Notes under the pieces: generated by a model | What the model was told of the DNA's origin: nothing | Database searches by the model: none | Seen by the model: only the letters and a program-made list of their open reading frames with translations | Made by a program: the position numbers and the translations under genes | Assembly: GCF_013389595.1 (NCBI RefSeq) | Contig: NZ_CP058306.1 | Span: 2,852,001 to 2,916,000 of the forward strand | Origin: Flavobacterium sp. I3-2 | GTDB lineage: Bacteria; Bacteroidota; Bacteroidia; Flavobacteriales; Flavobacteriaceae | Length of the DNA: 64,000 nt | Direction: 5' to 3' | Shown here: piece by piece, positions 1-64,000 of the stretch | How the letters are laid out: every line of letters starts with the position of its first letter | Numbering within the stretch: position 1 is the stretch's first letter

Positions 1-180
1 TTAGAAAAAATTACTGAAAATACTTCCATCATTAAATTGATAATCGAGGCGAAATTGAAAGACTCAACAGGTATTAAATTACATTTAATTACCTCTTTGA
101 GTTTAAAAGAAATTCGCAAAAATTATGGTAGTCCATTTGTAAAAACATTAGAGAAAAATTTCAATATTATAAATCTGTAA
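1..180 (+). CDS. C-terminal end of an unknown protein (5' truncated by window)
   Basis: Frame 1 is open from the first base to a TAA at 178-180 and gives 59 residues ending in KNFNIINL. The composition (many K, I, L, N) is typical of the real genes in this window. The next gene begins 3 nt after the stop, so the two are probably co-transcribed. I do not recognise the family from this tail. Confidence 0.55.
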   Translation, partial: LEKITENTSIIKLIIEAKLKDSTGIKLHLITSLSLKEIRKNYGSPFVKTLEKNFNIINL

Positions 181-183
181 ATC

Positions 184-384
184 ATGACAAAAAAATTGAA
201 TCGAATTTGTATTTATCCTAAAGATATTCAATTAATCACAGGTAAAAGTTACCGACAAAGTGTGAGAATTCTAGAAAAAATGAGACTTTTTTATAAAAAA
301 GAAAAACACAGCTATATCACTGTAAATGAATTTTGTTTGTATTGTGGTTTTGATTTCGACGAGGTTGTTGTTTTGATATATTGA
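184..384 (+). CDS. Small conserved helix-turn-helix-like protein (66 aa)
   Basis: The 66-residue product carries the segment YPKDIQLITGKSYRQSVRILEKM, followed by a basic stretch and YITVNEFCLYCGF. The pattern resembles short Bacteroidota proteins with an excisionase or MerR-like helix-turn-helix, in which an 'I-T-G-K-S' turn precedes a recognition helix. This is a family impression, not a search result. It starts 3 nt after the preceding stop codon, which suggests translational coupling. A DNA-binding accessory role is inferred; nothing in the sequence shows a target. Confidence 0.5.
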   Translation: MTKKLNRICIYPKDIQLITGKSYRQSVRILEKMRLFYKKEKHSYITVNEFCLYCGFDFDEVVVLIY

Positions 385-751
385 CTTAAAAACTGTTTTT
401 TTTAAAGCTGTAGGCTTTAGGCAATAGGCTTTAGGCTTTAAGCATTAAGCCGTGTTCAAATCATAATATCATTTTCAAAATTTCAAATTAAATATCGTTT
501 TACGCTATATGCTGTAAGCTGTAAGCATTAGGCTGTAAGCCGTGTTTTTAATCACAATATCATTTTCAAGTTTAATTCCCGATTTCTTGATTCTTTTTTC
601 CTTTTTTGGCTTTAGGCAATGGCAATAGGCTGTAAGCTGAGTTCTAAATCACAATATCATTTTCAAATTTTCAAATCAACTCATTTTCAAACAAATAGTA
701 CTCATATGTTTATTACTAAAATATGTATTGTTTTGTAATAAAAAACAAAAA
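385..751. repeat. Spacer with short tandem repeats of the TAGGCTGTAAGC/TTTAGGC type
   Basis: This spacer has no credible gene. It contains three clusters of 6-7 nt units (TTTAGGC, AATAGGC, TGTAAGC, ATTAAGC) at about 408-452, 503-540 and 608-640. They alternate with AT-rich phrases such as ATCATTTTCAAA that recur throughout the window's spacers. Confidence 0.6.
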
Positions 752-774
752 GGAATAAATTAAAAATTTATCCC
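752..774 (-). terminator. Rho-independent terminator of the DUF2589/GH19 cluster
   Basis: On the minus strand GGGATAAAT and ATTTATTCC pair across a 5-nt loop, with one G-T wobble. A run TTTTTGTTTTTT follows. It lies 10 nt beyond the stop of the 85-aa gene, which marks the end of the leftward transcription unit. Confidence 0.7.
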
Positions 775-784
775 TTAAAAACTT

Positions 785-1042
785 TTATTCTCCATAGAAA
801 ATGTGTCCAGTATACACATGGTTTAAATCATGAAAATGTTTATAACCATCGATTACGTGTGGCGCATGCTTCATTGAACCTTGCCCGTCTGATAAGGATT
901 CTGCAAGAGTTTCAGCTTGTCTTCTAGTTCCGTAAACATCCTTACCTTTTTTAATTCTCAATTCGGCTGTAGCTTTATCTATTTCATCATTGAAGATAAT
1001 AACTTTACCGTTTCTAATTTCTGCACTTTTAAATTTTGACAT
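785..1042 (-). CDS. 85-aa protein resembling a polymorphic-toxin C-terminal domain
   Basis: The product is 85 residues long with no signal peptide. Its C-terminal half has the pattern APHVIDGYKHFHDLNHVYTGHIFYGE, with clustered histidines and a final GHIFYG. This resembles the short 'PH-x-H ... GHIFYG' C-terminal domains found on polymorphic (Rhs/CDI-like) toxins. The resemblance is from memory and no catalytic activity can be assigned. Here the domain stands alone, 22 nt after a GH19 muralytic gene and just before the terminator, so it is the last gene of the cluster. It could equally be a chaperone-like or structural small protein. No immunity gene was recognised beside it. Confidence 0.5.
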   Translation of the reverse strand: MSKFKSAEIRNGKVIIFNDEIDKATAELRIKKGKDVYGTRRQAETLAESLSDGQGSMKHAPHVIDGYKHFHDLNHVYTGHIFYGE

Positions 1043-1064
1043 AATTTTATTTTTTAAGTTAGGT

Positions 1065-1619
1065 TTATTTTACAAAAAGTTCTTTTTTCCATTTTAATAA
1101 TTTATTCTTTCTATCATCAATTCCATTTAAGCCTCCATTAATTTTTTTAGTAATCAATACAATATCATCAAGATCTGCTAAATGGTTTAAATTATTATTA
1201 GACCAAAACCAAAGAGCTGCAATTAAAGCATCTGCTTCTGTTAGTAACAAATCTGGATTATTCAGATAATCTATATTTACAGCATTACTTAAAGCATAAT
1301 AATTATTAAACCCAGTTAATTGAATAAAACCACGACCTCTAAACTTCCAACCGTCACCAGATTGTTCATCTTTATTTCCCATCCTATTAGCGTATACTCT
1401 ATTCGCAATTTTCTCAGGTTTTCTTGCAAACTGATCGACATTGTCTTTTATAAAATACTTAGGAAACACTTTTAACAAACCTTCTTTCGAATAATTTAAA
1501 TTTTCACTTATTGGTTTTAAGTTAGATTCGTGCTCAATCTGTGCCATAAAATGTGCAATTCGTAATTCCGTATTTACATTGTACTTATTAAATAACGATT
1601 TGTATTTTTGGTATAACAT
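1065..1619 (-). CDS. GH19-family chitinase/endolysin-like muralytic enzyme (184 aa)
   Basis: The protein matches the compact GH19 fold used by phage-type endolysins. IAHFMAQIEHES (residues 21-32) carries the HES motif with the likely catalytic acid E31, and ENLNYS carries the second acidic residue E39. YANRMGNKDEQSGDGWKFRGRGFIQLTGFNNY is the substrate-binding core, and ALWFWSNNNLNHLADLDDI follows. At 184 aa it is a bare catalytic domain with no chitin-binding module and no signal peptide. It would cleave the glycan strands of peptidoglycan or chitin, but how it would be exported is not evident. It lies in the same orientation as the DUF2589 genes. Confidence 0.85.
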   Translation of the reverse strand: MLYQKYKSLFNKYNVNTELRIAHFMAQIEHESNLKPISENLNYSKEGLLKVFPKYFIKDNVDQFARKPEKIANRVYANRMGNKDEQSGDGWKFRGRGFIQLTGFNNYYALSNAVNIDYLNNPDLLLTEADALIAALWFWSNNNLNHLADLDDIVLITKKINGGLNGIDDRKNKLLKWKKELFVK

Positions 1620-1759
1620 ATTATAAATTTATTTAGTTAAATAAACCAATCATTCGTATTGATTTAAAAATATTATCCACTATTAAATGATTCTAAAAAT
1701 TAATTTCTAGAATTAATATTTAGGTACTGTTTTTGGAGCTATTTGCATACTATCATCCG

Positions 1760-2375
1760 CTACTTTTTCCATATTGCTGAATTACAAATATTAGGCACTA
1801 TGGTTTGAACAATTCCTCCACGAGTTCTATATAAAACAGATGAGGTATGTTTTAAACTCTGTATTGTTGGTGCAATGTATGATTTAAAACTGTGGTGTTT
1901 TGTTGTGCTATTATTTTGTACACTTTGTAATCAACTGATACCGAACTAAGTGGTAAGCCCAAATAACTTTCTAAATTTTCGTTATTATTAGAAATGTAGG
2001 TATATTCTACAGCGTCTAAGTAATAAACAGATTGGTTAAGAGTAAATTTTGAGTTTTCAAAATACTTGGGGACAATTTTATAAAAGACTTCGCCTACATT
2101 TACATTAATTTCAATAGGATAACTTAGTCCCGCATATTATACTGTTTTTATTCTTTCATTATCCTTATCACAAGAAATATCTTTGAATTTATCGAAAACT
2201 CTATGATACATTAAACTTGTTGAATCAACACTACTCTGAGTAACAAAGTTTGTTGTATTCCAATCTATAAAATAATCGTTTTTATATTTTTCCAAATAGA
2301 ATCTCTCTTTACATCCCAGTTTTCACTGTGACCGATAAAACTTATCATTAAAAAACAAATATTTAAATAGTTCAT
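1760..2375 (-). pseudogene. Broken gene for an unknown protein (frameshifts and an in-frame stop)
   Basis: An ATG at 2375 opens MNYLNICFLMISFIGHSENWDVKRDSIW, which looks like a secretion signal, but this frame stops after about 30 codons. Another frame continues with FIDWNTTNFVTQ and has an internal TAA in V*YAGLSYP. It then runs on as INVNVGEVFYKIVPKYF and YLDAVEYTYIS until a stop after HQQYRV. The end (SLKHTSSVLYRTRGGIVQT ... IWKK) is in a third frame. At least two frameshifts and one nonsense codon are needed to explain this, so it is a decayed gene of about 200 codons. It sits between the 435-aa gene and the GH19 gene in the same orientation. Confidence 0.6.
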
Positions 2376-2425
2376 ATTTATACATTTAATTGATTGTTAT
2401 TTTTTATTTCGGTAATAAATTCGTG

Positions 2426-3733
2426 TTACGTAATTTGACGCTTCAAGAAATTTTCATAACTTTCTATTAACGATCTTAAGCCTTCAGGAGTTTGTTGGGG
2501 AGATAATACAATTTCGAGCTTTCCGTAGTTATTAGACACTTCATTTTCTTTTATTATATCTTTAGAAAAATCAATCATCACTTGCTCATCTACTACATCA
2601 AATTTAAAATTTGCATTAAAAGTTGCCTTCTCAATATTGTAATTACTTATTGGAACAAGAGTTAATAAAGGTACTTCAACAGGAGTACTGATAGTTTTAT
2701 ATTCTTTCTCATTATCAGGAGTCGCATAATCAAAAGTAGCTGGGTAATTCACTCGAACCGTCTTAGGTACTAAGGATTCGATATTCTTTTTTATATATCG
2801 TTTGCTATTTTTAATCAATTCAATAATTGCTTCTTTATCTATTTTTGTATTTTTAATTAATTTAACAAGATTTGATCCGTCCTGAATTAACTTAAATAAA
2901 TTATTGATATATAAATTTTGGGCCTGTTCAGAATTTGAAATGGATTGAATAAGACCTTGGAGTTTAATTTCTAACTGATCTATTGAAAATTTTTCATTAT
3001 CTAAATTAATTTTTTTCTGATTTACCTCAGCTTCAATATTGACCAATTCATTAGATATCTTGTCAATACCTTTATTAAAACTCAAAAGTTTAGCTTCAAT
3101 TTTTTTTAGTTCATTTAAGCTTAAATCAAGTTTTTTTAATTGTTCATGATGCACTCCCATTTCTGAAATTACATTTTGTTTTTTGTCAAAAAACTCATTT
3201 CGTTTAGTCTCTAGTATTCTTAACTCATTTTCTAAATCAATGTAATTTTTTTTCTTTATTTTTATTTCATTAAAAGTAATTTCTTTAGATTCAGAATCTT
3301 TTTTAATGTTTTCAAATAAAGTACTATTGTATAATTTTGATTGGATGAGTTCTTTAGTGTTTTGCTCTTTTATAATTTTTAATAGATTATTGTTTTTACA
3401 AAACGTAAAGCTTTCTAATAAAAAATCAGCTAATAAAACATCCTCTTTTGAAATATCTGGTTTTACACTATATAAGATACCTTGTTTAAGATTTGTTTCG
3501 CCAACAATATTTAAATTTTCATTACTTACATATTCTATAAAAATATCATTTGAACGAATTGGTTGAATCAATGTAAATAATTCTTTATTATACTCTTTAT
3601 TCTCTAAAATAATTTCACTTGTTTCTTTAAAAAAATATTCATCTAAAATAGATTCATTTCTTTTTCTAATTGCTTCAGAAGAATTTACAATAGCTGACTG
3701 TAAAGACTTTACAAATAATTCAAAACTTTGCAT
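2426..3733 (-). CDS. Coiled-coil protein with a DUF2589-like C-terminal region (435 aa)
   Basis: Residues 1-140 are a predicted-soluble domain. Residues about 150-275 are a long charged coiled coil rich in K, E, L and N. The C-terminal part has VPLLTLVPISNYNIEKATFNANFKFDVVD, then KLEIVLSPQQTPEGLRSLIESYENFL. The phrase 'VPLLTLVPI ... F.F' and the ending with a proline-containing strand before a final helix are shared with the two DUF2589-type proteins upstream. No signal peptide or membrane span is seen. The gene starts 12 nt after the zinc-ribbon gene. Function is unknown; the coiled coil suggests that it oligomerises or scaffolds. Confidence 0.7.
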   Translation of the reverse strand: MQSFELFVKSLQSAIVNSSEAIRKRNESILDEYFFKETSEIILENKEYNKELFTLIQPIRSNDIFIEYVSNENLNIVGETNLKQGILYSVKPDISKEDVLLADFLLESFTFCKNNNLLKIIKEQNTKELIQSKLYNSTLFENIKKDSESKEITFNEIKIKKKNYIDLENELRILETKRNEFFDKKQNVISEMGVHHEQLKKLDLSLNELKKIEAKLLSFNKGIDKISNELVNIEAEVNQKKINLDNEKFSIDQLEIKLQGLIQSISNSEQAQNLYINNLFKLIQDGSNLVKLIKNTKIDKEAIIELIKNSKRYIKKNIESLVPKTVRVNYPATFDYATPDNEKEYKTISTPVEVPLLTLVPISNYNIEKATFNANFKFDVVDEQVMIDFSKDIIKENEVSNNYGKLEIVLSPQQTPEGLRSLIESYENFLKRQIT

Positions 3734-3745
3734 TTTTATTTTTTT

Positions 3746-3931
3746 TTAAGATTTAATTTTAGAAAATTGATTCATAGCATCGCTAACCACCGATTTGCTT
3801 TCATTTGCCAACCCTACAACAAGATTACAGTTAAAGCATGAAAATTTAACTCCTAGTAACAACTGTTTTGTATTAATAATGATTTCCTCATTACAATCTG
3901 GGCAATTTATTTTTGTATTATTATCTACCAT
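3746..3931 (-). CDS. 61-aa zinc-ribbon protein
   Basis: The protein has two CxxC knuckles, C10-x2-C13 and C32-x2-C35, separated by 18 residues. This is a classical zinc ribbon with an 'F-S-C-F-N-C' second half. The remaining 25 residues form a short helical tail. It follows the 204-aa DUF2589-like gene by 1 nt and precedes the 435-aa gene by 12 nt, so it is embedded in the operon. The ribbon may mediate protein-protein or nucleic-acid contact; no substrate is evident. Confidence 0.7.
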   Translation of the reverse strand: MVDNNTKINCPDCNEEIIINTKQLLLGVKFSCFNCNLVVGLANESKSVVSDAMNQFSKIKS

Positions 3932-3932
3932 C

Positions 3933-4547
3933 TTAATTTATTTTACTATACATATCAATTATGTTTAACAACCCATTGGGTAAAGGCAATTTTGAAGCTT
4001 CAACAAAAACACTTAAATTTTTATTTGAATTAAAAGTATTCCCTATATTTTTTTTATCGCCACTTAGCTTACCACTTAGTTGAGCTTTTCGTTCTAAACT
4101 ATCGTTATTGTTAGCTTTATAGCTAGAAATAGAAGTAATCTCCATATTAAATTTCACTTTCATTTTATCAATAGCTAGCGAATTAATAGGTAGTAAGGTT
4201 AAAAGTGGTATTTCAATAAATGAATCTTTTTCAGAATCTTTTTTTACAACTAGCACAATCATCTTAGGTTGGAAAGTAACTGAATTATCTGACGCTATTA
4301 TTCTATCAAAACAATAATTAAGTATAAATTCTGACTGTCCACTAAGCATAATTGAATTCGCTTTAGAAACAGCTACCATAGGTGCACTAATAATGGAATC
4401 TAAATTAATTTCAGATTCTTGATCTCGGAAATTAGGGTCTGAATTCTGAACATCAAAATAGACTGAAGCTTCATTATTTAAACCATCATCACGATCGTTA
4501 TTTAAAGAATAAGCATTGGCATTAGGCTGATTTTTATTATTATTCAT
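3933..4547 (-). CDS. DUF2589-like protein (204 aa)
   Basis: After a variable Asn/Asp-rich N-terminus of about 45 residues the protein has IDSIISAPMVAVSKANSIML. It then has the core IPLLTLLPINSLAIDKMKVKFNMEI and the end ASKLPLPNGLLNIIDMYSKIN. These three blocks align with the 262-aa neighbour (LIGGPLNAIADANGKMA; VPLLSVIPINSLGVQSAEINFEMEV; AGQLPLPTGITTILDIYAKN). That arrangement is the one I know from DUF2589 proteins. No signal peptide or transmembrane helix is present. The family has no established biochemical role that I can name. Confidence 0.75.
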   Translation of the reverse strand: MNNNKNQPNANAYSLNNDRDDGLNNEASVYFDVQNSDPNFRDQESEINLDSIISAPMVAVSKANSIMLSGQSEFILNYCFDRIIASDNSVTFQPKMIVLVVKKDSEKDSFIEIPLLTLLPINSLAIDKMKVKFNMEITSISSYKANNNDSLERKAQLSGKLSGDKKNIGNTFNSNKNLSVFVEASKLPLPNGLLNIIDMYSKIN

Positions 4548-4641
4548 AATTACGTTTTAAAATTGAATTTAGATCAGGAATAATATCACACAGATTTCTT
4601 TAAATAAATCTGTGTGACTTATATTTAAAAATAATTAAGAT

Positions 4642-5430
4642 TTATTCTTTAATTTCTTTTTTATCATCTTTCTTATTGTCTTTTTTATCTGTATTTTCTG
4701 ATAATGTCTCTGGTTTTACAGATGATACAGGAAAAATATTTTTAGCATAAATATCTAAAATGGTTGTAATACCAGTTGGTAACGGTAATTGCCCTGCCTT
4801 AACATTTACTGTATATTTTGCATTATTACTTTTTTGATAATGTGTATCTCTAGATTTAGCATCCTCGCTAGAATAGCTAGCAGAACCTTTAACACTTACT
4901 TTAAAAGGTCCCCAGCCCATTGAAGCTTCAAAAGAACCAGATCCTTCAGAATTCTTTTTAGATGATTCAGAAGTTTTTTCTTCAGAGCTAGATTTAACTT
5001 CCATTTCAAAATTAATCTCTGCAGATTGGACTCCTAAAGAATTGATAGGAATCACAGATAACAAGGGTACTTTAATTGTAAATTCTGCATTTGGAGCAGC
5101 AACCTTTTTTGTTGACTTTGTTGCTTCATCATACTGATCAATTAATAATTGATTTCCATTTTCATCTAAAGAAGGTCGACTTAAAGATAAATTAATCATA
5201 ATAGGATCATAAACAGCAATTTGTTCATTTACGGCTTCCCACGCATTATTGTTCCATTGGTAACGGACTAAATTTTTTTTAGAAATATTAAAACCAGATT
5301 CGAGGATAAACTGTGTTTGACTTTTTGCCATTTTACCATTTGCATCGGCTATAGCGTTTAATGGACCTCCTATTAAACTGTCCATTGGTAATCCTTGAAA
5401 TTGCTCAGCAATATTAGCTAATTCACTCAT
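4642..5430 (-). CDS. DUF2589 domain protein (262 aa), first gene of the cluster
   Basis: The N-terminus LANIAEQFQGLPMDSLIGGPLNAIADANGKMAKSQTQFI is the typical DUF2589 opening. The core VPLLSVIPINSLGVQSAEINFEMEVKSSSEEKTSE is followed by a Ser/Lys-rich hydrophilic stretch and a glycine-rich segment (SGSFEASMGWGPFKVSVKGSASY). The closing block is GQLPLPTGITTILDIYAKN. A 25-residue Lys/Asp tail follows. It is the first gene of the leftward cluster and has a 300-bp upstream spacer of its own. It is probably a beta-rich, possibly self-assembling protein; that is inference. Confidence 0.8.
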   Translation of the reverse strand: MSELANIAEQFQGLPMDSLIGGPLNAIADANGKMAKSQTQFILESGFNISKKNLVRYQWNNNAWEAVNEQIAVYDPIMINLSLSRPSLDENGNQLLIDQYDEATKSTKKVAAPNAEFTIKVPLLSVIPINSLGVQSAEINFEMEVKSSSEEKTSESSKKNSEGSGSFEASMGWGPFKVSVKGSASYSSEDAKSRDTHYQKSNNAKYTVNVKAGQLPLPTGITTILDIYAKNIFPVSSVKPETLSENTDKKDNKKDDKKEIKE

Positions 5431-5611
5431 AATTCATAATTTTAAACTTATCCTACTCATAAGGCTTTTCGGAATACGCCATGTTTTTTAGAAAACAATC
5501 TTCACGTTTTCTTCATAATCCGATTTAATTCTAATTTTAAGTATAAAAGCATTTAAATTTGATGAATTCTAAGGCGCCTTAATTATTTTGCACTTTAAAC
5601 TTAAAAAAGAA
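5431..5611. promoter_or_regulatory. Spacer carrying the leader/promoter of the DUF2589 cluster
   Basis: This spacer separates the terminator of the two-component operon from the first DUF2589 gene, so the cluster must have its own promoter here. It contains a perfect 10-bp palindrome AAGGCGCCTT at 5572-5581. No consensus Bacteroidota promoter could be fixed by eye. Confidence 0.35.
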
Positions 5612-5654
5612 TAAAAAAAAATGTCTTGCCCAAGTATTAAACTTGAACAAGACA
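5612..5654 (-). terminator. Rho-independent terminator of the NarL/DesK-type operon
   Basis: On the minus strand TGTCTTG pairs with CAAGACA, and an inner CAAGT/ACTTG extension is nested inside, spanning 5622-5654. The hairpin is followed leftward by a T-run (5612-5621 on the complement). It lies about 80 nt beyond the response-regulator stop codon. Confidence 0.75.
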
Positions 5655-5732
5655 AAGTACGTTTAATCAAAAAAAAAAAGAATCAGTATAAAATACGAAA
5701 TTTCAAATTCCGTATTTATACGTACTACAAAT

Positions 5733-6398
5733 CTATTCGTGCGGATTATATATCTGATTAACTACAGCATAAACAACCAAACCAACCGTGTTTTTAGCAC
5801 CAATTCTTTCTAAAATTCGCTGTCTGTGTGTTTCAACCGTGCGTTTACTTAAAAACAATTTATCTGCAATTTCTTGATTGGTAAATTCTTTACATATTAA
5901 TTTTATAACTTCAGTTTCTCTTTCTGTTAAAACAGGTTCTTCATTATACCTAGATTTTTTATTTTGAAGAAAGTTAATTAAAAGTTTTTGTTCTTTTTCT
6001 GTAAAAAAAACACCTTTTTCAGCCACTTGTTTTATTGCTTCAAACAATAACTCTTTCGGAGAATTTTTTGGTAAAAAAGAAGAAACTCCAAGTTTTACCA
6101 TTTGCCCTAAATAGCTTTGACGGTAGTAAGATGATAAAATGATTATTTTTATATTGGGATACATTTCTTTAACAAGCTCTACCAATTGAAAACCATTTAT
6201 AGGTTCCATCTTAATATCAATTAATAAAACACTCGGAAAAACTTGGCTATCTAATTCGGTTAATTGTCGAATCACATCATCTGGTTGTGTCGTTGAAAAT
6301 GCAATATTCAAAGTTGGTATTGTAGATAACAGTAAGCCCAAACCTTCTAACAAAATTAAATCATCGTCAACTAAACCAATATTTATTTTATTATGCAT
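5733..6398 (-). CDS. NarL/FixJ-family response regulator (221 aa)
   Basis: Residues 5-125 form a receiver domain with the acidic pocket D11-D13, phospho-acceptor D61 in LLIDIKM, and the conserved lysine in FLPKNSP. Residues about 157-215 form a LuxR-type HTH (LTERETEVIKLICKEFTNQEIADKLFLSKRTVETHRQRI). It overlaps the kinase gene by 8 nt, so the two form one operon and a cognate pair. The neighbouring DUF2589 cluster lies directly downstream beyond a terminator and is a plausible but unproven target. Confidence 0.93.
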   Translation of the reverse strand: MHNKINIGLVDDDLILLEGLGLLLSTIPTLNIAFSTTQPDDVIRQLTELDSQVFPSVLLIDIKMEPINGFQLVELVKEMYPNIKIIILSSYYRQSYLGQMVKLGVSSFLPKNSPKELLFEAIKQVAEKGVFFTEKEQKLLINFLQNKKSRYNEEPVLTERETEVIKLICKEFTNQEIADKLFLSKRTVETHRQRILERIGAKNTVGLVVYAVVNQIYNPHE

Positions 6399-7164
6399 CT
6401 TTATTTTTAATTTTTATGATTAAGGAGGTTCCTTTGTTCGGTTTACTTTTCCATTTATGCTTTCCAAAAAGTGCTTTCACACGAAAATCTATATTCTTCA
6501 TCCCCATACCTTTTTTTACCTTACTCGCATTAAAACCAATTCCATTATCACAGATTAAAACACTCAAATACGTATTGGTTTGACGTAAAAATAAGGTAAC
6601 AGCTGTGGCATTTGCGTACTTAATCACATTATTTAGAAACTCTTGAATGATTCTGAATATTTGCAATTGAGTTTGAAAATCTTTTATTTCAAAATTTTCA
6701 GAAGTACAAATTTGGAAATCAATCTTATTGAAAAGAGAAATTTGTATTTCTTCTAAAAAACCAATCAATCCTAAATATTCAATTTCTACTGGATACATCT
6801 CATGCGCAAGAGTTCGGGTAGCATCGCTTAATAAAGGAAGCTGTTTTAATAAAATATCTTTACTCCTACATTCATTCATTTCAATCTGTTGCACACAAAT
6901 AGACAAAATGTGAATTCGATTTCCGATGTCGTCATGAATTAAACGTCCCATTCTTTTTCTTTCATCTTCTTGAACTTGAATTATGCTATTCAATAGTTCT
7001 TTCTGATGATTAATTTCTAACTTATTTTGTTTTATTTGAGCTATAAATATTTTTTTTTGTGCTTTGAAATGAATTTTAATAAATACAAATATCAAACCAA
7101 CAACAAATAAAATTATTACGACTGTGTAAGGGATTATGTATTTAAAATTCTCGTACTTCTCCAT
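6391..7164 (-). CDS. DesK/NarX-type (HisKA_3) sensor histidine kinase (257 aa)
   Basis: I start the protein at the ATG at 7164 (MEKYENFKYI), not at the longer frame beginning at 7221. The shorter form places a single membrane helix (IIPYTVVIILFVVGLIFVFIKI) right at the N-terminus. The longer form would overlap the upstream gene by 88 nt. QEDERKRMGRLIHDDIGNRIH holds the phospho-accepting histidine of the HisKA_3 class. EFLNNVIKYA is the N box, DNGIGFN the G1 box and GMGMKNI the G2 box. There is no extracytoplasmic sensor domain, so the signal is probably sensed in the membrane or by the upstream multi-span protein. Confidence 0.88.
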   Translation of the reverse strand: MEKYENFKYIIPYTVVIILFVVGLIFVFIKIHFKAQKKIFIAQIKQNKLEINHQKELLNSIIQVQEDERKRMGRLIHDDIGNRIHILSICVQQIEMNECRSKDILLKQLPLLSDATRTLAHEMYPVEIEYLGLIGFLEEIQISLFNKIDFQICTSENFEIKDFQTQLQIFRIIQEFLNNVIKYANATAVTLFLRQTNTYLSVLICDNGIGFNASKVKKGMGMKNIDFRVKALFGKHKWKSKPNKGTSLIIKIKNKDA

Positions 7165-7766
7165 AAAAAATGTGTTGTTTTTACATAAAACATGCCACCA
7201 ATCACTGCATACAAAATCCAAGTGATAAAAATTGAATCGTCTGGAATAAAAATAAAAAATTCAAGCAATAAAAATTGTATAAAACTGATTGTAAAATAAA
7301 TAAGCATGATATAAAAAAGTTTTAAATCTTTTAAATCATTTAATTTATTAGCTAATATGTATAAAATAATGGTTACAAATAATAATGAATTAAATATCCT
7401 CCCTTTATTTAATATGTAATTATCTATATATAAATAACTTATAAAATCAAAGCAATTTATAACCGTGGCAGTTATTAAAGCAATTTTAAAAATTCGTTTA
7501 CTGATGCCCTTTAACATAAAAAAATACATTAGTAAAATTACTTCCGTAAGATTAAATAAAGGTAACATACCAATGTTGGGAAATTTAAATTGAACTAAAA
7601 TGTAATTAAATAAATCAAATAGAAAACAAAAAATTATATATAACGAAAGTGCTTTATCATGTTTATTCAATTTTTTGAAAAAATAAACATTAATAAAGCA
7701 CAATATAAACGAAATAAAAGTTATAATCCCTGTAATTTTAGCAGCTATAAAATAATAATCGTTCAT
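7134..7766 (-). CDS. Multi-pass membrane protein (210 aa), possible sensor partner
   Basis: The sequence has about six or seven hydrophobic helices separated by short Lys/Asn-rich loops (ITGIITFISFILCFINVYFF, ALSLYIIFCFLFDLFNYILV, LFNLTEVILLMYFFML and so on) and no soluble domain. Its 3' end overlaps the start of the kinase gene by 31 nt, which implies coupled translation. Similar small membrane proteins precede HisKA_3 kinases in Bacteroidota. A role as signal-sensing partner is inferred from this arrangement only. Confidence 0.65.
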   Translation of the reverse strand: MNDYYFIAAKITGIITFISFILCFINVYFFKKLNKHDKALSLYIIFCFLFDLFNYILVQFKFPNIGMLPLFNLTEVILLMYFFMLKGISKRIFKIALITATVINCFDFISYLYIDNYILNKGRIFNSLLFVTIILYILANKLNDLKDLKLFYIMLIYFTISFIQFLLLEFFIFIPDDSIFITWILYAVIGGMFYVKTTHFLWRSTRILNT

Positions 7767-7785
7767 TTTTAAGGTTCTTCAAAGA

Positions 7786-8451
7786 TTACATAGCTTTATT
7801 CAACAATGCAAATTCAATATCTCTTCTTCCAAATGGAGGACTCAGCCTAGCCATATCAAAAAATGAAGTAGATGATCCATCTAGATTTAATTGCTGAATT
7901 ATGATATCTGGAGAAAAGCCTGTTGCTGATAATACTTTATCCTCTTCGGCTACTTTCATACCAAAATGCCCTTGCATTATTACTTCATCGTTTAAATTAA
8001 AGTCTTCACTTGGAATATCAAATACTTCAAACATTTCATTTTCTCTTATCCAACTCTTTAGATCGGTCTTCCATCGCTCTTTTCTAAGTTGAGCTTCTTC
8101 TTCAGTAATCTGCGTATTTTGTAACAACTGCTTATTTATAACTTTAAATTCTTTAATGAATTCTCCAATGGTTTCTATATGTTTATCTAAAAATTCATCC
8201 GTATCTCTATTTTTTGAAATCATATAAAAAACAAGTTCAAACGATTTATTTTGATTTTCGTCTTCAAAAATTACTAAAGCAGGATATAAATGAAACGATT
8301 CTGAATTATCTTCAGCGACTTTATAATCAATTTTAAAAGAATCTGCTTTACTTAATAAATCATTCATTAAATCCACATCTTTTTTATGTGTTTGCCAATT
8401 TTGTAAATTCGTAACAATCTCTTTCATTGTTTTGTTAGTTTCTAAATTCAT
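7786..8451 (-). CDS. Conserved hypothetical protein (221 aa)
   Basis: This is a soluble acidic protein without signal peptide. Features include FHLYPALVIFEDENQNKSFELVFYMISKNRDTDEF and FNLNDEVIMQGHFGMKVAEEDKVLSATGFSPDIIIQQLNLDGSS. It lies 19 nt upstream of the membrane-protein gene and shares its orientation, so it may head the same operon. I do not recognise the family. Confidence 0.6.
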   Translation of the reverse strand: MNLETNKTMKEIVTNLQNWQTHKKDVDLMNDLLSKADSFKIDYKVAEDNSESFHLYPALVIFEDENQNKSFELVFYMISKNRDTDEFLDKHIETIGEFIKEFKVINKQLLQNTQITEEEAQLRKERWKTDLKSWIRENEMFEVFDIPSEDFNLNDEVIMQGHFGMKVAEEDKVLSATGFSPDIIIQQLNLDGSSTSFFDMARLSPPFGRRDIEFALLNKAM

Positions 8452-9116
8452 TCGTATAGTTTTTAAAATTAAAAATGCAGTTCTAAAATTTTATTAATTC
8501 AGCTGATTTTATTCATTTTAACAAATCATACTGACTCTTTAAAAATTTGTCTAATTTATTAATTTTAATTTTTTTTAAATTAAAAAAACAACAATAAATA
8601 GATAATTTCACTAAATATAATTATGTAATTTCTATTTTTTTCTATTTAAACAAATTGCATATTAAAAATACATTACATTTTACTTTTAATGGTTGTCAAC
8701 ACTACAAAATCACATCTTACTTTTTATTTATTTTAGTTTAAATTATGTTTTGTTTCCAAATTATTAGATTTCATAATAAATCTCTGATTCTCTTTTTTAA
8801 ATTCGCTATTCAATAAATAAGATTTAACCTATTAAATAATGTATTTTGTTTTGCTGCACTTGATGCTGCATCGCATTTCCTTTGCTTATGAGACCCTGAC
8901 CCGAGCTTGCGAACTATACGAAGTAAAACGAGTTTAGGGTAACATTAAAAAGAACAATTACTTTTAATGTCTGGATTACGAATCTATTTAATAATTTAAA
9001 CTGCTTTTTCAAAGGGTTTTGATTCTACCTTCTGACTACATTTGGTTATTATAGTACGTATTACAATTTCTTATCTTTTTTCTTCTTCTTTAAATGCACT
9101 AAAGAAGCAAAGTGCT
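8452..9116. repeat. AT-rich promoter spacer followed by composite repeat DNA
   Basis: The first 370 nt are very AT-rich and should hold the promoter of the leftward 221-aa gene. From about 8850 onward the DNA is composite repeat. It contains a TGCTGCACTTGATGCTGCATCGCA phrase (recurring near 34300 and 58120) and a block at about 8982-9116 that recurs almost unchanged at 31097-31226. No gene was seen. Confidence 0.55.
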
Positions 9117-9336
9117 TCGACGCAGTCTAAATACGGTCTAAAGGGTTTCGAACGCTAAATCAAAAGAACTCACTTCGTTTCAAATACAAGCCTTATGCTA
9201 TATATGATTCTTTAATACAGAAAGTGAAAGGCACCGTATTCATGAGAACGAAAACAAATATTAACGCTCGAATAAACACCTTTTGATTTTACGCTTTTCT
9301 CAACTTTTAGACTCTCGTATTTATACTGTATGTCGA
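9117..9336 (+). repeat. Long hairpin repeat A, stem type 1, with element B in its loop
   Basis: The 5' arm (CGACGCAGTCTAAATACGG, then CGCTAAATCAAAAG) pairs with the 3' arm (CTTTTGATTTTACG, then TTTTAGACTCTCGTATTTATACTG and TGTCG). The hairpin loop is occupied by element B at 9182-9275. The arms stay complementary although their loop holds a foreign element. Confidence 0.75.
9182..9275 (+). repeat. Mobile-like element B, copy 1
   Basis: This copy begins AAATACAAGCC and ends GCTCGAATAA. It lies inside the loop of an A hairpin. The internal TATTCATGAG ... CTCGAATA stem is present. At 94 nt it is slightly longer than the 90 nt of most copies. Confidence 0.75.
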
Positions 9337-9685
9337 GTTTGCGATTCTGCGGAATATTTAATTTCATTTTCAAATCTTCAAATCAACTCATTTTCAAATT
9401 CTATTCCCGATTCCCTACTCCTTATTATACTTACTCACCTCGTTACCAGCCACCTCGTCACTCGTTACCTATTACTTGTCACTAATTACAAATTCACTTA
9501 CCTTATAACTTTAGTACCTTCTAACCTAATCCTCATTTTCAAATTTAAAAATCCCAAGCTCCCTAATCTCAAAACATCCTTTCGACTATATTCGTTTAAG
9601 TTATCGATAAAAAAAATCAAATTACTTTATTAAAATAACTAAAGTTTACTTTCTTTGCTTTTAGAAAACAAAAAGCATGCATTTG
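9337..9685. repeat. Repeat-derived spacer before the OmpR-type operon
   Basis: This is low-complexity DNA (CATTTTCAAAT and CTTACCTTATAAC phrases, short CTCGTTACC-like repeats at about 9435-9480) with no credible gene. The last 60 nt must contain the promoter of the regulator gene that follows. Confidence 0.45.
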
Positions 9686-10396
9686 ATGAAAAAAATTCTT
9701 TTAGTTGAAGACGAATCTAGTGTAGTTTCATTTATTAAGAAAGGTTTACAAGAATTGGGTTATGAAATCTCAGTAGCTTTTGATGGTCAAACTGCACTTA
9801 AAATGGTTCATACGCATCATTTTGATTTGATTATTTTAGACATTATGCTTCCAGATATTAATGGTTTACAAGTCTGCAAAGAAATCAGAGAAAATAATAA
9901 AACAATTCCTATTTTATTTTTGACTGCCTTAGGATCGTCAGAAAATATTGTGATTGGTTTAGAAAGTGGCGGAGACGATTATTTAGTAAAACCTTTTAAA
10001 TTTGTTGAACTTGTAGCAAGAATTAAATCGTTGATTAGAAGAACGCATCATGTGATTGGTACAAATGAAGAAGATTTAATTGACAATAAATACATTTACA
10101 AATTTGACGACTTAACTGTAAATGATTACTATAAAAAAGTAACCCGAGAGGGACTTGAAATAAATTTAACTTCGACAGAATATAAGCTTTTAATGTATTT
10201 TTTACAGAATCCTGGTAAAGTAATATCTCGAACAGAAATATTGGATGCCGTTTGGGGAGTTAATTATGATTTAGGTACAAACGTAGTTGATGTTTATGTA
10301 AACTATTTAAGAAAAAAATTAGATTTTGGAAAAGAAAAACGCATTATTCATACGGTAATTGGTATGGGATATGTTTTAAAAACAGCTCATGATTAA
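9686..10396 (+). CDS. OmpR/PhoB-family response regulator (236 aa)
   Basis: I prefer the ATG at 9686 (MKKILLVEDES), which puts the first receiver strand at residue 3 as is usual. The ATG at 9677 would add MHL. The receiver domain has E8-D9 and the phospho-acceptor Asp in LIILDIMLPD (residue 52 from this start). The C-terminal winged helix runs from NDYYKKVTREGLEINLTSTEYKLLMYFLQNPGKVISRTEILDAVWG to the end. The stop overlaps the kinase start by 8 nt, so they are an operon and cognate pair. Confidence 0.93.
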   Translation: MKKILLVEDESSVVSFIKKGLQELGYEISVAFDGQTALKMVHTHHFDLIILDIMLPDINGLQVCKEIRENNKTIPILFLTALGSSENIVIGLESGGDDYLVKPFKFVELVARIKSLIRRTHHVIGTNEEDLIDNKYIYKFDDLTVNDYYKKVTREGLEINLTSTEYKLLMYFLQNPGKVISRTEILDAVWGVNYDLGTNVVDVYVNYLRKKLDFGKEKRIIHTVIGMGYVLKTAHD

Positions 10397-11768
10397 ATTT
10401 AAATCAACACAAATAAAAACCATGTTGATGTTGACGATTGCTTCATCAACCATATTATTCATTTTTAGTTTTTTAGTTTACTTTTCTATTGTTCGGTTTT
10501 CTCACGAACGTTTTTATGAATTATTAAAAATTAGAATTGAAACGCTTATTTTATCAAACAATCAATTTCCAACAAACTTTGAAAACATTGTAAATGAAAT
10601 CATTGGTAAGTCAGAACTTCCAGAAGAAAAAGACTATATATTACAGATACAAAATAAAAAACAATTAGAAAATATTGAAAAAATCATAGATGCTCCTAAT
10701 CATTTTTTTAATGAAGTTTATAAAAAAGAATACGCAACTTTTAATAATGATACTTATTCTTTTGTAGCTAAACGTTTTTTATTTGATAACAAGGAATATA
10801 TAGCAGTTGTTAAGGCTGAAAATGTATATGTTGTTTATTATTTAAATTATTTAGAAAAAACCTTATTGATATGCTTGTTATTAGCTTTGTTTTTTTCGGC
10901 TATATTTTCATTTTATCTATCTAAAACACTTTATAAACCAATTGGAGTTATCACTAAAAAAGTAAAGCAAATTAGCACCGAAAATTTACACTTACGATTA
11001 GCTAATGAAAATTACAACAAAGAATTAAGTGATTTGATTGATACATTTAACGATATGCTTAATCGATTAGAAACTTCTTTTGAAACACAAAATTACTTAA
11101 TTGGAAATGTATCGCATGAATTAAGAACTCCACTGACTTCAATTATGGGCGAAGCAGAGGTTTCACTTGCTTTAGAAAGAGATAAAGAGAGTTATAAACA
11201 AACTTTAGGAATTGTATTAAACGAAGCCGAAAAGTTAGATAAAAAGTTAAATGCACTTTTATTAATAGCCCAAACTGGATTTAATGGTAAAATTCAAAAA
11301 ATGGATTTAACTCGTACAGACCAATTGCTTTGGGATGTAATTGAAACTTTAAAACGTTTAAATAATAAAAATAATATTGTTGTTGACTTAAGTATGATAC
11401 CTGATAATCCTAAAAAATTAAAGGTAAAAGGCAACGAGCAATTGCTACACTTAGCACTTTCTAATATTATTAGTAATGCTTGTAAATATTCAAATTACCA
11501 ACAAGTCAAGGTTGCTTTAGGAGCTACAAATACACATGTCTATATTATTGTGAAAGATGACGGAATAGGTATACCCGAAAAGGATATGAATAAAATTTAC
11601 GATCCGTTTTTTAGAGCCTCTAATACGCAAAATTATGAAGGTTATGGTATTGGTTTACCTCTTGCCAAAAACATCATTCAAATGCATAATGGTGAAGTGA
11701 TTGTAAATTCTGTAGTTAAAAAAGGAACAACTGTAGAAATTAAAATTCCGACGATACAAGAATTTTAA
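10389..11768 (+). CDS. HAMP-containing sensor histidine kinase (459 aa)
   Basis: The order is a membrane helix (residues about 11-33), a periplasmic domain to about 153, a second helix (TLLICLLLALFFSAIFSFYL), a HAMP region, then HisKA with NVSHELRTPLTSIMGEAE. The ATPase domain follows with NIISNACKYS (N box), DDGIGIP (G1), FFRASN (F box) and GYGIGLPLAKNI (G2). All catalytic boxes are intact. The roughly 120-residue periplasmic domain has no motif I recognise. Its regulator is immediately upstream, and the UspA-like and DUF1275 genes follow. Confidence 0.93.
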   Translation: MIKFKSTQIKTMLMLTIASSTILFIFSFLVYFSIVRFSHERFYELLKIRIETLILSNNQFPTNFENIVNEIIGKSELPEEKDYILQIQNKKQLENIEKIIDAPNHFFNEVYKKEYATFNNDTYSFVAKRFLFDNKEYIAVVKAENVYVVYYLNYLEKTLLICLLLALFFSAIFSFYLSKTLYKPIGVITKKVKQISTENLHLRLANENYNKELSDLIDTFNDMLNRLETSFETQNYLIGNVSHELRTPLTSIMGEAEVSLALERDKESYKQTLGIVLNEAEKLDKKLNALLLIAQTGFNGKIQKMDLTRTDQLLWDVIETLKRLNNKNNIVVDLSMIPDNPKKLKVKGNEQLLHLALSNIISNACKYSNYQQVKVALGATNTHVYIIVKDDGIGIPEKDMNKIYDPFFRASNTQNYEGYGIGLPLAKNIIQMHNGEVIVNSVVKKGTTVEIKIPTIQEF

Positions 11769-11771
11769 TCT

Positions 11772-11825
11772 CATTTTAATTTCTATAATAGCATTTTAAT
11801 TTCATTTAAATAATATTCTAATTTC
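11772..11825 (+). promoter_or_regulatory. Three direct repeats TTTAATTTC-type, candidate OmpR-class operator
   Basis: CATTTTAATTTC occurs at 11772-11783 and 11792-11803, and ATTCTAATTTC at 11815-11825. Their ends are spaced 20 and 22 nt apart, about two helical turns each. They lie 40-95 nt before the UspA-like start and directly after an OmpR-type system. The repeat spacing is seen; binding by the regulator is inferred. Confidence 0.4.
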
Positions 11826-11865
11826 ACGAACATAGCTTTGTCTTCATAATAAATAACACATAAAA

Positions 11866-12357
11866 ATGAAGACAAAAAATATTTTAATTCCAACAGATTT
11901 TTCATTAGAATCTTTAAACATTGTAAAAACTCTTTTATCCGAAGCTGTATCTAAACAACTTGAAGAAACTTACCATATTGTGTTTATTACAGGTTATGAT
12001 AAAGGCGATTCTATTCGTGACCTTTTATTTCAGTCTGACGCTTCGATTATTCAAAAGCTAAAAACTAACGAATTTAATGAAGCGCTAGGTATTTTAAAAA
12101 ATAAATATGCCAAGTATTTTATAAGTTCAAAATTTATACTTTACAACGGATATTTTCAATCGCGTTTTAATCAAGTTATATCTTGTAATAAAATTGACGA
12201 AATTTATTTTAGTGCTACCAAACCCAAAAGTACTTTAAAAAATATTTTCTGCTTGAATAAAAATATTAAAAAATGTGAATTACCAAAATATGAAATTCAA
12301 ATAGAAACGCCTATAAAATCATTTGAAAAAGAGAGACTTGCAGGTTTCTTTTCATAA
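11866..12357 (+). CDS. UspA-like protein (163 aa)
   Basis: The N-terminus MKTKNILIPTDFSLESLNIVKTLLSEA is the usual opening of a universal-stress-protein fold, with the I-P-T-D-F-S motif. The second half (YNGYFQSRFNQVISCNKIDEIYFSATKPK) lacks a clear G-x2-G-x9-G(S/T) ATP-binding loop, so it may be a non-ATP-binding or degenerate member. It sits between the kinase and the DUF1275 gene in the same orientation, 97 nt after the kinase. Confidence 0.6.
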   Translation: MKTKNILIPTDFSLESLNIVKTLLSEAVSKQLEETYHIVFITGYDKGDSIRDLLFQSDASIIQKLKTNEFNEALGILKNKYAKYFISSKFILYNGYFQSRFNQVISCNKIDEIYFSATKPKSTLKNIFCLNKNIKKCELPKYEIQIETPIKSFEKERLAGFFS

Positions 12358-12369
12358 TATTTTAATCTT

Positions 12370-13188
12370 ATGTTAAGAAAATTTAGTACAAGTAGAACTT
12401 TATCAGACAATATAAAATTAGGTGGTCTTACTGCATTTACTGCCGGTACTATAAATATTGCATCGTTAATAATATTTTTGAATTTCACTTCAAATATCAC
12501 AGGACATTATGCCATATTATCTGCAGAAATAAGTAAGGGAAACTGGGGGCAAGTTGGCGTTGTAGCTCTTTGGATAATTTTATTTTTTCTTGGTAATTTT
12601 TTATCGAATTTAATTGTAATTAATGTAACTAAATTCAACCAATATCTTGCACATGCCTTGCCATTGGTTTTGGAAATCATATGCTTAATCTTTGTTGGTT
12701 ATTATGGTAATAAATATTATAGTGGTCAACAAAATCAAACGGAATTACTTGTTGCTTTGATGCTTTTCTCAACCGGATTACAAAATGGCTTAACAGCTAG
12801 TATTTCAAATTTTGCTATTAAAACAACGCATCTTACAGGTACCACTACAGATTTAGGTATATTATTTTCGATGTTTACAATGAAAAAATATCGAAAAAAC
12901 AAAGCACTTGTAAGTAGAGCCAAAGTACTTTTAGTTATAGTTATATCTTATTTATTAGGTGCTATATTTGCAGGTATTTTTTATCATTACTTTAAATTTT
13001 ACATATTTTATCTCATTTCTGTTTGTTTACTAGTTGTTATAGTTTACGATTTTTATAAGATTTATGCTCGACATTTCAGTACAGAATTTAGATATCATAA
13101 AATATACAAAAGGAATGATCCAATAGTTTTGTTTCTTATTAGGTTTAAACAACAAAACAATACTACTCAAACTATATTTAAATCTTAA
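12370..13188 (+). CDS. DUF1275 (YoaK-like) family membrane protein (272 aa)
   Basis: About six membrane helices are visible. The family-typical pattern is NITGHYAILSAE, a helix with LFFLGNFLSNLIV, then FSTGLQNGLTASIS, ...TTHLTGTTTDLGILFSM and a helix with YLLGAIFAGIFYHY. The TTHLTGTxTDLG motif is characteristic of DUF1275. The start is 12 nt after the UspA-like stop, so the two are probably co-transcribed. The family's substrate is unknown to me. Confidence 0.85.
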   Translation: MLRKFSTSRTLSDNIKLGGLTAFTAGTINIASLIIFLNFTSNITGHYAILSAEISKGNWGQVGVVALWIILFFLGNFLSNLIVINVTKFNQYLAHALPLVLEIICLIFVGYYGNKYYSGQQNQTELLVALMLFSTGLQNGLTASISNFAIKTTHLTGTTTDLGILFSMFTMKKYRKNKALVSRAKVLLVIVISYLLGAIFAGIFYHYFKFYIFYLISVCLLVVIVYDFYKIYARHFSTEFRYHKIYKRNDPIVLFLIRFKQQNNTTQTIFKS

Positions 13189-13226
13189 AAAAAAATCAAC
13201 TTATTAATTTAAGTTGATTTTTTTTA
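13189..13226 (+). terminator. Rho-independent terminator after the DUF1275 gene
   Basis: AAAATCAACTT (13192-13202) pairs perfectly with AAGTTGATTTT (13211-13221) across an 8-nt loop, and T residues follow to 13225. It begins directly after the stop codon. Confidence 0.8.
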
Positions 13227-13591
13227 AAAAATTATAAATTAAATACCATTCTTAAGATTTCAAGCCTTAGGTTATATACCGCATTTTAATCGGAATATCA
13301 TTTTCAAATTAAATATTCATTTTAAGCTTTAGGCAATAGGCTGTATACCGTGTTTTTAATCAGAATATGATTTCAAATCTTTAAATTTTCAAATTCGTTT
13401 TCCGATTCTCTTTTTCCCTATTCTCTATTTCAATGAACTTGTTTTGATTGTACTAAATATTCTATTTTGTCAAACTTGACTTGGAAAGCATCGCATCTAG
13501 TTTTCAAGAGTTTGTAATGGTTTTAATAGTACGTTTTAGATTGTTACATTTTGCTTTAACTTTTGGCTTGATCCAAAAGTTACAAAAGATC

Positions 13592-13730
13592 AAGACTGCA
13601 AAAAGAAATTCTAAAAATGCGCGCATTTTGCTAAATCATTTGAATCTTGCTTTTTCAAAGCTTCAGTCAGCCAAATGATTCTTTACGCAAAAAGCTTCAT
13701 TTTCTTAACGTATTTCTTTTCGATGTCGGG
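13592..13730 (+). repeat. Long hairpin repeat A, stem type 3 (copy in duplication unit 1)
   Basis: The 5' arm GACTGCAAAAAGAAATTC ... GCGCGCATTTTGC ... AATCATTTG pairs with the 3' arm CAAATGATT ... CGCAAAAAGC ... CATTTTCTTAACG ... ATTTCTTTTCG. The apical segment CTTGCTTTTTCAAAGCTTCAGTCAG is the same as in stem types 1 and 2, and the base ends in GATGTCGGG. Confidence 0.75.
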
Positions 13731-14174
13731 TTTGCGATTCTACTGAATATTTAATTTCATTTTCAAATTTTCAAATTATTACATTTTCAAATTGAATTCC
13801 CGATTCTCTATTTCCTTATTCCCTATTCTAATGAACGTTTTTGCTTGTACTCAATAATCTATTCTGCGGAATATTTAATTTCATTTTCAAATTAAATATT
13901 CATTTTAAGCTTTAGGCAATAGGCTGTATACCGTTTTTTTAATCAGAATATGATTTCAAATCTTTAAATTTTCAAATTCGTTTTCCGATTCTCTTTTTCC
14001 CTATTCTCTATTTCAATGAACTTGTTTTGATTGTACTAAATATTCTATTTTGTCAAACTTGACTTGGAAAGCATCGCATCTAGTTTTCAAGAGTTTGTAA
14101 TGGTTTTAATAGTACGTTTTAGATTGTTACATTTTGCTTTAACTTTTGGCTTGATCCAAAAGTTACAAAAGATC

Positions 14175-14313
14175 AAGACTGCAAAAAGAAATTCTAAAAA
14201 TGCGCGCATTTTGCTAAATCATTTGAATCTTGCTTTTTCAAAGCTTCAGTCAGCCAAATGATTCTTTACGCAAAAAGCTTCATTTTCTTAACGTATTTCT
14301 TTTCGATGTCGGG
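14175..14313 (+). repeat. Long hairpin repeat A, stem type 3 (copy in duplication unit 2)
   Basis: This is identical to the copy at 13592-13730, offset by 583 nt. Confidence 0.75.
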
Positions 14314-14464
14314 TTTGCGATTCTACTGAATATTTAATTTCATTTTCAAATTTTCAAATTATTACATTTTCAAATTGAATTCCCGATTCTCTATTTCCTT
14401 ATTCCCTATTCTAATGAACGTTTTTGCTTGTACTCAATAATCTATTCTGCGGAATATTTAATTT

Positions 14465-14606
14465 CATTTTCAAATTAATTATACATTCTTTGGCTGTAAG
14501 CTATATGCTGTAAGCTGAATTCTAAATCGGAAAATCATTTTCAAATCTTTAAATCAACTCATTTTCAAATTCTATTCTCTTTTCCCTATTCCCTATTCCC
14601 TATTCC
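14465..14606. repeat. Short tandem repeats downstream of the RteC gene
   Basis: This holds TAGGC/GTAAGC-type units at about 14490-14520 and a CCCTATT heptamer array at about 14578-14605. The array runs up to the stop codon of the leftward RteC-domain gene. Confidence 0.55.
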
Positions 14607-15446
14607 CTAAAAATACCCTTGTTCAATCTTAAATTTCAATTTATCAGCCAGTTTATTTAAAAAGCGAGTCGAATCAATTTTTCTACGTTTTATATCTAAG
14701 AAATCGCGGTACAATTGCGAACAAATCTCGATATTAAATATTTTCTCAAATTGTAAAGCCAATTCTTGTAAGGTACATTGTTCCACATTTACAGCCCCAG
14801 AGTAGTATAAAGCATAAACCAGTTCAATAGCATCTACCTTATGAGCCTGCCAAACCAAAGGAGAAACTTCTACTGTAGAGGTTTTGCTTGTATTTTGATT
14901 TTTAATTGCCTTTATTTTTTTGTTACAAAACGCTAACCATTTTTCATAAGCTTTCATTTTTGCAGTTAGTAAGCCATGAGAGCAAGTGCTTCGGATGTCT
15001 GAAAACAAATGATTGGGTGAATAATAATTTAACGTAGTTTCGAGACGTTTAAAAAACAAATCGTCTTTACTACAATCGTTTTGCTTTAAGTAATTATAAA
15101 AAAACGGTTCGGTTTTAAAAAAAGTATAGGCCTCTTTACTGTATTTTTTGAATACTGATATGTCATTAAAAGCAATTTGCGGAACTTCTTGATACAAACG
15201 CAGTAATAGATTTAAATAAAGATAATCAGAAATCAACTCAGGTTTATGTTTTTTAAAAAATTCAATTTCAAAATCAACCGACTCAAATTCATTATCTCTT
15301 ACCAATTGGTTAAGTTTGGTAATACCCGTTTTTATTAATGTTATTTGTTTTTTTAATTTACTTTCTTGTGCTATGTCGCAAGTTTCAAATAGGGCAACAT
15401 CACAAGAGCAATCTTTAATGACCTCTTGAATTTTTGACTGTAACAT
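14607..15446 (-). CDS. RteC-domain protein (279 aa)
   Basis: The C-terminal two-thirds match the RteC family. The signs are RSTCSHGLLTAKMKAYEKWLAF, then PLVWQAHKVDAIELVYALYYSGAVN and the end FNIEICSQLYRDFLDIKRRKIDSTRFLNKLADKLKFKIEQG. RteC was first described as a regulator of excision of Bacteroides tetracycline-resistance conjugative elements. Many chromosomal relatives exist with no known mobile element, and none is seen here. It starts 32 nt after the PLP/GNAT gene, so it is its operon partner. A regulatory role is inferred from the family. Confidence 0.82.
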   Translation of the reverse strand: MLQSKIQEVIKDCSCDVALFETCDIAQESKLKKQITLIKTGITKLNQLVRDNEFESVDFEIEFFKKHKPELISDYLYLNLLLRLYQEVPQIAFNDISVFKKYSKEAYTFFKTEPFFYNYLKQNDCSKDDLFFKRLETTLNYYSPNHLFSDIRSTCSHGLLTAKMKAYEKWLAFCNKKIKAIKNQNTSKTSTVEVSPLVWQAHKVDAIELVYALYYSGAVNVEQCTLQELALQFEKIFNIEICSQLYRDFLDIKRRKIDSTRFLNKLADKLKFKIEQGYF

Positions 15447-15477
15447 ACACTTTAAGTTAAGGGGTAAATACTAAAAC

Positions 15478-17856
15478 TTAATTCTCAAAATTTGATAGTT
15501 GGTCTGTGTCAAAATTTTCTTTCACCAAAACGTAAGCAAATTTCGAATAGGATTGAGCTCCTAATTTCTTTTTCTCAAAAACAGCAGAAAACCCTAAAAA
15601 AACAGTTTCAAATTCCATTTTTTGTGCAACAGTTATAGTTTTATATAAAAGTTGTCGATATAATTTTAAACGTAATTCAACATCGTCAAACAAACCAATT
15701 AAAATCGGATTATATGATTTATTGGTATGGTTGACATAACAGAATACACAACCTATAATTTTATCTGTATTGGGTAATGTAGCTACAATAAACTCCCAGT
15801 TTTGATGGGCATTCATCGCCTCGAATACCTTTTTATCGTACATAAAATTATTAATTGCCAGGTTGTTATTTTTTACTTGAGCATACAATTTATAAGCATC
15901 ATCTAACTCTTCATTATTCAGGTATTTTTTACTTTTTAAATCAAAAACATCAATAAAAGGCCGTATGTCATTTTTAAAATGTCTCCTATCTTTTTTGGAA
16001 AGTAACTTAGTTATATCCGTCTCTCGGTTCCATTTAAATATACAGGTATCGGGCATCTGAATTTTGACCAAACCTTTATTAAAAAAAAGTTGTTCTTCTT
16101 TTTTATTCAAGTCAAAATCTCTAAAAAAGAACTTATTTACATCAGTAGCTTCAAAAATTTTGAGTAAATCATCCACAACTACTTCTAAAATTTTTGTATC
16201 GTTATCTTTTATATACAAATGTTTGCCTTCTGTAAATGGGCTCGCAATAGACCAAGCTTTAGCACATAAAAACAACGGATTTTCTTTTCGAATTTGTTCT
16301 ACTTTATCAGAAACAAATGCTGTAGCCAAAACATCTTCTTTCCAAATTGATTCGGTAACAGCGGTTAAAGCAACACACTCATTATCTAAAAACCAACCAT
16401 AATATTTAAAAGACATATAGTTTATATTCGAAGTATCGAGCGAGTTAAAGGTTTTTTCGAGCCATGTAAAACCTTGATAATCTAACGCATTTTCATTTCC
16501 CAATACTTCGTTCCATAATTCCTCTTCAATTTCAGAAATCGAATTCCAACTTTTTAAAACATATTTCGTTTCAGCATCCGTTTTATCATCAGACACTTTA
16601 ATTTTAAAAGCTTTTTCGATTAAGTTTCTTGAATTATTGGTCTTATTTAAAGCTTCTTGAAAATGATGAGCAATACAAGTTATTAAATCAGTTATTTGTT
16701 CATTTGCATTGTGGTTAGAAACCGTGATTCTTAAACCAGCATTTCGCATTGGAACAGCAGGATAGATACCTGGATTTACAAAAAAACCTTCGGCATGTAA
16801 ATAATTCGCTAAATTAAATGCCGTTTGGGGTAAAGCCGTCCCCAAATAAAAAACAGGTGTATGGGCAAACGAAATAATGGGTAAGTCATACTTTGTAAAT
16901 AAATCATTAGCCAAAGCTATTTTATGATTTAAAGTATCTTGGAGTTTGTAAATTTCTTCAGACAAATGAATTTTTGCCGAAGCAATAGCTGCCGCTACAG
17001 CTGCAGGTTCTAATTGAGCTGAAAAGGTCAAAGGACCTCCAAAATTTTTAATTTCATTATGTTTTATTGCATCGCCACAAATTACAACCGCACCACTTGC
17101 TCCAAAGGTTTTACTTAAAGTTGCCACTATAGTAACATTTGGTGGTACCACATCAAAATGTGCTTTTACAAAGCCTGTGCCGTGAGTTCCTTTCCAGCTC
17201 ATACCATGTACATCATCAAAATACAAATGCAATTCGCTATATTTTTTACATAAATTTTTCAATTCTTCGATAGGAGCACGATCACCAAACATAGAATAAA
17301 TACCATCAGCCATATACCAAATTTTCTTTTTGGTTCGTCTGTATTTTATCAATAACGTTTCTAATTGTTCTAAATTATTATGCCTCACTAATTCTACCAC
17401 ACATCCTTTATTTTTAAGCATACTACAAGCCTGTTGCACACTCCAATGTACCTGATGGTCTAAAATTACAACCTCATCATAATCTACTAACTGGGGTATA
17501 ATTCCCAAATGTGCTAACGTACTGTTTTTACAAATAATCACTTCTTGCCCAAACATTTGCTTAAGTAATGCTTCTAATTCAGCATATAAGGGATGTGAGA
17601 TATATGTTTTTGACAAGGGAAATTGGGTTCCGTATTTCATAATAGCCTCAGCTCCTGCGCTTTTTAAACGTATATCTTGTTCTAACCCTAAATACCCGGT
17701 GGTTGCAAAATGCCAACATTTTTTACCTTTTATTTGTAGCGAATTTCCGTTTAAAAACGAATCTTCTGCATACAAATGTACCGTATGTTGCTCTTTAGCA
17801 TTTTCAATCAAATCGCTGATGGTTTTAAATGGGTTGTTGTGATTAATTTTAGCCAT
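15478..17856 (-). CDS. Fusion: PLP-dependent AONS/KBL-type enzyme + GNAT-like domain (792 aa)
   Basis: Residues about 10-400 form a fold-type I alpha-oxoamine-synthase-like enzyme related to 8-amino-7-oxononanoate synthase and 2-amino-3-ketobutyrate CoA ligase. GDRAPIEELKNLCKKY is followed by LYFDDVHGMSWKGTHGTG (cofactor residues D214 and H217) and VATLSKTFGASG with Schiff-base lysine K249. Residues about 430-790 form a GNAT/FemAB-like acyltransferase half (ESIWKEDVLATAFVSDKV; FIVATLPNTDKIIGCVFCYVN; LRLKLYRQLLYKTI). Such an enzyme would condense an amino acid with an acyl-CoA and then possibly acylate the product. The substrate is unknown. It is divergent from the STAS-like gene. Confidence 0.82.
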   Translation of the reverse strand: MAKINHNNPFKTISDLIENAKEQHTVHLYAEDSFLNGNSLQIKGKKCWHFATTGYLGLEQDIRLKSAGAEAIMKYGTQFPLSKTYISHPLYAELEALLKQMFGQEVIICKNSTLAHLGIIPQLVDYDEVVILDHQVHWSVQQACSMLKNKGCVVELVRHNNLEQLETLLIKYRRTKKKIWYMADGIYSMFGDRAPIEELKNLCKKYSELHLYFDDVHGMSWKGTHGTGFVKAHFDVVPPNVTIVATLSKTFGASGAVVICGDAIKHNEIKNFGGPLTFSAQLEPAAVAAAIASAKIHLSEEIYKLQDTLNHKIALANDLFTKYDLPIISFAHTPVFYLGTALPQTAFNLANYLHAEGFFVNPGIYPAVPMRNAGLRITVSNHNANEQITDLITCIAHHFQEALNKTNNSRNLIEKAFKIKVSDDKTDAETKYVLKSWNSISEIEEELWNEVLGNENALDYQGFTWLEKTFNSLDTSNINYMSFKYYGWFLDNECVALTAVTESIWKEDVLATAFVSDKVEQIRKENPLFLCAKAWSIASPFTEGKHLYIKDNDTKILEVVVDDLLKIFEATDVNKFFFRDFDLNKKEEQLFFNKGLVKIQMPDTCIFKWNRETDITKLLSKKDRRHFKNDIRPFIDVFDLKSKKYLNNEELDDAYKLYAQVKNNNLAINNFMYDKKVFEAMNAHQNWEFIVATLPNTDKIIGCVFCYVNHTNKSYNPILIGLFDDVELRLKLYRQLLYKTITVAQKMEFETVFLGFSAVFEKKKLGAQSYSKFAYVLVKENFDTDQLSNFEN

Positions 17857-17923
17857 AATAAAAAAATTAGAACTTTAAAATTGCAAATTAAACTAGTCTA
17901 AACCATCAACATAAGTCAAAAAA

Positions 17924-17949
17924 ATACTTTTAATACCTTTTTTTATACC
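17924..17949 (+). promoter_or_regulatory. Three ATAC(C) half-sites, candidate AraC-family operator (site 1)
   Basis: ATAC starts at 17924, ATACC at 17933 and ATACC at 17945, giving spacings of 9 and 12 nt. A 26-nt site upstream of the MauE gene has the same layout (19340-19365). This copy lies in the divergent spacer between the PLP/GNAT gene and the STAS-like gene. A 6-bp inverted repeat ATCTTA/TAAGAT follows at 17951-17968. The spacing match is seen; binding by the AraC protein encoded at 18423 is inferred. Confidence 0.5.
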
Positions 17950-18044
17950 TATCTTACACGTATAAGATAAAATTTAACCAAATAATACAAAAAACATTAA
18001 TATTTTTACAAAATAAACAGATTTACATCTAAATTTATAACAAT

Positions 18045-18419
18045 ATGAACAAAAATTACGAAAATAACCTAGCTCAATATGAGTTAAAACAAGGCGTATT
18101 GTATGTTCGTTTTAAAAAAGATTTAATCATCAATCATGAAATTGCACTTGCTTTAGTTGCTGACCGATTACGTTTACAATCTTTTACAAAATATAAAGCA
18201 ATATGCGATGTTTCTGACATCCTAAGTATTGATAGTGAAGCCCGTAGGTATTTATCTATTTACGGTTCTAGTCTTTTAACGCAAGTCGCTCTTGTTTCGA
18301 CAAATATTCCATTATATCATATGGCGCGTTTTTATATCAATATAAATAAACCCAAAGTACCTACAGCCATTTTTATGAGTATCAAAGAAGCTGAAAAATA
18401 TTTAACCTTACCCCTTTAA
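18045..18419 (+). CDS. Small STAS-like protein (124 aa)
   Basis: The sequence has a four-strand, helix-alternating pattern (YELKQGVLYVRFKKDLIINHEIALALVADRLRLQ ... YKAICDVSDILSIDSEARRYLSIYGSSLLTQVALV ... IFMSIKEAEKYL). This resembles small STAS/SpoIIAA-like proteins common next to AraC regulators in Flavobacteriia. No catalytic residue stands out. The stop is 3 nt before the AraC gene start. I infer a role as a signal-relay or modulator protein for that regulator. Confidence 0.6.
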   Translation: MNKNYENNLAQYELKQGVLYVRFKKDLIINHEIALALVADRLRLQSFTKYKAICDVSDILSIDSEARRYLSIYGSSLLTQVALVSTNIPLYHMARFYININKPKVPTAIFMSIKEAEKYLTLPL

Positions 18420-18422
18420 ACT

Positions 18423-19328
18423 ATGATTGAATTTAAAATATCTAAGAAAAGATGGCATAATATGCTAGATGCCTTTATCAGCTTAGGAGCTGGAAAAGTT
18501 GGTCAAACTTTAAAAATACACCATAGAAAAGATGATTTTGAATCGCTCGAATCTATTTTTAATTTAATGAATGAAGAATTAAGTGAACGCTTATTACATC
18601 TTTCATTTATTAAACCAAACGATTTTCAGAAGCTCCACAAACATTACCTATTGTTTCTGAACAAGGACTTCATTATTAAAAATACTTGCGAATCCTTTTT
18701 AACCGATTTTGATGTAAAACTTAATCAAATTAAAGGGCTTTCTCTTTTTAATATCATTGACAAATCAAGCGCAAATTACATTGAAGAATTTTTTGCCAAA
18801 CCAAATCAATCCTTATCTATTTTAAAGCCCAATATGCTATTATTTGATGATTTTTTCTTTTTTAATATCAAAATATTACAACAAGGAAATGCTGTCATTA
18901 TTAATTTATACCAATTATATATCGAATCTAAAAATGCAGCATCACTAAACCAAACAAACCGTAATCATTCCAAACTAAAACAACGCAAGCGTTACGAAAT
19001 CATCATCGAAGAAATTAAAATGTATATCGATTCGTACCCTCTCAATCAAAAATTATCCCTTAAACAACTCAGTTTAGATTTTGGTATCAATTCCTATAAA
19101 CTAAAAATAATGTTTAAAGAACAATATCAATGCAATGTTTACGAATATTTCATTTCAATACGAATGAAACATGCTTTAATCTTAATTGAAACGGGTACTT
19201 TGGCATTTAAAGAGATCGCTTATATGGTGGGTTATAACGACTATTCGTCATTTGTGAAATTTTTTAAAAGACATTATCACCTTCTTCCCAATCAAGTTCG
19301 TTTAAAAGCACAAGAAGTGGTTAATTAA
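18423..19328 (+). CDS. AraC-family transcriptional regulator (301 aa)
   Basis: Residues about 205-297 form the two-HTH AraC domain (LSLKQLSLDFGINSYKLKIMFKEQYQCNVYEYFISIRMKHALILIETGTLAFKEIAYMVGYNDYSSFVKFFKRHYHLLPNQVR), including the usual GYNDYSSFVKFFKRH second recognition region. The N-terminal 200 residues carry a PAS-like segment (FIIKNTCESFLTDFDVKLNQIKGLSLFNII) and no membrane span. It is tightly coupled to the STAS-like gene and lies between the two ATACC-type sites, its probable targets. Confidence 0.88.
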   Translation: MIEFKISKKRWHNMLDAFISLGAGKVGQTLKIHHRKDDFESLESIFNLMNEELSERLLHLSFIKPNDFQKLHKHYLLFLNKDFIIKNTCESFLTDFDVKLNQIKGLSLFNIIDKSSANYIEEFFAKPNQSLSILKPNMLLFDDFFFFNIKILQQGNAVIINLYQLYIESKNAASLNQTNRNHSKLKQRKRYEIIIEEIKMYIDSYPLNQKLSLKQLSLDFGINSYKLKIMFKEQYQCNVYEYFISIRMKHALILIETGTLAFKEIAYMVGYNDYSSFVKFFKRHYHLLPNQVRLKAQEVVN

Positions 19329-19339
19329 AATTAAAAAAA

Positions 19340-19365
19340 ATACCTATCATACTTTTTTTTATACC
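19340..19365 (+). promoter_or_regulatory. Three ATAC(C) half-sites, candidate AraC-family operator (site 2)
   Basis: ATACC starts at 19340, ATAC at 19349 and ATACC at 19361, so the spacings are 9 and 12 nt, exactly as at 17924-17949. A T8 run separates the last two half-sites (T7 plus C in site 1). The site lies 61 nt before the MauE-like start. Confidence 0.5.
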
Positions 19366-19425
19366 CAAAATACATTTTTTTAAAATTTACAATAAGCAAC
19401 TTTACAAAACCCAAAATGTAAAGCC

Positions 19426-19839
19426 ATGCGTAATTTTAAACAAATTAGTAATCTTGTTTGTATCTACTTCTTTATTATACTTTTTGTATATGCAGCAGTT
19501 AGTAAGCTTATTGACTTTGAAAACTTTCAAGTTCAAATTGCACAATCTCCTTTATTAAGCGCCTTTGCCACACCAATTGCATACGGTGTTGTGTTTGGTG
19601 AACTTATTATAGCCCTAATGCTTTGCTTTACCAAAAGCAGAACTTTAGGGCTTTATTTATTTCTAGGTTTCATGACTGCCTTTACCGTTTACATCTACCT
19701 CATCTTAAATTACAGTCCGTTTGTACCCTGCTCTTGTGGTGGTGTACTTGAAAAAATGGGATGGACGGAACACTTATGGTTCAATCTAGGGGTTTGTGTG
19801 GTTGCTGTTTGGGGAATTGTTTGGGGAATGAGGGAATGA
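19426..19839 (+). CDS. MauE/DoxX-family redox-associated membrane protein (137 aa)
   Basis: Four membrane helices are visible (LVCIYFFIILFVYAAVSKLI; IAYGVVFGELIIALMLCF; LGLYLFLGFMTAFTVYIYLIL; HLWFNLGVCVVAVWGIVWGM). YAAVSKLIDFENFQVQIAQSPLL is the characteristic MauE/DoxX signature, and FVPCSCGGVLEKMGW carries a CSC cysteine pair on the far side. MauE was named for its role in methylamine dehydrogenase maturation, where disulfide chemistry is needed. The last residues are encoded inside a GGGAATGA octamer array. Confidence 0.85.
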   Translation: MRNFKQISNLVCIYFFIILFVYAAVSKLIDFENFQVQIAQSPLLSAFATPIAYGVVFGELIIALMLCFTKSRTLGLYLFLGFMTAFTVYIYLILNYSPFVPCSCGGVLEKMGWTEHLWFNLGVCVVAVWGIVWGMRE

Positions 19840-19857
19840 GGGAATGAGGGAATGAGT
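19825..19857 (+). repeat. GGGAATGA octamer array overlapping the 3' end of the MauE gene
   Basis: Four GGGAATGA units follow one another and include the stop codon of the MauE-like gene. Unit gain or loss would change only the last residues or the 3' spacer. The array has runs of three or more G at regular spacing. Confidence 0.75.
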
Positions 19858-19882
19858 AAATATAACATATAAATAGAAGAAC

Positions 19883-20929
19883 ATGAAACAAAAAATAATC
19901 TATATCGTTTTAACCATAACCCTAGCAACAACCTTGGTGCTGATTCTCTTTTTCACATCAGAACATTTGATGAAAAAAGAAAATCCGTTTGTTCGACGGT
20001 TTATGCCGCATCACATTGATAAAGCAGAGTATTTAGATTTGGGAGTCAATTCATATTATATAGCTGGATTAACCCAAGATACCATTTATTTAGGAAATTA
20101 TACCGCTCCTTTATTAATCACTGCCATTTCTAAGGATTTAAAAACAAAAGTAGAACATCAAATAAAGCTCGATGAAACCGAACGTTCTTTCCGTAGTTTA
20201 TTAGTTCGTGTACAAAATGATACTTTTTTTGTAAGCGACGGAAGCATCCCCATCATCTACAAAGGAAATACAAGCAACTGGTATGCTCATAAATTTATGA
20301 CCGAAACCATCTACTTTTCACTATTACAACCTCTAACAGAAAATACCTTTTTATTTAGGAGTCAGCGTGCTAGTAACGGCGAACATGTTTTAGGTAAGCT
20401 ATTAGTCACTGATACCGTAACTTTTGAACTTTATGAAAATGCTTTACAAAAACAAATCGATGGTGTTTTTGATACCGACGGACAATTGGTTACCGACCAA
20501 AAAACACAGCAAGGCATTTATACCTACACGTATCGAAATCAATATTTAGTATATCATTCACAATCTAACACATTTACTCAAGGCAAAACCATTGACACCA
20601 CTACCCTAGCCAAAATTAAAGTTTCCCAATTAGCTAATGGCGATCGTAAAATGAGTGCTCCACCGCATAAAGTGAATGCCAAAACCTACGCGTACAATGG
20701 TAAACTATACATAAAATCGGAATTATTAGGTAAGAATGAACCCAAAAGTATGTGGAATCAAGCCAGTATTATTGATGTCTACGATTACAACAAAAACGAA
20801 TACTTGTATAGCTTTTATGCTTACGACCACCAAAAAGATAAAATCAAAGAATTTGTATTGAATGATTCCTATTTCTTTGGGTTGGTTGGGAATGAGTTGG
20901 TTAAATATGAATTGGGAATGGGGAAATAG
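19883..20929 (+). CDS. Membrane-anchored extracytoplasmic protein (348 aa)
   Basis: An N-terminal helix (IIYIVLTITLATTLVLILFF) precedes a beta-rich domain of about 320 residues. That domain has repeated strand patterns such as NSYYIAGLTQDTIYLGNYTAPLLITAI and LVRVQNDTFFVSDGSIPIIYKGN, which suggests a beta-propeller on the outer side of the inner membrane. There is no lipobox. It lies 43 nt after the MauE gene and probably shares its promoter. The stop codon falls at the start of a G-rich array. The family is not recognised; a role in handling the DUF6520 peptide is inferred from context only. Confidence 0.65.
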   Translation: MKQKIIYIVLTITLATTLVLILFFTSEHLMKKENPFVRRFMPHHIDKAEYLDLGVNSYYIAGLTQDTIYLGNYTAPLLITAISKDLKTKVEHQIKLDETERSFRSLLVRVQNDTFFVSDGSIPIIYKGNTSNWYAHKFMTETIYFSLLQPLTENTFLFRSQRASNGEHVLGKLLVTDTVTFELYENALQKQIDGVFDTDGQLVTDQKTQQGIYTYTYRNQYLVYHSQSNTFTQGKTIDTTTLAKIKVSQLANGDRKMSAPPHKVNAKTYAYNGKLYIKSELLGKNEPKSMWNQASIIDVYDYNKNEYLYSFYAYDHQKDKIKEFVLNDSYFFGLVGNELVKYELGMGK

Positions 20930-21085
20930 GGAAATGGGGAAATAGGGAAATGGGGAAATGGGGAAATGGGAATGATTTGGGGAAATGGGAATGATTTGGG
21001 GAAATGGGAATGATTTGGGGAATGATTCGGGGAATGGGGAAATGGGGAAATGGGAATGGGGAAATGGGGAAAGAGGGAATGAGAG
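20912..21085 (+). repeat. G-rich GGGGAAAT-type array with G-quadruplex potential
   Basis: About 170 nt consist of GGGGAAAT, GGGAAATA and GGGGAATGATTT units, giving many G3-G4 runs separated by 3-7 nt on the plus strand. This is highly unusual in such AT-rich DNA. It begins within the last codons of the 348-aa gene and ends 24 nt before the four-helix-bundle gene. Confidence 0.8.
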
Positions 21086-21108
21086 AATAAATTTAAAATA
21101 ATATTATT

Positions 21109-21459
21109 ATGATGCATACAGATTTACAAGTTTATCAAAAGTCGTTAGATTTTGTTATATCCATTTATCAAATAACGGCTGATTTTCCTAGTGAAGAGAA
21201 ATACGGACTTACCAGCCAATTACGAAGAGCAGCTGTTTCTATTCCTACCAATATAGCTGAGGGGGTTTCTAAAAACTCAACTAAAGAATATATCCGATTT
21301 CTTTACATTTCACTAGGCTCAATTTCTGAAATAGAATGCCTGTTAGAAATTTCGAATCGATTAACCTATTGTACCTCTACTTCTATTTTGACTCAGAATC
21401 TAACCCTTATAAAAAAAATGCTGATAAAGCTTATTGCTTCGTTGAGGAAGAGAGAATGA
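21109..21459 (+). CDS. Four-helix bundle protein (23S rRNA IVS-protein family, 116 aa)
   Basis: The sequence matches the four-helix-bundle family encoded in 23S rRNA intervening sequences and at many free-standing loci. It has LQVYQKSLDFVISIYQITADFPSEEKYGLTSQLRRAAVSIPTNIAEG, then TKEYIRFLYISLGSISEIECLLEIS. An alternative start is the second Met. The family is related to Avd of diversity-generating retroelements, but no reverse transcriptase or template repeat is present here. It is flanked on both sides by G-rich arrays and appears inserted between the 348-aa gene and the DUF6520 gene. Its function is not established. Confidence 0.85.
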   Translation: MMHTDLQVYQKSLDFVISIYQITADFPSEEKYGLTSQLRRAAVSIPTNIAEGVSKNSTKEYIRFLYISLGSISEIECLLEISNRLTYCTSTSILTQNLTLIKKMLIKLIASLRKRE

Positions 21460-21672
21460 TTGGGGAAAGAGGGAATGATTGGGGAAAGAGGGAATGATTG
21501 GGGAAAGAGGGAATGATTGGGGAAAGGGGGAATTGGGGAAAGGGGAAAGAGGGAAAGGGGAATTGGGGAAAGGGGAAAGAGGGAAAAAAGGGAATTCCCT
21601 ACTCCCTACTCCCTACTCCCAATTCCCTACTCCCAATTCCCTACTCCCAACTCCCTATTCACTAAATAAAAT
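21458..21672. repeat. G-rich GATTGGGGAAAGAGGGAAT array followed by C-rich CCCTACT heptamers
   Basis: Positions 21458-21595 repeat GATTGGGGAAAGAGGGAAT and GGGGAAAGAGG units. Positions 21596-21660 repeat TCCCTACTCCCAAT-type units, the complementary composition. The two halves could fold against each other as a G-rich/C-rich hairpin. Confidence 0.7.
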
Positions 21673-21686
21673 CTATTGGCCAATAG
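21673..21686. promoter_or_regulatory. 14-bp perfect palindrome upstream of the DUF6520 gene
   Basis: CTATTGGCCAATAG is perfectly palindromic and lies 59 nt before the DUF6520 start codon, directly after the tandem arrays. An operator role is inferred from position. Confidence 0.35.
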
Positions 21687-21744
21687 CAGGGATTAACGGT
21701 TGAAAACCTGTATAAAAGAGTAAACCAACTAAATAATTAATATT

Positions 21745-22029
21745 ATGAAAACAAATTTTAAAAAAGCCTTGATACCATTCGGTGTAATAGTACTAGGCGT
21801 AGTAGGTGCTTTTGCATCAAATGCAGCAAAACAGCTTGAGAAATCTGATGAAGCTGCTATGTTCGGATATCACTATGATGCTACACAGCCTCCAGGACAA
21901 GAATGTCAATTAGAGTGGGTTGATTGTAATCCAGATAGTGGAGATATCTGTACTATTTCGGGAGTCACTTATTATAGAAGTCCTATTAAAGATGGTTTAC
22001 AGTGTAGTTTTACACTTTTTAAAAATTAA
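21745..22029 (+). CDS. DUF6520-family secreted cysteine-containing peptide (94 aa)
   Basis: The N-terminus KTNFKKALIPFGVIVLGVVGAFASNAAKQ is a signal-like helix with the small-residue 'GAFAS-A' end typical of DUF6520. The mature part (about 65 residues) has four cysteines, C54, C61, C69 and C87, enough for two disulfides. These sit in GQECQLEWVDCNPDSGDICTISG and DGLQCSFTLF. The MauE-like protein encoded nearby could supply the oxidising environment. A clear terminator follows, so this is the last gene of the locus. The biological activity of DUF6520 peptides is unknown to me. Confidence 0.75.
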   Translation: MKTNFKKALIPFGVIVLGVVGAFASNAAKQLEKSDEAAMFGYHYDATQPPGQECQLEWVDCNPDSGDICTISGVTYYRSPIKDGLQCSFTLFKN

Positions 22030-22037
22030 TTTAAAAT

Positions 22038-22063
22038 GGGCTGCGATTGCAGCCCTATTTTTT
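22038..22063 (+). terminator. Rho-independent terminator after the DUF6520 gene
   Basis: GGGCTGC (22038-22044) pairs perfectly with GCAGCCC (22049-22055) around a GATT loop, and TATTTTTT follows. It lies 9 nt after the stop codon. Confidence 0.88.
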
Positions 22064-22071
22064 ATAGATAT

Positions 22072-22806
22072 TTACATTTTTGATAATTCTGTAATAAACC
22101 AATTTGGAATGCTATCAGAAACAATCTCTATTTCACCATTTTTAACTTGAGTAAATAAATACATATCTTGAGTAGAATTATCAAATATGTATGCTTTATC
22201 AACCAATTTTAAAGCTGGAATTAAATTGTTTAGTGTATTGTAATAGCGTCTGACTACATCTTCTTTAGCTACAGGATGTCCACCTTTATCAACTCTATTT
22301 TCGATTCTAGAAATATTAATTGAAGGATCTTCAATACAGACAAAATACAAATATGTTCTATATCCTTTTGAATTAGCTTCTATTAACTCGTTTAACTTTG
22401 AAGAATGACTCATTACGGTCTCAAAAGAAAAAGATTTTCCTTTATCTAATAACTGTTTGCGTATAAATGAGGTGATAAAAGCAGCTTCGTAACTATGTGT
22501 ATCTTTTGATTTATCTATTAAAACATTATCCTTCAAATTAACATCAATAGATTTTCCTTTACTAGATGCCTTTTGAATCAAAGTTATTGAGGCTGGTTCT
22601 TTTTTAAATAATTCAAAATCTTCAGTAGTGACTTTTAAACCATATCTTTCAAGATCAATAAAGCCTTTTTCAGAAATTTCTTTTTCAATTAAATCAGAAT
22701 TAATAAAATCACCTACATTAAATTTGGATGCAATCGTTTCAAATAATGTAGATTTTCCTGAACCATTAGGTCCCGCAAAAACACGTAATCGTTTTACTTT
22801 AGACAT
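22072..22806 (-). CDS. Zeta-toxin-family P-loop kinase (244 aa)
   Basis: KRLRVFAGPNGSGKSTLFETIASKF carries the Walker A loop at residues 13-21. Further zeta-type features are FINSDLIEKEISEKGFIDLERYG, FITSFIRKQLLDKGKSFSFETVMSHSSKLNELIEANSKGYRTYLYFVCIEDPSINISRIENRV and KGGHPVAKEDVVRRYYNTLNNL. Zeta toxins phosphorylate UDP-N-acetylamino sugars and block cell-wall synthesis. The start overlaps the end of the partner gene by 13 nt, the usual order of an antitoxin-toxin pair. Confidence 0.85.
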   Translation of the reverse strand: MSKVKRLRVFAGPNGSGKSTLFETIASKFNVGDFINSDLIEKEISEKGFIDLERYGLKVTTEDFELFKKEPASITLIQKASSKGKSIDVNLKDNVLIDKSKDTHSYEAAFITSFIRKQLLDKGKSFSFETVMSHSSKLNELIEANSKGYRTYLYFVCIEDPSINISRIENRVDKGGHPVAKEDVVRRYYNTLNNLIPALKLVDKAYIFDNSTQDMYLFTQVKNGEIEIVSDSIPNWFITELSKM

Positions 22807-23033
22807 AATTTGGCACCTTTTTTAAGATCTTGTGGAAGTGCTAATTTTTCTATTTTTTTTATTATACGTATTTCACCATTTGCATTGCGTTCTACTATCT
22901 GATTTCCTTGAACATATTGGACTGATAAATCTAATGCTTTAGAAACAATCATAGCTTTTTTAGACGCTTTTTTAGCCAAACGACTTAATAATTCAACGTT
23001 TTCTAATTTTAATACATCTGTTTCTTTATCCAT
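22794..23033 (-). CDS. Probable antitoxin of the zeta-type toxin (79 aa)
   Basis: I start at the ATG at 23033 (MDKETDVLKLENVELL), which has an AGGTG-like ribosome binding site six nt upstream. The frame starting at 23096 would add a hydrophobic run that looks non-coding. The protein is a lysine-rich helical polypeptide (LSRLAKKASKKAMIVSKALDLSVQYVQGNQIVERNANGEIRIIKKIEKL). It overlaps the toxin gene by 13 nt. Antitoxin function is inferred from order, size and overlap. Confidence 0.7.
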   Translation of the reverse strand: MDKETDVLKLENVELLSRLAKKASKKAMIVSKALDLSVQYVQGNQIVERNANGEIRIIKKIEKLALPQDLKKGAKLCLK

Positions 23034-23149
23034 AAGACACCTAATTATATGTGAGTTATACAAATATAAAGAAAAGTGCTCATTTATCAACCCCAATTTA
23101 AGTTAATATTTTACAACCAACACTATTAATATCGTTTTAATTGTATAAA

Positions 23150-25693
23150 CTAATCTAACCATTTCGGTTTTTCTTTATCTTTCAAATAATAATCAAACCA
23201 CTGTTTGACTTTCAAGCTTACATCTTTTTGATTTTTCTCTTTATGAATGTAATGGTCTTCATTTTCATAAATTAATAAAGTCACCTCTTTATTTAATTTT
23301 TTTAAAGCGTTAAACATCAATAAACTTTGTTGCCAATTCACTACATAATCTTTATTTCCAGTTATTAATAACAAAGGTGTTTCAACATTTTGAGCATGAA
23401 AAAGTGGTGAATTTTTAATATACATTTCTTTATCTTGATAGAAGTTTTTGCCTAAACGAAACTGATGGTTCTCATATCTCCACAAATTGGGTTGTAACGA
23501 ATATTGGCTATAATTAAAATACTCTGAGATTATTTCAGCAACACCTGCACTTGTAATCGCTGCTTTAAAACGATTGGTGTGTGTAATTATAAAATTGGTT
23601 TCATAACCCCCAAAAGAATGACCGTACATTCCCATTTTTGAAGTATCTAACGGATATTTCTCTGCAAAATAATCGATAACTTCGTTTACGCTATTCAATG
23701 CAGAATTACCGGTTTCTCCAACTTTATAATAAATATCTGGTTCCAAAACAAAATAATCATCTGCTATAAAAGTTCTAAAATTTATTTTTGCAACAGATAA
23801 CATCTCTGGTGAAAAATAAGTGTTTTGAAGATGATATTTTTTATCATAAACAAATACTATTACTGGATATTTTTTCGATGATTTAGGATTATAATTTTTG
23901 GGAAATCGTAAAATACCACCAGCAAATTCACCATTTTCTTTTTTCCAAAATTCGTATTTTGATAAAACCTCTTCAACTTCAGTATCAAAACTATTACTAT
24001 CATAAATTAAAGATTCCTTACGTTTGTGAATATCGTATACATACATTTTTGGTGTACTGTTCGGTTTCTCTTTTATATAAATAATGAAATTTTTTGACCT
24101 TTTAATTTGTGTAAACGCAGCTTGATCTTCGGTTAAATCAATTAACTTTTCTTTGTCTGTAAAAAAAGAAATCCCTTGTTTCGTATTCATTAAAGTGGAA
24201 TAATGTAAAATCAAATCTTTATAATTATTTGTATTTAGTGGAATTGCAGACCAAATCCAATTTTCTGAAAATAAATTATAATTAGCACTGGCTATTTGAT
24301 ATGATCTACCTTTATTATCACCATTTGTTTTTTTTTCTATTTCTTTCGTTTTGAAATCAAAATACCAAATGTCTTTTTCAGAAGTAAAAAAAAGTCCTCT
24401 TTCATTCCATTCTAAAGGAAAACTAATCGGATTGTTTGTGATTTCATTGGTGTAAGTGACATATTTACTATAAAAATCATCTTTTAAGCTTGCTGTAATT
24501 GCAACTTTTTTGTTTAGTGATTCATCATAATAATACCAATTATTTTTCCAAAAAAAGATTAAAGGATGAAAGGACTTGTAACTAAAAATGTTTTTACTTA
24601 AAGTATTAATATCATTAATTTTTATTTTAGATTTTTTATAAGAATCATATTTATAAATAGATACTGCAGAATCTAAAAAAGATAAACTATCGTTACCAAA
24701 CATATCAAAACCATAAATTTGGTTTTGTTCATCGATTTTAAAAATCAGATTGAAACTAATGTCTGCTAAAGACATCCAATTACCCGTTTTCAAATTTATT
24801 AAGGCGATTTGATTGGTGGCATTTTTTTGATGATCTACATTTGGTGTATATCCTTTTTGAGAGCCTCTCCAAATTTGAACATCTGCATCTTGTTCTGAAC
24901 GTTTTTTCTGTAAAGGTTTTACTCCAACTACCAATTCATCATTAGGTAACAATCGTAAATCATTAAACAAGGTATCAATGACTGTTTTTTCGACTTCATT
25001 TACTATAGGATATTTACCTATTTTTTTTAAATCGTTCTTTTGAACTTCATAAACAAACATATCATCAACCGAATTGGTAATCAAATAAAATACGCTATTT
25101 AATTCATTAAAAACAACTTTTTTTATGGGGTCTTCTACCTTATCAAGATTTGGAAATACCTCTTTTTTATTTGTTTTTAAATCTAAGAGTACAGATGAAT
25201 TGTTTTCATCAATCATTACAAGTTTACTTTCGTTGGGACTTAAACTAAAAAATTTAACTTTATCAAATGAAGTAGTTTTAAATGTTTTAAGATCTAAAAT
25301 CGACAGCATATTGGTTTTTAACTCCATATAAACCAACCTATCTAGATTCTTTAAAATATCAAGCTTTCCAATATTTTGCAACACTTTTATTTGCTGCGTT
25401 TTAAAATCAATGAAATGCAGTTCTTTATTTTTAAAATCATAAATAGCCCCCAGATAATCATTTATATAAAATTTTTTGGAACCTATTTCCAATTTATATT
25501 CTTTTACGGTAGCTAAATCTTTTATTATAAAATGACTCTTATTTGCTACAGTGAGATTGTAAGCAATGATATTGCCTGAATCACTTACAAATTCTGTCGT
25601 AATCATTTCTGATTTATTTGATGTTTCTTGGCCCATCATAGACCAAGAAAGCATCAAAAACATATAGATTACTATTTGTTTTAAAAATCTCAT
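23150..25693 (-). CDS. S9-family (prolyl-oligopeptidase-like) serine peptidase (847 aa)
   Basis: A signal peptide (MRFLKQIVIYMFLMLSWSMMGQ) leads to a long N-terminal beta-propeller-like region (residues about 30-580) and a C-terminal alpha/beta-hydrolase domain. MGMYGHSFGGYETNF holds the nucleophile S693. LLITGNKDYVVNWQQS holds the aspartate and YENEDHYIHKEKN the histidine. It begins 2 nt after the SusD stop, as third gene of the SusC-SusD operon. The set is consistent with uptake of peptides or peptide-linked compounds that the exported peptidase trims. Confidence 0.9.
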   Translation of the reverse strand: MRFLKQIVIYMFLMLSWSMMGQETSNKSEMITTEFVSDSGNIIAYNLTVANKSHFIIKDLATVKEYKLEIGSKKFYINDYLGAIYDFKNKELHFIDFKTQQIKVLQNIGKLDILKNLDRLVYMELKTNMLSILDLKTFKTTSFDKVKFFSLSPNESKLVMIDENNSSVLLDLKTNKKEVFPNLDKVEDPIKKVVFNELNSVFYLITNSVDDMFVYEVQKNDLKKIGKYPIVNEVEKTVIDTLFNDLRLLPNDELVVGVKPLQKKRSEQDADVQIWRGSQKGYTPNVDHQKNATNQIALINLKTGNWMSLADISFNLIFKIDEQNQIYGFDMFGNDSLSFLDSAVSIYKYDSYKKSKIKINDINTLSKNIFSYKSFHPLIFFWKNNWYYYDESLNKKVAITASLKDDFYSKYVTYTNEITNNPISFPLEWNERGLFFTSEKDIWYFDFKTKEIEKKTNGDNKGRSYQIASANYNLFSENWIWSAIPLNTNNYKDLILHYSTLMNTKQGISFFTDKEKLIDLTEDQAAFTQIKRSKNFIIYIKEKPNSTPKMYVYDIHKRKESLIYDSNSFDTEVEEVLSKYEFWKKENGEFAGGILRFPKNYNPKSSKKYPVIVFVYDKKYHLQNTYFSPEMLSVAKINFRTFIADDYFVLEPDIYYKVGETGNSALNSVNEVIDYFAEKYPLDTSKMGMYGHSFGGYETNFIITHTNRFKAAITSAGVAEIISEYFNYSQYSLQPNLWRYENHQFRLGKNFYQDKEMYIKNSPLFHAQNVETPLLLITGNKDYVVNWQQSLLMFNALKKLNKEVTLLIYENEDHYIHKEKNQKDVSLKVKQWFDYYLKDKEKPKWLD

Positions 25694-25695
25694 AA

Positions 25696-27063
25696 TTAGT
25701 ATCCTGTATTTTGTGGTTTTAAATTACCATTTAACAAAATTTCTGTTTGAGGTATTGGAAGATTTTTGAAATAATCCATCCAATTAGGTTTAACTGCAGA
25801 TAAGCTCATTAGTTTATTTGTTCGTTTAAGGTCGTAAAAACGATGCCCAAACTCACAGAAAAACTCAATTCTACGTTCGTTTAAAATGGCATTTTCTGCT
25901 AAATTACTATCTGTAATATTCAGAGCTGGTATGTTTGCTCTTGTACGAATAGCATTTAAATAATCATTAAAATTTGACCAATTCCCTAGTTGTGCTTCTG
26001 CTTCAGCAGCAATCAAATACATTTCTTCTATACGTATTACGATCGAGTATTCTTTTGTTGGTGTAGAAAAACCTCTTTGTTTGTATTTAAAAGCATGAGC
26101 ATTTGTACCTGTGTCACCTACAAATTTCACCCATTGTGTTTTGCGTAAATCACCTACTTCAAAATCATTCAATAGACTTTGCGAAAGTTGTGCAATCGGA
26201 GCCGGATTTGCTGTAAATATATAAGACATCGCTTCGTAAGTATTAAAACCGACAATAGTTGGTTTTAATTGCCAAATGGCACTTTTACTTTCTTTTAAAA
26301 ACAAGGTTTCAATAGGTTCTAATTCAAAAAGTGGGTTATTAATAACTAAGTTTGCATATTGTAAAGATTCTGTCCATTTTTTTTGATACAAATACATACG
26401 AGCCAAGAAAGCTTGAACTACAGGTTTGTTGATTCGAATTCTTTCTGTGTTAGCAACCTCATCGTTCAATAATAATTCGGCTTCTTTTAAATCAGCTATG
26501 GCTAAATTCATAACCTCATTTGTACTTTGTTTTGCAATACTCTTGTTTAAATTGTAATTTGTTGTTTTTATATACGGCACGTCTTCGAAAGTTTGCGTTA
26601 AATAAAAATGTAGCATTCCACGAATTGCTATCGCCTCTCCAATCAACTTATTTTTTGTAGCTTCTGAAAGATTCGGTGAACTTTCAACTCCTTCGATGAT
26701 ATTGTTAGTCGTATAAATTTGTTTATAGGTTGTGTCCCAAAGTCTTTTCACAGCTGTATTATCAGCAAGAATAACGGCGTCATAGAATTTTCTAGGATCG
26801 GTATTTTGAGTTGAGACCACCTCTAATTCATCCGTATAACACGCCATCAGAAATGGATTATCTGCTGTATTACCATTTAAAAATCCTCCCTCAACTAACA
26901 TCACATATACATTATTCATTGCTGCTTCTGCAGTTGCAACATCATTAAACACCTTTACTTGATCCAATTGATCTTTTGGCAAATCTGTTTCTAAAAAATC
27001 ACTACAGCTTAGGTTTATTATCAATAAACTAAAACTAAGCATCATATATCTTGGTAAGTTCAT
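25696..27063 (-). CDS. SusD/RagB-family outer-membrane lipoprotein (455 aa)
   Basis: LSFSLLIINLSCSDFLETDLPKDQL has a lipobox with the lipidated cysteine at position 20, followed by the usual SusD start 'FLETDLP'. TPR-like helices follow (IRGMLHFYLTQTFEDVPYI; ARMYLYQKKWTESLQYANLVI), and the end is RIEEMYLIAAEAEAQLGNWSNFNDYLNAIRTRANIP ... NERRIEFFCEFGHRFYDLKRTNKL, the RagB/SusD C-terminal signature. It would form the substrate-capturing lid on the SusC channel encoded 11 nt upstream. Confidence 0.95.
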   Translation of the reverse strand: MNLPRYMMLSFSLLIINLSCSDFLETDLPKDQLDQVKVFNDVATAEAAMNNVYVMLVEGGFLNGNTADNPFLMACYTDELEVVSTQNTDPRKFYDAVILADNTAVKRLWDTTYKQIYTTNNIIEGVESSPNLSEATKNKLIGEAIAIRGMLHFYLTQTFEDVPYIKTTNYNLNKSIAKQSTNEVMNLAIADLKEAELLLNDEVANTERIRINKPVVQAFLARMYLYQKKWTESLQYANLVINNPLFELEPIETLFLKESKSAIWQLKPTIVGFNTYEAMSYIFTANPAPIAQLSQSLLNDFEVGDLRKTQWVKFVGDTGTNAHAFKYKQRGFSTPTKEYSIVIRIEEMYLIAAEAEAQLGNWSNFNDYLNAIRTRANIPALNITDSNLAENAILNERRIEFFCEFGHRFYDLKRTNKLMSLSAVKPNWMDYFKNLPIPQTEILLNGNLKPQNTGY

Positions 27064-27074
27064 AATCTAAAAAA

Positions 27075-30065
27075 TTAAAAATTAAAATTAAATCCTAAAG
27101 CAATAGTTCTTAAAGCAGGCAAATAACCAATGGCTGTTTCTGGATCGCTACCTGGGTAATTGGTTATCGTAAATAAGTTTTGACCTTGAATGTAGGTTGC
27201 AATGCGCGAGTTAGATTTATTATTTAACTGCCAACTGTATTGTAGTTGCAGCGATTTTAAACGGATGTATGAACCGTCAATAATCATTTGATCACTGTTT
27301 TTGTAATTCTCGTAAGCCTGCGTACCTAAAGAATTTGTTTGTAAAACTGGCATTTGATAACCACCATTAGGGTTTTCTTGAGAAAAATAATCAGAAGTCA
27401 TGGCCAAATTATTCACATTATATCCTAAAGGAGACATATTAGACAATGGAGATAATGCATTTTGCTTAACAAATTGAATTGTGAAATCTAACGACCAGTT
27501 TTTATAATTGATGCTATTTTGTATTCCCGCAAACATCATGGTATTGATGTTCATAGCTTTTTTGCGGTCGTTGACATCTATTTTTCCATCTCCATTTAGA
27601 TCTTCAAAAGTAAACAAGCCTGTTTCTGGGTCTATTCCGGTATAGGTATATACTTTACGTATCGAAGTAGGTTTCCCAATTTCGTAAGTATTGGCGTAGG
27701 TTGATTCTTCTAAGTTTGGGAAGGCGATTAGTTTATTTTTAGGTAAACTAATATTGATGTTTGTTGACCAAAAGAATTGATTTTTGGACATATTGATACT
27801 ACGTAGAGTAAACTCCCAACCCGAATTTTCGACTGTTGCATTTAAATTTGCTTGCACATTTGCAAAACCTGTAGTCCCAGGTAACGGAATCCCAACCAAT
27901 TGATTTGATGAACGGTTTCTATAATAAGCAATTGAAGGAGCTAATCTTGATTTAAAAAGTTCTATTTCTAATGCGACTTCTATTTTTTTATTGGTTTCCC
28001 AACTAAAATCAGGGTTGAATAACCTCATTGGTTCCAAAGCAATTTGATCGTCGTATTTTAGAAAATTTAATCCCAAAGTATTTAAATACTGGTAATCTCC
28101 TATTAAATCATTACCTGCAATACCGTAACTTGCTCTTAGTTTTCCGAAACTTAACCAAGACGATTTATCAAATACATTTTCTCTACTAAACAACCAAGCA
28201 GCACCCACAGCACCAAAATTCCCCCATTGTTTACCTGGTCCAAATCGGCTTGAACCGTCTCTACGTCCTGTAAGATTTAAAATATACTTTTGTTGATGTA
28301 TATAATTTACACGTGCATAAAATGCTTGATAACGATACATTAAATCTGCATCTTTGAGAATATGCTGTGAAGTAGCACTTTGAAGATTATCCAACATATC
28401 ATTTGACAAAAAGCCGTTACCACGTAAGCCTAGAATGTCTTGTTTACGTTCTTCAAAAGTTGTACCTATAAGGAAATTCCAAACTCCTGTATTGGTTTCC
28501 AAATTATAAGACAGTTTAGGTTCCATAATCCAACCATCTCTAGAAAACAAAGTTCTACTAACAGAAGAGTCTTTGCTGGTAAAACCCAGTGCTGGGTTCA
28601 TAGTTGTAGTGGGTACTTTCTTGACTTCTACATTATTTGTAGTTTGTAAACCGGCGTTTATTGAAACATTTAAATTTTTAATAAGTGCATAGCCCATCAC
28701 AACATTTGCTGAAAAATCATTGGATAGAGATGTGTAGGTTGCATTTAGTTTTGCTAACGGATTTTCGAACGTATTGTTTTCCCAATTCAAATTACCTTCT
28801 GCATCGTACAAGTCTGGTGCATTGGGTGCTAAAAATATTTGAGAAGTCAGATCTGTAACCATCAAATTATTTTTTTGATTACTTTTTTGTACTGTAGATT
28901 GAAAATAAAAACGATCGTCTTTTGATTGATGGTTTACATTTAATAAAAAATTAGTTCGTTTATAACCAAAATCACCTGGAAAAACCGTTTCGTCTTTTCG
29001 ATGTCCTGCACTAAATAAATAATTGGTTTTACCATTACCGCCGCTTACTGAGAACTGGGTATTTTGAGAAACAGCTTTACCTCCCAAAAATTCTTTTTGC
29101 CAATTGGTATATTTATTTTCATCCCAAGTACCATTTACATCATAGGCATTGGCTGGGTAATCAGTGACACCTGCATTAGCAAAGGCATCTCGACGCATTT
29201 GTAAATATTGCGCTGTATTCATTAAATCCATATACTTGGCTACGGTACTGACTGAAGTAGTTGATTGAAATGAAAATGTGGTTCTATCAGAGCTTCCTTT
29301 CTTAGTCGTAATAAGTACTACTCCATTACTCCCACGAGAACCATATATAGCCGTTGCATCGGCATCTTTCAGTACCTCAATACTTTCTATATCGTTTGGA
29401 TTAATACTATTTAAAGGACTTACGTTACCTTTACTAAATATTTGACCTGATAGTGTTTGATCTGAAGCTGACTGCGAAGCATAGGGTACACCATCAACGA
29501 TATACAAGGGCGCGTTTCCCTCGGTTCTTAAACTATTGCGCCCTCTTATTTGTATATCGAAGCCACCGCCAGGGACACCACTATTCTGCGTAATGTTTAC
29601 CCCTGCCATACGTCCTTGCATAGCGGCCAGTGGGTTGGCAACTGGTTGTTGACCAATTTCTTTTGCGGTTATTTTACTTATACTACCGGTGCGTTCTTTG
29701 TCTTTTACGGTATAATAGCCCGCATTAATTACCAGTTCATCTAAAGTGTTTTCATCTGCTACCAGTGTAACATTTAAAGTGCTGGTTTTTACAGTAAACG
29801 TTTGCGGTTTGTAACCTAAATAATCAAAAGTTACTTGGGTATTTAATGGAATTTGAATGGTATAGAATCCCAATTCGTTGGTTTGGGTACCATTTTCGGT
29901 ATCGGTTTGCCACACGTTTACTCCAGCTAGTGGACCGTTGGCATCTTTCACTACTCCAGATAGAGTCAGTGTTTTTTCTTGTGCGTAGGTTTTTAAACTA
30001 CACAACAGCATAATTAGCACGTACGTTAGGGGTACGGTTAGTGCTGTAAAAGTAATTTTTTTCAT
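27075..30065 (-). CDS. SusC/RagA-family TonB-dependent outer-membrane transporter (996 aa)
   Basis: A signal peptide (residues 1-28) is followed by a carboxypeptidase-regulatory-like domain (LTLSGVVKDANGPLAGVNVWQ ... LGFYTIQIP). The plug domain follows (GSISKITAKEIGQQPVANPLAAMQGRMAGVNITQNSGVPGGGFDIQIRGRNSLR ... LYIVDGVPY ... SIEVLKDADATAIYGSRGSNGVVLITTKKG), then a beta-barrel ending in FNF. All SusC landmarks are intact. With the SusD and S9 peptidase genes it forms a three-gene uptake operon read leftward. A short duplicate of its 5' end lies at 33827-33909. Confidence 0.95.
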   Translation of the reverse strand: MKKITFTALTVPLTYVLIMLLCSLKTYAQEKTLTLSGVVKDANGPLAGVNVWQTDTENGTQTNELGFYTIQIPLNTQVTFDYLGYKPQTFTVKTSTLNVTLVADENTLDELVINAGYYTVKDKERTGSISKITAKEIGQQPVANPLAAMQGRMAGVNITQNSGVPGGGFDIQIRGRNSLRTEGNAPLYIVDGVPYASQSASDQTLSGQIFSKGNVSPLNSINPNDIESIEVLKDADATAIYGSRGSNGVVLITTKKGSSDRTTFSFQSTTSVSTVAKYMDLMNTAQYLQMRRDAFANAGVTDYPANAYDVNGTWDENKYTNWQKEFLGGKAVSQNTQFSVSGGNGKTNYLFSAGHRKDETVFPGDFGYKRTNFLLNVNHQSKDDRFYFQSTVQKSNQKNNLMVTDLTSQIFLAPNAPDLYDAEGNLNWENNTFENPLAKLNATYTSLSNDFSANVVMGYALIKNLNVSINAGLQTTNNVEVKKVPTTTMNPALGFTSKDSSVSRTLFSRDGWIMEPKLSYNLETNTGVWNFLIGTTFEERKQDILGLRGNGFLSNDMLDNLQSATSQHILKDADLMYRYQAFYARVNYIHQQKYILNLTGRRDGSSRFGPGKQWGNFGAVGAAWLFSRENVFDKSSWLSFGKLRASYGIAGNDLIGDYQYLNTLGLNFLKYDDQIALEPMRLFNPDFSWETNKKIEVALEIELFKSRLAPSIAYYRNRSSNQLVGIPLPGTTGFANVQANLNATVENSGWEFTLRSINMSKNQFFWSTNINISLPKNKLIAFPNLEESTYANTYEIGKPTSIRKVYTYTGIDPETGLFTFEDLNGDGKIDVNDRKKAMNINTMMFAGIQNSINYKNWSLDFTIQFVKQNALSPLSNMSPLGYNVNNLAMTSDYFSQENPNGGYQMPVLQTNSLGTQAYENYKNSDQMIIDGSYIRLKSLQLQYSWQLNNKSNSRIATYIQGQNLFTITNYPGSDPETAIGYLPALRTIALGFNFNF

Positions 30066-30110
30066 ACTTTTGTAATGTTAATTAATAATTCGAGTTGATT
30101 AATATTTATC

Positions 30111-30144
30111 TCCCTGATACGAGCGCCAACTTTACTCAGGGGGA
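30111..30144 (-). ncRNA. Conserved SusC leader hairpin, copy 1
   Basis: On the minus strand TCCCCCTGA pairs with TCAGGGA around a conserved 18-nt loop containing AAAGTTGGCGCTCG. It lies in the leader of the SusC gene, 46 nt upstream of its start. The same structure recurs at 31660-31693 and 33955-33988 with two or fewer loop changes. Read on the plus strand it also resembles a terminator (hairpin then T9), so either strand may be the functional one. Confidence 0.5.
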
Positions 30145-30157
30145 TTTTTTTTTCCTG

Positions 30158-30176
30158 CAAGGTTTTCAAAACCTTG
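30158..30176. repeat. Palindromic repeat CAAGGTTTTCAAAACCTTG, copy 1
   Basis: This perfect 19-nt palindrome lies next to the SusC leader hairpin. A second identical copy lies at 31707-31725 in the same relative position to leader copy 2. Confidence 0.7.
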
Positions 30177-30366
30177 TAGGTATATGATTTTATTTGATTT
30201 TTATGTTCAAATTCTAAAGTTTACAATAATTATGTTTTTAATTCATTTTGTTCATTTTGCCTTAATACAGCATTTGTTTTTTTGAGTTGTTTTGGTTTTA
30301 ATAGTACGTTTTAGATTGTTACATTTTGCTTTAACTTTTGGCTTGATCCAAAAGTTACAAAAAATC
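30177..30366. repeat. Spacer joining the SusC leader to repeat DNA
   Basis: No gene was seen. The first 110 nt, with TTTACAATAATTATGTTTTTAATT, recur after leader copy 2 (31726-31810). The rest is the upstream part of a stem-type-3 A repeat, identical to that in the 583-bp duplication. Confidence 0.5.
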
Positions 30367-30505
30367 AAGACTGCAAAAAGAAATTCTAAAAATGCGCGCA
30401 TTTTGCTAAATCATTTGAATCTTGCTTTTTCAAAGCTTCAGTCAGCCAAATGATTTTTTACGCAATAAGCTTCATTTTCTTAACGTATTTCTTTTTGATG
30501 TCGGG
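30367..30505 (+). repeat. Long hairpin repeat A, stem type 3
   Basis: This copy is nearly identical to those at 13592-13730 and 14175-14313, about 16.8 kb away. Small differences include GATTTTTTACGCAATAAGC in the 3' arm. Confidence 0.75.
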
Positions 30506-30699
30506 TTTCGATTCTACTGAATATTAAGTTAATCATTTTAATGAACGTAATTTTATTCTGCTGAAAATGCTATTAATACATTTTCAAATTCAATTCCCGA
30601 TTCTCTTTTCCCGATTCTCTATTTCCTATTCTCTTTTCCCTATTACCTATTACAATGAACGTTTTTAACAGTACTAAATATTCTATTTCGTCATGCTGC

Positions 30700-30740
30700 A
30701 CTGGTTACTGAGCTTCGTCGAAGTACAGCATCGCATCTAG
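30700..30740. repeat. REP-like palindrome nested in a TGCTGCA repeat
   Basis: The phrase TGCTGCACTTGATGCTGCATCGCA, seen at about 34303-34326 and 58120-58140, is here interrupted by ACTGAGCTTCGTCGAAGTA. This is of the same 'CTTCGTCGAAG' type as the repeats at 32411 and 51008. Confidence 0.55.
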
Positions 30741-30864
30741 TTTTTCAAGTGTTTATTTTAGATTTATAATTCTATTTGTTCTTTTACCTCTTCTTTGTTA
30801 TTTTTAAATTAGGGAGTCGGTGAACCTTCGGTTTGGATTACCCCCAAAAGAAACAAAAGGGGTT

Positions 30865-31084
30865 TTCGACGCAGTATTTTAACGATCTACTACGGCTTAT
30901 TTCTAAAAGTAACCAAATACAAGCCTTAATGACTTAGCTTTTTAAAATACACGTGTAAGGCGTAGTATTCATGAGAAACTTGAAAAAATATTAACACTCG
31001 AATAAACTTGCTTCGCTTCGGACAGAGGTTACTTTTTTACGAAATTGCACCTTGTAGATTCTCGTCAAAATTCTGTATGTCGGG
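30865..31084 (+). repeat. Long hairpin repeat A, stem type 2, with element B between the arms
   Basis: The 5' arm CGACGCAGTATTTTAACGA ... AAAAGTAACC pairs with GGTTACTTTT ... TCTCGTCAAAATTCTG ... GTCGGG. Element B (30915-31005) separates AAGTAACC from the conserved apical CTTGCTTCGCTTCGGACAG. Confidence 0.75.
30915..31005 (+). repeat. Mobile-like element B, copy 2
   Basis: It begins AAATACAAGCCTTAATGACTT and ends CACTCGAATAA. In the uninterrupted copy at 34425-34554 the same junction reads AACCAGACTTGC. Here it reads AACC-B-ACTTGC, so B takes the place of AG. Confidence 0.8.
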
Positions 31085-31226
31085 TTTACGATTCTACTTA
31101 ATAATTTAAACTGCTTTTTCAAAGGGTTTTGATTCTACCTTCTGACTACATTTGGTTATTATAGTACGTATTACAATTTCTTATCTTTTTTCTTCTTCTT
31201 TAAATGCACTAAAGAAGCAAAGTGCT

Positions 31227-31452
31227 CCGACGCAGTCTAAATACGGTCTAAAGGGTTTCGAACGCTAAATCAATAAGATCTTACTTTTTCAAAGCTTCAA
31301 ATACAAGCCTTAATGACTTGGGCTATTCAGACTGAGCGTGTAAGGCGCAGTATTCATGAGAACAAAAACAAATATTAACGCTTGAATAGTCAGCTCATTG
31401 ATTTTACGCTTTTCTCAACTTTTAGACTCTCGCATTTATACTGTATGTCGGG
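31227..31452 (+). repeat. Long hairpin repeat A, stem type 1, with element B in its loop
   Basis: The inner arms AAATCAATAAG and CTCATTGATTT pair, although they differ from other type-1 arms (AAATCAAAAAG/CTTTTTGATTT) at positions on both sides. The loop carries B at 31299-31388. Confidence 0.75.
31299..31388 (+). repeat. Mobile-like element B, copy 3
   Basis: It is 90 nt long, beginning AAATACAAGCC and ending GCTTGAATA. The left flank is AAAGCTTC and the right flank GTCAGC, the two halves of the A apical loop. Confidence 0.8.
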
Positions 31453-31659
31453 TTTGCGATTCTACTGAATAGAATATTTATTTTCATTTTTAAATCTTCA
31501 AACTTTCAAATTTGGTTCTCTGTTCCCCATTCTCATTTCCCTAAATAAAATCTACCAAACCGCGACTTTCGAAATGAAAAATTACCTATCTATTATGAAT
31601 AATGAAAATTCTGTGATTTGGTTATTTTGCTTGTTTTAATCAGTTAATTAATATTTATC

Positions 31660-31693
31660 TCCCTGATGCAAGCGCCAACTTTACTCAGAGGGA
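31660..31693 (-). ncRNA. Conserved SusC-type leader hairpin, copy 2 (orphan)
   Basis: The same hairpin and loop as at 30111-30144, without a SusC gene behind it. It is followed by the same CAAGGTTTTCAAAACCTTG palindrome (31707-31725). Confidence 0.45.
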
Positions 31694-32056
31694 TTTTTTT
31701 TTCCTGCAAGGTTTTCAAAACCTTGTAGGTATATGATTTTATTTGATTTTTATGTTCAAATTCTAGAGTTTACAATAATTATGTTTTTAATTCATTTTGA
31801 TTATTTTTATTTGATGTAGTATTTGTTTTTTTGAGTTGCTTTGGTTTTAATAGTACATTTTAGATTCTTATATTTTATCTTCTAACTTTTACCTCCTCTT
31901 TGCTATTTTTAAATTTAAAGAGTCGGTGAACCTGCGGTTTGCCTTGATGCAAAAGTTACAAAAATTACTCATCGTTATTATTTGTTTTAGTATTCGTGAA
32001 TCTTCGAGGTTTTTACTTTCCTACTTAAAATAAAACAAAATTTACCTCTCGATTTC

Positions 32057-32282
32057 AAGACTGCAAATAGAAATACTAAAAATGCGCACATTTTTCTAAA
32101 TCATTTGAAAACTTGCTTTTTCAAAGCTTCAAATACAAGCCTTAATGACTTAGCTATTTACACTGAAAGTGTAAGGCGCTGTATTCATGAGAACCAAAAC
32201 AAATATAAACGCTCGAATAAACAGCTTTTGATTTTACGCTTTTCTCAACTTTTAGACTCTCGCATTTATACTGTACGTCAGG
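32057..32282 (+). repeat. Mosaic A repeat: 5' half type 3, element B, 3' half type 1
   Basis: The left half (GACTGCAAATAGAAATAC ... AAATCATTTG) is of stem type 3 and the right half (CTTTTGATTTTACG ... TTTTAGACTCTCGCATTTATACTG) is of stem type 1. The two halves no longer match well. Element B lies at the junction, at 32131-32220. Confidence 0.7.
32131..32220 (+). repeat. Mobile-like element B, copy 4
   Basis: It is 90 nt, from AAATACAAGCC to GCTCGAATAA. Internal TTACACT/AGTGTAA and TATTCATGAG/CTCGAATA stems are both present. Confidence 0.8.
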
Positions 32283-32410
32283 TTTCGATTCTACTTAATA
32301 ATTTAAACTGCTTTTTCAAATTTTCAAATCTTTCAAATCTTTAAATTTTGAAATTCGATTCCCGATTCTCTTTTCCTTATTCCCTATTACATTGAACGTT
32401 TTTGATTGAA

Positions 32411-32451
32411 CAAAGATTCTTCGACTTCGTTTCACTGCGCTCAGAATGACA
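32411..32451 (+). repeat. REP-like repeat, intact copy used as reference for the IS110 target
   Basis: CAAAGATTCTTCGACTTCG, then TTTCACTGCGCTCAGAATGAC. The same sequence at 34670-34709 is interrupted by the IS110 element after AGAATG. Confidence 0.8.
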
Positions 32452-32540
32452 GTATATTTCAAATTCAATTCCCCATTCTCTATTTCCCTATTCTCTTTTC
32501 CTTATTCCAACGATTTTCATATCTTTCAAAAAATAAAAAG

Positions 32541-33659
32541 TTAATCTGTGATGTTCTTTAAATTCAATTCATAGCTTGTACTTCTACCACCGGATATTGA
32601 TTTTAGTAAAATATTTTTTTTGAGTAAATCATTTATATCCCTTAGGGCTGTATCTGTTGATACTTTATTTATTTTTGCCCATTTAGTTGTGTTTAATTTA
32701 CCTTCAAAACCGTCTAACATCATGGTTATTATTTTCTTTTGTCGTTCATTTTCTATCCTACTTCCAAATAAACGGTAAAAATGATGCTTTTGTATTACTT
32801 TAGTTAAAATTTGCTCTGCGTTTTCTATAGCCAGTAATAAGTTATCACAGAACCAAAGTAGCCATTTTGTTATGTCTTGATCGCCTTTTTGGGTATGTTC
32901 TAAAACTTCGTAATACTCTTTTCTATTTTGACGAATTTGCGAAGACATACTATAAAACCTTTTGTTATTACCATCAGCTTTGGTTAGAATCATATCTCCT
33001 AAAGTTCTTGCTATACGTCCATTACCATCATCGAAAGGATGAATGGTGACAAACCAAAAATGAGCAATTGCCGCTTTAAGAACCGTATCTAAATTTTGCT
33101 GTTCATTAAACCATTTCAAAAAATCTCTCATTTCATTAGATACATTTTTAGAATCTGGTGCTTGAAAATGTATATTTTCTCTTCCTAATGGTCCAGAAAC
33201 AACTTGCATTGGTCCATCAATATCTTCGCGCCATTGAGCGACTTGAATTTTATACATACCACTTCTACCTGTTGGGAAGAGCGCAGCATGCCAATTAAAC
33301 AATCTCTCTTCTGTTAATGGAAGTAAGGCATTATTTACGGCATCTATCATCATTTCCACTACACCATCCACATTTCTATCTGATGGAATAAGTCCGGATA
33401 TATCAAGTCCTAATCTTCGAGCTATTGATGACCTTACCTGATCTTTATCTAATTGTTCACCTTCTATAGCTGATGATTTTATGACATCTTCTGTCAATGT
33501 TAACAGATTAGCTTCTTCTTTGAGATCAAATCCTAGAATCTCCAGCTTACCCACTAACTTTCCTTGCACATTTCTAACATGAGCTAGTTTATGAATAAGT
33601 ACATCGTTATCCCATATAAAATGCGTCCAGTTTTTTAATTGATGAATGTATATTGCCAT
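32541..33659 (-). CDS. Fic/DOC protein with N-terminal DUF4172 and C-terminal winged helix (372 aa)
   Basis: I start at the ATG at 33659 (MAIYIHQLKNW). The frame opening at 33716 runs through the operator palindromes. The N-terminus is DUF4172-like. KSSAIEGEQL (S62-x3-E66-G67) fits the (S/T)xxxE(G/N) inhibitory helix of class II Fic enzymes. HPFDDGNGRIAR (H207) is the complete Fic active site for AMP transfer. The C-terminus (KIITMMLDGFEGKLNTTKWAKINKVSTDTALRDINDLLKKNILL) is a winged helix that could bind the two palindromes upstream. The enzyme looks active but self-inhibited. Confidence 0.92.
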   Translation of the reverse strand: MAIYIHQLKNWTHFIWDNDVLIHKLAHVRNVQGKLVGKLEILGFDLKEEANLLTLTEDVIKSSAIEGEQLDKDQVRSSIARRLGLDISGLIPSDRNVDGVVEMMIDAVNNALLPLTEERLFNWHAALFPTGRSGMYKIQVAQWREDIDGPMQVVSGPLGRENIHFQAPDSKNVSNEMRDFLKWFNEQQNLDTVLKAAIAHFWFVTIHPFDDGNGRIARTLGDMILTKADGNNKRFYSMSSQIRQNRKEYYEVLEHTQKGDQDITKWLLWFCDNLLLAIENAEQILTKVIQKHHFYRLFGSRIENERQKKIITMMLDGFEGKLNTTKWAKINKVSTDTALRDINDLLKKNILLKSISGGRSTSYELNLKNITD

Positions 33660-33673
33660 GGTATTGATTTTTA

Positions 33674-33702
33674 TGCAGTAAATATAACTATTATTTACCG
33701 CA
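33674..33702. promoter_or_regulatory. 29-bp palindromic operator of the Fic gene, proximal
   Basis: The 29-bp inverted repeat has arms TGCxGTAAATA and TATTTACxGCA. It lies 15 nt upstream of the Fic start codon. The centre is 34 nt from that of the distal palindrome. Confidence 0.6.
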
Positions 33703-33707
33703 CAATA

Positions 33708-33736
33708 TGCGGTCATTAAAACTATTATTCACCGCA
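33708..33736. promoter_or_regulatory. 29-bp palindromic operator of the Fic gene, distal
   Basis: The arms TGCGGT and ACCGCA enclose a spacer with AATAATAGTT, which is shared with the proximal site, so the two are also direct repeats. Identical 29-bp length supports a dimeric repressor. Confidence 0.6.
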
Positions 33737-33826
33737 TTTTTATTTTCTATAGAAAGAAAATACGTTTTCATAGCTTATATCCCTTTTTTAAGAAACTCCA
33801 GCTAATAGCTTTATTTTTTTTTCTTT

Positions 33827-33909
33827 TACGTAGTTTTTTAAACTACATAACTGCAAAATTAGCACGTACGTTAGGGGTACGGTTAGTGCTGTAAAAGTAA
33901 TTTTTTCAT
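33827..33909 (-). pseudogene. Duplicate fragment of the SusC gene 5' end (signal-peptide region)
   Basis: The 83 nt match codons 1-27 of the SusC gene at 30065 with few changes (for example TTACTTTTACAGCACTAACC and AGCACGTACGTTAGGGGTAC on the opposite strand). One A is missing in the ATGAAAAAA run, which shifts the frame. The adjacent leader with its hairpin (33955-33988) is duplicated too. The rest of the transporter is absent. Confidence 0.75.
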
Positions 33910-33954
33910 GATTTTGTGATGTTAGTTAATAATTCGAGTTGATTAATATTTATC

Positions 33955-33988
33955 TCCCTGATGCGAGCGCCAACTTTACTCAGGGGGA
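33955..33988 (-). ncRNA. Conserved SusC-type leader hairpin, copy 3
   Basis: The hairpin arms and loop are the same as in copies 1 and 2, located upstream of the SusC 5' fragment at 33827-33909. The distance from hairpin to ATG is 45-46 nt here and in copy 1. Confidence 0.5.
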
Positions 33989-34051
33989 TTTTTTTATTTT
34001 TATGTCTTTTTCCTTTTCTTTTTTAAGCACCAAAAAGAAAGAAAAAGTGCT

Positions 34052-34187
34052 CCGACGCAGTCTAAATACGGTCTAAAGGGTTTCGAACGCTAAATCAATA
34101 AGATCTTGCTTTTTCAAAGCTTCGGTCAGCTCATTGATTTTACGCTTTTCTCAACTTTTAGACTCTCGCATTTATACTGTATGTCGA
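34052..34187 (+). repeat. Long hairpin repeat A, stem type 1, uninterrupted
   Basis: The 5' arm CCGACGCAGTCTAAATACGG ... CTAAATCAATAAG pairs with CTCATTGATTTTACG ... TTTTAGACTCTCGCATTTATACTG ... GTCG. The apical loop CTTGCTTTTTCAAAGCTTCGGTCAG is intact, so this is the reference form of type 1. Confidence 0.8.
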
Positions 34188-34424
34188 GTTTACGATTCTA
34201 CTGAATATTTTATTACATTTTCAAATTGAAGTCCCGATTCTCTTTTTCCCTATTCCCTATTACAATGAACGTTTTTGTTTGTACTTCATATTCTATTTTG
34301 TCATGCTGCACTTGATGCTGCATCGCATCTAGTTTTCAAGAGTTTGTTTTGTTTTAATAGTACATTTAAATTTTTGTATTTTACTTTTTCCTTTTTGAAG
34401 CACCAAAAAGAAAGAAAAAGTGCT

Positions 34425-34554
34425 TCGACTCAGTATTTTAACGATCTACTACGGTTTATTTCTAAAAGTAACCAGACTTGCTTCGCTTCGAACAGAGGTT
34501 ACTTTTTTACGAAATTGCACCTTGCAGATTCTCGTCAAAATTCTGTATGTCGGG
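34425..34554 (+). repeat. Long hairpin repeat A, stem type 2, uninterrupted
   Basis: CGACTCAGTATTTTAACGA ... AAAAGTAACC pairs with GGTTACTTTT ... CTCGTCAAAATTCTG ... GTCGGG. The apical loop is AGACTTGCTTCGCTTCGAACAGA. This is the reference form of type 2. Confidence 0.8.
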
Positions 34555-34732
34555 TTTCGATTCTGCGGAAGATTTAATTTCATTTTCAAATTTTCAAATC
34601 AACTCATTTTCAAATTCAATTCCCGATTCTCTATTTCATATTTTCTATTACAATGAACGTTTTTGTTTGTACAAAGATTCTTCGACTCCGTTTCACTGCG
34701 CTCAGAATGTTCTGTGTTTCTATGCAACTATT

Positions 34733-35686
34733 TTAACAATAATTTTCTTGATATTTACCATTCGCTTTAGCTATTGCAAACGCTTGTTTTAATAGTTTGT
34801 TTGCAATAGCTATTTTAATTACTCTTTCTGGTTTTCCAAGGCTTTTCAATCTGTCGTACATTTCTTTACAAGTTTTGTTACAATGTTTAGCTGACCAACT
34901 GCACATATAAAGCAACTTTCTGATTTGTGCTTTACCCATTTTACAAATATGTCCTTTTCCCTTTACACTGGTTCCACTTTGATATATTCTGGGACTAAAC
35001 CCTACATAAGCGATGAGCTGTTTATAATTCTCAAACTTCTTGAAGTTATCGGTTATCAAAGATAGCATCATTGCGGTTTTTCTACCTATGCCTGGAATAC
35101 TCTCAATATTCTCGATAGTCTGACCGTATTGCTGTTTTGCTAATCGTTCCATTTCTACTTCGATTTTATGTTTGGTTTTTTCAAGATTGGAAAGATCTTT
35201 TTTTATAGTCTTTTCTAAAAATTTGTCTAACGAACCACTGCTTTCAAAGGCTTCTAATTGGCGTTTGTTTTGTTGGATTTGTTTATTTAACAGTTCAACT
35301 CGTGTGTATAAATGTCGAAGCTTCGTACAATTTTCACTTTCTTGTTCCCACTGTTTCAAGTCATACTTTTCACCATATTCGGCTATTGTTCTTGCGTCTT
35401 TTTTGTCCGTTTTAGCACGATAAAGCATTGTCTGACTAAAACGCTTGATCACCAAAGGATTTTCTACACAAACTTTAATATTCCGACTGCTTAAAAAAGT
35501 AGCTAATGGGAAATAATAACTGCCCGAAGCCTCCATAACAACCCAATCTACTTGTTCTATCAAATTTAACAACTGTTTAAATCCTTTTTCTTCATTAGGA
35601 AAAACAAAATAATCCCATCGTTCTTTTCGCTTAAAACTTACATCAAAAGTTTGTTTGCTAATGTCAATTCCAATAATTTTACACAT
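34733..35686 (-). CDS. IS110-family transposase (317 aa)
   Basis: MCKIIGIDISKQTFDVSF carries the first aspartate of the RuvC-like DEDD catalytic domain, and VVMEASGSYYFPLATFL, VENPLVIKRFSQTMLYRAKTDKKDARTIAEYG carry the others. The C-terminal Transposase_20 domain (IENIESIPGIGRKTAMMLSLI ... FSPRIYQSGTSVKGKGHICKMGKAQIRKLLYMCSWSA) contains the serine-bearing region typical of the family. The gene is intact and full length, so the element may still be active. Confidence 0.93.
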   Translation of the reverse strand: MCKIIGIDISKQTFDVSFKRKERWDYFVFPNEEKGFKQLLNLIEQVDWVVMEASGSYYFPLATFLSSRNIKVCVENPLVIKRFSQTMLYRAKTDKKDARTIAEYGEKYDLKQWEQESENCTKLRHLYTRVELLNKQIQQNKRQLEAFESSGSLDKFLEKTIKKDLSNLEKTKHKIEVEMERLAKQQYGQTIENIESIPGIGRKTAMMLSLITDNFKKFENYKQLIAYVGFSPRIYQSGTSVKGKGHICKMGKAQIRKLLYMCSWSAKHCNKTCKEMYDRLKSLGKPERVIKIAIANKLLKQAFAIAKANGKYQENYC

Positions 35687-35904
35687 ACATAAAATGTTTT
35701 ATCAGAAAAGAAATTACTACACTAATTTACCTATTCTAAATACAGGCTTTATAACCTAATGTTCTGTCCAAATTTTGTAGTAAGGGTAAAGGAACTAACA
35801 TTCTGAACGGTCTTATATGACAAATGACAATCAATAGTCTTACTTCTTTACCCTTTCTTTTCTTTCTCGATTTACAATATTTAAAAATAACTATTTGCAA
35901 ACAT
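35687..35904 (-). ncRNA. Candidate bridge-RNA region of the IS110 element
   Basis: IS110 elements encode a structured bridge RNA in their long non-coding end, which specifies target and donor DNA. This 218-nt end contains TCAGAATGTT on the minus strand (35797-35806). The same ten bases occur at the left junction (34702-34711), and eight of them match the intact target. The region is established for the family; the guide assignment is inferred. Confidence 0.5.
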
Positions 35905-35963
35905 AGAATGACAGTATATTTCAAATTCAATTCCCTAATCCCAATTTCCCAAAAAGAGCTTCA

Positions 35964-36031
35964 GTACACAGTTAATCCGTCTCAAACTAGAACCTAGCGG
36001 GTTAAACTTAATTTTTATCATAACTGTGTAC
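35964..36031. repeat. 68-nt structure with perfect 11-bp inverted repeat
   Basis: GTACACAGTTA (35964-35974) is the exact complement of TAACTGTGTAC (36021-36031). The 46-nt interior contains CTAGAACCTAG. It resembles a very small MITE or an excised-element scar. No coding capacity. Confidence 0.55.
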
Positions 36032-36502
36032 CTGACTCTTAACTAACAAAATAAAAAATATTAAAAGTGTTTTTAATTTTTAGTCTTTAGCTTTTAGTTA
36101 TTAGTTTAGAATATTTTGTTTCTATTCCCCATTCCCCATTCCCCATTCCCTAAAAAAACTCCCGAACCACGACTTTTTAATAAAATATAAAACCTACTAT
36201 GAAAAGAATTTTTTGCGTGGTTCGATTGTTTTAACATTAATAAACTAATTCTAATAAAAATGATTTTCTTTTACTTAATGTGGGTTGAAAACGCAGGCTC
36301 CTAACTTTCTGATATAGCAAAGAGGCTTGCTGTGTGTGTGTTTTTTATTTTTCTGAATGGTCGCCAAACTTATTCTAATTCTATTCGTTTTTAAAATTAC
36401 CTATCAATGAACGTTTTTTGTTTGTACTGAATAATCTATTCTGCGAAACATTTTAATTTCATACTTTTCTTTTATGACTAAAAGAAACAAAAGTCTTTTT
36501 TT
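36032..36502. repeat. Spacer of composite repeat DNA
   Basis: No gene was seen. It holds TTCCCCATTCCC heptamers at about 36124-36152. A 9-bp inverted repeat CGAACCACG/CGTGGTTCG encloses about 50 nt (about 36164-36224), with a diverged relative near 31556-31612. Spacer phrases such as TGAACGTTTTTTGTTTGTACT also occur. Confidence 0.45.
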
Positions 36503-36624
36503 ACGGCTACCTCTATCAGGATCAAACCTCAGTTTACTCACTATCTTTTTGAATCGTTGCAAGCAACTCAAAAAGATTACGCTCGTTTCACTGGTTTGAT
36601 GCTCCTGTTAGAGCTAAATGCCGT
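36503..36624 (+). repeat. Long hairpin with a stem sequence unlike types 1-3
   Basis: ACGGC, CTCTA, CAGGA and CAAACC pair in order with GGTTTG, TCCTG, TAGAG and GCCGT. The inner ATCTTTTTGA/TCAAAAAGAT stem is perfect, and the apex is GTTGC-AA-GCAAC. Flanking phrases (AAAAGAAACAAAAG before, TTTATTTCTGCT after) are like those of A repeats, so this may be another stem type with a different apical loop. Confidence 0.65.
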
Positions 36625-36849
36625 TTATTTCTGCTATATATTGTATTTATTCTTTCAATGAACGTTTTGTTTGTAGTTAATATTCTATTTTGTAGTTATA
36701 AACTTGGTTACTTCGTCACTTCGTTACTTGGTTACTTCGTACAATTCGCAAGATTGGGTCAGTATCGTATCTTATTTTTTGTTTTCGTTTTAAAGTAGAA
36801 TTGTAATTCTTTATTTTATTTCTTTTTCTTTAAATGCACTAAAGAAAAC
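36625..36849. repeat. Spacer with CTTSGTYA octamer array
   Basis: An array of CTTGGTTA/CTTCGTCA/CTTCGTTA units lies at about 36710-36756. No gene was seen. Confidence 0.55.
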
Positions 36850-36939
36850 AAATACAAGCCTTTATGACTTGACTATTTACACTGAACGTGTAAGGCGCAG
36901 TATTCATGAGATCGAAAACAAATATTAACACTCGAATAA
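36850..36939 (+). repeat. Mobile-like element B, copy 5
   Basis: It is 90 nt, from AAATACAAGCC to CACTCGAATAA. The flanks are CACTAAAGAAAAC on the left and TCAGCTTTTTGATTTTACG on the right. Confidence 0.8.
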
Positions 36940-37003
36940 TCAGCTTTTTGATTTTACGCTTTTCTCAACTTTTAGACACTCGCATTTTGACTGTATGTCG
37001 GGG
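36940..37003 (+). repeat. Remnant 3' arm of an A repeat (type 1) next to element B
   Basis: TCAGCTTTTTGATTTTACG ... TTTTAGACACTCGCATTTTGACTG ... GTCGGGG is the 3' half of a type-1 hairpin. The 5' arm is missing. The position it should occupy holds element B, directly joined to the upstream CACTAAAGAA phrase. Confidence 0.7.
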
Positions 37004-37159
37004 TTTCGATTCTGCTGAATATTGATTTTCTTCTTTCAATGAAGCTGATATATACTACTAAATATTATAACTTGGATCCGGATTTAAATTCGTTCCGTTC
37101 GGACTTTGTCCTCGGGTGCGGATTTGGTTATTTTCTTTTGGATTACCCCCAAAAGAAAC

Positions 37160-37249
37160 ACATACAAGCCTTAATGACTTGATTATTTACACTGAACGTG
37201 TAAGGCGCAGTATTCATGAGAACCAAAACAAATATTAACGCTCGAATAA
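37160..37249 (+). repeat. Mobile-like element B, copy 6
   Basis: It is 90 nt, here starting ACATACAAGCC and ending GCTCGAATAA. It lies inside the phrase CCCCCAAAAGAA-B-AAAGGGG, which is uninterrupted at 37632-37655. That phrase itself forms a CCCC/GGGG hairpin. Confidence 0.8.
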
Positions 37250-37258
37250 AAGGGGTTT

Positions 37259-37388
37259 CCGACGCAGTATTTTAACGATCTACTACGGCTTATTTCTAAA
37301 AGCAACCGGTCTTGCTTCGCTTCGGTCAGCGGTTGCTTTTTTAAGAAATTTCACCTTGCAGATTCTCGTCAAAATCCTGTATGTCGGG
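37259..37388 (+). repeat. Long hairpin repeat A, stem type 2 (CAACCG variant)
   Basis: CCGACGCAGTATTTTAACGA ... AAAAGCAACCG pairs with CGGTTGCTTTT ... CTCGTCAAAATCCTG ... GTCGG. Compared with AAAAGTAACC/GGTTACTTTT at 34425, both sides of the stem changed together. Confidence 0.8.
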
Positions 37389-37658
37389 GTTTCGATTCTG
37401 CAAAATAGGTTGTGAATACTTTTTTTAGTCCGTTTATTTTATTTGTAATAAATAGTTTACTTATAATTCCATTTACTATTTCTCTATTCCCTAATTCCCT
37501 ATTTCAATGAACGTGTTCTGTTTGTAGTTAATATTCAATTTTGTAGTTACAAACTTGGTTACTTCGTATAGTTCGCAAGATCGGGTCAGTATCACATTAA
37601 GTTTTTTGATTCTTATATTATTCTTTTGGATTACCCCCAAAAGAACCAAAAGGGGTTT
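37389..37658. repeat. Repeat-derived spacer between two A hairpins
   Basis: No gene was seen. It contains the TGAACGTG ... TAATATTCAATTTTGTAGTT lead-in, a short CTTGGTTACTTCGTA octamer remnant at about 37553-37568, and the CCCCCAAAAGAACCAAAAGGGG hairpin. Confidence 0.5.
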
Positions 37659-37788
37659 CCGACGCAGTATTTTAACGATCTACTACGGCTTATTTCTAAA
37701 AGCAACCGGTCTTGCTTCGCTTCGGTCAGCGATTGCTTTTTTAAGAAATTTCACCTTGCAGATTCTCGTTAAAATTCTGTATGTCGGG
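37659..37788 (+). repeat. Long hairpin repeat A, stem type 2 (CAACCG variant)
   Basis: Nearly identical to the copy at 37259-37388, offset by 400 nt. The outer arm reads CTCGTTAAAATTCTG, giving a better match to CAGTATTTTAACGA. Confidence 0.8.
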
Positions 37789-37868
37789 TTTACGTTTCTG
37801 CTGAATATTGTGTTTTGTTTTTCAATGAACGTGTTTTATTTGTACTTAATATTCTATTTTGTAGTTCT

Positions 37869-37913
37869 AAACTTGGTTACTCGGTCACTACGTCACTTGG
37901 ACACTTGGTTACT
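37869..37913. repeat. CTTSGTYA octamer array
   Basis: Units ACTTGGTT, ACTCGGTC, ACTACGTC, ACTTGGAC and ACTTGGTT follow each other in register. Similar arrays lie at 36710, 38571, 58492, 59882 and 59974, always after the phrase TTTTGTAGTTNTAAACT. Confidence 0.7.
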
Positions 37914-38244
37914 ATATACGCTTTGTTTCTACTGAATATACTATTTTAAACCTTAAACTTTAAACCTAGAACATATAATCATTTCATTTTCAAATCTTCA
38001 AATTATCACATTTTCCCAATTCCCTATTCCCCATTCCCTATTCCTTAAAATGCAGATTCGCTTTGTTTCTACTGAATATTGATTCCTTTCTTTCAATTGA
38101 CATATTTTGTTTTAACTTGATTCTATTATGTCATTCTGCACTTGATGAAGTATCTCATTTGTTTTCTTAGGATTACTTTGGTTTCAATAGTGAGAATTGA
38201 GTTTTGTATTGGTTTTCTTCTTCTTTAAAAGCACTAAAGAAGAC
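37914..38244. repeat. Spacer of short A/T-rich phrases
   Basis: No gene was seen. The phrase TGAATATACTATTTTNAACCTTAAACTT occurs here and twice more (38651, 38803), and CCCTATTCCCCATTCCC-type heptamers occur at about 38016-38045. Confidence 0.45.
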
Positions 38245-38334
38245 AAATACAAGCCTTAATGACTTGACCATTTACACTGGAAGTCTATGGCGTCGTATTC
38301 ATGAGATCCAAAACAAATATTAACTCTCGAATAA
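38245..38334 (+). repeat. Mobile-like element B, copy 7
   Basis: It is 90 nt, from AAATACAAGCC to CTCTCGAATAA. It lies in GCACTAAAGAAGAC-B-AGTGC, the loop of a small GCAC/GTGC hairpin upstream of an A repeat. Confidence 0.8.
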
Positions 38335-38339
38335 AGTGC

Positions 38340-38476
38340 TTCGACGCAGTATTTTAACGATCTACTACGGCTTATTTCTAAAAGGAACTGGTCTTGCTTT
38401 TTCAAAGTATCGGTCAGCAGTTCCTTTCTTACGAAATTTCACCTTGCAGATTCTCGTCAAAATCCTGTATGTCGGG
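38340..38476 (+). repeat. Long hairpin repeat A, stem type 2 (GGAACTG variant)
   Basis: AAAAGGAACTG pairs with CAGTTCCTTT, and the outer arms pair as in other type-2 copies. The apical loop is CTTGCTTTTTCAAAGTATCGGTCAG, the form otherwise seen in types 1 and 3, so loop and stem combine freely. Confidence 0.8.
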
Positions 38477-38570
38477 TTTACGTATCTGCTGAATATTGTG
38501 TTTTGTTTTTCAATGAACGTGTTTTATTTGTACTTAATATTCCATTTTGTAGTTATAAACTTGGTCACTT

Positions 38571-38636
38571 GGTTACTTGGTCACTACGTCACTTCGTTAC
38601 TACGTTACTACGTCACTACGTCACTTGGTTACTATA
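38571..38636. repeat. CTTSGTYA octamer array
   Basis: Eight units (CACTTGGT, TACTTGGT, CACTACGT, CACTTCGT, TACTACGT and others) stand in perfect register. This is the longest such array on this side of the window. Confidence 0.75.
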
Positions 38637-39000
38637 TACGCTCTGTTTCTACTGAATATACTATTTCGAACCTTAAACTTTTAACCTAGAACTTATAATC
38701 ATTTCATTTTCAAATCTTCAAATTATCTCATTTTCAAATTCAATTCCTTATTCCCCATTCCCTATTCCTTTTATCGCTGATTCGCTAATTCGCTTTGTTT
38801 CTACTGAATATACTATTTTGAACCTTAAACTTTAAACCTAGAACATATAATCATTTCATTTTCAAATCTTCAAATTATCTCATTTTCAAATTCAATTCCT
38901 TATTCCCCATTCCCTACTCCCCAATTCATTTAATGCACTATCTATGCTTTATCTATGGAGTATCTATACTTTAAGTTTGGGGCATGAGTATTCTTACACA
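38637..39000. repeat. Spacer with repeated ACTATTTTGAACCTTAAACTT blocks
   Basis: No gene was seen. Two blocks of about 110 nt (38645-38760 and 38795-38930) are near copies of each other and include TTCAAATTCAATTCCTTATTCCCCATTCCC-like text. Confidence 0.5.
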
Positions 39001-39641
39001 AATAAAAGTTTTTAGGTAATGTATAGGTAATTAAAGTGTGCAGTTATCCTGTTCCCATACAACTTTTTTTTGAATATAATTCACAAGTTGGAAAATATTT
39101 ATTATAAAATAATTAGAAAACGGTATGTTTAGATTAGCAAAACACTGATGGAACCCTTACAAACAAAGGGATTCTAAAAAATATACTTATAGGGTGTACG
39201 AACCTATAATTAAGAGGATGTTGTGTACAACTTGGCTTTTTTTCATGTTGACCTTGGAAAAAAAAGGGAAATGATATTGGGAAAAAACCAAGTTTACTTT
39301 TGATACTAAAATAAAACCCAAAAACTGCTACAGCTACAATAATTGCCTTGTTTTTTTGGTAAACCAAAATAAAGCATTACTTTTAAAGGGCGAGTTTAAA
39401 AATAGATGGTATTTACCTAAAACAAGGTTTTTTGGGGGCATGGCCGTTAGGGAATTATGGCTATAATTGATTTAACTAACAGTTAGCCCCTTTTTTGGTT
39501 TTGTAGCAGTTTGGGATATAACCACCCGACTGTTAAGTAGGTGGTTTGAGTATGGATGTTAAAAATTTCGTTCTCATAATTTTATAGTTTGGGTTTATGG
39601 AACGATGCATCTTGGAGTATGAAAAAATTTTGCACAAAAAA
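39001..39641. other. Unexplained spacer, structured, not repeat-like
   Basis: This stretch does not look like the neighbouring repeat DNA and has no convincing gene. It contains GTTGTGTACAACTTGGCTTTTTTTC at about 39220-39245. A GGGGGCATGGCCGTTAG ... CTAAC ... GCCCC stem-loop with a T-run lies at about 39432-39497, and a CCACC/GGTGG hairpin at about 39520-39543. It may be the residue of an integrated element or a stable-RNA locus. Confidence 0.35.
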
Positions 39642-39740
39642 GGCAAGGCGGTTTCACACTTTAGAGTCAAGGGCGACCAAACCCAACAATAACAAAAGTT
39701 AAAGCTTCCATCTAAAGCACACGTGAAAACCGCCCATGCC
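39642..39740. repeat. 99-nt imperfect hairpin GGCAAGGCGGTTTCAC ... GTGAAAACCGCCCATGCC
   Basis: The arms at 39642-39657 and 39723-39740 pair over 15-16 bp with one or two bulges. The interior is GC-richer than its surroundings (GTCAAGGGCGACCAAACCC). No homologous copy was seen elsewhere in the window. Confidence 0.55.
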
Positions 39741-39919
39741 GTATGCGAAAGTACGAAACTTTTTTGAGACATGGAGCGATTTCACAATGATCTCGATGGA
39801 AAATTGGTCGTTTTGACTCGAGACAACATCGTTTAATTATAACTGAAACAGTTTAATTATCAATTCGCTAAAACAAATATAATAAATAAACTGGAATATA
39901 ATGCAAGTTTTTAAAAAAA

Positions 39920-40300
39920 ATGGCAAAAAAAATTAATAATATAAAAAAAATCTTAAATACCTCAGAGTTACAAGTAAAAGTACTTGCTCTTTATTTAGAT
40001 ATGGATGATACCACTATAAGCAAATGGAATTCAAATACTGCCCAGCCAAGCTTGAAGAGGTTAAATGAAGTTGGGGAAATTTTAGAAGTAGATAACACTA
40101 CTCTAATTCAATCAATTCCTAGAGAATCAACTGGACTTGCCCTGGCATTACAAACTGAATACAAACGATTGCAAAAAAATGGCATGTTAGAGAAAATTAA
40201 AAAAACTAATGATATGGGTGAATTAAAAGAGGTTAATAATCCTGAATTTGTAAAAGCACTACAAAATTTTGTAACTGAATACAAATTAAAAAATAAATAA
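39920..40300 (+). CDS. XRE-like helix-turn-helix protein (126 aa)
   Basis: VKVLALYLDMDDTTISKWNSNTAQPSLKRLNEVGEILEVDNTTLIQ (residues about 19-64) is a Cro/CI-type HTH; TTISKWNSNTAQPS is the recognition helix and turn. The first helix is replaced by a lysine-rich leader, so the fold starts slightly late. The C-terminal 60 residues are helical and have no enzymatic motif. The ecotin-like gene follows 28 nt downstream. A regulatory role is inferred from the fold. Confidence 0.75.
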   Translation: MAKKINNIKKILNTSELQVKVLALYLDMDDTTISKWNSNTAQPSLKRLNEVGEILEVDNTTLIQSIPRESTGLALALQTEYKRLQKNGMLEKIKKTNDMGELKEVNNPEFVKALQNFVTEYKLKNK

Positions 40301-40328
40301 CCCCAGAGAAAAATACACTTAATTAAAA

Positions 40329-40817
40329 ATGACAAAAAAACTTATTGTAGGAATATTAGCAATCTTTTGCACTATAACTACATTTGCACAAAACACACCA
40401 ACTTATCCACAACCAAAAGAAGGTTACAAACGCGTGGATTTAATTTTCCCTAAAATAGAAAACGATGATCAATTCAAAGTTGAAGTTCGCTTTGGTATGG
40501 AGACGGAACTATATCCTTGTAGTAAAGCTGATTTTTATTTTAGACCAGATGCGTTGGTTAAAGGCTCTGGGATTAAAGACGGACGTTTCCCTTATTATGA
40601 TTTAACTACAAATCAGGCCGAAGTTTTTGAAGGGTTTATGAATGACAGTTGCAAAAAGGAGAAGAGAGTTAAAAGAAAAATTCTTAGTGATAACTCTTTA
40701 CTTCTAGAATATAACAGTTACTATCCTATCCCTTTTTATATACCAGAAAGCTATACTTTAGAATATCGATTATGGAACACGATAACAAAAGAATTTACTA
40801 CGGTTAATTTTAAATAA
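40329..40817 (+). CDS. Ecotin-family periplasmic serine protease inhibitor (162 aa)
   Basis: A signal peptide (MTKKLIVGILAIFCTITTFAQ) is followed by TPTYPQPKEGYKRVDLIFPKIENDDQFKVEVRFGMETELYPC, the ecotin N-terminal half. C64 and C108 align with the disulfide that braces the reactive loop of E. coli ecotin. KKEKRVKRKILSDNSLLLEYNSYYPIPFYIPESYTLEYRLW matches the C-terminal half. The position corresponding to the P1-P1' Met-Met appears as Asn105-Asp106, which is unlike the broad-specificity E. coli inhibitor. It protects the cell against foreign or self serine proteases, by family role. Confidence 0.85.
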   Translation: MTKKLIVGILAIFCTITTFAQNTPTYPQPKEGYKRVDLIFPKIENDDQFKVEVRFGMETELYPCSKADFYFRPDALVKGSGIKDGRFPYYDLTTNQAEVFEGFMNDSCKKEKRVKRKILSDNSLLLEYNSYYPIPFYIPESYTLEYRLWNTITKEFTTVNFK

Positions 40818-40992
40818 TTTTATTTGTTAATATTACGCCAACTTCGTTTATAAATTCGAGGTTTTATAAATTCGAAAAACATCCAATAAGCAACAAATCA
40901 AAATTTCTCAGAATGTCATAGCGATTTTTAAACCTTTTAAATATTATTGTATATAAATCTTAGTTTTAATTTTATATAAGAACAAGTTTAAA

Positions 40993-42090
40993 ATGAAAAA
41001 TCAATTTCTATTTATTATAGTTTTACTTTTTGTAAATTTTTCTTATAGTCAAGAATTAATTGTAAAATATCGCTTCGAAAAAATTCAATATGTGGAGAGT
41101 ATCGATTGGCAAAATGATGATATTTACTGTGCTGGTTATACATTTAAAACAGAAATAAACGATGGGAATTCTACCGATGCTTATTTGATTAATTACGACA
41201 TAAATTTAAAACCAAAATGGACTCTTAAAATTAATGATGCGCATTCAAACATAATTTACTCAATAAAAAGACACAAAGATAAAATTTATGCTCTGGTTAC
41301 TCAAGGTACTGTTCAGCCTTTAACACAAGATGTTAAGATTAATCTATTTATCATTAGTTTAGATGGAGTAATTGAAAATAAAGTACCATTCGGTACAACA
41401 TCCTTAAGTCCTTCAAATATTACTATTGAGGGTGATCATTTGATTTTTGGTCATACAGTAAGTGATGGAATTTCAAATTCAAGCAATTCAAAATCCGAAA
41501 TCATTCAATACAATCTTAGCAACAAAGAAATTGTGAGATTTAAAAGTAGTGATTATCAACCAAAGCCAAAAAAAGTAATTGCAAATGGTTCAGATATCTA
41601 TTTATTTGGACAATATATTCATCCTACTAATCCAATGAACATTATGACCTTCAGAAAGGGAAAATATTCTGAAATTTCATTGAATTCAAAAGAAACGGAG
41701 TATTTTCTTGATAGTTACATAAATGGAAATATTTTGACAGTCGTAAGCGTTTTTCCTGGTGTTTACTACAACTCAAAAAAATATTTAAAAATTTACTACA
41801 TCAATTTAGAAAATGATTCTATTAAATCAATAAGTAAAAGTTATGCTGAATTAGGATGGGAAGAAGCTCGATTTTATACATTTTCAAAAGGAAATTCATC
41901 TTGGGGAATTATAAAAGACACTCAAACTAAAACAATTAAATACGCTCTCATCAATGAGAAAGGAAATGTAGATAAGACCTTGAATTTTGATATGCAAAAT
42001 GGAGGAAGTTATTGGGAAAGGTACATTTTTAAATCTGACAAATTGCTAAACGCTAATTCAAGTGGAATACAAATTTATAAATATGAATAA
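40993..42090 (+). CDS. Secreted protein of unknown function (365 aa)
   Basis: MKNQFLFIIVLLFVNFSYSQ is a clear signal peptide ending in SQ, typical of Flavobacteriaceae. The mature part is beta-rich with repeated motifs of the form 'DIYCAGYTF / DKIYALVTQ / GDHLIFGHTV / GSDIYLFGQYI'. This suggests a seven-bladed beta-propeller. No catalytic motif or sorting domain (por secretion type) is seen at the C-terminus. It is 175 nt after the ecotin gene and may be separately transcribed. Confidence 0.65.
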   Translation: MKNQFLFIIVLLFVNFSYSQELIVKYRFEKIQYVESIDWQNDDIYCAGYTFKTEINDGNSTDAYLINYDINLKPKWTLKINDAHSNIIYSIKRHKDKIYALVTQGTVQPLTQDVKINLFIISLDGVIENKVPFGTTSLSPSNITIEGDHLIFGHTVSDGISNSSNSKSEIIQYNLSNKEIVRFKSSDYQPKPKKVIANGSDIYLFGQYIHPTNPMNIMTFRKGKYSEISLNSKETEYFLDSYINGNILTVVSVFPGVYYNSKKYLKIYYINLENDSIKSISKSYAELGWEEARFYTFSKGNSSWGIIKDTQTKTIKYALINEKGNVDKTLNFDMQNGGSYWERYIFKSDKLLNANSSGIQIYKYE

Positions 42091-42259
42091 AAACTTAGCT
42101 TTAGCTGCGCTCAGTCCCTACGGTTGAACGTCTTGCCCGTTGCCCTTTCGATTAGGTTAGCTTTAAAATTAGGATTAAGTTTAGTATTTGATAAAAAAAT
42201 GCAAAACTTTACTCAAAAAATAAAATAATTACCACTTATCAAAAAACGTCGCTTAAAAC

Positions 42260-42291
42260 AAAAAACGACAAATTTTAGCTTGTCGTTTTTT
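42260..42291. terminator. Bidirectional terminator between the secreted-protein gene and the polysaccharide operon
   Basis: AAAAAACGACAA (42260-42271) and TTGTCGTTTTTT (42280-42291) are perfect complements with an 8-nt loop. A-run and T-run on either side allow termination from both directions. It closes the leftward polysaccharide operon. Confidence 0.85.
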
Positions 42292-42295
42292 GCTG

Positions 42296-42478
42296 CTATA
42301 TATGCTGTTTAAACACTTTTTTCACTATAGTAGCGATACGAACTTTATCGTCTTCGGTTAAGTTAGATCCCGAAGGTGAACATAAACCGTTTTCAAAAAG
42401 TTCTTCTGCTACCGTACCACCGTAATACGGTACGTTTTTAAAAACTGGTTGCAAATGCATTGATCTATAAAAAAGTAT
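42296..42478 (-). pseudogene. Remnant C-terminus of a DegT/DnrJ/EryC1 (PglE-like) aminotransferase
   Basis: The frame immediately after the acetyltransferase stop reads FYRSMHLQPVFKNVPYYGGTVAEELFENGLCSPSGSNLTEDDKVRIATIVKKVF and then stops. This is the recognisable last 55-60 residues of sugar-nucleotide aminotransferases of the PglE type. The other 300 or more residues, with the PLP lysine, are absent. It follows a PglD-like gene that is itself short at its 3' end, so a single deletion probably removed the pglD 3' end and most of pglE. Confidence 0.8.
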
Positions 42479-42949
42479 TTAAAAAAAAGTGTTTCTTTTT
42501 ATTACAGCATTTGGCTCAATTGTTTTACCTTCAGTTATTTTAGCACCTCCACCAATGTAAGCACCTGCATAAATACTAACAAAATCTTCTATTATTGCAT
42601 CATGATCTATTGTAGTGTTTGCGTTTATAATGCAATTATCACCGATAGTACTCCCTGTTTGTATGACCGCATTTGCTAAAATAACTGTCCCTTTGCCTAT
42701 TGTTACTTCCTGTGCAATTGATGCCATAGGATGAATAACAATTCCTAATGGATGAACTATTTCAGCAGCAATATTTTTTCGAACTTCATTATTCCCTATC
42801 GCAATAATTAGTTCAATATCTGGAAACATAGAGGCATCGTAAGGATGTTCTTGATCAAAAATATGGATTACCGAAGCTCCATTTTTTTCAATCGCATCTT
42901 TTACAACTCTTCCATGACCTCCAAAACCATATAGAATAAACTGTTTCAT
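42479..42949 (-). CDS. PglD/NeuD-like sugar O/N-acetyltransferase, C-terminally shortened (156 aa)
   Basis: QFILYGFGGHGRVVKDAIEKNGASVIHIFDQE is the N-terminal Rossmann-like UDP-sugar binding part. Hexapeptide repeats of the left-handed beta-helix follow (VIHPMASIAQEVTIGKGTVILANAVIQTGSTIGDNCIINANTTIDHDAIIEDFVSIYAGAYIGGGAKI). Family members usually run 200 residues or more. Here the helix stops after ITEGKTIEPNAVIKRNTFF, within the coils that bind acetyl-CoA. The protein may therefore be impaired. Its stop overlaps a foreign junction with the aminotransferase remnant. Confidence 0.82.
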   Translation of the reverse strand: MKQFILYGFGGHGRVVKDAIEKNGASVIHIFDQEHPYDASMFPDIELIIAIGNNEVRKNIAAEIVHPLGIVIHPMASIAQEVTIGKGTVILANAVIQTGSTIGDNCIINANTTIDHDAIIEDFVSIYAGAYIGGGAKITEGKTIEPNAVIKRNTFF

Positions 42950-43905
42950 TATAAGTTATGTTTTTTAATCAAATTATATTTTAAATATAAATATATTAAA
43001 CCAAAAATTACAATAATGGAAATTGAAGATATTATCTGTATGGTTAAATTGAACCTGGTACAATAAATAACAATAATACCAATCAACAATTGTAGCAATC
43101 CATATATAGATGAAATCAATAATCTATTTGACTTATTTTCGTTTGCATAATATTGATACAGATGTGAACGATGTGCTTCGAATATATTTTCTTTTTTTGA
43201 TAATCTTCTAACAATCGTTAATACAGTATCTAGTCCATAAACAGTTAAAAATAATATGTAATTAATATTCTGAGTTTTGATTATCAATAAAGCTATTAAA
43301 AAAACAACAATGAAAGCAATACAAACACTCCCAACATCACCCGCAAAACATTTTGCCTTATTTCTAAAATTGTAAAACCCAAAAACTAAACATGATAGAA
43401 TGGTATAATAAATAATATTAGCATCTACAAAATTGATTTGTAAATTAGAAATAGCTAATAGAATTAAAATAGCCAAACTATTTGATACTGTAATTCCGTT
43501 AATACCATCCATAAAATTATATGCATTTATAATTCCAATACATAATATCAACGCAATTGGTATTAACCACAAAGACAGTTCAAAAAGACCAACTTGATAA
43601 AACATCAATAATACTGACGTTAAATGAATTGACAATCTGATTCTATTAGATAGTGTAAAAATATCATCTAAAAAACTAATGACAGTAATTGCTGTTAAAC
43701 CAAGAAAAAAATAGGGATATTGAAAGCCAGAAAAAATAAAGAAAATTAATGCTCCAAAATAAAAAATTACGCCTCCTCCTCTTAGTGTAATAGTTGTATG
43801 AGAGCTTCTTTCGTTTGGTTTGTCGATAATGTTGTATTTGTCTGCGATCTTGAAATAGATAAGTTCAATTACAAAAAGGACAATTAAAATTATAATATAA
43901 TTCAT
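42949..43905 (-). CDS. WecA/WbpL-like undecaprenyl-phosphate sugar-1-phosphate transferase (318 aa)
   Basis: The protein has about ten membrane helices and the polyprenyl-phosphate transferase signatures DKPNERSSHTTITLRGGG, FLDDIFTLSNRIRL, NAYNFMDGINGI, CFAGDVGSVCIAF and FEAHRSHLYQ. These are the DD-, DxxG- and HxH-like motifs of the MraY/WecA family. It would transfer a sugar 1-phosphate onto undecaprenyl phosphate to start the repeat unit. It shares one nucleotide with the acetyltransferase gene. Confidence 0.9.
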   Translation of the reverse strand: MNYIIILIVLFVIELIYFKIADKYNIIDKPNERSSHTTITLRGGGVIFYFGALIFFIFSGFQYPYFFLGLTAITVISFLDDIFTLSNRIRLSIHLTSVLLMFYQVGLFELSLWLIPIALILCIGIINAYNFMDGINGITVSNSLAILILLAISNLQINFVDANIIYYTILSCLVFGFYNFRNKAKCFAGDVGSVCIAFIVVFLIALLIIKTQNINYILFLTVYGLDTVLTIVRRLSKKENIFEAHRSHLYQYYANENKSNRLLISSIYGLLQLLIGIIVIYCTRFNLTIQIISSISIIVIFGLIYLYLKYNLIKKHNL

Positions 43906-43908
43906 AAA

Positions 43909-44658
43909 TTATTTAATAAAATATCTAATAAAACCATTAATCATCCAATAAGAAGTGTAATATAAAGCCTTTGGATAACTGAAACCTTGCGTATCTTTTA
44001 GAAAAGAAATATGTTTAAGAATAAGCTTATACTTTTTACTTGTTGCTGAATTATTAACTTGACGATAATAAGCTAATTCTTGATCAATGCCATAGCAATT
44101 AACACCGGATTTAAGGATTGATAACCAAAGTGCATAATCTTGTTTACGGGCATGTTCAGACATATAATATTTACCAATTTTATCGGAATCATAAACAGCA
44201 GTTAAACAACTAATTTCAGTTCTCTTTAAAAGATGTTTATAATTAACTATAGGACTTACATGGAAAGTTGATTTTATTTTTTTTCCGTATTCATTCAAAT
44301 AACCATAAGATGTATGACTAAAATGATAATCATTTTTTAACATAAAAGGTATTTGTATGGCTAACTTTTCTTTGTGCCACTTATCATCTGCATCCAAAAA
44401 AGCTATAAAACGGCCTGAAGCATTTTTAATTGCAAAATTTCTAGTTTTACCAGATTTCAGATTTATTGGGTTATTAAAAATTTTAATTCGATTATCTTTT
44501 TCTGCTAACTTTTGCATAATTTCCCAAGAATTATCAGTAGAACAATCATTAACTAACATCCATTCCCAATCTTGATACGTTTGCCCTATTACAGATCTAG
44601 CAGTTTCTTCTAAAAAAAGAGAAGCATTATAAACAGGTGTAATTATAGAAACTTTCAT
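43909..44658 (-). CDS. Family 2 glycosyltransferase (249 aa)
   Basis: KVSIITPVYNASLFLEETARSVIGQTYQDWEWMLVNDCSTDNSWEI and FIAFLDADDKWHKEKL give the GT-A fold with the DxD-type metal site (DADD). The C-terminal third (KQDYALWLSILKSGVNCYGIDQELAYYRQ) is the acceptor side with the ED/QD-type base. It is cytoplasmic or membrane associated and adds one sugar of the surface glycan. It is 3 nt from its downstream and upstream neighbours, so it is tightly coupled. Confidence 0.92.
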   Translation of the reverse strand: MKVSIITPVYNASLFLEETARSVIGQTYQDWEWMLVNDCSTDNSWEIMQKLAEKDNRIKIFNNPINLKSGKTRNFAIKNASGRFIAFLDADDKWHKEKLAIQIPFMLKNDYHFSHTSYGYLNEYGKKIKSTFHVSPIVNYKHLLKRTEISCLTAVYDSDKIGKYYMSEHARKQDYALWLSILKSGVNCYGIDQELAYYRQVNNSATSKKYKLILKHISFLKDTQGFSYPKALYYTSYWMINGFIRYFIK

Positions 44659-44661
44659 AAA

Positions 44662-45942
44662 TTATAATGTCGTTATAAAATCCTTTAGTTTTCCTTCCAT
44701 TGTATGAAGTTTAGCACCGAAATTTATTTCAAATGAAATATCGCTGCCAAAATACTTACGAAGTTCTATTGTCAATAAATCTTTAGACTCTGGAGATTCT
44801 TGTTCAATTTTCAAAATAATCACGCCTCTTTCATTTTGAATCGCTTGATAATTTAAAATTATATCGTGATTCAATGCTAAATTCTTAAATACATAATAAA
44901 AAGTCAAACTAGGATAACTATTTTGATAACCTATAATATTTTTACCAACACGCCCCAAAACGTCTAAAATTACAGGATGATGTCGACCGCATTTACATTT
45001 AAAATTATCTTGAGCTAATGTAATCTTGTCACCTAATTTATAACGTATTATGGGAAAAGATTTAGACATCAAATTAGTCACTACAATCTCACCGTTAATT
45101 TCTTCAACAATTACATTTTCACTATTTATGTGCATGTAGCCTTCTGGACATTCAAAAGCTATTAATCCAGCTTCAGCTGCACCGTATTCACTTCTTATTT
45201 TAGAACCAAATGCTTTTATTGTTTCTGAATGGTAATTATCATAGATTTTTTCTGAAGTCCCTTTTATTAATTTAATTTTTTTAGGTTTTTGAATACCTTC
45301 AATTGAATTAATACGTTTAGCAACCTCATAAATCATTGATGAGTAACCTTCGATATAATCAGCTGATTTAAGTTTTTTTGTAAATTTAATTATTTCGTTC
45401 TCATTGTACGAAAATATTCTAAATCGATTTTGAAGTACATCTAATAATTTGATTTTAAATTGATCTTTACCCGAAATATTATATCCCCAAAAATATCCAT
45501 TTTTATCCCAAGGATTAACTCCATACCATGAATAGCCTCTATACATGGATGCTCGATTCATTGAATCCCATTCTTCATCCTTTATAAATTTAAGTGGCTG
45601 ACCCGAAGTCCCAGATGTTTCAGAAACAATTACTTTATTAAACTTAAATGTACTATTTATAGCTTCTGCATTATCTCTCAATTCATCTTTTTCAAGAATA
45701 GGTAACTTAACTAAATCATCTACTGAATTAATATCATCTCTTACGATATTCAAGTCATTTAACTTCTTTTTATAATAAGGAGAATAGTTAAAAGCAAAAT
45801 CAATTAATTCTTTAAACTTATTTTCTTGTATTGATTTTAACTCTTCAAGAGAGGCTGAATCTGTTTTTACTAATTCTCTATAAAAACGAAGCAAACTTGG
45901 GTTTCTTGATTTAATACCAAGTTTGAAAATTAATGAATGCAT
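44662..45942 (-). CDS. PaaK/CapK-like adenylate-forming enzyme (426 aa)
   Basis: VSETSGTSGQPLKFIKDEEWDSMNRASMYRGYSWYGVN contains the AMP-binding TSGTSGQPL loop, and SEYGAAEAGLIAFECPEGYMHI with YKLGDKI are further adenylation motifs. The cysteine cluster FKCKCGRHHP is typical of phenylacetate-CoA-ligase-like proteins in capsule loci. The usual C-terminal domain is shortened. Members of this subfamily occur in polysaccharide clusters, where they probably activate an acid for decoration of the glycan. The substrate is unknown. Confidence 0.85.
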   Translation of the reverse strand: MHSLIFKLGIKSRNPSLLRFYRELVKTDSASLEELKSIQENKFKELIDFAFNYSPYYKKKLNDLNIVRDDINSVDDLVKLPILEKDELRDNAEAINSTFKFNKVIVSETSGTSGQPLKFIKDEEWDSMNRASMYRGYSWYGVNPWDKNGYFWGYNISGKDQFKIKLLDVLQNRFRIFSYNENEIIKFTKKLKSADYIEGYSSMIYEVAKRINSIEGIQKPKKIKLIKGTSEKIYDNYHSETIKAFGSKIRSEYGAAEAGLIAFECPEGYMHINSENVIVEEINGEIVVTNLMSKSFPIIRYKLGDKITLAQDNFKCKCGRHHPVILDVLGRVGKNIIGYQNSYPSLTFYYVFKNLALNHDIILNYQAIQNERGVIILKIEQESPESKDLLTIELRKYFGSDISFEINFGAKLHTMEGKLKDFITTL

Positions 45943-46451
45943 TATAACTCTTTTATAAATTTCGCAGGTGTACCCGCATATAAACTATTTGCTTTATCAA
46001 AAGGTTTACTAATAAAACTATTCGCGCCTAATACTGAATTTTCAGGTAATATTGTACCAATTGCTATTGAACAATTTGCTCCAATCCAACTTCCTTTCTT
46101 TAATATTACTTTACCTTTTCTTATTGGACCATATCTAAATGAATTATTTATTGAGGTATGATTACCAATTACTATTACAGAATTAGGTGCTATCATAACT
46201 TGATCTTCTATTATTAACTCACCACTACCCATAATAACAGTATTATTTCCAATAAAAACATTATTTCCTAAACTAAAATTATGTAAACCTTTTAATAAAG
46301 CATTATTTGTTACTTGAAAATCTTTGCCACATTTTTTCATAGCTAAACCATAGAACCAACCTCTAGTTCTCATTGTAAAAGGTAAATCGGGAATAAAATA
46401 AAATAAGGTCCTAATAAACCAAGAATAGAATAATATTAATTTATGCTTCAT
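45942..46451 (-). CDS. Hexapeptide-repeat acyltransferase (169 aa)
   Basis: The protein is a left-handed beta-helix with repeats around NFSLGNNVFIGNNTVIMGSGELIIEDQVMIAPNSVIVIGNHTSI and GSWIGANCSIAIGTILPENSVLGANSFI, ending in ANSLYAGTPAKFIKEL, the usual acetyl-CoA-binding finish. The N-terminal 30 residues are amphipathic. It likely O-acetylates a sugar of the repeat unit. Its end shares one base with the CapK-like start. Confidence 0.87.
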   Translation of the reverse strand: MKHKLILFYSWFIRTLFYFIPDLPFTMRTRGWFYGLAMKKCGKDFQVTNNALLKGLHNFSLGNNVFIGNNTVIMGSGELIIEDQVMIAPNSVIVIGNHTSINNSFRYGPIRKGKVILKKGSWIGANCSIAIGTILPENSVLGANSFISKPFDKANSLYAGTPAKFIKEL

Positions 46452-47583
46452 AGAAAATTGATTTTAAGAAGTTTTCGATTTTATAATTTGATACTTTCTG
46501 GAAAGATGACCTTCTGATATTGTTATAGGTATTATTATTATTTATTATTTGAAGATATTTATCAACAAACATTTTAGGATTGTTAAAGTCTGCAAATAAG
46601 ATTTCTTTTCCATCTGTAAACGTTGTGGGTAAAGAACCAACAGGAGTGCTCACAACAGCTAATCCGTTTGCCATTGCTTCCAAAATGACTCTAGGAGAAC
46701 CTTCAGATAAAGATGCAAAAGCAAATATATCATTACTGCGTAAAATACTATTCAATTCCTTTCTATTATCAATATGCCCTTTAAAAATAACATTTTTGAT
46801 ATTTTGATTATCTATCATCACTTTTAACTCTTCTTCCATTTCACCATGACCAACAATTGTTAATGAAGCATTAGGAATATTTTCTTGAAGAAATTTAAAT
46901 GATGTAATTAATGTATCTAATCCTTTAGCTTTTCTTAAATAACCCAGATAAATTAATTTAGGTGAAAGCTGATTGATTTTTTTTTCTTCAAAAAAGAAAT
47001 CTTCATCATTCAGTGTGGAAGATACTAAAGGTAATGCTTTAATATCATATTTTTTTAACCGTTCAGTTAAATGAAAACCGTTAGTAAATACGGTAGCATG
47101 CTTAGAAGCTTTCATAAACATCAAATGCTCGGGTTTGAAAAAAGTTGTATAAATCTTCTTTTTTAATGGAGACAGATTTGGATTATTAATTATCGTATCT
47201 GTAGGGTCTCCAACAAAATGAATAATTCTTTTTTTGTTTTTAAAAAAAGATGCTTGTAGCCAACCAAAAGGAATAGGGTAACGTGCATAAACTTTATCAT
47301 ATTCTTTAGACAAAGTTTTATACGCATCAACATATGTAAAGAAATGCTTAATAGCCTGAATATAGCCTTCCGTATATGGAAGTTCATATATTCTGACATT
47401 TTTAAACATGCTTACTGATTCAAATTTAGTTTCATCTTTTAAATTAAGATTTACAGGAGAAAGTAAACAAACTTTATCATAATATTTAACAATTTCTTTC
47501 AAATATATCCAATGTGTATAGGGCATATAATATTGATTGTCTTTTTTATGTAAGGTCCATGCATGTAATAGAATTGAACTCAT
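46441..47583 (-). CDS. Family 4 glycosyltransferase (380 aa)
   Basis: The C-terminal GT-B half has KLIYLGYLRKAKGLDTLITSFKFLQENIPNASLTIVGHGEMEEEL and FAFASLSEGSPRVILEAMANGLAVVSTPVGSLP, the E-x7-E donor-binding motif of GT4. The N-terminal half carries ARYPIPFGWLQASFFKNKKRIIHFVGDPTDT. It overlaps the hexapeptide acyltransferase gene by 11 nt and the polymerase gene by 4 nt. It is a cytoplasmic sugar transferase of the surface glycan pathway. Confidence 0.92.
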   Translation of the reverse strand: MSSILLHAWTLHKKDNQYYMPYTHWIYLKEIVKYYDKVCLLSPVNLNLKDETKFESVSMFKNVRIYELPYTEGYIQAIKHFFTYVDAYKTLSKEYDKVYARYPIPFGWLQASFFKNKKRIIHFVGDPTDTIINNPNLSPLKKKIYTTFFKPEHLMFMKASKHATVFTNGFHLTERLKKYDIKALPLVSSTLNDEDFFFEEKKINQLSPKLIYLGYLRKAKGLDTLITSFKFLQENIPNASLTIVGHGEMEEELKVMIDNQNIKNVIFKGHIDNRKELNSILRSNDIFAFASLSEGSPRVILEAMANGLAVVSTPVGSLPTTFTDGKEILFADFNNPKMFVDKYLQIINNNNTYNNIRRSSFQKVSNYKIENFLKSIFYEA

Positions 47584-48716
47584 GAAATAGAATTTTTTTT
47601 ATAATTAAATGAATTAATATATGCCAAGAAATACCACATAATCAAATAAGTAATGATTCCACCTGTCTTATTCATTAAGAAAAAAAAGAAAACAAAAAAA
47701 ATCATTGGTAAAGAATTTTTTAATCTTATCTGAAAATATGCTTTTTTAAAAATTAATATCAAAAAATACAAAAAAACACTAGTAGTTATCAAGCCACCAG
47801 TAACTAGAAAATAAATAATCAAATTATGAGTATCTAAAACTCTATTTGATAATATTGAAAGTTCAAGTTTATAGCCTTCCTCACCTACACCTATTAATAA
47901 ATTATCAGAAAAAATAATTAATGCATTTGTCCATAATTCGTCACGAGAATCTGTCAATCCTTCATTTTGAAAACGAGACATAATATCTGAATCTTGCAAA
48001 TAGACAAACATAAAAAACATAAATATTAAACTTAAAATTAATAAAGATATTTTTAATACTTTTTTTATATTCGATAAAAAAACAATTACGAATATAGACA
48101 ATACCAAAATTAATAACGAACCTCTAGATCCTGTGTCAATAGTAAAAAAAACTAAGGTTGGCAAAAGTGACAAAAAAACTAAATTAATTTTATTTAATTT
48201 TAGTGGATTTATTAGAAAGTTATAGAACAAAATAATAAAAGAAATAGCCATCCTAGAACTTATAGAATTCGGATTTTCTCCAAATATTCGCAGTCGTCCA
48301 TTTAGTATTTCAAATTGAGAATTAAAAATACCTAAGACATATCCTAAAGAGATTAATCCACATGAAATTGAAAATATTAATAAACATTTAAAAGCAAATT
48401 CAGGAGATTTTGAAAATTCTATTGAAAAGAACCAAAAAATAATTACAGCAGATATAAACTTAAAATTAATAGGTAGAAATTCAGAATATGATACACCATA
48501 TAAAAAAGCACTAAAAAATAATAATAAAGCTATAAGAAAAAGTAATTTAGTTGGTAAATCAAAACGATTCGTAATAAAAGAAAACCCATTTCTAAATAAA
48601 ATTGAAACCAAAGATAATATCGTTAAAACATCAAAATACAAACCATTAGTACCAAACGGATCGAACAAACCAAATCCTAAAAAAAAAGAAAATAAATATA
48701 AAATAAAATTAGTCAT
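47580..48716 (-). CDS. O-antigen/polysaccharide polymerase, Wzy/WaaL-like (378 aa)
   Basis: About ten to twelve membrane helices are present with one larger outer loop ([61 protein letters not shown]). That loop has the R-E/D-W-x-A and G-x-G patterns plus 'THN' typical of the O-antigen ligase/polymerase domain. Position between Wzx and glycosyltransferases favours polymerase rather than ligase. Overlaps of 4 nt (upstream neighbour: 8 nt) show tight operon packing. Confidence 0.85.
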
Positions 48717-49311
48717 TAAATTTTCTTGGTAAATTATTAATATCTGTTTTTACTATCTTACCAGGGTTTCCGGCTACAATTGCATTTTCAGGTACATCTT
48801 TTGTAACCACTGTATTAGCAGCTACAATAGAATTATTACCTATTGTTACTCCTTTTAAAATTCTAGAATTTTCTCCAATCCAGACATTTTCTCCAATAAA
48901 GATTGCTTTACTTTCAGAATGCTTCCATTTCCTATAGAAAGAACCTTCTGGTGTTTGTCTCATAAATTTTCTATCTTCAGGATTTACTGGGTGATAGTTA
49001 TTATCAACAATAGATACATTTGATCCAACACCAGTATAAGCTCCAATATATACAGAATTTATACATGCTATTTTTGAGTTAGGACCTAAATGGGCATATT
49101 TTCCAATAAAAACTTTACCTCCATTACTAGAAACAATTTTACCATGTATACGTGCATTAGACTCTATTACAACATCCTCTTTTTTAGATGAATCAATTAA
49201 AGTAATTTGAGTTGAACGATAAAACTTTTGTCCTTTTCCTTTTAAGGTAGCTTTTTTCTTGTTTTTAATAAATGATAATTTATCGACTATTTTTCTTAGA
49301 AATTTTTTCAT
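48709..49311 (-). CDS. WbbJ-like hexapeptide acyltransferase (200 aa)
   Basis: After a lysine-rich N-terminus the protein has hexapeptide coils ([65 protein letters not shown]). The finish [52 protein letters not shown] is that of the maltose O-acetyltransferase/NodL group. NNYH contains the catalytic histidine. It is a second O-acetyltransferase of the cluster and overlaps the flippase gene by 32 nt. Confidence 0.9.
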
Positions 49312-50839
49312 TAATTATATTTTTTAAACTAGTAAATAAATTTACTAGAAGTGCCTTTTCTTTGTCATTAAATATAAAAATATAAAAAATACTTATATAA
49401 ATAATAGCAAGAAAAACAGAAGTAGTTATAAAATTTAAATATTTATTAATTTGAAGTGTTTTTTGTAATATTTCTCCTAAACTATAAACCCCAAGAAAAA
49501 GAATAAATGCTTTTAAAACTGAATTAATAAGAAATTCTTTTACATTCAAATTAATTATTTTTTTAGCAAAATATATCGTTGTAAGTAATGTTAAAAACTG
49601 TACTAAAATCATTGTATACAAAATAGCAACAGGTGCAAAACCTAAACTAAATAATAAATAACCAATTGGTACATTCAAAATTAATAAAATAGAAATCGAA
49701 ATCTGATACCATTTTATTTTTCCTGCAGCATATATTGCTCTTGTAATGCCAGGGTATAATTGCATAATTAAAAAAGTAATAATAATAGCCTTACAAAAAT
49801 TTATTGTCCCACCTGGAATTACTTTTAACCAATGATTTAATATGAATTCTGTATGTAATAATACAGGTATAGCAATAAAACTTGACAACAGAAAAGACAC
49901 TTTTGAAGAAAAAACTGAAACAAATATCATCTTGTCATGATCATTAGCACCTTTAGATTTAACAATCATTGGTGTAAAAACAGTCGTTAAAGTACTAGCA
50001 AAAGTAATTACTAAAGAATTCAATTGATTCGCTACACCGTAAGCTGCATTAACAAATGTACCAAAGAAAATATTTAATACTACTGCTACTCCCTGATTTC
50101 TACAAACAACTGCAAGTGAACCTAAAGTATTCCATCCTGCAAAACTAAACATCTCTTTAAAAAGTAGTATATCACCTTCTTGAAGTTTAAAATTTAATTT
50201 GCATTCATTATATCTAAATTTACACCATAAAATGTTTATCAAGGAACCAATGATAATTGCAAAAACCATCAAATAACTATATACAATCAGTTTATCATTT
50301 ATTATATAAAACAACATTATTGCAGCAAAAAGTTTCAACAAAATTGAAATAATATCTGATATTGAAGAAAACCACATTTCTTCTCTTGCATTAATTACTG
50401 CGTTAAAAGGGATAGTAAAAATGGTAACAGCACAAGAAAATATCATTACGTTATAAACAGTTACTGCATTTTCAATATCTTTTTCTTGAATATTTAAAAA
50501 ACCATCAAATAAAAAAGGTTGTAATAATTTAAATAAAATAATAACTATAAAACTTAATCCGAAATGAACAGCTAAACTTAAATTAAATACCTTATTAAGC
50601 TTTTTTATATCATTCTCACCAATTGCAAACGAAAGGAATCTTTGCGTTGAAACAGTTAGAGCGCCAGAAAAAAATGACAACAAAGTGATTACTCCAGCAA
50701 CTAAATTATACAATCCAAATGAATCTACTCCTAATTCTTCTAAAGCAATTCTAGTTGAAAATAAAACTACAATAGAATTTATTATAATTCTAAAATAAAG
50801 TGCTATAGTATTTACTAAAACTCTATGTGATTGTAACAT
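49280..50839 (-). CDS. Wzx-type oligosaccharide flippase (519 aa)
   Basis: Twelve to fourteen membrane helices and the MOP/MATE-like N-terminus ([69 protein letters not shown]) identify a polysaccharide flippase. [34 protein letters not shown] is the second conserved half. It would move the lipid-linked repeat unit to the periplasm for the polymerase encoded downstream. The C-terminal 32 nt overlap the acyltransferase gene. Confidence 0.92.
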
Positions 50840-50855
50840 TTGGATTAATGAAAAT

Positions 50856-52169
50856 TTATAATCTATTATCAGCCTCAGTTAAAATCCCTTTTACATCATA
50901 AACAACACCGCCCTCTTTTAAGAATTGGTTTAAATCTAAATCTGTAAATTCTTTATGTGCTACGGTTAATACGATGGCATCGTATTTCGTTTTTGAATCG
51001 TTTTGTATAGATTCTTCGACAAGCTCAGAATGACAAGATAGGTTATACTCATGCATTACTTCGGCTGGGTTAGCCCATGGATCATACGTTACTACTTCTA
51101 CGCCATAATCTTGTAAGGCATGTATTACATCTACCGCTTTGGTATTACGAACATCTGGACAATTTTCTTTAAAAGTAATTCCTAAATTTAATACACGTGC
51201 ACCACATACGTTGATTTTTTTCTTGATCATGGTTTTAATCACCTGAGAAGCTACATACTCTCCCATAGAATCATTTAAACGACGACCAGCTAAAATTATT
51301 TCTGGGTGATAACCTGCTTCTTGTGCTTTTTGCGCTAAGTAATACGGATCTACACCAATACAATGTCCACCTACTAAACCTGGTTTAAAAGGTAAGAAAT
51401 TCCATTTGGTACCTGCTGCTTCTAAAACCGCATGAGTATCGATGTCTAATAAATTGAAAATTTTAGCAAGTTCGTTTACAAAAGCAATATTAATATCACG
51501 TTGCGAGTTTTCGATTACTTTAGCTGCCTCAGCTACTTTAATACATGGTGCTAAATGCGTTCCTGCAACAATTACTTCTTTATACAAGTTATTCACAACC
51601 TCACCAATTGCTGGAGTAGAACCAGAAGTAACTTTTAGTATTTTTTCAACCGTATGTTCTTTGTCACCTGGGTTGATACGTTCTGGTGAATAACCTGCAA
51701 AGAAATCTTCGTTAAATTTCAGACCTGAAACGCGTTCTAAAACAGGAATACATTCTTCTTCCGTAACTCCTGGATAAACCGTTGATTCATAAATCACAAT
51801 ATCTCCTTTTTTCAAAACTTTAGCAACCGTTTCTGAAGATTTGTATAACGGTGTTAAATCTGGACGGTTGTTTTTATCTACAGGTGTTGGAACGGTTACT
51901 ACATAAACATTTGCCGTTTCGATATCAGTTAAATTATGAGAACAGTACAATCCGTTTGTATCCGTTGCGAAAGGATTTTCTTTTACTAAAACAGCCTGTA
52001 AAACTTCATCTGAAACTTCTAATGTAAAATCATTTCCATTATTTAATTCACCAATACGTTTTTGATTGATGTCAAAACCAACCACTGGAAATTTAGTTGC
52101 AAACAAACGTGCTAATGGTAAACCTACGTAGCCTAAACCTATAACGGCAATTTTGTGTTGTGTATTCAT
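50856..52169 (-). CDS. UDP-HexNAc dehydrogenase, WbpA/TviB-like (437 aa), with REP-derived insert
   Basis: KIAVIGLGYVGLPLARLFA is the NAD-binding Rossmann motif, and GLVGGHCIGVDPYYLAQKA carries the catalytic C270. The three-domain order is that of UDP-glucose/UDP-HexNAc dehydrogenases, making a UDP-HexNAc uronate. In the C-terminal domain a segment CHSELVEESI (C379-I388) replaces the loop before KYDAIVLTVAHKEF. This segment is the in-frame translation of the window's REP-like repeat (51008-51035). It sits in a surface loop, so the enzyme is probably still active. Confidence 0.92.
   Translation of the reverse strand: MNTQHKIAVIGLGYVGLPLARLFATKFPVVGFDINQKRIGELNNGNDFTLEVSDEVLQAVLVKENPFATDTNGLYCSHNLTDIETANVYVVTVPTPVDKNNRPDLTPLYKSSETVAKVLKKGDIVIYESTVYPGVTEEECIPVLERVSGLKFNEDFFAGYSPERINPGDKEHTVEKILKVTSGSTPAIGEVVNNLYKEVIVAGTHLAPCIKVAEAAKVIENSQRDINIAFVNELAKIFNLLDIDTHAVLEAAGTKWNFLPFKPGLVGGHCIGVDPYYLAQKAQEAGYHPEIILAGRRLNDSMGEYVASQVIKTMIKKKINVCGARVLNLGITFKENCPDVRNTKAVDVIHALQDYGVEVVTYDPWANPAEVMHEYNLSCHSELVEESIQNDSKTKYDAIVLTVAHKEFTDLDLNQFLKEGGVVYDVKGILTEADNRL
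51008..51038 (+). repeat. REP-like repeat inserted in frame in the dehydrogenase gene
   Basis: TAGATTCTTCGACAAGCTCAGAATGACAAG is a shorter form of the repeat at 32411-32451 (AAGATTCTTCGACTTCG ... CTCAGAATGACAG). TTCGACAAGCTC and CTCAGAATG-type borders are shared. It is translated on the opposite strand without a stop. Confidence 0.75.
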
Positions 52170-52186
52170 TTTTTTTGATTAATATA

Positions 52187-53161
52187 TTATAATAAGTGTT
52201 TATGATTCCAATACCAAGTTACAGCTTCTTGCAGACCTTGGCGAATGACATGTGTCGGTTGATAACCTAAAAATTCTTTAGCTTTATGTACGGACGCTAA
52301 TGAATGTGGAATATCTCCTTGGCGGTTTGGACCGTGATTCACAGGAATATTAGAAATCTCCGAATCAAATGCCGTTAAAAATTCTTTTATATAGCTTACC
52401 AATTGGTTTAAGTTGGTACGATCACCTACAGCTGTATTGTACACGGTATTGATTGCCAATGGATTTTTGGTTAACATTGCCAACTCATTCATTTGAATTA
52501 CATTATCGATGTACGTGAAATCACGAGAATTTTCACCGGTGCCATTAATCGTTGGTGACTCGTGTTGAATTAACAATTTCGTAAACAATGGAATAACCGC
52601 TGCATAAGCGCCACGTGTGTTTTGACGACGACCAAAAACATTAAAATAACGCAAACCAATGATTTCCATTCCATACGTTTTAGCGAATACATCGGCATAT
52701 AATTCATTTACATACTTAGTAACCGCATAAGGTGATAATGGTTTACCGATAACATCTTCTACTTTAGGTAAAGCTTCCGAATCACCATAGGTTGAAGAAG
52801 ATGCTGCATACACAAAACGTTTAATACCTGCATCACGTGCTGCTACTAACATGTTTAAGAAACCAGAAACATTAACTTCATTTGAAGTAATTGGGTCATT
52901 TATCGATCTTGGAACTGAACCTAATGCTGCTTGATGTAATACATAATCTACGTTATGTACTGCTTTTTGGCAAGTTTCAAAATCACGAATATCTCCTTCA
53001 ATCAATGTATAGTTTTCATTAGAAAAAAATTCTTCGATATTATGTCGATATCCCGTAGCAAAATTATCTAAACATGTTACTTTATAACCTTTGTTTAAGA
53101 AATATTCGGTTAGATTAGAACCGATGAAGCCTGCTCCCCCTGTAATTAATATGTGTTTCAT
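52187..53161 (-). CDS. UDP-GlcNAc 4-epimerase, WbpP/TviC-like SDR (324 aa)
   Basis: ILITGGAGFIGSNLTEYF is the NAD-binding loop. YAASSSTYGDSEALPKVED gives the catalytic Ser/Thr region, and SPYAVTKYVNELYA the YxxxK pair. LRYFNVFGRRQNTRGAYAAVIPLF is typical of the WbpP/Gne group acting on N-acetylated sugars. With the adjacent dehydrogenase it would give UDP-GalNAc and then UDP-GalNAcA (or the GlcNAc forms). It is 17 nt upstream of the dehydrogenase gene. Confidence 0.92.
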   Translation of the reverse strand: MKHILITGGAGFIGSNLTEYFLNKGYKVTCLDNFATGYRHNIEEFFSNENYTLIEGDIRDFETCQKAVHNVDYVLHQAALGSVPRSINDPITSNEVNVSGFLNMLVAARDAGIKRFVYAASSSTYGDSEALPKVEDVIGKPLSPYAVTKYVNELYADVFAKTYGMEIIGLRYFNVFGRRQNTRGAYAAVIPLFTKLLIQHESPTINGTGENSRDFTYIDNVIQMNELAMLTKNPLAINTVYNTAVGDRTNLNQLVSYIKEFLTAFDSEISNIPVNHGPNRQGDIPHSLASVHKAKEFLGYQPTHVIRQGLQEAVTWYWNHKHLL

Positions 53162-53166
53162 TATGT

Positions 53167-54027
53167 TTACTTACAAACTTTCATTAAATATTCACCATAA
53201 CCACTTTTAATCAGTGGTTGGGCTATTTTGGTTAATTGTTCTTTGTTGATGTATCCCATACGGTAGGCTACCTCTTCGATTGCTCCGATTTTAAGTCCTT
53301 GACGTTCTTCTATGACTTGTACGAATTGCCCGGCTTGCATTAAAGAAGTAAAGGTGCCGGTGTCTAACCAAGCTGTTCCGCGATCAAAAACACCTACTTT
53401 TAGGTTTCCTTGGGCTAAATATCTTTTGTTTACATCGGTGATTTCGTACTCGCCACGTGCTGAAGGTTGGATGCTTTTTGCAATTTCTACGACACTATTA
53501 TCATAAAAATACAAACCTGGAACTGCATAATTTGATTTAGGGTTTAAAGGTTTTTCTTCAATTGATATGACTTGATTGTTTTCGTTGAACTCGACAACTC
53601 CGTAACGTTCTGGATCACTCACAGGATATGCAAAAACGACTCCGCCTGATACATCCGTACAACTTTGAAGCAGTTTTGACATACCTGAACCATAGAAGAT
53701 GTTATCTCCTAATATCAAAGCTACTTTATCGTTACCGATAAATTTTTCTCCAATGATAAAAGCTTGAGCTAATCCGTTTGGTTCAGCCTGCTCTGCATAT
53801 TCAAAACGACAACCTAATTGGGTTCCGTCTCCTAAAAGTTTTTTGAAATGAGGTACATCATGAGGGGTTGAGATAATAAGAATCTCATTAATTCCTGCTA
53901 ACATAAGAGTCGAAAGCGGATAATATATCATAGGTTTATCGTAAACAGGCATCAACTGCTTGCTTACCGCCAAAGTTAACGGATGCAGACGCGTTCCCGA
54001 ACCTCCGGCTAAAATAATTCCCTTCAT
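53167..54027 (-). CDS. rfbA: Glucose-1-phosphate thymidylyltransferase (286 aa)
   Basis: [46 protein letters not shown] is the unmistakable RfbA/RmlA start, with the nucleotide loop GGSGTRL and the K of [25 protein letters not shown] and [10 protein letters not shown] are further signatures. Length is normal. It makes dTDP-glucose, but rfbB, rfbC and rfbD are not in the window, so the rest of the dTDP-sugar route must lie elsewhere. It is the first gene of the leftward operon. Confidence 0.95.
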
Positions 54028-54666
54028 GTGTTGTTTTTGTTTTTGGTTTTTTGGTTTTGATTGTTAAAAAAATAGCACTTATTTACATAATGCTTTCTTT
54101 TTAACATTCGGTTGTAAAAGTAAATAAACCTAATTACCCAACCAAACTTTATTGTGATATATTTTATTTTTAACAAGCTAGCAATAAAAAAGTTAACAAA
54201 TAAACAATAAATAATACATTTTGTTAAAAATAAAACGATTACTCAAATCAATAATCTCAAAAAGCTAAAATTACTTAGCGATATTGAATTTAACTCACTT
54301 TTTTACTATCAAAAATGTGAAGTTAGTTGTCGTTTTTATTTTTTCTGTCGAAAAAAACAAAAAGGTAAATAATTTATGAAACTAAAAAAAGTAATAAAAA
54401 ATAGGAAATACAGTTAACTAATTAACTTTTACTTTAAAAATTAATGGTTGAAAAAATTCACTTATAAACCATCAATTGAATAATGTCAATTGAAAGATTA
54501 AAGATTTGGAAAAACTGTAATGAGTATAAACTGAACCTAACAGCAAATAATTTCAGCAAATATTTCCAAAACTATAAATTATTACCTCTTTTAATTTGTA
54601 AAATTTACTAATCAACAACGTATAACGTAACTCACAAATTATTTTTTGCATGAAGTTCTTACAATG
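54028..54666. promoter_or_regulatory. AT-rich spacer with the polysaccharide operon promoter region
   Basis: No gene, no hairpin of note and none of the A/B repeats were seen in these 640 nt. The leftward operon promoter must lie in its left part, and the 3' end of the 975-aa gene borders the right end. Confidence 0.35.
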
Positions 54667-57594
54667 TTAATTTTTTTTAAAAACGGTATAAAAAGGAATA
54701 TCAATTTTAAATCCGATTGTCCATTGAATTAAATCTATTGCTCGATTATTAACTATAAGTTGTTGGTCATTTAAATACTTGTCTACCTGAACGAAACTGG
54801 CTCCTGTATAAGCTACAAATGGTGTTTTTGGGATGTTAAATAAAAATTTAACTCCTGGACTAAATAATTCTTTTATACTTACCTTTTGCTTGTGACTGTA
54901 ATCTGAACTTGACCACAAATAATGATTAACTAAATTTCCTAATTCTAAAAATTGTACAAAGGTTCCGAATCTTTTACCCGAATAGGTTAGACCAATCGGT
55001 GCCGTTACTCCATAAATAAATGAATTTTTATAATCACTTGGCTGACTCTGAACAAATTGATAACCAGTAAACAAACCTACATATCCATTTATCGTGAAAG
55101 TACTTTTATTTTTTCGTTTTATCATATAGGACTCTTTAGGCGAAAACATTTCTTCAATAGCTGAATAAACTTCTTTCTCATCTTTAGCGTTTATGATTTC
55201 AGAAAAAATAGTAGTTGTTTTTAAAAGTTTATTTATTGCATTATTTTTAAAACTACCTTGAAAATCATCAAATTCAATATCGAAAACTTCATAATTACTA
55301 TTACTCATTATTTTTAATGGATTTTCAACTAAATCAATTAGTAAGTTTGTGAGAATTAAAGAATTCTGAATATTTTCTTCATCTATTTTTGAATCTAAAC
55401 TTGGAAAATTTTCTTTAAAAATCATAGACAAAAAGGAATTGTCATTGGCTTTAAAATTGATTAATTCATTGCTGGCAATAGCAATTTTTACTGATTTAAG
55501 TTCATTTTTTAATTCTGAAATGGTAAAAAAATTTTCAGTTTCTCCAACGATTTTAATTTGATTTTCTTTATATTTTTCAAAACTAATAGTAACATTATTA
55601 CATTCAATTTTTGTCCTTTTGATTTTATTTGCATCTACAATTTTAATTGGCTTTGCAGATGCGTTGAAAAAAACATTAATTGTATTGTCTTGAATATTTA
55701 TCGTATAATTTGAGTTTGAAAAAATAGGTTTTATAAATGTAATAGTATTTTGAGTAACTGCCTTGAAATCTTTTTTCACAATTTGTTGACCAATTTTATA
55801 CAAAATCTGTAACTGATCAATCTCTGAATACATATCAGAATTAAAGCTATCATAGGTAACATTGTAATTTGGATCTACGTATTTTAATAAATCAATCATT
55901 TTGTTCCAAGCCAAAATAAATGAGGGATGATTTTCATCCAAAGCTGCTTTACTTAATGCGTCTAATTGAGAGAAGTCTAATAACAAATTTGCTAATTGCT
56001 TTCGTTTACTAGTATTTAATTTATCTGTAAAAATATTTTGAAAGACTTGTTTTTCGTAAACTCCGTATTTAATTTCGATTAAATCCAATAAATCTTTCCA
56101 CTGCTCTTCTGAAATATTATTAATCTGCTCTGAAGTTATATAATACATTTTTTTGTCATAAATGGTATAAAACTCATTAGAAACGATATACAAAAGAGCT
56201 GTTATATCTTTTAAGTGTTGTTGATTATTATAGAAATCACTCTCTTTTCCCTTTTCATAAAAATTTTTTAATATAGATCTGTAATTGTGACGCTCATTTA
56301 TTAGTTTTTGAAAATAATTTACACTCTTAACTGTAGCTTTAATATTTTGTAATTCAGATAAACGATTGTTATAAACAGCTTGATTTTCTAACCAACTACT
56401 ATTGATCAGATTTGTTGGCATTTTTACAAAATCCGATGACAAACTTGTACGCCAATTATCATTTAAATCTTTCAGTCTATCAAGATCAAAAGTTTCAAGC
56501 ACTTCCTTCGTTTCCGGAAAGGTATCCCATAATAATGGGTTTTGAATTTCTCTTTGTAAATATTGTACAAACCAAATCATAGTTTCCTGCTTAGCTCTAT
56601 TAGCCATAAATTGGGCAACAGAGTTGATAATATCTGTTTGACTTGGAACTCTATATCCTGATATTTCCTGATTATTTTCTTGAACTACCCTACGCGTCTC
56701 ATTGATTCTAGCGTTGATTTGATTTCGATCTATTTGAAAAATCCCCTTTTCTTCATAAGCTATTAAATTATCTAAATAATTATTCACTAAATTATTCACT
56801 AATTTATTTCTAGAGTCTGATAAAGTTGAATAATACGATTTATAATATTTAACAAATGAATACACATTTAAATTTGAATTGCTTAATTTATCATATTCTT
56901 CTTTAAACGTTTTCTTGTTTGGATCTTTAATATAATTGAAGTTGTTAATTATTTCTTTATACTGTTTTGAATCTAGAAAAACAGTGTTTGATAGTATTTC
57001 TACATTTTTTTTAAAAAAATCATCACTTAAATCATCTACAATAAAACCATCTGAATTAGTAAAAATGAAATCTTTTACAGGAGTTATAATATCTACATTT
57101 CTGTAAGCATAGATAACTTTATTTAGTTCCTCAATGTCATTTTTTATCTTCGCATTCCTACCGCTAAATATTCCTTTGTATTTTTTTTCAATACCATCAA
57201 ACTTAGCATCAACTCCTAAAACTGATTTGAAGTAATTGTTTAAATCAATTTTTAATTCTTCTCTTATATTATTACTTAAGTTTTTTTGAAGTGAAGATAT
57301 CAGCAAGGTATCACTTTTCGAATTTTGTGCTAGGTAGTTCAAATAGCCTAAAGCGTCTAAACTATTTGTTTTTGTAGAAATTGCTCTAGCTAAATAAAAC
57401 AAATTATAGATTGGTTCTCCTGAAACATCACTTTGTTCTTCAAAATATTGATTAGAATTCGTTTTGAGTTTACAATTTATTTCATGTGAAAATGAATTAT
57501 AAAAAATAGCTGTACGTTTTGTGTCATTTACAGCAAATAAATTACTGGTTACTACTAGAGAAAGTAAACAGATATGCCTTTTAGAACTTTTCAT
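54667..57594 (-). CDS. Very large secreted envelope protein of unknown function (975 aa)
   Basis: MKSSKRHICLLSLVVTSNLFAVND is a signal peptide. Residues about 30-650 are mainly helical, rich in N, K, D and Y, without recognisable motif. Residues about 650-850 look more beta-rich (KIVDANKIKRTKIECNNVTISFEKYKENQIKIVG). The final 120 residues (FTINGYVGLFTGYQFVQ ... NSFIYGVTAPIGLTYSGKRFGTFVQFLELGN ... IDLIQWTIGFKIDIPFYTVF) have the alternating pattern of an outer-membrane beta-barrel end. It may be anchored in the outer membrane by that end. It is isolated between two long spacers. Confidence 0.7.
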   Translation of the reverse strand: MKSSKRHICLLSLVVTSNLFAVNDTKRTAIFYNSFSHEINCKLKTNSNQYFEEQSDVSGEPIYNLFYLARAISTKTNSLDALGYLNYLAQNSKSDTLLISSLQKNLSNNIREELKIDLNNYFKSVLGVDAKFDGIEKKYKGIFSGRNAKIKNDIEELNKVIYAYRNVDIITPVKDFIFTNSDGFIVDDLSDDFFKKNVEILSNTVFLDSKQYKEIINNFNYIKDPNKKTFKEEYDKLSNSNLNVYSFVKYYKSYYSTLSDSRNKLVNNLVNNYLDNLIAYEEKGIFQIDRNQINARINETRRVVQENNQEISGYRVPSQTDIINSVAQFMANRAKQETMIWFVQYLQREIQNPLLWDTFPETKEVLETFDLDRLKDLNDNWRTSLSSDFVKMPTNLINSSWLENQAVYNNRLSELQNIKATVKSVNYFQKLINERHNYRSILKNFYEKGKESDFYNNQQHLKDITALLYIVSNEFYTIYDKKMYYITSEQINNISEEQWKDLLDLIEIKYGVYEKQVFQNIFTDKLNTSKRKQLANLLLDFSQLDALSKAALDENHPSFILAWNKMIDLLKYVDPNYNVTYDSFNSDMYSEIDQLQILYKIGQQIVKKDFKAVTQNTITFIKPIFSNSNYTINIQDNTINVFFNASAKPIKIVDANKIKRTKIECNNVTISFEKYKENQIKIVGETENFFTISELKNELKSVKIAIASNELINFKANDNSFLSMIFKENFPSLDSKIDEENIQNSLILTNLLIDLVENPLKIMSNSNYEVFDIEFDDFQGSFKNNAINKLLKTTTIFSEIINAKDEKEVYSAIEEMFSPKESYMIKRKNKSTFTINGYVGLFTGYQFVQSQPSDYKNSFIYGVTAPIGLTYSGKRFGTFVQFLELGNLVNHYLWSSSDYSHKQKVSIKELFSPGVKFLFNIPKTPFVAYTGASFVQVDKYLNDQQLIVNNRAIDLIQWTIGFKIDIPFYTVFKKN

Positions 57595-58180
57595 AAAATA
57601 ATAATGTTTTTCAGGTAAAAATATTATTATTAATTAACAAAACGTATTTTTTTAGATTAAAAAACTAATTTAAAGTTATAATGCATGAAATTTTAAAGAT
57701 GAATAATGAATATTAAGGAATAAAAGGTGAAAATACAATTACATGATAAATAATTCACTTTAAAAATTGATTCATTGAAAAAAACACGTTTAAATTGTAG
57801 ATTAAAAAAACTAAATATTAAAATATTGAACAACAAATAACATTAGTAAATATTCAAAAAAATCTTTAACTTATAACATTTTCAAATTAAATGTCTGCAT
57901 TAAGCAATAGGCTTTATGTTGAGTTCTAAATCATATTATTGTTTTAAAGTTCAACTCCCTATTTTCCCATTCTTTTTTCCTTTTTAGGCTATAGGCTGTA
58001 TGCTTTAAGCTGAGTTCTAAGTCGAAATATCGTTTTAAAGTTCTATTCCCGATTCTCTTTTCCCGATTCTCTATTCCAATGAACGTTTTTGTTAGTACTT
58101 CAAATTCTATTATATCATGCTGCACTTGATGCAGTATCGCATCTTGTTTTTTTCTTTTCTTTAAAAGCACTAAAGAAAAC
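57595..58180. repeat. AT-rich spacer leading into repeat DNA
   Basis: The first 280 nt are AT-rich and should hold the promoter of the 975-aa gene. From 57880 on there are TAGGCTTTATG-type short units, TTCCCGATTCTC phrases and the TGCTGCACTTGATGCAGTATCGCA phrase. No gene was seen. Confidence 0.5.
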
Positions 58181-58271
58181 AAATACAAGCCTAAATGACT
58201 TATTTTTTCAAACTGAGCGTATAAGGCGTAGTATTCATGAGAAACTAAAACAAATATTAACGCTTGAATAA
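58181..58271 (+). repeat. Mobile-like element B, copy 8
   Basis: AAATACAAGCC to GCTTGAATAA. The left flank is GCACTAAAGAAAAC and the right flank AAGGGGTTTCCGACGCAG. The flanks come from two different small hairpins (GCAC and GGGG types), so this copy sits at a mosaic junction. Confidence 0.75.
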
Positions 58272-58280
58272 AAGGGGTTT

Positions 58281-58410
58281 CCGACGCAGTATTTTAACGA
58301 TCTACTACGGCTTATTTCTAAAAACAACCGATCTTGCTTCGCTTCGGTCAGCGGTTGCTTTCTTACGAAATTTCACCTTGCAGATTCTCGTCAATATACT
58401 GTATGTCGGG
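58281..58410 (+). repeat. Long hairpin repeat A, stem type 2 (CAACCG variant)
   Basis: AAAACAACCG faces CGGTTGCTTTC. The outer arm CTCGTCAATATACTG gives a fuller match to CAGTATTTTAACGA than in other copies. Confidence 0.75.
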
Positions 58411-58662
58411 TTTACGATTCTGCTGAATATTGTGTTTTGTTTTTCAATGAACGTAGTTTGTTTCTACTTAATATTCTATTTTGTAGTTCTAAACTTGGTT
58501 ACTTCGTCACTTCGTTACTTGATTACTTGGTTACTTCGTCACTACGTCACTTGGTTACTTGGTTACTTGGTACAGTTCGCAAGCTCGGGTTAGCATCATA
58601 TTAAGTTTTTTGATTCTTATATTATTCTTTTGGATTACCCCCAAAAGAACCAAAAGGGGTTT
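58411..58662. repeat. Spacer with CTTSGTYA octamer array
   Basis: Ten in-register octamers lie at about 58492-58575, after the phrase TTTTGTAGTTCTAAACT. The CCCCCAAAAGAACCAAAAGGGG small hairpin precedes the next A repeat. No gene was seen. Confidence 0.65.
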
Positions 58663-58800
58663 CCGACGCAGTCTAAATACGGTCTAAATGGTTTCGAACG
58701 CTAAATCAAAAAGGTCTTGTTTTTTCAAAACTTCAGTCAGCTTTTTGATTTTACGCTTTTCTCAACTTTTAGACACTCGCATTTTGACTGTATGTCGGGG
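58663..58800 (+). repeat. Long hairpin repeat A, stem type 1, uninterrupted
   Basis: CTAAATCAAAAAGG pairs with CTTTTTGATTTTACG, and AGTCTAAATACGG pairs with the TTTTAGACACTCGCATTTTGACTG side. The apical loop reads CTTGTTTTTTCAAAACTTCAGTCAG, in which the small stem changed on both sides. Confidence 0.8.
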
Positions 58801-58938
58801 TTTCGATTCTACTAAATAGGTTATAAATGCTTTTTTTGTTCCGTTTTTTATAGCATCTTGTTTTTTGTATACTGGTTTAATAGTGCGAATTGTAATTCTT
58901 TATTTTATTTCTTCTTCTTTAAATGCACTAAAGAAGAC

Positions 58939-59028
58939 AAATACAAGCCTTTATGACTTGACTATTTACACTGAACGCGTAAGGCGCAGTATTCATGAGA
59001 ACAAAAAAAAATATAAACGCTCGAATAA
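58939..59028 (+). repeat. Mobile-like element B, copy 9
   Basis: It is 90 nt. It lies in GCACTAAAGAAGAC-B-AGTGC, the loop of a GCAC/GTGC hairpin that is uninterrupted at 59385-59405. Confidence 0.8.
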
Positions 59029-59034
59029 AGTGCT

Positions 59035-59258
59035 CCGACGCAGTATTTTAACGATCTACTACGGCTTATTTCTAAAAGGAACTGGTCTTGCCTTTTCAAA
59101 GCTTCAAATACAAGCCTTTATGACTTGATTAATTACACTGAGCGCGTAAGGCGACGTATTCATGAGAACTAAAACAAATATTTTCGCTCGAATAATCAGC
59201 AGTTCCTTTCTTACGAAATTTCACCTTGCAGATTTTCGTTAAAATCCTGTATGTCGGG
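59035..59258 (+). repeat. Long hairpin repeat A, stem type 2 (GGAACTG variant), with element B in its loop
   Basis: AAAAGGAACTG pairs with CAGTTCCTTT across an apical loop that holds B at 59106-59195. The uninterrupted form of the same variant is at 38340-38476. Confidence 0.8.
59106..59195 (+). repeat. Mobile-like element B, copy 10
   Basis: It is 90 nt, between AAAGCTTC and TCAGCAGTTCC. In the uninterrupted relative the junction reads AAAGTATCGGTCAGC, so B again stands in place of two bases. Confidence 0.8.
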
Positions 59259-59403
59259 GTTTCGATTCTGCAAAATAGGTTATAAATGCTTTCTTTGTTC
59301 CGTTTTTAATAGCATCTTGTTTTTTGTATACTGGTTTAATAGTGCGAATTGTAATTCTTTATTTTATTTCTTCTTCTTTAAATGCACTAAAGAAGCAAAG
59401 TGC

Positions 59404-59542
59404 TTCGACGCAGTCTAAATACGGTCTAAATGGTTTCGAACGCTAAATCAAAAAGGTCTTGCTTTTTCAAAGCTTCAGTCAGCTTTTTGATTTTACGCTT
59501 TTCTCAACTTTTAGACTACTCGTATTTTGACTGTATGTCGGG
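59404..59542 (+). repeat. Long hairpin repeat A, stem type 1, uninterrupted
   Basis: Nearly identical to the copy at 58663-58800 but with the apical loop CTTGCTTTTTCAAAGCTTCAGTCAG. The upstream 130 nt (from TTTTTTGTATACTGG) are also shared with the copy at 58860. Confidence 0.8.
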
Positions 59543-60483
59543 TTTACGATTCTGCTGAATATTGTGTTTTGTTTTTCAATGAACGTGTTTTATTTGTACT
59601 TAATATCCCATTTTGTAGTTCTAAACTTGGTTACTACATTCACTATTTCACTATTTCACTATTTGATGTCGGGGTTTCGATTCTGCAAAATAGGTTATAA
59701 ATGCTTTTTTTAGTCTGTTTTTTTATTTGTTCTACCGAGTATATTTAGTACTCGATTTACTATTTCCCAATTTCCCAATTCCCTATTTGATGTCGGGTTA
59801 CGTTTCTGCTGAATATTGTGTTTTGTTTTTCAATGAACGTAGTTTGTTTCTACTTAATATTCTATTTTGTAGTTCTAAACTTGGTTACTTCGTCACTTCG
59901 TCACTTGGTTACTTGGTTACTTGGTTACTATATACGCTTTGTTTCTACTTAATATTTTATTTTGTAGTTCTAAACTCGGTCACTCGGTCACTTCGTTACT
60001 TGGTTACTTGGTTACTATATACGCTTTGTTTCTACTTAATATTCTATTTTGAACTTGAAACTTTGAACTTGAAACTTTTGACTTACATTCAGATCATTTC
60101 ATTTTCAAATCTTCAAATTATCACATTTTCAAATTCTAATCCTGATTCGGTGATGCGCAGATTCAAATTGATAGATAAAATTAACTCCTAATTAAATTTT
60201 CACAGATTTTGAATCTAATACATTCAATAAGTTTCGTAATTTGTTTGTCCTACGTAGTTTAATGGGTAAAAATCTGTATATCTGAGGGAATTCTATAATA
60301 CACTACAGGTTAATATAATTACATAAATCAAAAAACAGTAATAAAAATAACTTTTTGAAAAAAATTTTTCAGTTAACAGAAATCAATCTGTAATAAAACC
60401 AATGAGATTGTGCAATGAGAAGATCCTTTAAATACAAAAAACTCAAAAAGTGTAAATTTTTTGAGGCTTTATAAAAAATCAGA
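59543..60483. repeat. Repeat-derived spacer with octamer arrays
   Basis: CTTSGTYA octamer arrays lie at about 59882-59935 and 59974-60020, each followed by TATATACGCTTTGTTTCTACT. Further phrases are CTATTTCACTATTTCA and TTGAACTTGAAACTTTGA. The last 300 nt are plain AT-rich DNA. No gene was seen. Confidence 0.6.
60433..60465 (-). terminator. Rho-independent terminator of the coiled-coil protein gene
   Basis: On the minus strand CTCAAAAA pairs with TTTTTGAG around an 8-nt loop, followed by a T-run. It lies about 20 nt beyond the stop codon at 60484. Confidence 0.7.
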
Positions 60484-61107
60484 TTAAAATTTTAATTGTT
60501 CTGTCTGAAGAATTAGTTCATTTTTTTTCAACTCTAACTTTAATTCTTTTACTTGGGTATCTAGTTTGAGAATTTTAGATTTTGCTTTTATCTCTTTTTC
60601 TAAAGTTAGCTTTTTGTTCAACATATTTTTTTCGTATTGTGTTGTGGTCTTTTTTAGGTTGTTATCTGCTTTTAAAAGTTTAGCTTTTGTTTTGGTTACA
60701 TTTTTTTGAGCTTTTTCTATAGAGTTGTTAGATTTTGCTAATTGTTTGGCTTCTTTTAGTTTTTCTTTTTGAGATTTTTGAAGATTTTTTAATTCTTTTT
60801 TTATATAACTTACTTCTTGATCAGCTGTTTTCTGAACGCGTTTTGCATCTTCTGTTTTTACTTTATCTTTTAATTTTTTAGCTTCTGAGGTTTGAATAGC
60901 TAACTGTTTTGCTTGACTATCTTTTATAATTAAATCTTGCTTTTTCAATTCTATAGCTTCACCAATTTTAGCTGCTTCAGCATTTAACTCAGTTATTTTT
61001 TCTTTAGAAGATTGAATTAACTCAACTGTAGTTTTTGCATCTTGTGCATTTGAATAAAAAAATGAAATTAATAAAAATAACACGGTAATTTTCAATTTAC
61101 TCTTCAT
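60484..61107 (-). CDS. Secreted coiled-coil protein (207 aa)
   Basis: A signal peptide (MKSKLKITVLFLLISFFYSNAQ) is followed by a nearly uninterrupted Lys/Glu/Leu/Ala coiled coil from residue 25 to the end, with no other domain. Heptad-type spacing of L, I and A is visible (ITELNAEAAKIGEAIELKKQDLIIKDSQAKQLAIQTSEAKKL). It is probably periplasmic and oligomeric. Function is unknown, and no partner gene is adjacent. Confidence 0.75.
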   Translation of the reverse strand: MKSKLKITVLFLLISFFYSNAQDAKTTVELIQSSKEKITELNAEAAKIGEAIELKKQDLIIKDSQAKQLAIQTSEAKKLKDKVKTEDAKRVQKTADQEVSYIKKELKNLQKSQKEKLKEAKQLAKSNNSIEKAQKNVTKTKAKLLKADNNLKKTTTQYEKNMLNKKLTLEKEIKAKSKILKLDTQVKELKLELKKNELILQTEQLKF

Positions 61108-61437
61108 ATTGATATAATTTTATAATTTATACTAAACATTATTCAACAAGTATGCCAAGCAGAACTTTTTACCGAGACAAAATAAAAAATTATGATATTT
61201 TTTAGAATAAAACCAAACAAAAACTTAATTTTAAAATAAATAAAATAATAAATAAATAAAAAAAACGAATAATCATCATAAAACACTATTTTAACTAACA
61301 CCTTTTAAATAGTTGCCTTTGGTAATTCTCTTTTAATAAATTATTTATTTTTAATTGGAATAGAAAAAAAACCACACTTGGTTAATTTTTTATTTTTTTT
61401 ATATATATTTAACAAAAAAAAACAAAAAATATACTAC
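61108..61437. promoter_or_regulatory. Divergent AT-rich promoter spacer
   Basis: This 330-nt spacer separates the leftward coiled-coil gene from the rightward 195-aa gene and must hold both promoters. It is extremely AT-rich. I see no hairpin or repeat and cannot fix a promoter. Confidence 0.35.
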
Positions 61438-62025
61438 ATGAAAGAGCTAAACAAAATAAAATTGCTATATGATTTACATTATGTACCAAGTCATAAAAGA
61501 ATTGATTTTTTGCAATCCTTATTGGAAGCAGAGCATAATACCTCAAGAAATCAATCTGAATTCATTAAATCTACACTTGATGAGTTTTACAATTCGATTG
61601 GCGTTCTAAATGCTAAACAATTTGAGAGTTTAATTCACACAATTAAAACCGAATATAGTTTAAGTACGGTATGTAGGAAACTGGATTTATATAACATAAA
61701 AGCCGAATACTTTGAGCCCATTCTTAATTTTTGTAAAACATATCATCAAAACATAGATACAAGTAATTTTAATGAAATTTTATCTACGGATTCTGAGATA
61801 ACACTAGAAAACTTTAAAAAGATAATGAAACAAGGTTGGATTGGAGATTGGGAAAATAATCCAGAGGACGATAATCTAAGTGTGGTAAAAATTCCTGCAT
61901 TTACTAAAAGTGGAAAGAAAAAACGCTTTTTTTTAGCCAAAATTTTAAAGACAATACCTGTAAGCTACAAAGATAAAACACGGTACAGAATATACTTTTT
62001 AAACCCAAGAATTGTAATATTATAG
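61438..62025 (+). CDS. Conserved hypothetical protein (195 aa)
   Basis: I start at the ATG at 61438 (MKELNKIKLLYDLHYVPSHKRIDFLQ). The longer frame from 61378 adds a low-complexity run of F, Y and K. The protein is soluble and mainly helical, with KTEYSLSTVCRKLDLYNIKAEYFEPILNF and a basic C-terminus (AFTKSGKKKRFFLAKILKTIPVSYKDKTRYRIYFLNPRIVIL). I do not recognise the family. It lies 93 nt before sdhC in the same direction but has a different look, so it is probably not part of the succinate dehydrogenase operon. Confidence 0.6.
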   Translation: MKELNKIKLLYDLHYVPSHKRIDFLQSLLEAEHNTSRNQSEFIKSTLDEFYNSIGVLNAKQFESLIHTIKTEYSLSTVCRKLDLYNIKAEYFEPILNFCKTYHQNIDTSNFNEILSTDSEITLENFKKIMKQGWIGDWENNPEDDNLSVVKIPAFTKSGKKKRFFLAKILKTIPVSYKDKTRYRIYFLNPRIVIL

Positions 62026-62118
62026 AAATTGTTTTTTTAGTGTATTTAAAACTTACAGCTTAGTAATACGGAATAAAGCTTCGAAAAAAATAACTTTTAG
62101 CTATTTAATAAAAAAAAT

Positions 62119-62769
62119 ATGACCACAACACGTAAACTATTCATGTCTTTTACTGGACTGTTTCTTTGTTTCTTTCTTTTGATACATTTTTTAGGAAACA
62201 CACAATTATTTTTATCACCTGATGAGGCGCAAGAAAAATTCAATTGGTACTCTAACTTTCTAACAGGAAATGCGTTTATAAAAATCGTTTCCTATGTTTT
62301 GTACTTATCAATTCTTTTGCATGCAATTTATGCTTGGATCATTACTGTTAAAAACAAAAAATCAGGTGGTACTTATAAAAAAGACTCCCGTGATAGAGCC
62401 AGTAAATGGAGCAGTCGAAATATGGGTTTTCTTGGATTGATAATCTTGTTATTTCTTGTATTGCATTTTCAAAACTTTTGGTATGTCTATAAGTTTGGGT
62501 CCATAGGTTTAGATCCTTGGGGTAATAAAGATTTATACACGGTAGTTGTAACTGCTTTTCAACAAGGTTGGCTAGTGGCTATTTATGTTGTTGCAATGAT
62601 TGCATTAGCTTATCACTTAGCACATGGAATTTCTAGTGGCATAAGAACATTAGGATTATTTAATCCAAAGTTTGTAAAATGGATTCAATATTTTGGAATT
62701 GCGTATGCCATACTAATTTGCGTTGGATTTGCTTTAATGCCTGTTTATATATTTTTCACTTCTAAATAG
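62119..62769 (+). CDS. sdhC: Succinate dehydrogenase cytochrome b subunit (216 aa)
   Basis: The five helices and histidines fit the single-subunit diheme cytochrome b558 type found with Bacteroidota and Bacillus/Wolinella enzymes. The signs are [56 protein letters not shown] and [19 protein letters not shown]. It anchors the enzyme in the membrane and passes electrons to menaquinone. The flavoprotein gene starts 7 nt after its stop. Confidence 0.93.
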
Positions 62770-62776
62770 TTTTTCG

Positions 62777-64000
62777 ATGAAATTAAATGCTAAAATTCCT
62801 CATGGACCATTAGAAGAAAAATGGTCAAATTATAAAAAAAATGCTCGTTTAGTTAATCCAGCCAATCGAAAAAAATTAGACGTTATCGTCATAGGAACCG
62901 GTTTAGCTGGCGCATCCGTAGCAGCTTCGTTAGGTGAGATGGGTTACAATGTCAAATCGTTTTGCTTTCAAGATTCGCCTAGACGTGCCCATTCAGTAGC
63001 TGCTCAAGGTGGTGTAAATGCTGCAAAAAATTACAAAAACGATGGAGACAGCATCTATCGTATGTTTGTTGACACGTTAAAAGGCGGAGATTTTAGAGCA
63101 CGTGAAGCTAATGTTTACAGACTTGCAGAGTGTTCTGTGAACTTAATTGACCAAGCCGTAGCACAAGGTGTACCATTTGGTAGAGAATACGGCGGTTATT
63201 TAAATAATCGTTCGTTTGGTGGTGTTCAAGTAAGTAGAACGTTTTATGCACGCGGACAAACGGGCCAGCAATTACTTTTAGGAACGTATCAAGCGTTAAT
63301 GCGTCAGGTTGATAAAAAAACGGTACAGCTATTTGCTAGTCACGAAATGTTAGACTTGGTTGTGATTGACGGCCGTGCACGTGGCGTTATTGTTCGTAAT
63401 CTAGAAACAGGTGCAATCGAACGTCATGCGGCTCATGCGGTGGTTTTAGCTACAGGTGGTTTCGGAAAAATATATTATTTATCGACCTTGGCCATGGGTT
63501 GTAACGGTTCGGCAATTTGGCGTGCTTATAAAAAAGGTGCGTATTTTGCATCACCTAGTTGGACACAAATCCACCCTACTTCCCTACCTCAGTCTGGCGA
63601 TTATCAATCTAAGTTGACTTTAATGTCTGAATCGCTTCGAAACGATGGTCGCATTTGGGTCCCGAAAAATCTAGACGAACAACGTATCGCAAATGATATT
63701 CCAGAACAAGAACGCGATTATTATTTAGAACGACGTTATCCAGCTTTTGGAAATTTAGCTCCACGAGATATTTCTTCGCGTGCAGCTAAAGAACGTATCG
63801 ATGCAGGTTATGGAGTTGGTGCTCTAAAAAATGCGGTTTATTTAGATTTTTCTAAAGCAATAAAAGAACAAGGTCAAAATAAAATTGCCGAGAAATATGG
63901 TAATCTCTTTACTATGTATGAAAAGATCACCGGAATCAATGCTTATAAAGAACCTATGATGATCTCACCTGCAGCCCATTTTTCTATGGGTGGCCTTTGG
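62777..64000 (+). CDS. sdhA: Succinate dehydrogenase flavoprotein subunit (3' truncated by window)
   Basis: An ATG at 62777 opens 408 codons without stop to the window end. [26 protein letters not shown] is the FAD-binding Rossmann motif. [26 protein letters not shown] carries the histidine that binds FAD covalently. GRAR...[24 protein letters not shown] and QIHPTSLP are further signatures, the last with the catalytic histidine. The gene follows sdhC by 7 nt, and an iron-sulfur subunit gene is expected just beyond the window. Confidence 0.95.

Follow-up and report, generated by a model that had tools for sequence, protein, structure and literature searches.

A 90-nt element at unpaired purine pairs of a folded composite repeat in Flavobacterium sp. 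I3-2, and how it may have come to lie there

Short inserts that occupy a fixed place within a larger palindromic or structured element are known from repeats of the ERIC or NEMIS type, from the Rickettsia palindromic elements and from the intervening sequences of 23S rRNA, and the insertion sequence IS1397 inserts into the loop of a palindrome. IS1397, ISKpn1, IS621, ISPa11, ISPpu9 and ISPpu10 are insertion sequences that target REP or BIME palindromes (PMC1525189), and REPs and REPINs are mobilised by RAYT (PMC6006769). The element studied here, which we call B, resembles both groups in part. Like the REP/BIME-targeting insertion sequences, it would be a mobile element highly selective for repeated palindromic DNA, but it is about 90 nt in length, lacks a gene, occupies three positions in a much larger unit and replaces two bases. 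With the REPs and REPINs it shares the character of a short, non-coding, intergenic hairpin element that is probably moved in trans, but no RAYT adjoins B, and the Y1 gene of this genome lies with another palindrome. From the fixed-place inserts B differs in standing at three positions and in several types of host.

The window, the whole 64-kb stretch of DNA that was analysed, contains ten copies of B, all on the plus strand and all where the initial annotation had located them. Extending the list to the complete genome (3.55 Mb, one contig), as that annotation had proposed, gave 28 copies, the same 28 being recovered by two separate genome searches. The base preceding B is C in all 28. The common start and end ascribed to all ten window copies hold for most of them: nine begin with AAATACAAGCC and the copy at 37160 with ACATACAAGCC, while eight end with CTCGAATAA, the exceptions being those at 31299 (CTTGAATAG) and 58181 (CTTGAATAA). 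Six copies, rather than the seven first counted, are exactly 90 nt long; three are of 91 nt and one of 94 nt. Matches to an 11-mer with up to two mismatches are at background (35 observed, 30.7 expected), but full-length copies are not due to chance, with BLAST E values for the other copies of 9e-17 to 9e-4 for a divergent query and down to 1.8e-33 for another.

The host is a single composite repeat, the A-unit, made up of a 5' pseudoknot-like hairpin element and a long imperfect hairpin. Placed by eye, all 28 copies lie at one of three positions in this unit, in constant orientation to it. Two of these are unpaired purine pairs (RR) near the tip, and the third is an A-rich linker behind the 5' hairpin. 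Assigned by left flank, six copies are in the pseudoknot linker, ten at the 5' RR and twelve at the 3' RR. At tips in the window, the copy at 30915..31005 (91 nt) occupies the 5' RR of an A2-type tip, and the 3' RR is occupied at 9182..9275 (94 nt; A3-type, short-loop form), 31299..31389 (91 nt; A3-type) and 59106..59195 (90 nt; A2-type, directly downstream of the copy at 58939). The copies at 38245..38334 and 58939..59028 (90 nt each) lie in the linker of a GCAC/GTGC pseudoknot, and that at 37160..37249 (90 nt) between S1 and the second strand of a CCCC/GGGG pseudoknot. The initial annotation had correctly assigned these seven copies to loops of A repeats or to CCCC..GGGG and GCAC..GTGC hairpins, and those hairpins are the second stem of the pseudoknot-like layout of the A-unit. 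Plus-strand long hairpins without B are present at 30380..30504 (type A1, with a CTTGAT/ATCAAG pseudoknot directly upstream), 34053..34190 (type A3, with a GCAC/GTGC element directly upstream) and 37657..37797 (type A2, with a B-free CCCC/GGGG pseudoknot upstream at about 37621-37656). There are 42 A-unit tips in the genome, 20 with B and 22 without. Identical or near-identical A-units recur across the genome.

Stem sequences vary between types of A-unit while the unpaired motifs are kept, and in several genomes B is found in hosts with different stem sequences. The pseudoknot and tip positions have no common flank beyond C-RR. The 25,901 bases up to 700 nt from B, not counting B itself, contain 2,368 C-RR triplets over the two strands, of which about 111, a number set by hand, lie at the three A-unit positions. 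If C-RR were chosen randomly, ten independent hits on A-unit positions only would have P of about 1e-13, the number of independent events being our own estimate. In a blind test on 39 distinct flank pairs, 15 formed a strong junction-spanning helix (score at least 16); the rate was 20% for flanks that had been re-paired and 14% for random positions. This is a moderate excess, but many copies, including chimeras, have no strong helix. B does stand at unpaired positions of folded repeats; these are three homologous positions of the A-unit and not hairpin loops generally, as had been proposed. Since the sites are homologous positions of one type of unit, a sequence rule (C then RR) together with shared ancestry could also give this pattern. 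Covariance modelling of A-unit tips was abandoned, as the alignment left the stems out of register.

Uninterrupted junctions had been noted in the window, and closely similar B-free partners spanning the junction, all of them paralogous or from another species, were found for 25 of the 28 copies, with identity up to 97%. The copy at 37160 has its partner near 37616 inside the window (97% over 144), that at 9182 at genome position 3376152 (95% over 212), and that at 58939 in P. tangerinum L079 (94% over 189). A filled unit at 3377200, of the same kind as that at 30915, has a B-free partner carrying AG (97% over 195). No B-free match was found across the junction of the copy at 36850. For 15 of the 25, exactly two purines stand in the partner where B stands in the filled unit. 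They are AA, AG or GG, which broadens the AG or GG originally reported. The other ten are less clean and are not exact two-base replacements; at 2921014 GAA is changed to TC before B, and at 2861182 AA is changed to C. In relatives the C / AA junction is common to filled and B-free loops, and where AA is the empty pair, the junction is explained just as well by plain insertion or by a 2-nt duplication.

The A-unit is the more widespread of the two. Its pseudoknot pattern extends to other families, with 17 genomes out of 395 in the order. For B the figures are 7 genomes out of 398 in the genus (E 0.01; two of them weak) and 2 out of 395 in the order (E 0.001). To judge from these sequence searches, B is almost confined to the genus, and as the pseudoknot part of its host is spread more widely, B is probably the insert. 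That B behaves as an insert is supported. We consider it somewhat better than an even chance, about 55%, that B is a small non-autonomous mobile module of some 90 nt that targets the unpaired C-RR of folded repeats.

Nine of the 28 copies are chimeric by eye, with flanks from different hosts. The three window copies that the initial annotation left unplaced are of this kind: 32131..32220 (90 nt; A1-type left flank, A3-type right flank), 36850..36939 (90 nt; left flank from a GCAC pseudoknot, right flank A3-type) and 58181..58271 (91 nt; GCAC on the left, GGGG on the right). Homologous recombination of B-bearing units could spread B without transposition. It is possible, if on balance unlikely, that B is now immobile, its entry into a few A-unit positions being ancient and all its later spread due to unit duplication and to homologous recombination or gene conversion between units with B. 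This is consistent with the number of chimeras, and with their frequency of 5 in 20 tips with B and 0 in 22 without (one-sided P 0.018), as well as with the recurrence of near-identical units, and the change of GG or AG to AA at the borders of B could arise by conversion. The identity of B is 0.845 within site classes (74 pairs) and 0.846 between them (117 pairs). Such equality is expected if B moves between sites, but it is also compatible with conversion within B. One pseudoknot copy and one tip copy of P. tangerinum share 98% identity despite different flanks. Old entry still requires that B first inserted independently at the pseudoknot and at the tip in several lineages, and judged by helix length alone, filled and empty tips show no difference (short in 7 of 20 and 5 of 22 respectively, P 0.30).

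The 5' part of B forms a hairpin. Its outer stem, AATAC/GTATT at the first bases, covaries, with double changes in three of its five pairs and a score reached by 0 of 500 shuffles. This outer stem was missing from the stems first listed. Among those that were listed, GCCTTA/TAAGGC belongs to the covarying hairpin, TTACAC/GTGTAA is not conserved among B copies, and the 3' stem TATTC-GAG/CTC-GAATA is conserved in sequence but is without covariation support across the copies. Behind the 5' hairpin lies a conserved tail, some 35 nt long, with CTCGAATAA at its end. This end and AAATACAAGCC are not mutual inverted repeats, unlike those of a DDE-type MITE. The minus-strand RNA folds more stably for 26 of 32 A-units here and 20 of 26 in other genomes, and likewise for 22 of 25 B copies; the fold z-scores of 23 B copies are -1.29 (minus) and -0.58 (plus). 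The minus-strand excess could stem from base composition. A replication-strand bias of B was rejected, GC skew near the copies being mixed.

The covarying hairpin is consistent with a different explanation, that the A-unit is a candidate functional structured RNA with B as a peripheral domain, tolerated only at places where the core fold stays intact, so that the preference for loops would reflect selection and not targeting. The persistence of unpaired motifs while stems vary by type would agree with this, as would a further module, D, of the S1 arm, whose nine observed distinct copies likewise all occupy a single fixed position in the unit. We regard the explanation as rather doubtful. Many hosts of B are chimeras with mismatched arms, and among the 28 genome copies, placed by eye, there is none in the DNA between A-units, where selection on a fold would be absent. 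Rfam 15 gave no match over the whole window at the gathering threshold, and three stretches searched at permissive thresholds, including 36700-38550 at E up to 10, gave only chance-level matches. A literature search of open-licence PMC papers found no description of A-unit or B repeats.

Our search for a mobilising enzyme found none, the Y1, RT and IS110 genes failing to track B. That B belongs to the non-autonomous IS200/IS605- or RAYT-like (Y1/HUH) elements, moving by way of single-stranded DNA, is very unlikely. B would suit such a role in having a terminal hairpin, no terminal inverted repeats and a fixed orientation, and Y1 genes are present in all five B genomes tested. They are, however, also present in 16 of 21 control genomes of the genus, which were B-free in a 60-genome search for B. 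In the five B genomes the surroundings of all 16 Y1 matches (14 sources, 13 distinct stretches) contain no B, and the Y1/HUH transposase with B-like ends that had been suggested was not found among these matches. The sole Y1 gene in the present genome has a flanking palindrome of its own, different from B. The target also speaks against this class, only the C being constant (28/28) and two purines being replaced (15/25), in place of a fixed tetranucleotide without base loss. Insertion of the IS200/IS605 type is not known to leave a two-base loss. HUH transposition of B is not supported, and of the original proposal of insertion into single-stranded hairpin loops, the insert, the unpaired and empty sites and the varied hosts stand, while the two-base loss and the lack of a Y1/HUH match do not agree with it. 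Retroelement-borne insertion of the group II intron type was rejected because RT presence does not follow B: three of the five B genomes have RVT_1, as do 14 of the 21 controls. Group II introns were recognised in the searched stretches of genomes G027, G285 and G000, and in G027, where a 4.3 kb contig holds both B and an RT, this RT adjoins a group II intron match. An IS110-type element was also rejected. Its transposase (PF02371) does not track B, being present in two of the five B genomes and in five of the 21 controls, and five of the six IS110 copies in this genome are clearly inside another palindrome.

If B is a mobile module that targets unpaired C-RR, it would enter after the C, in a single orientation, at an RR left unpaired in a host repeat folded as a single strand, and would take the place of that pair. 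The host repeat would be single-stranded DNA or RNA at that moment, and B would be moved by an enzyme acting in trans. Duplication of units would also multiply B, and recombination between copies would account for the chimeric hosts. More speculatively, and in our view unlikely as a whole, the A-unit may be an undescribed structured RNA or single-stranded DNA of the Flavobacteriales, and B a new mini-element that invades unpaired purine pairs, being recognised by its conserved 3' tail and swapping two bases, with folded nucleic acid and not double-stranded DNA as its target.

A-units form a structured repeat family in several families of the Flavobacteriales, with no match to Rfam in the stretches searched. 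If B truly enters unpaired positions, its natural before-and-after junctions would show target choice by secondary structure for a 90-nt element without a gene, and an unrecognised route of single-strand insertion would become directly testable.

The repeats that carry B are one composite unit, the A-unit. Its 5' part begins with a hairpin, S1 (for example TAACTTTTGG-CTTGAT-CCAAAAGTTA), followed by CAAAA and then by the complement of the S1 loop (ATCAAG), an order that is the layout of a putative H-type pseudoknot. The CCCC..GGGG and GCAC..GTGC elements described in the initial annotation as hairpins do exist, but they are the second stem (S2) of this pseudoknot-like layout. Inspection by eye gave at least ten S1/S2 combinations in which each helix is complementary, in the genome of I3-2 and its relatives, from a candidate list rich in chance matches (93 on the + strand of the larger segment and 62 on its - strand, where five shuffles gave 31-48). 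The 3' part consists of one long, imperfect hairpin with a conserved tip, stem-RR-(A/T)CTTGC ... GCTTC-RR-(A/T)CAGC-stem, where RR is an unpaired purine pair, and the sequence of the stem distinguishes types A1, A2 and A3.

With their 5' pseudoknot-like element, many S1/S2 combinations and long hairpin, the A-units form a structured repeat family in their own right. Several lie at 30332-38480 of the window, and arrays are also present in genomes of another family (L146-L152 and L154). A literature search found no account of the A-unit or B repeats. For most A-units and B copies the minus-strand RNA folds more stably than the plus strand, of which composition may be the cause. A second module, D (about 48 nt, ACCTC..GTCGGTGAACC..GGT), splits the 5' arm of S1 at about 30790-30830 and 31890-31940 of the window and at seven further distinct places in the genome; its position is fixed in all nine distinct copies found, as TTTT, D, then TTGG or TTGCC.

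The ten copies of B initially listed in the window are present where they were placed, with small corrections. A search of the whole genome (3.55 Mb, a single contig, of which the window covers bases 2,852,001-2,916,000) found 28, the same 28 recovered by the profile in the fetched stretches. Their positions are 2.764 Mb, 2.861-2.922 Mb and 3.352-3.404 Mb, with 25 on the + strand and three on the - strand, and are 90 nt (13 copies), 91 nt (14) or 94 nt (one) in length. The base directly 5' of B is C in every copy. Two copies, 2921014 and 2921660 (L068:5014 and L068:5660), lie 646 bp apart, and the 75 nt compared on either side are identical; here a unit carrying B has been duplicated in tandem. 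Among 20 diverse copies 92.3% of cells in the outer and inner stems of the 5' hairpin are paired; three of the five outer pairs show changes on both sides, and the covariation score is matched by none of 500 shuffles. The 3' stem is 88.8% paired, yet 91 of 500 shuffles do equally well. The hairpin interior varies in length, and the most conserved part of B is its tail, from CATGAG to GAATAA, which also occurs in named records from a Myroides MAG, Paenimyroides viscosum and P. tangerinum.

Judged by eye from the left flanks, six of the 28 copies are of the pseudoknot type, ten lie at the 5' RR of the tip and 12 at its 3' RR. Eighteen copies from relatives (17 less four weak matches, plus four from P. 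tangerinum and one from the Myroides MAG) were assigned by eye as ten in the pseudoknot position, six at the tip 3' RR and two unclear or chimeric (L095, L039); L094 and L077 were put at the 3' RR mainly from the right flank, and L081 and L082 lack a convincing second pseudoknot strand.

The joined flanks of every copy were aligned with B-free copies from the I3-2 genome and some relatives, and a spanning B-free match was found for 25 of the 28. The best pairs are 3377200 with 3389825 (97% over 195), 2889160 with 2889616 (97% over 144), 2861182 with 3376152 (95% over 212) and 2910939 with P. tangerinum L079 (94% over 189). The three lacking such a match (2888850, 3401459 and 3391260) are each chimeras. 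The replacement of two bases by B is confirmed and extends beyond the cases first listed: B replaces exactly two purines in 15 of the 25, but not in the other ten. At 2921014 and 2921660 TC stands 5' of B against GAA in the B-free match, and at 2861182 C against AA; pseudoknot loops are of unequal length for 2910939, 2890245 and 2910181, and the matches are poor for 2883299, 2764345, 3377647 and 2884131. The empty pair is AA in pseudoknots and in the B-free loops read in G333, P. viscosum and G285, and clean insertion or a 2-nt duplication would suit this equally well. An empty AG or GG is read from the alignments as two changed bases.

Nine of the 28 hosts are chimeric by eye (2884131, 2888850, 2910181, 3352435, 3359459, 3390317, 3391260, 3401459 and 3402339). 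Chimeric tips number 5/20 with B and 0/22 without (P 0.018); helix length alone does not differ, being short in 7/20 and 5/22 respectively (P 0.30). In 3391260 the left side is that of a 5' RR and the right side that of a 3' RR, which is what recombination between two B copies within one loop would give. A double-B state in one loop is seen at 3377647 and 3377752.

A pattern for a single pseudoknot type, searched with one mismatch allowed, occurs in 17 of the 395 genomes examined from the order, I3-2 included (8 of 108 genera, four families), and the reversed control gave no match in the list. An A-like hairpin was seen by eye in eight of nine stretches from seven pattern-positive genomes, L153 being unclear, and the B model had no match in these nine at E up to 1. 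B was found in at least seven of the 398 genomes sampled from this large genus at E 0.01, I3-2 included (G294 and G414 weakly), and in at least two of the 395 at E 0.001, I3-2 and G037; these counts are lower bounds, as the filters were stricter and about ten candidates were scored per genome. B-free A-units are thus the wider state. G037, of another family, has two 50-nt B-like elements in a different repeat (L155, L156), one within CCCTG..CAGGG arms; their outer stem, AATTGC/GCAAT, covaries.

Candidate enzymes were compared between five genomes with B and 21 further ones from the genus. Y1_Tnp is present in 5/5 and 16/21, RVT_1 in 3/5 and 14/21, and the IS110 Transposase_20 in 2/5 and 5/21; none tracks B, although five B genomes are weak evidence either way. 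The suggested tie to a Y1/HUH transposase is not supported, with no B near the 16 Y1 matches of the five genomes. The only Y1 gene found in I3-2 (L076:9559-10116, 771.6 kb) is flanked by palindromes CCTGCAAGGTTTT..AAAACCTTGTAGG, and may represent a RAYT that has a REP of its own; similar palindromes lie at about 30154-30181 and 31703-31730 of the window. An IS110 element at about 34709-35906 (gene 34733-35686, - strand) has six near-identical genome copies, five of them clearly within another palindromic repeat, at CGCTCAGAATG followed by ACA.

Two P. tangerinum copies, one in a pseudoknot (L079:688) and one at a tip (L079:3996), share 98% identity while their flanks differ. Over all, B identity is 0.845 for pairs from one site class (74 pairs) and 0.846 for pairs from different classes (117 pairs). 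These values agree with B moving from site to site, and would also fit conversion inside B. For 39 distinct flank pairs, from 46 loci, the best helix across the junction has a mean score of 15.3; re-paired flanks give 13.5 and random positions 12.7. A score of at least 16 is reached in 15/39, against 20% and 14% respectively; the scores moderately favor paired flanks. Near B there are 2,368 C-RR triplets, of which about 111 (set by hand) lie at the three A-unit positions, and concentration on these positions is far stronger than the junction-helix excess. The junctions are insertion-like, after C at RR and in one orientation, at three homologous positions that are unpaired in a conserved layout. 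We infer that B's site would be recognized on folded single strands, by an enzyme that would act on B in trans.
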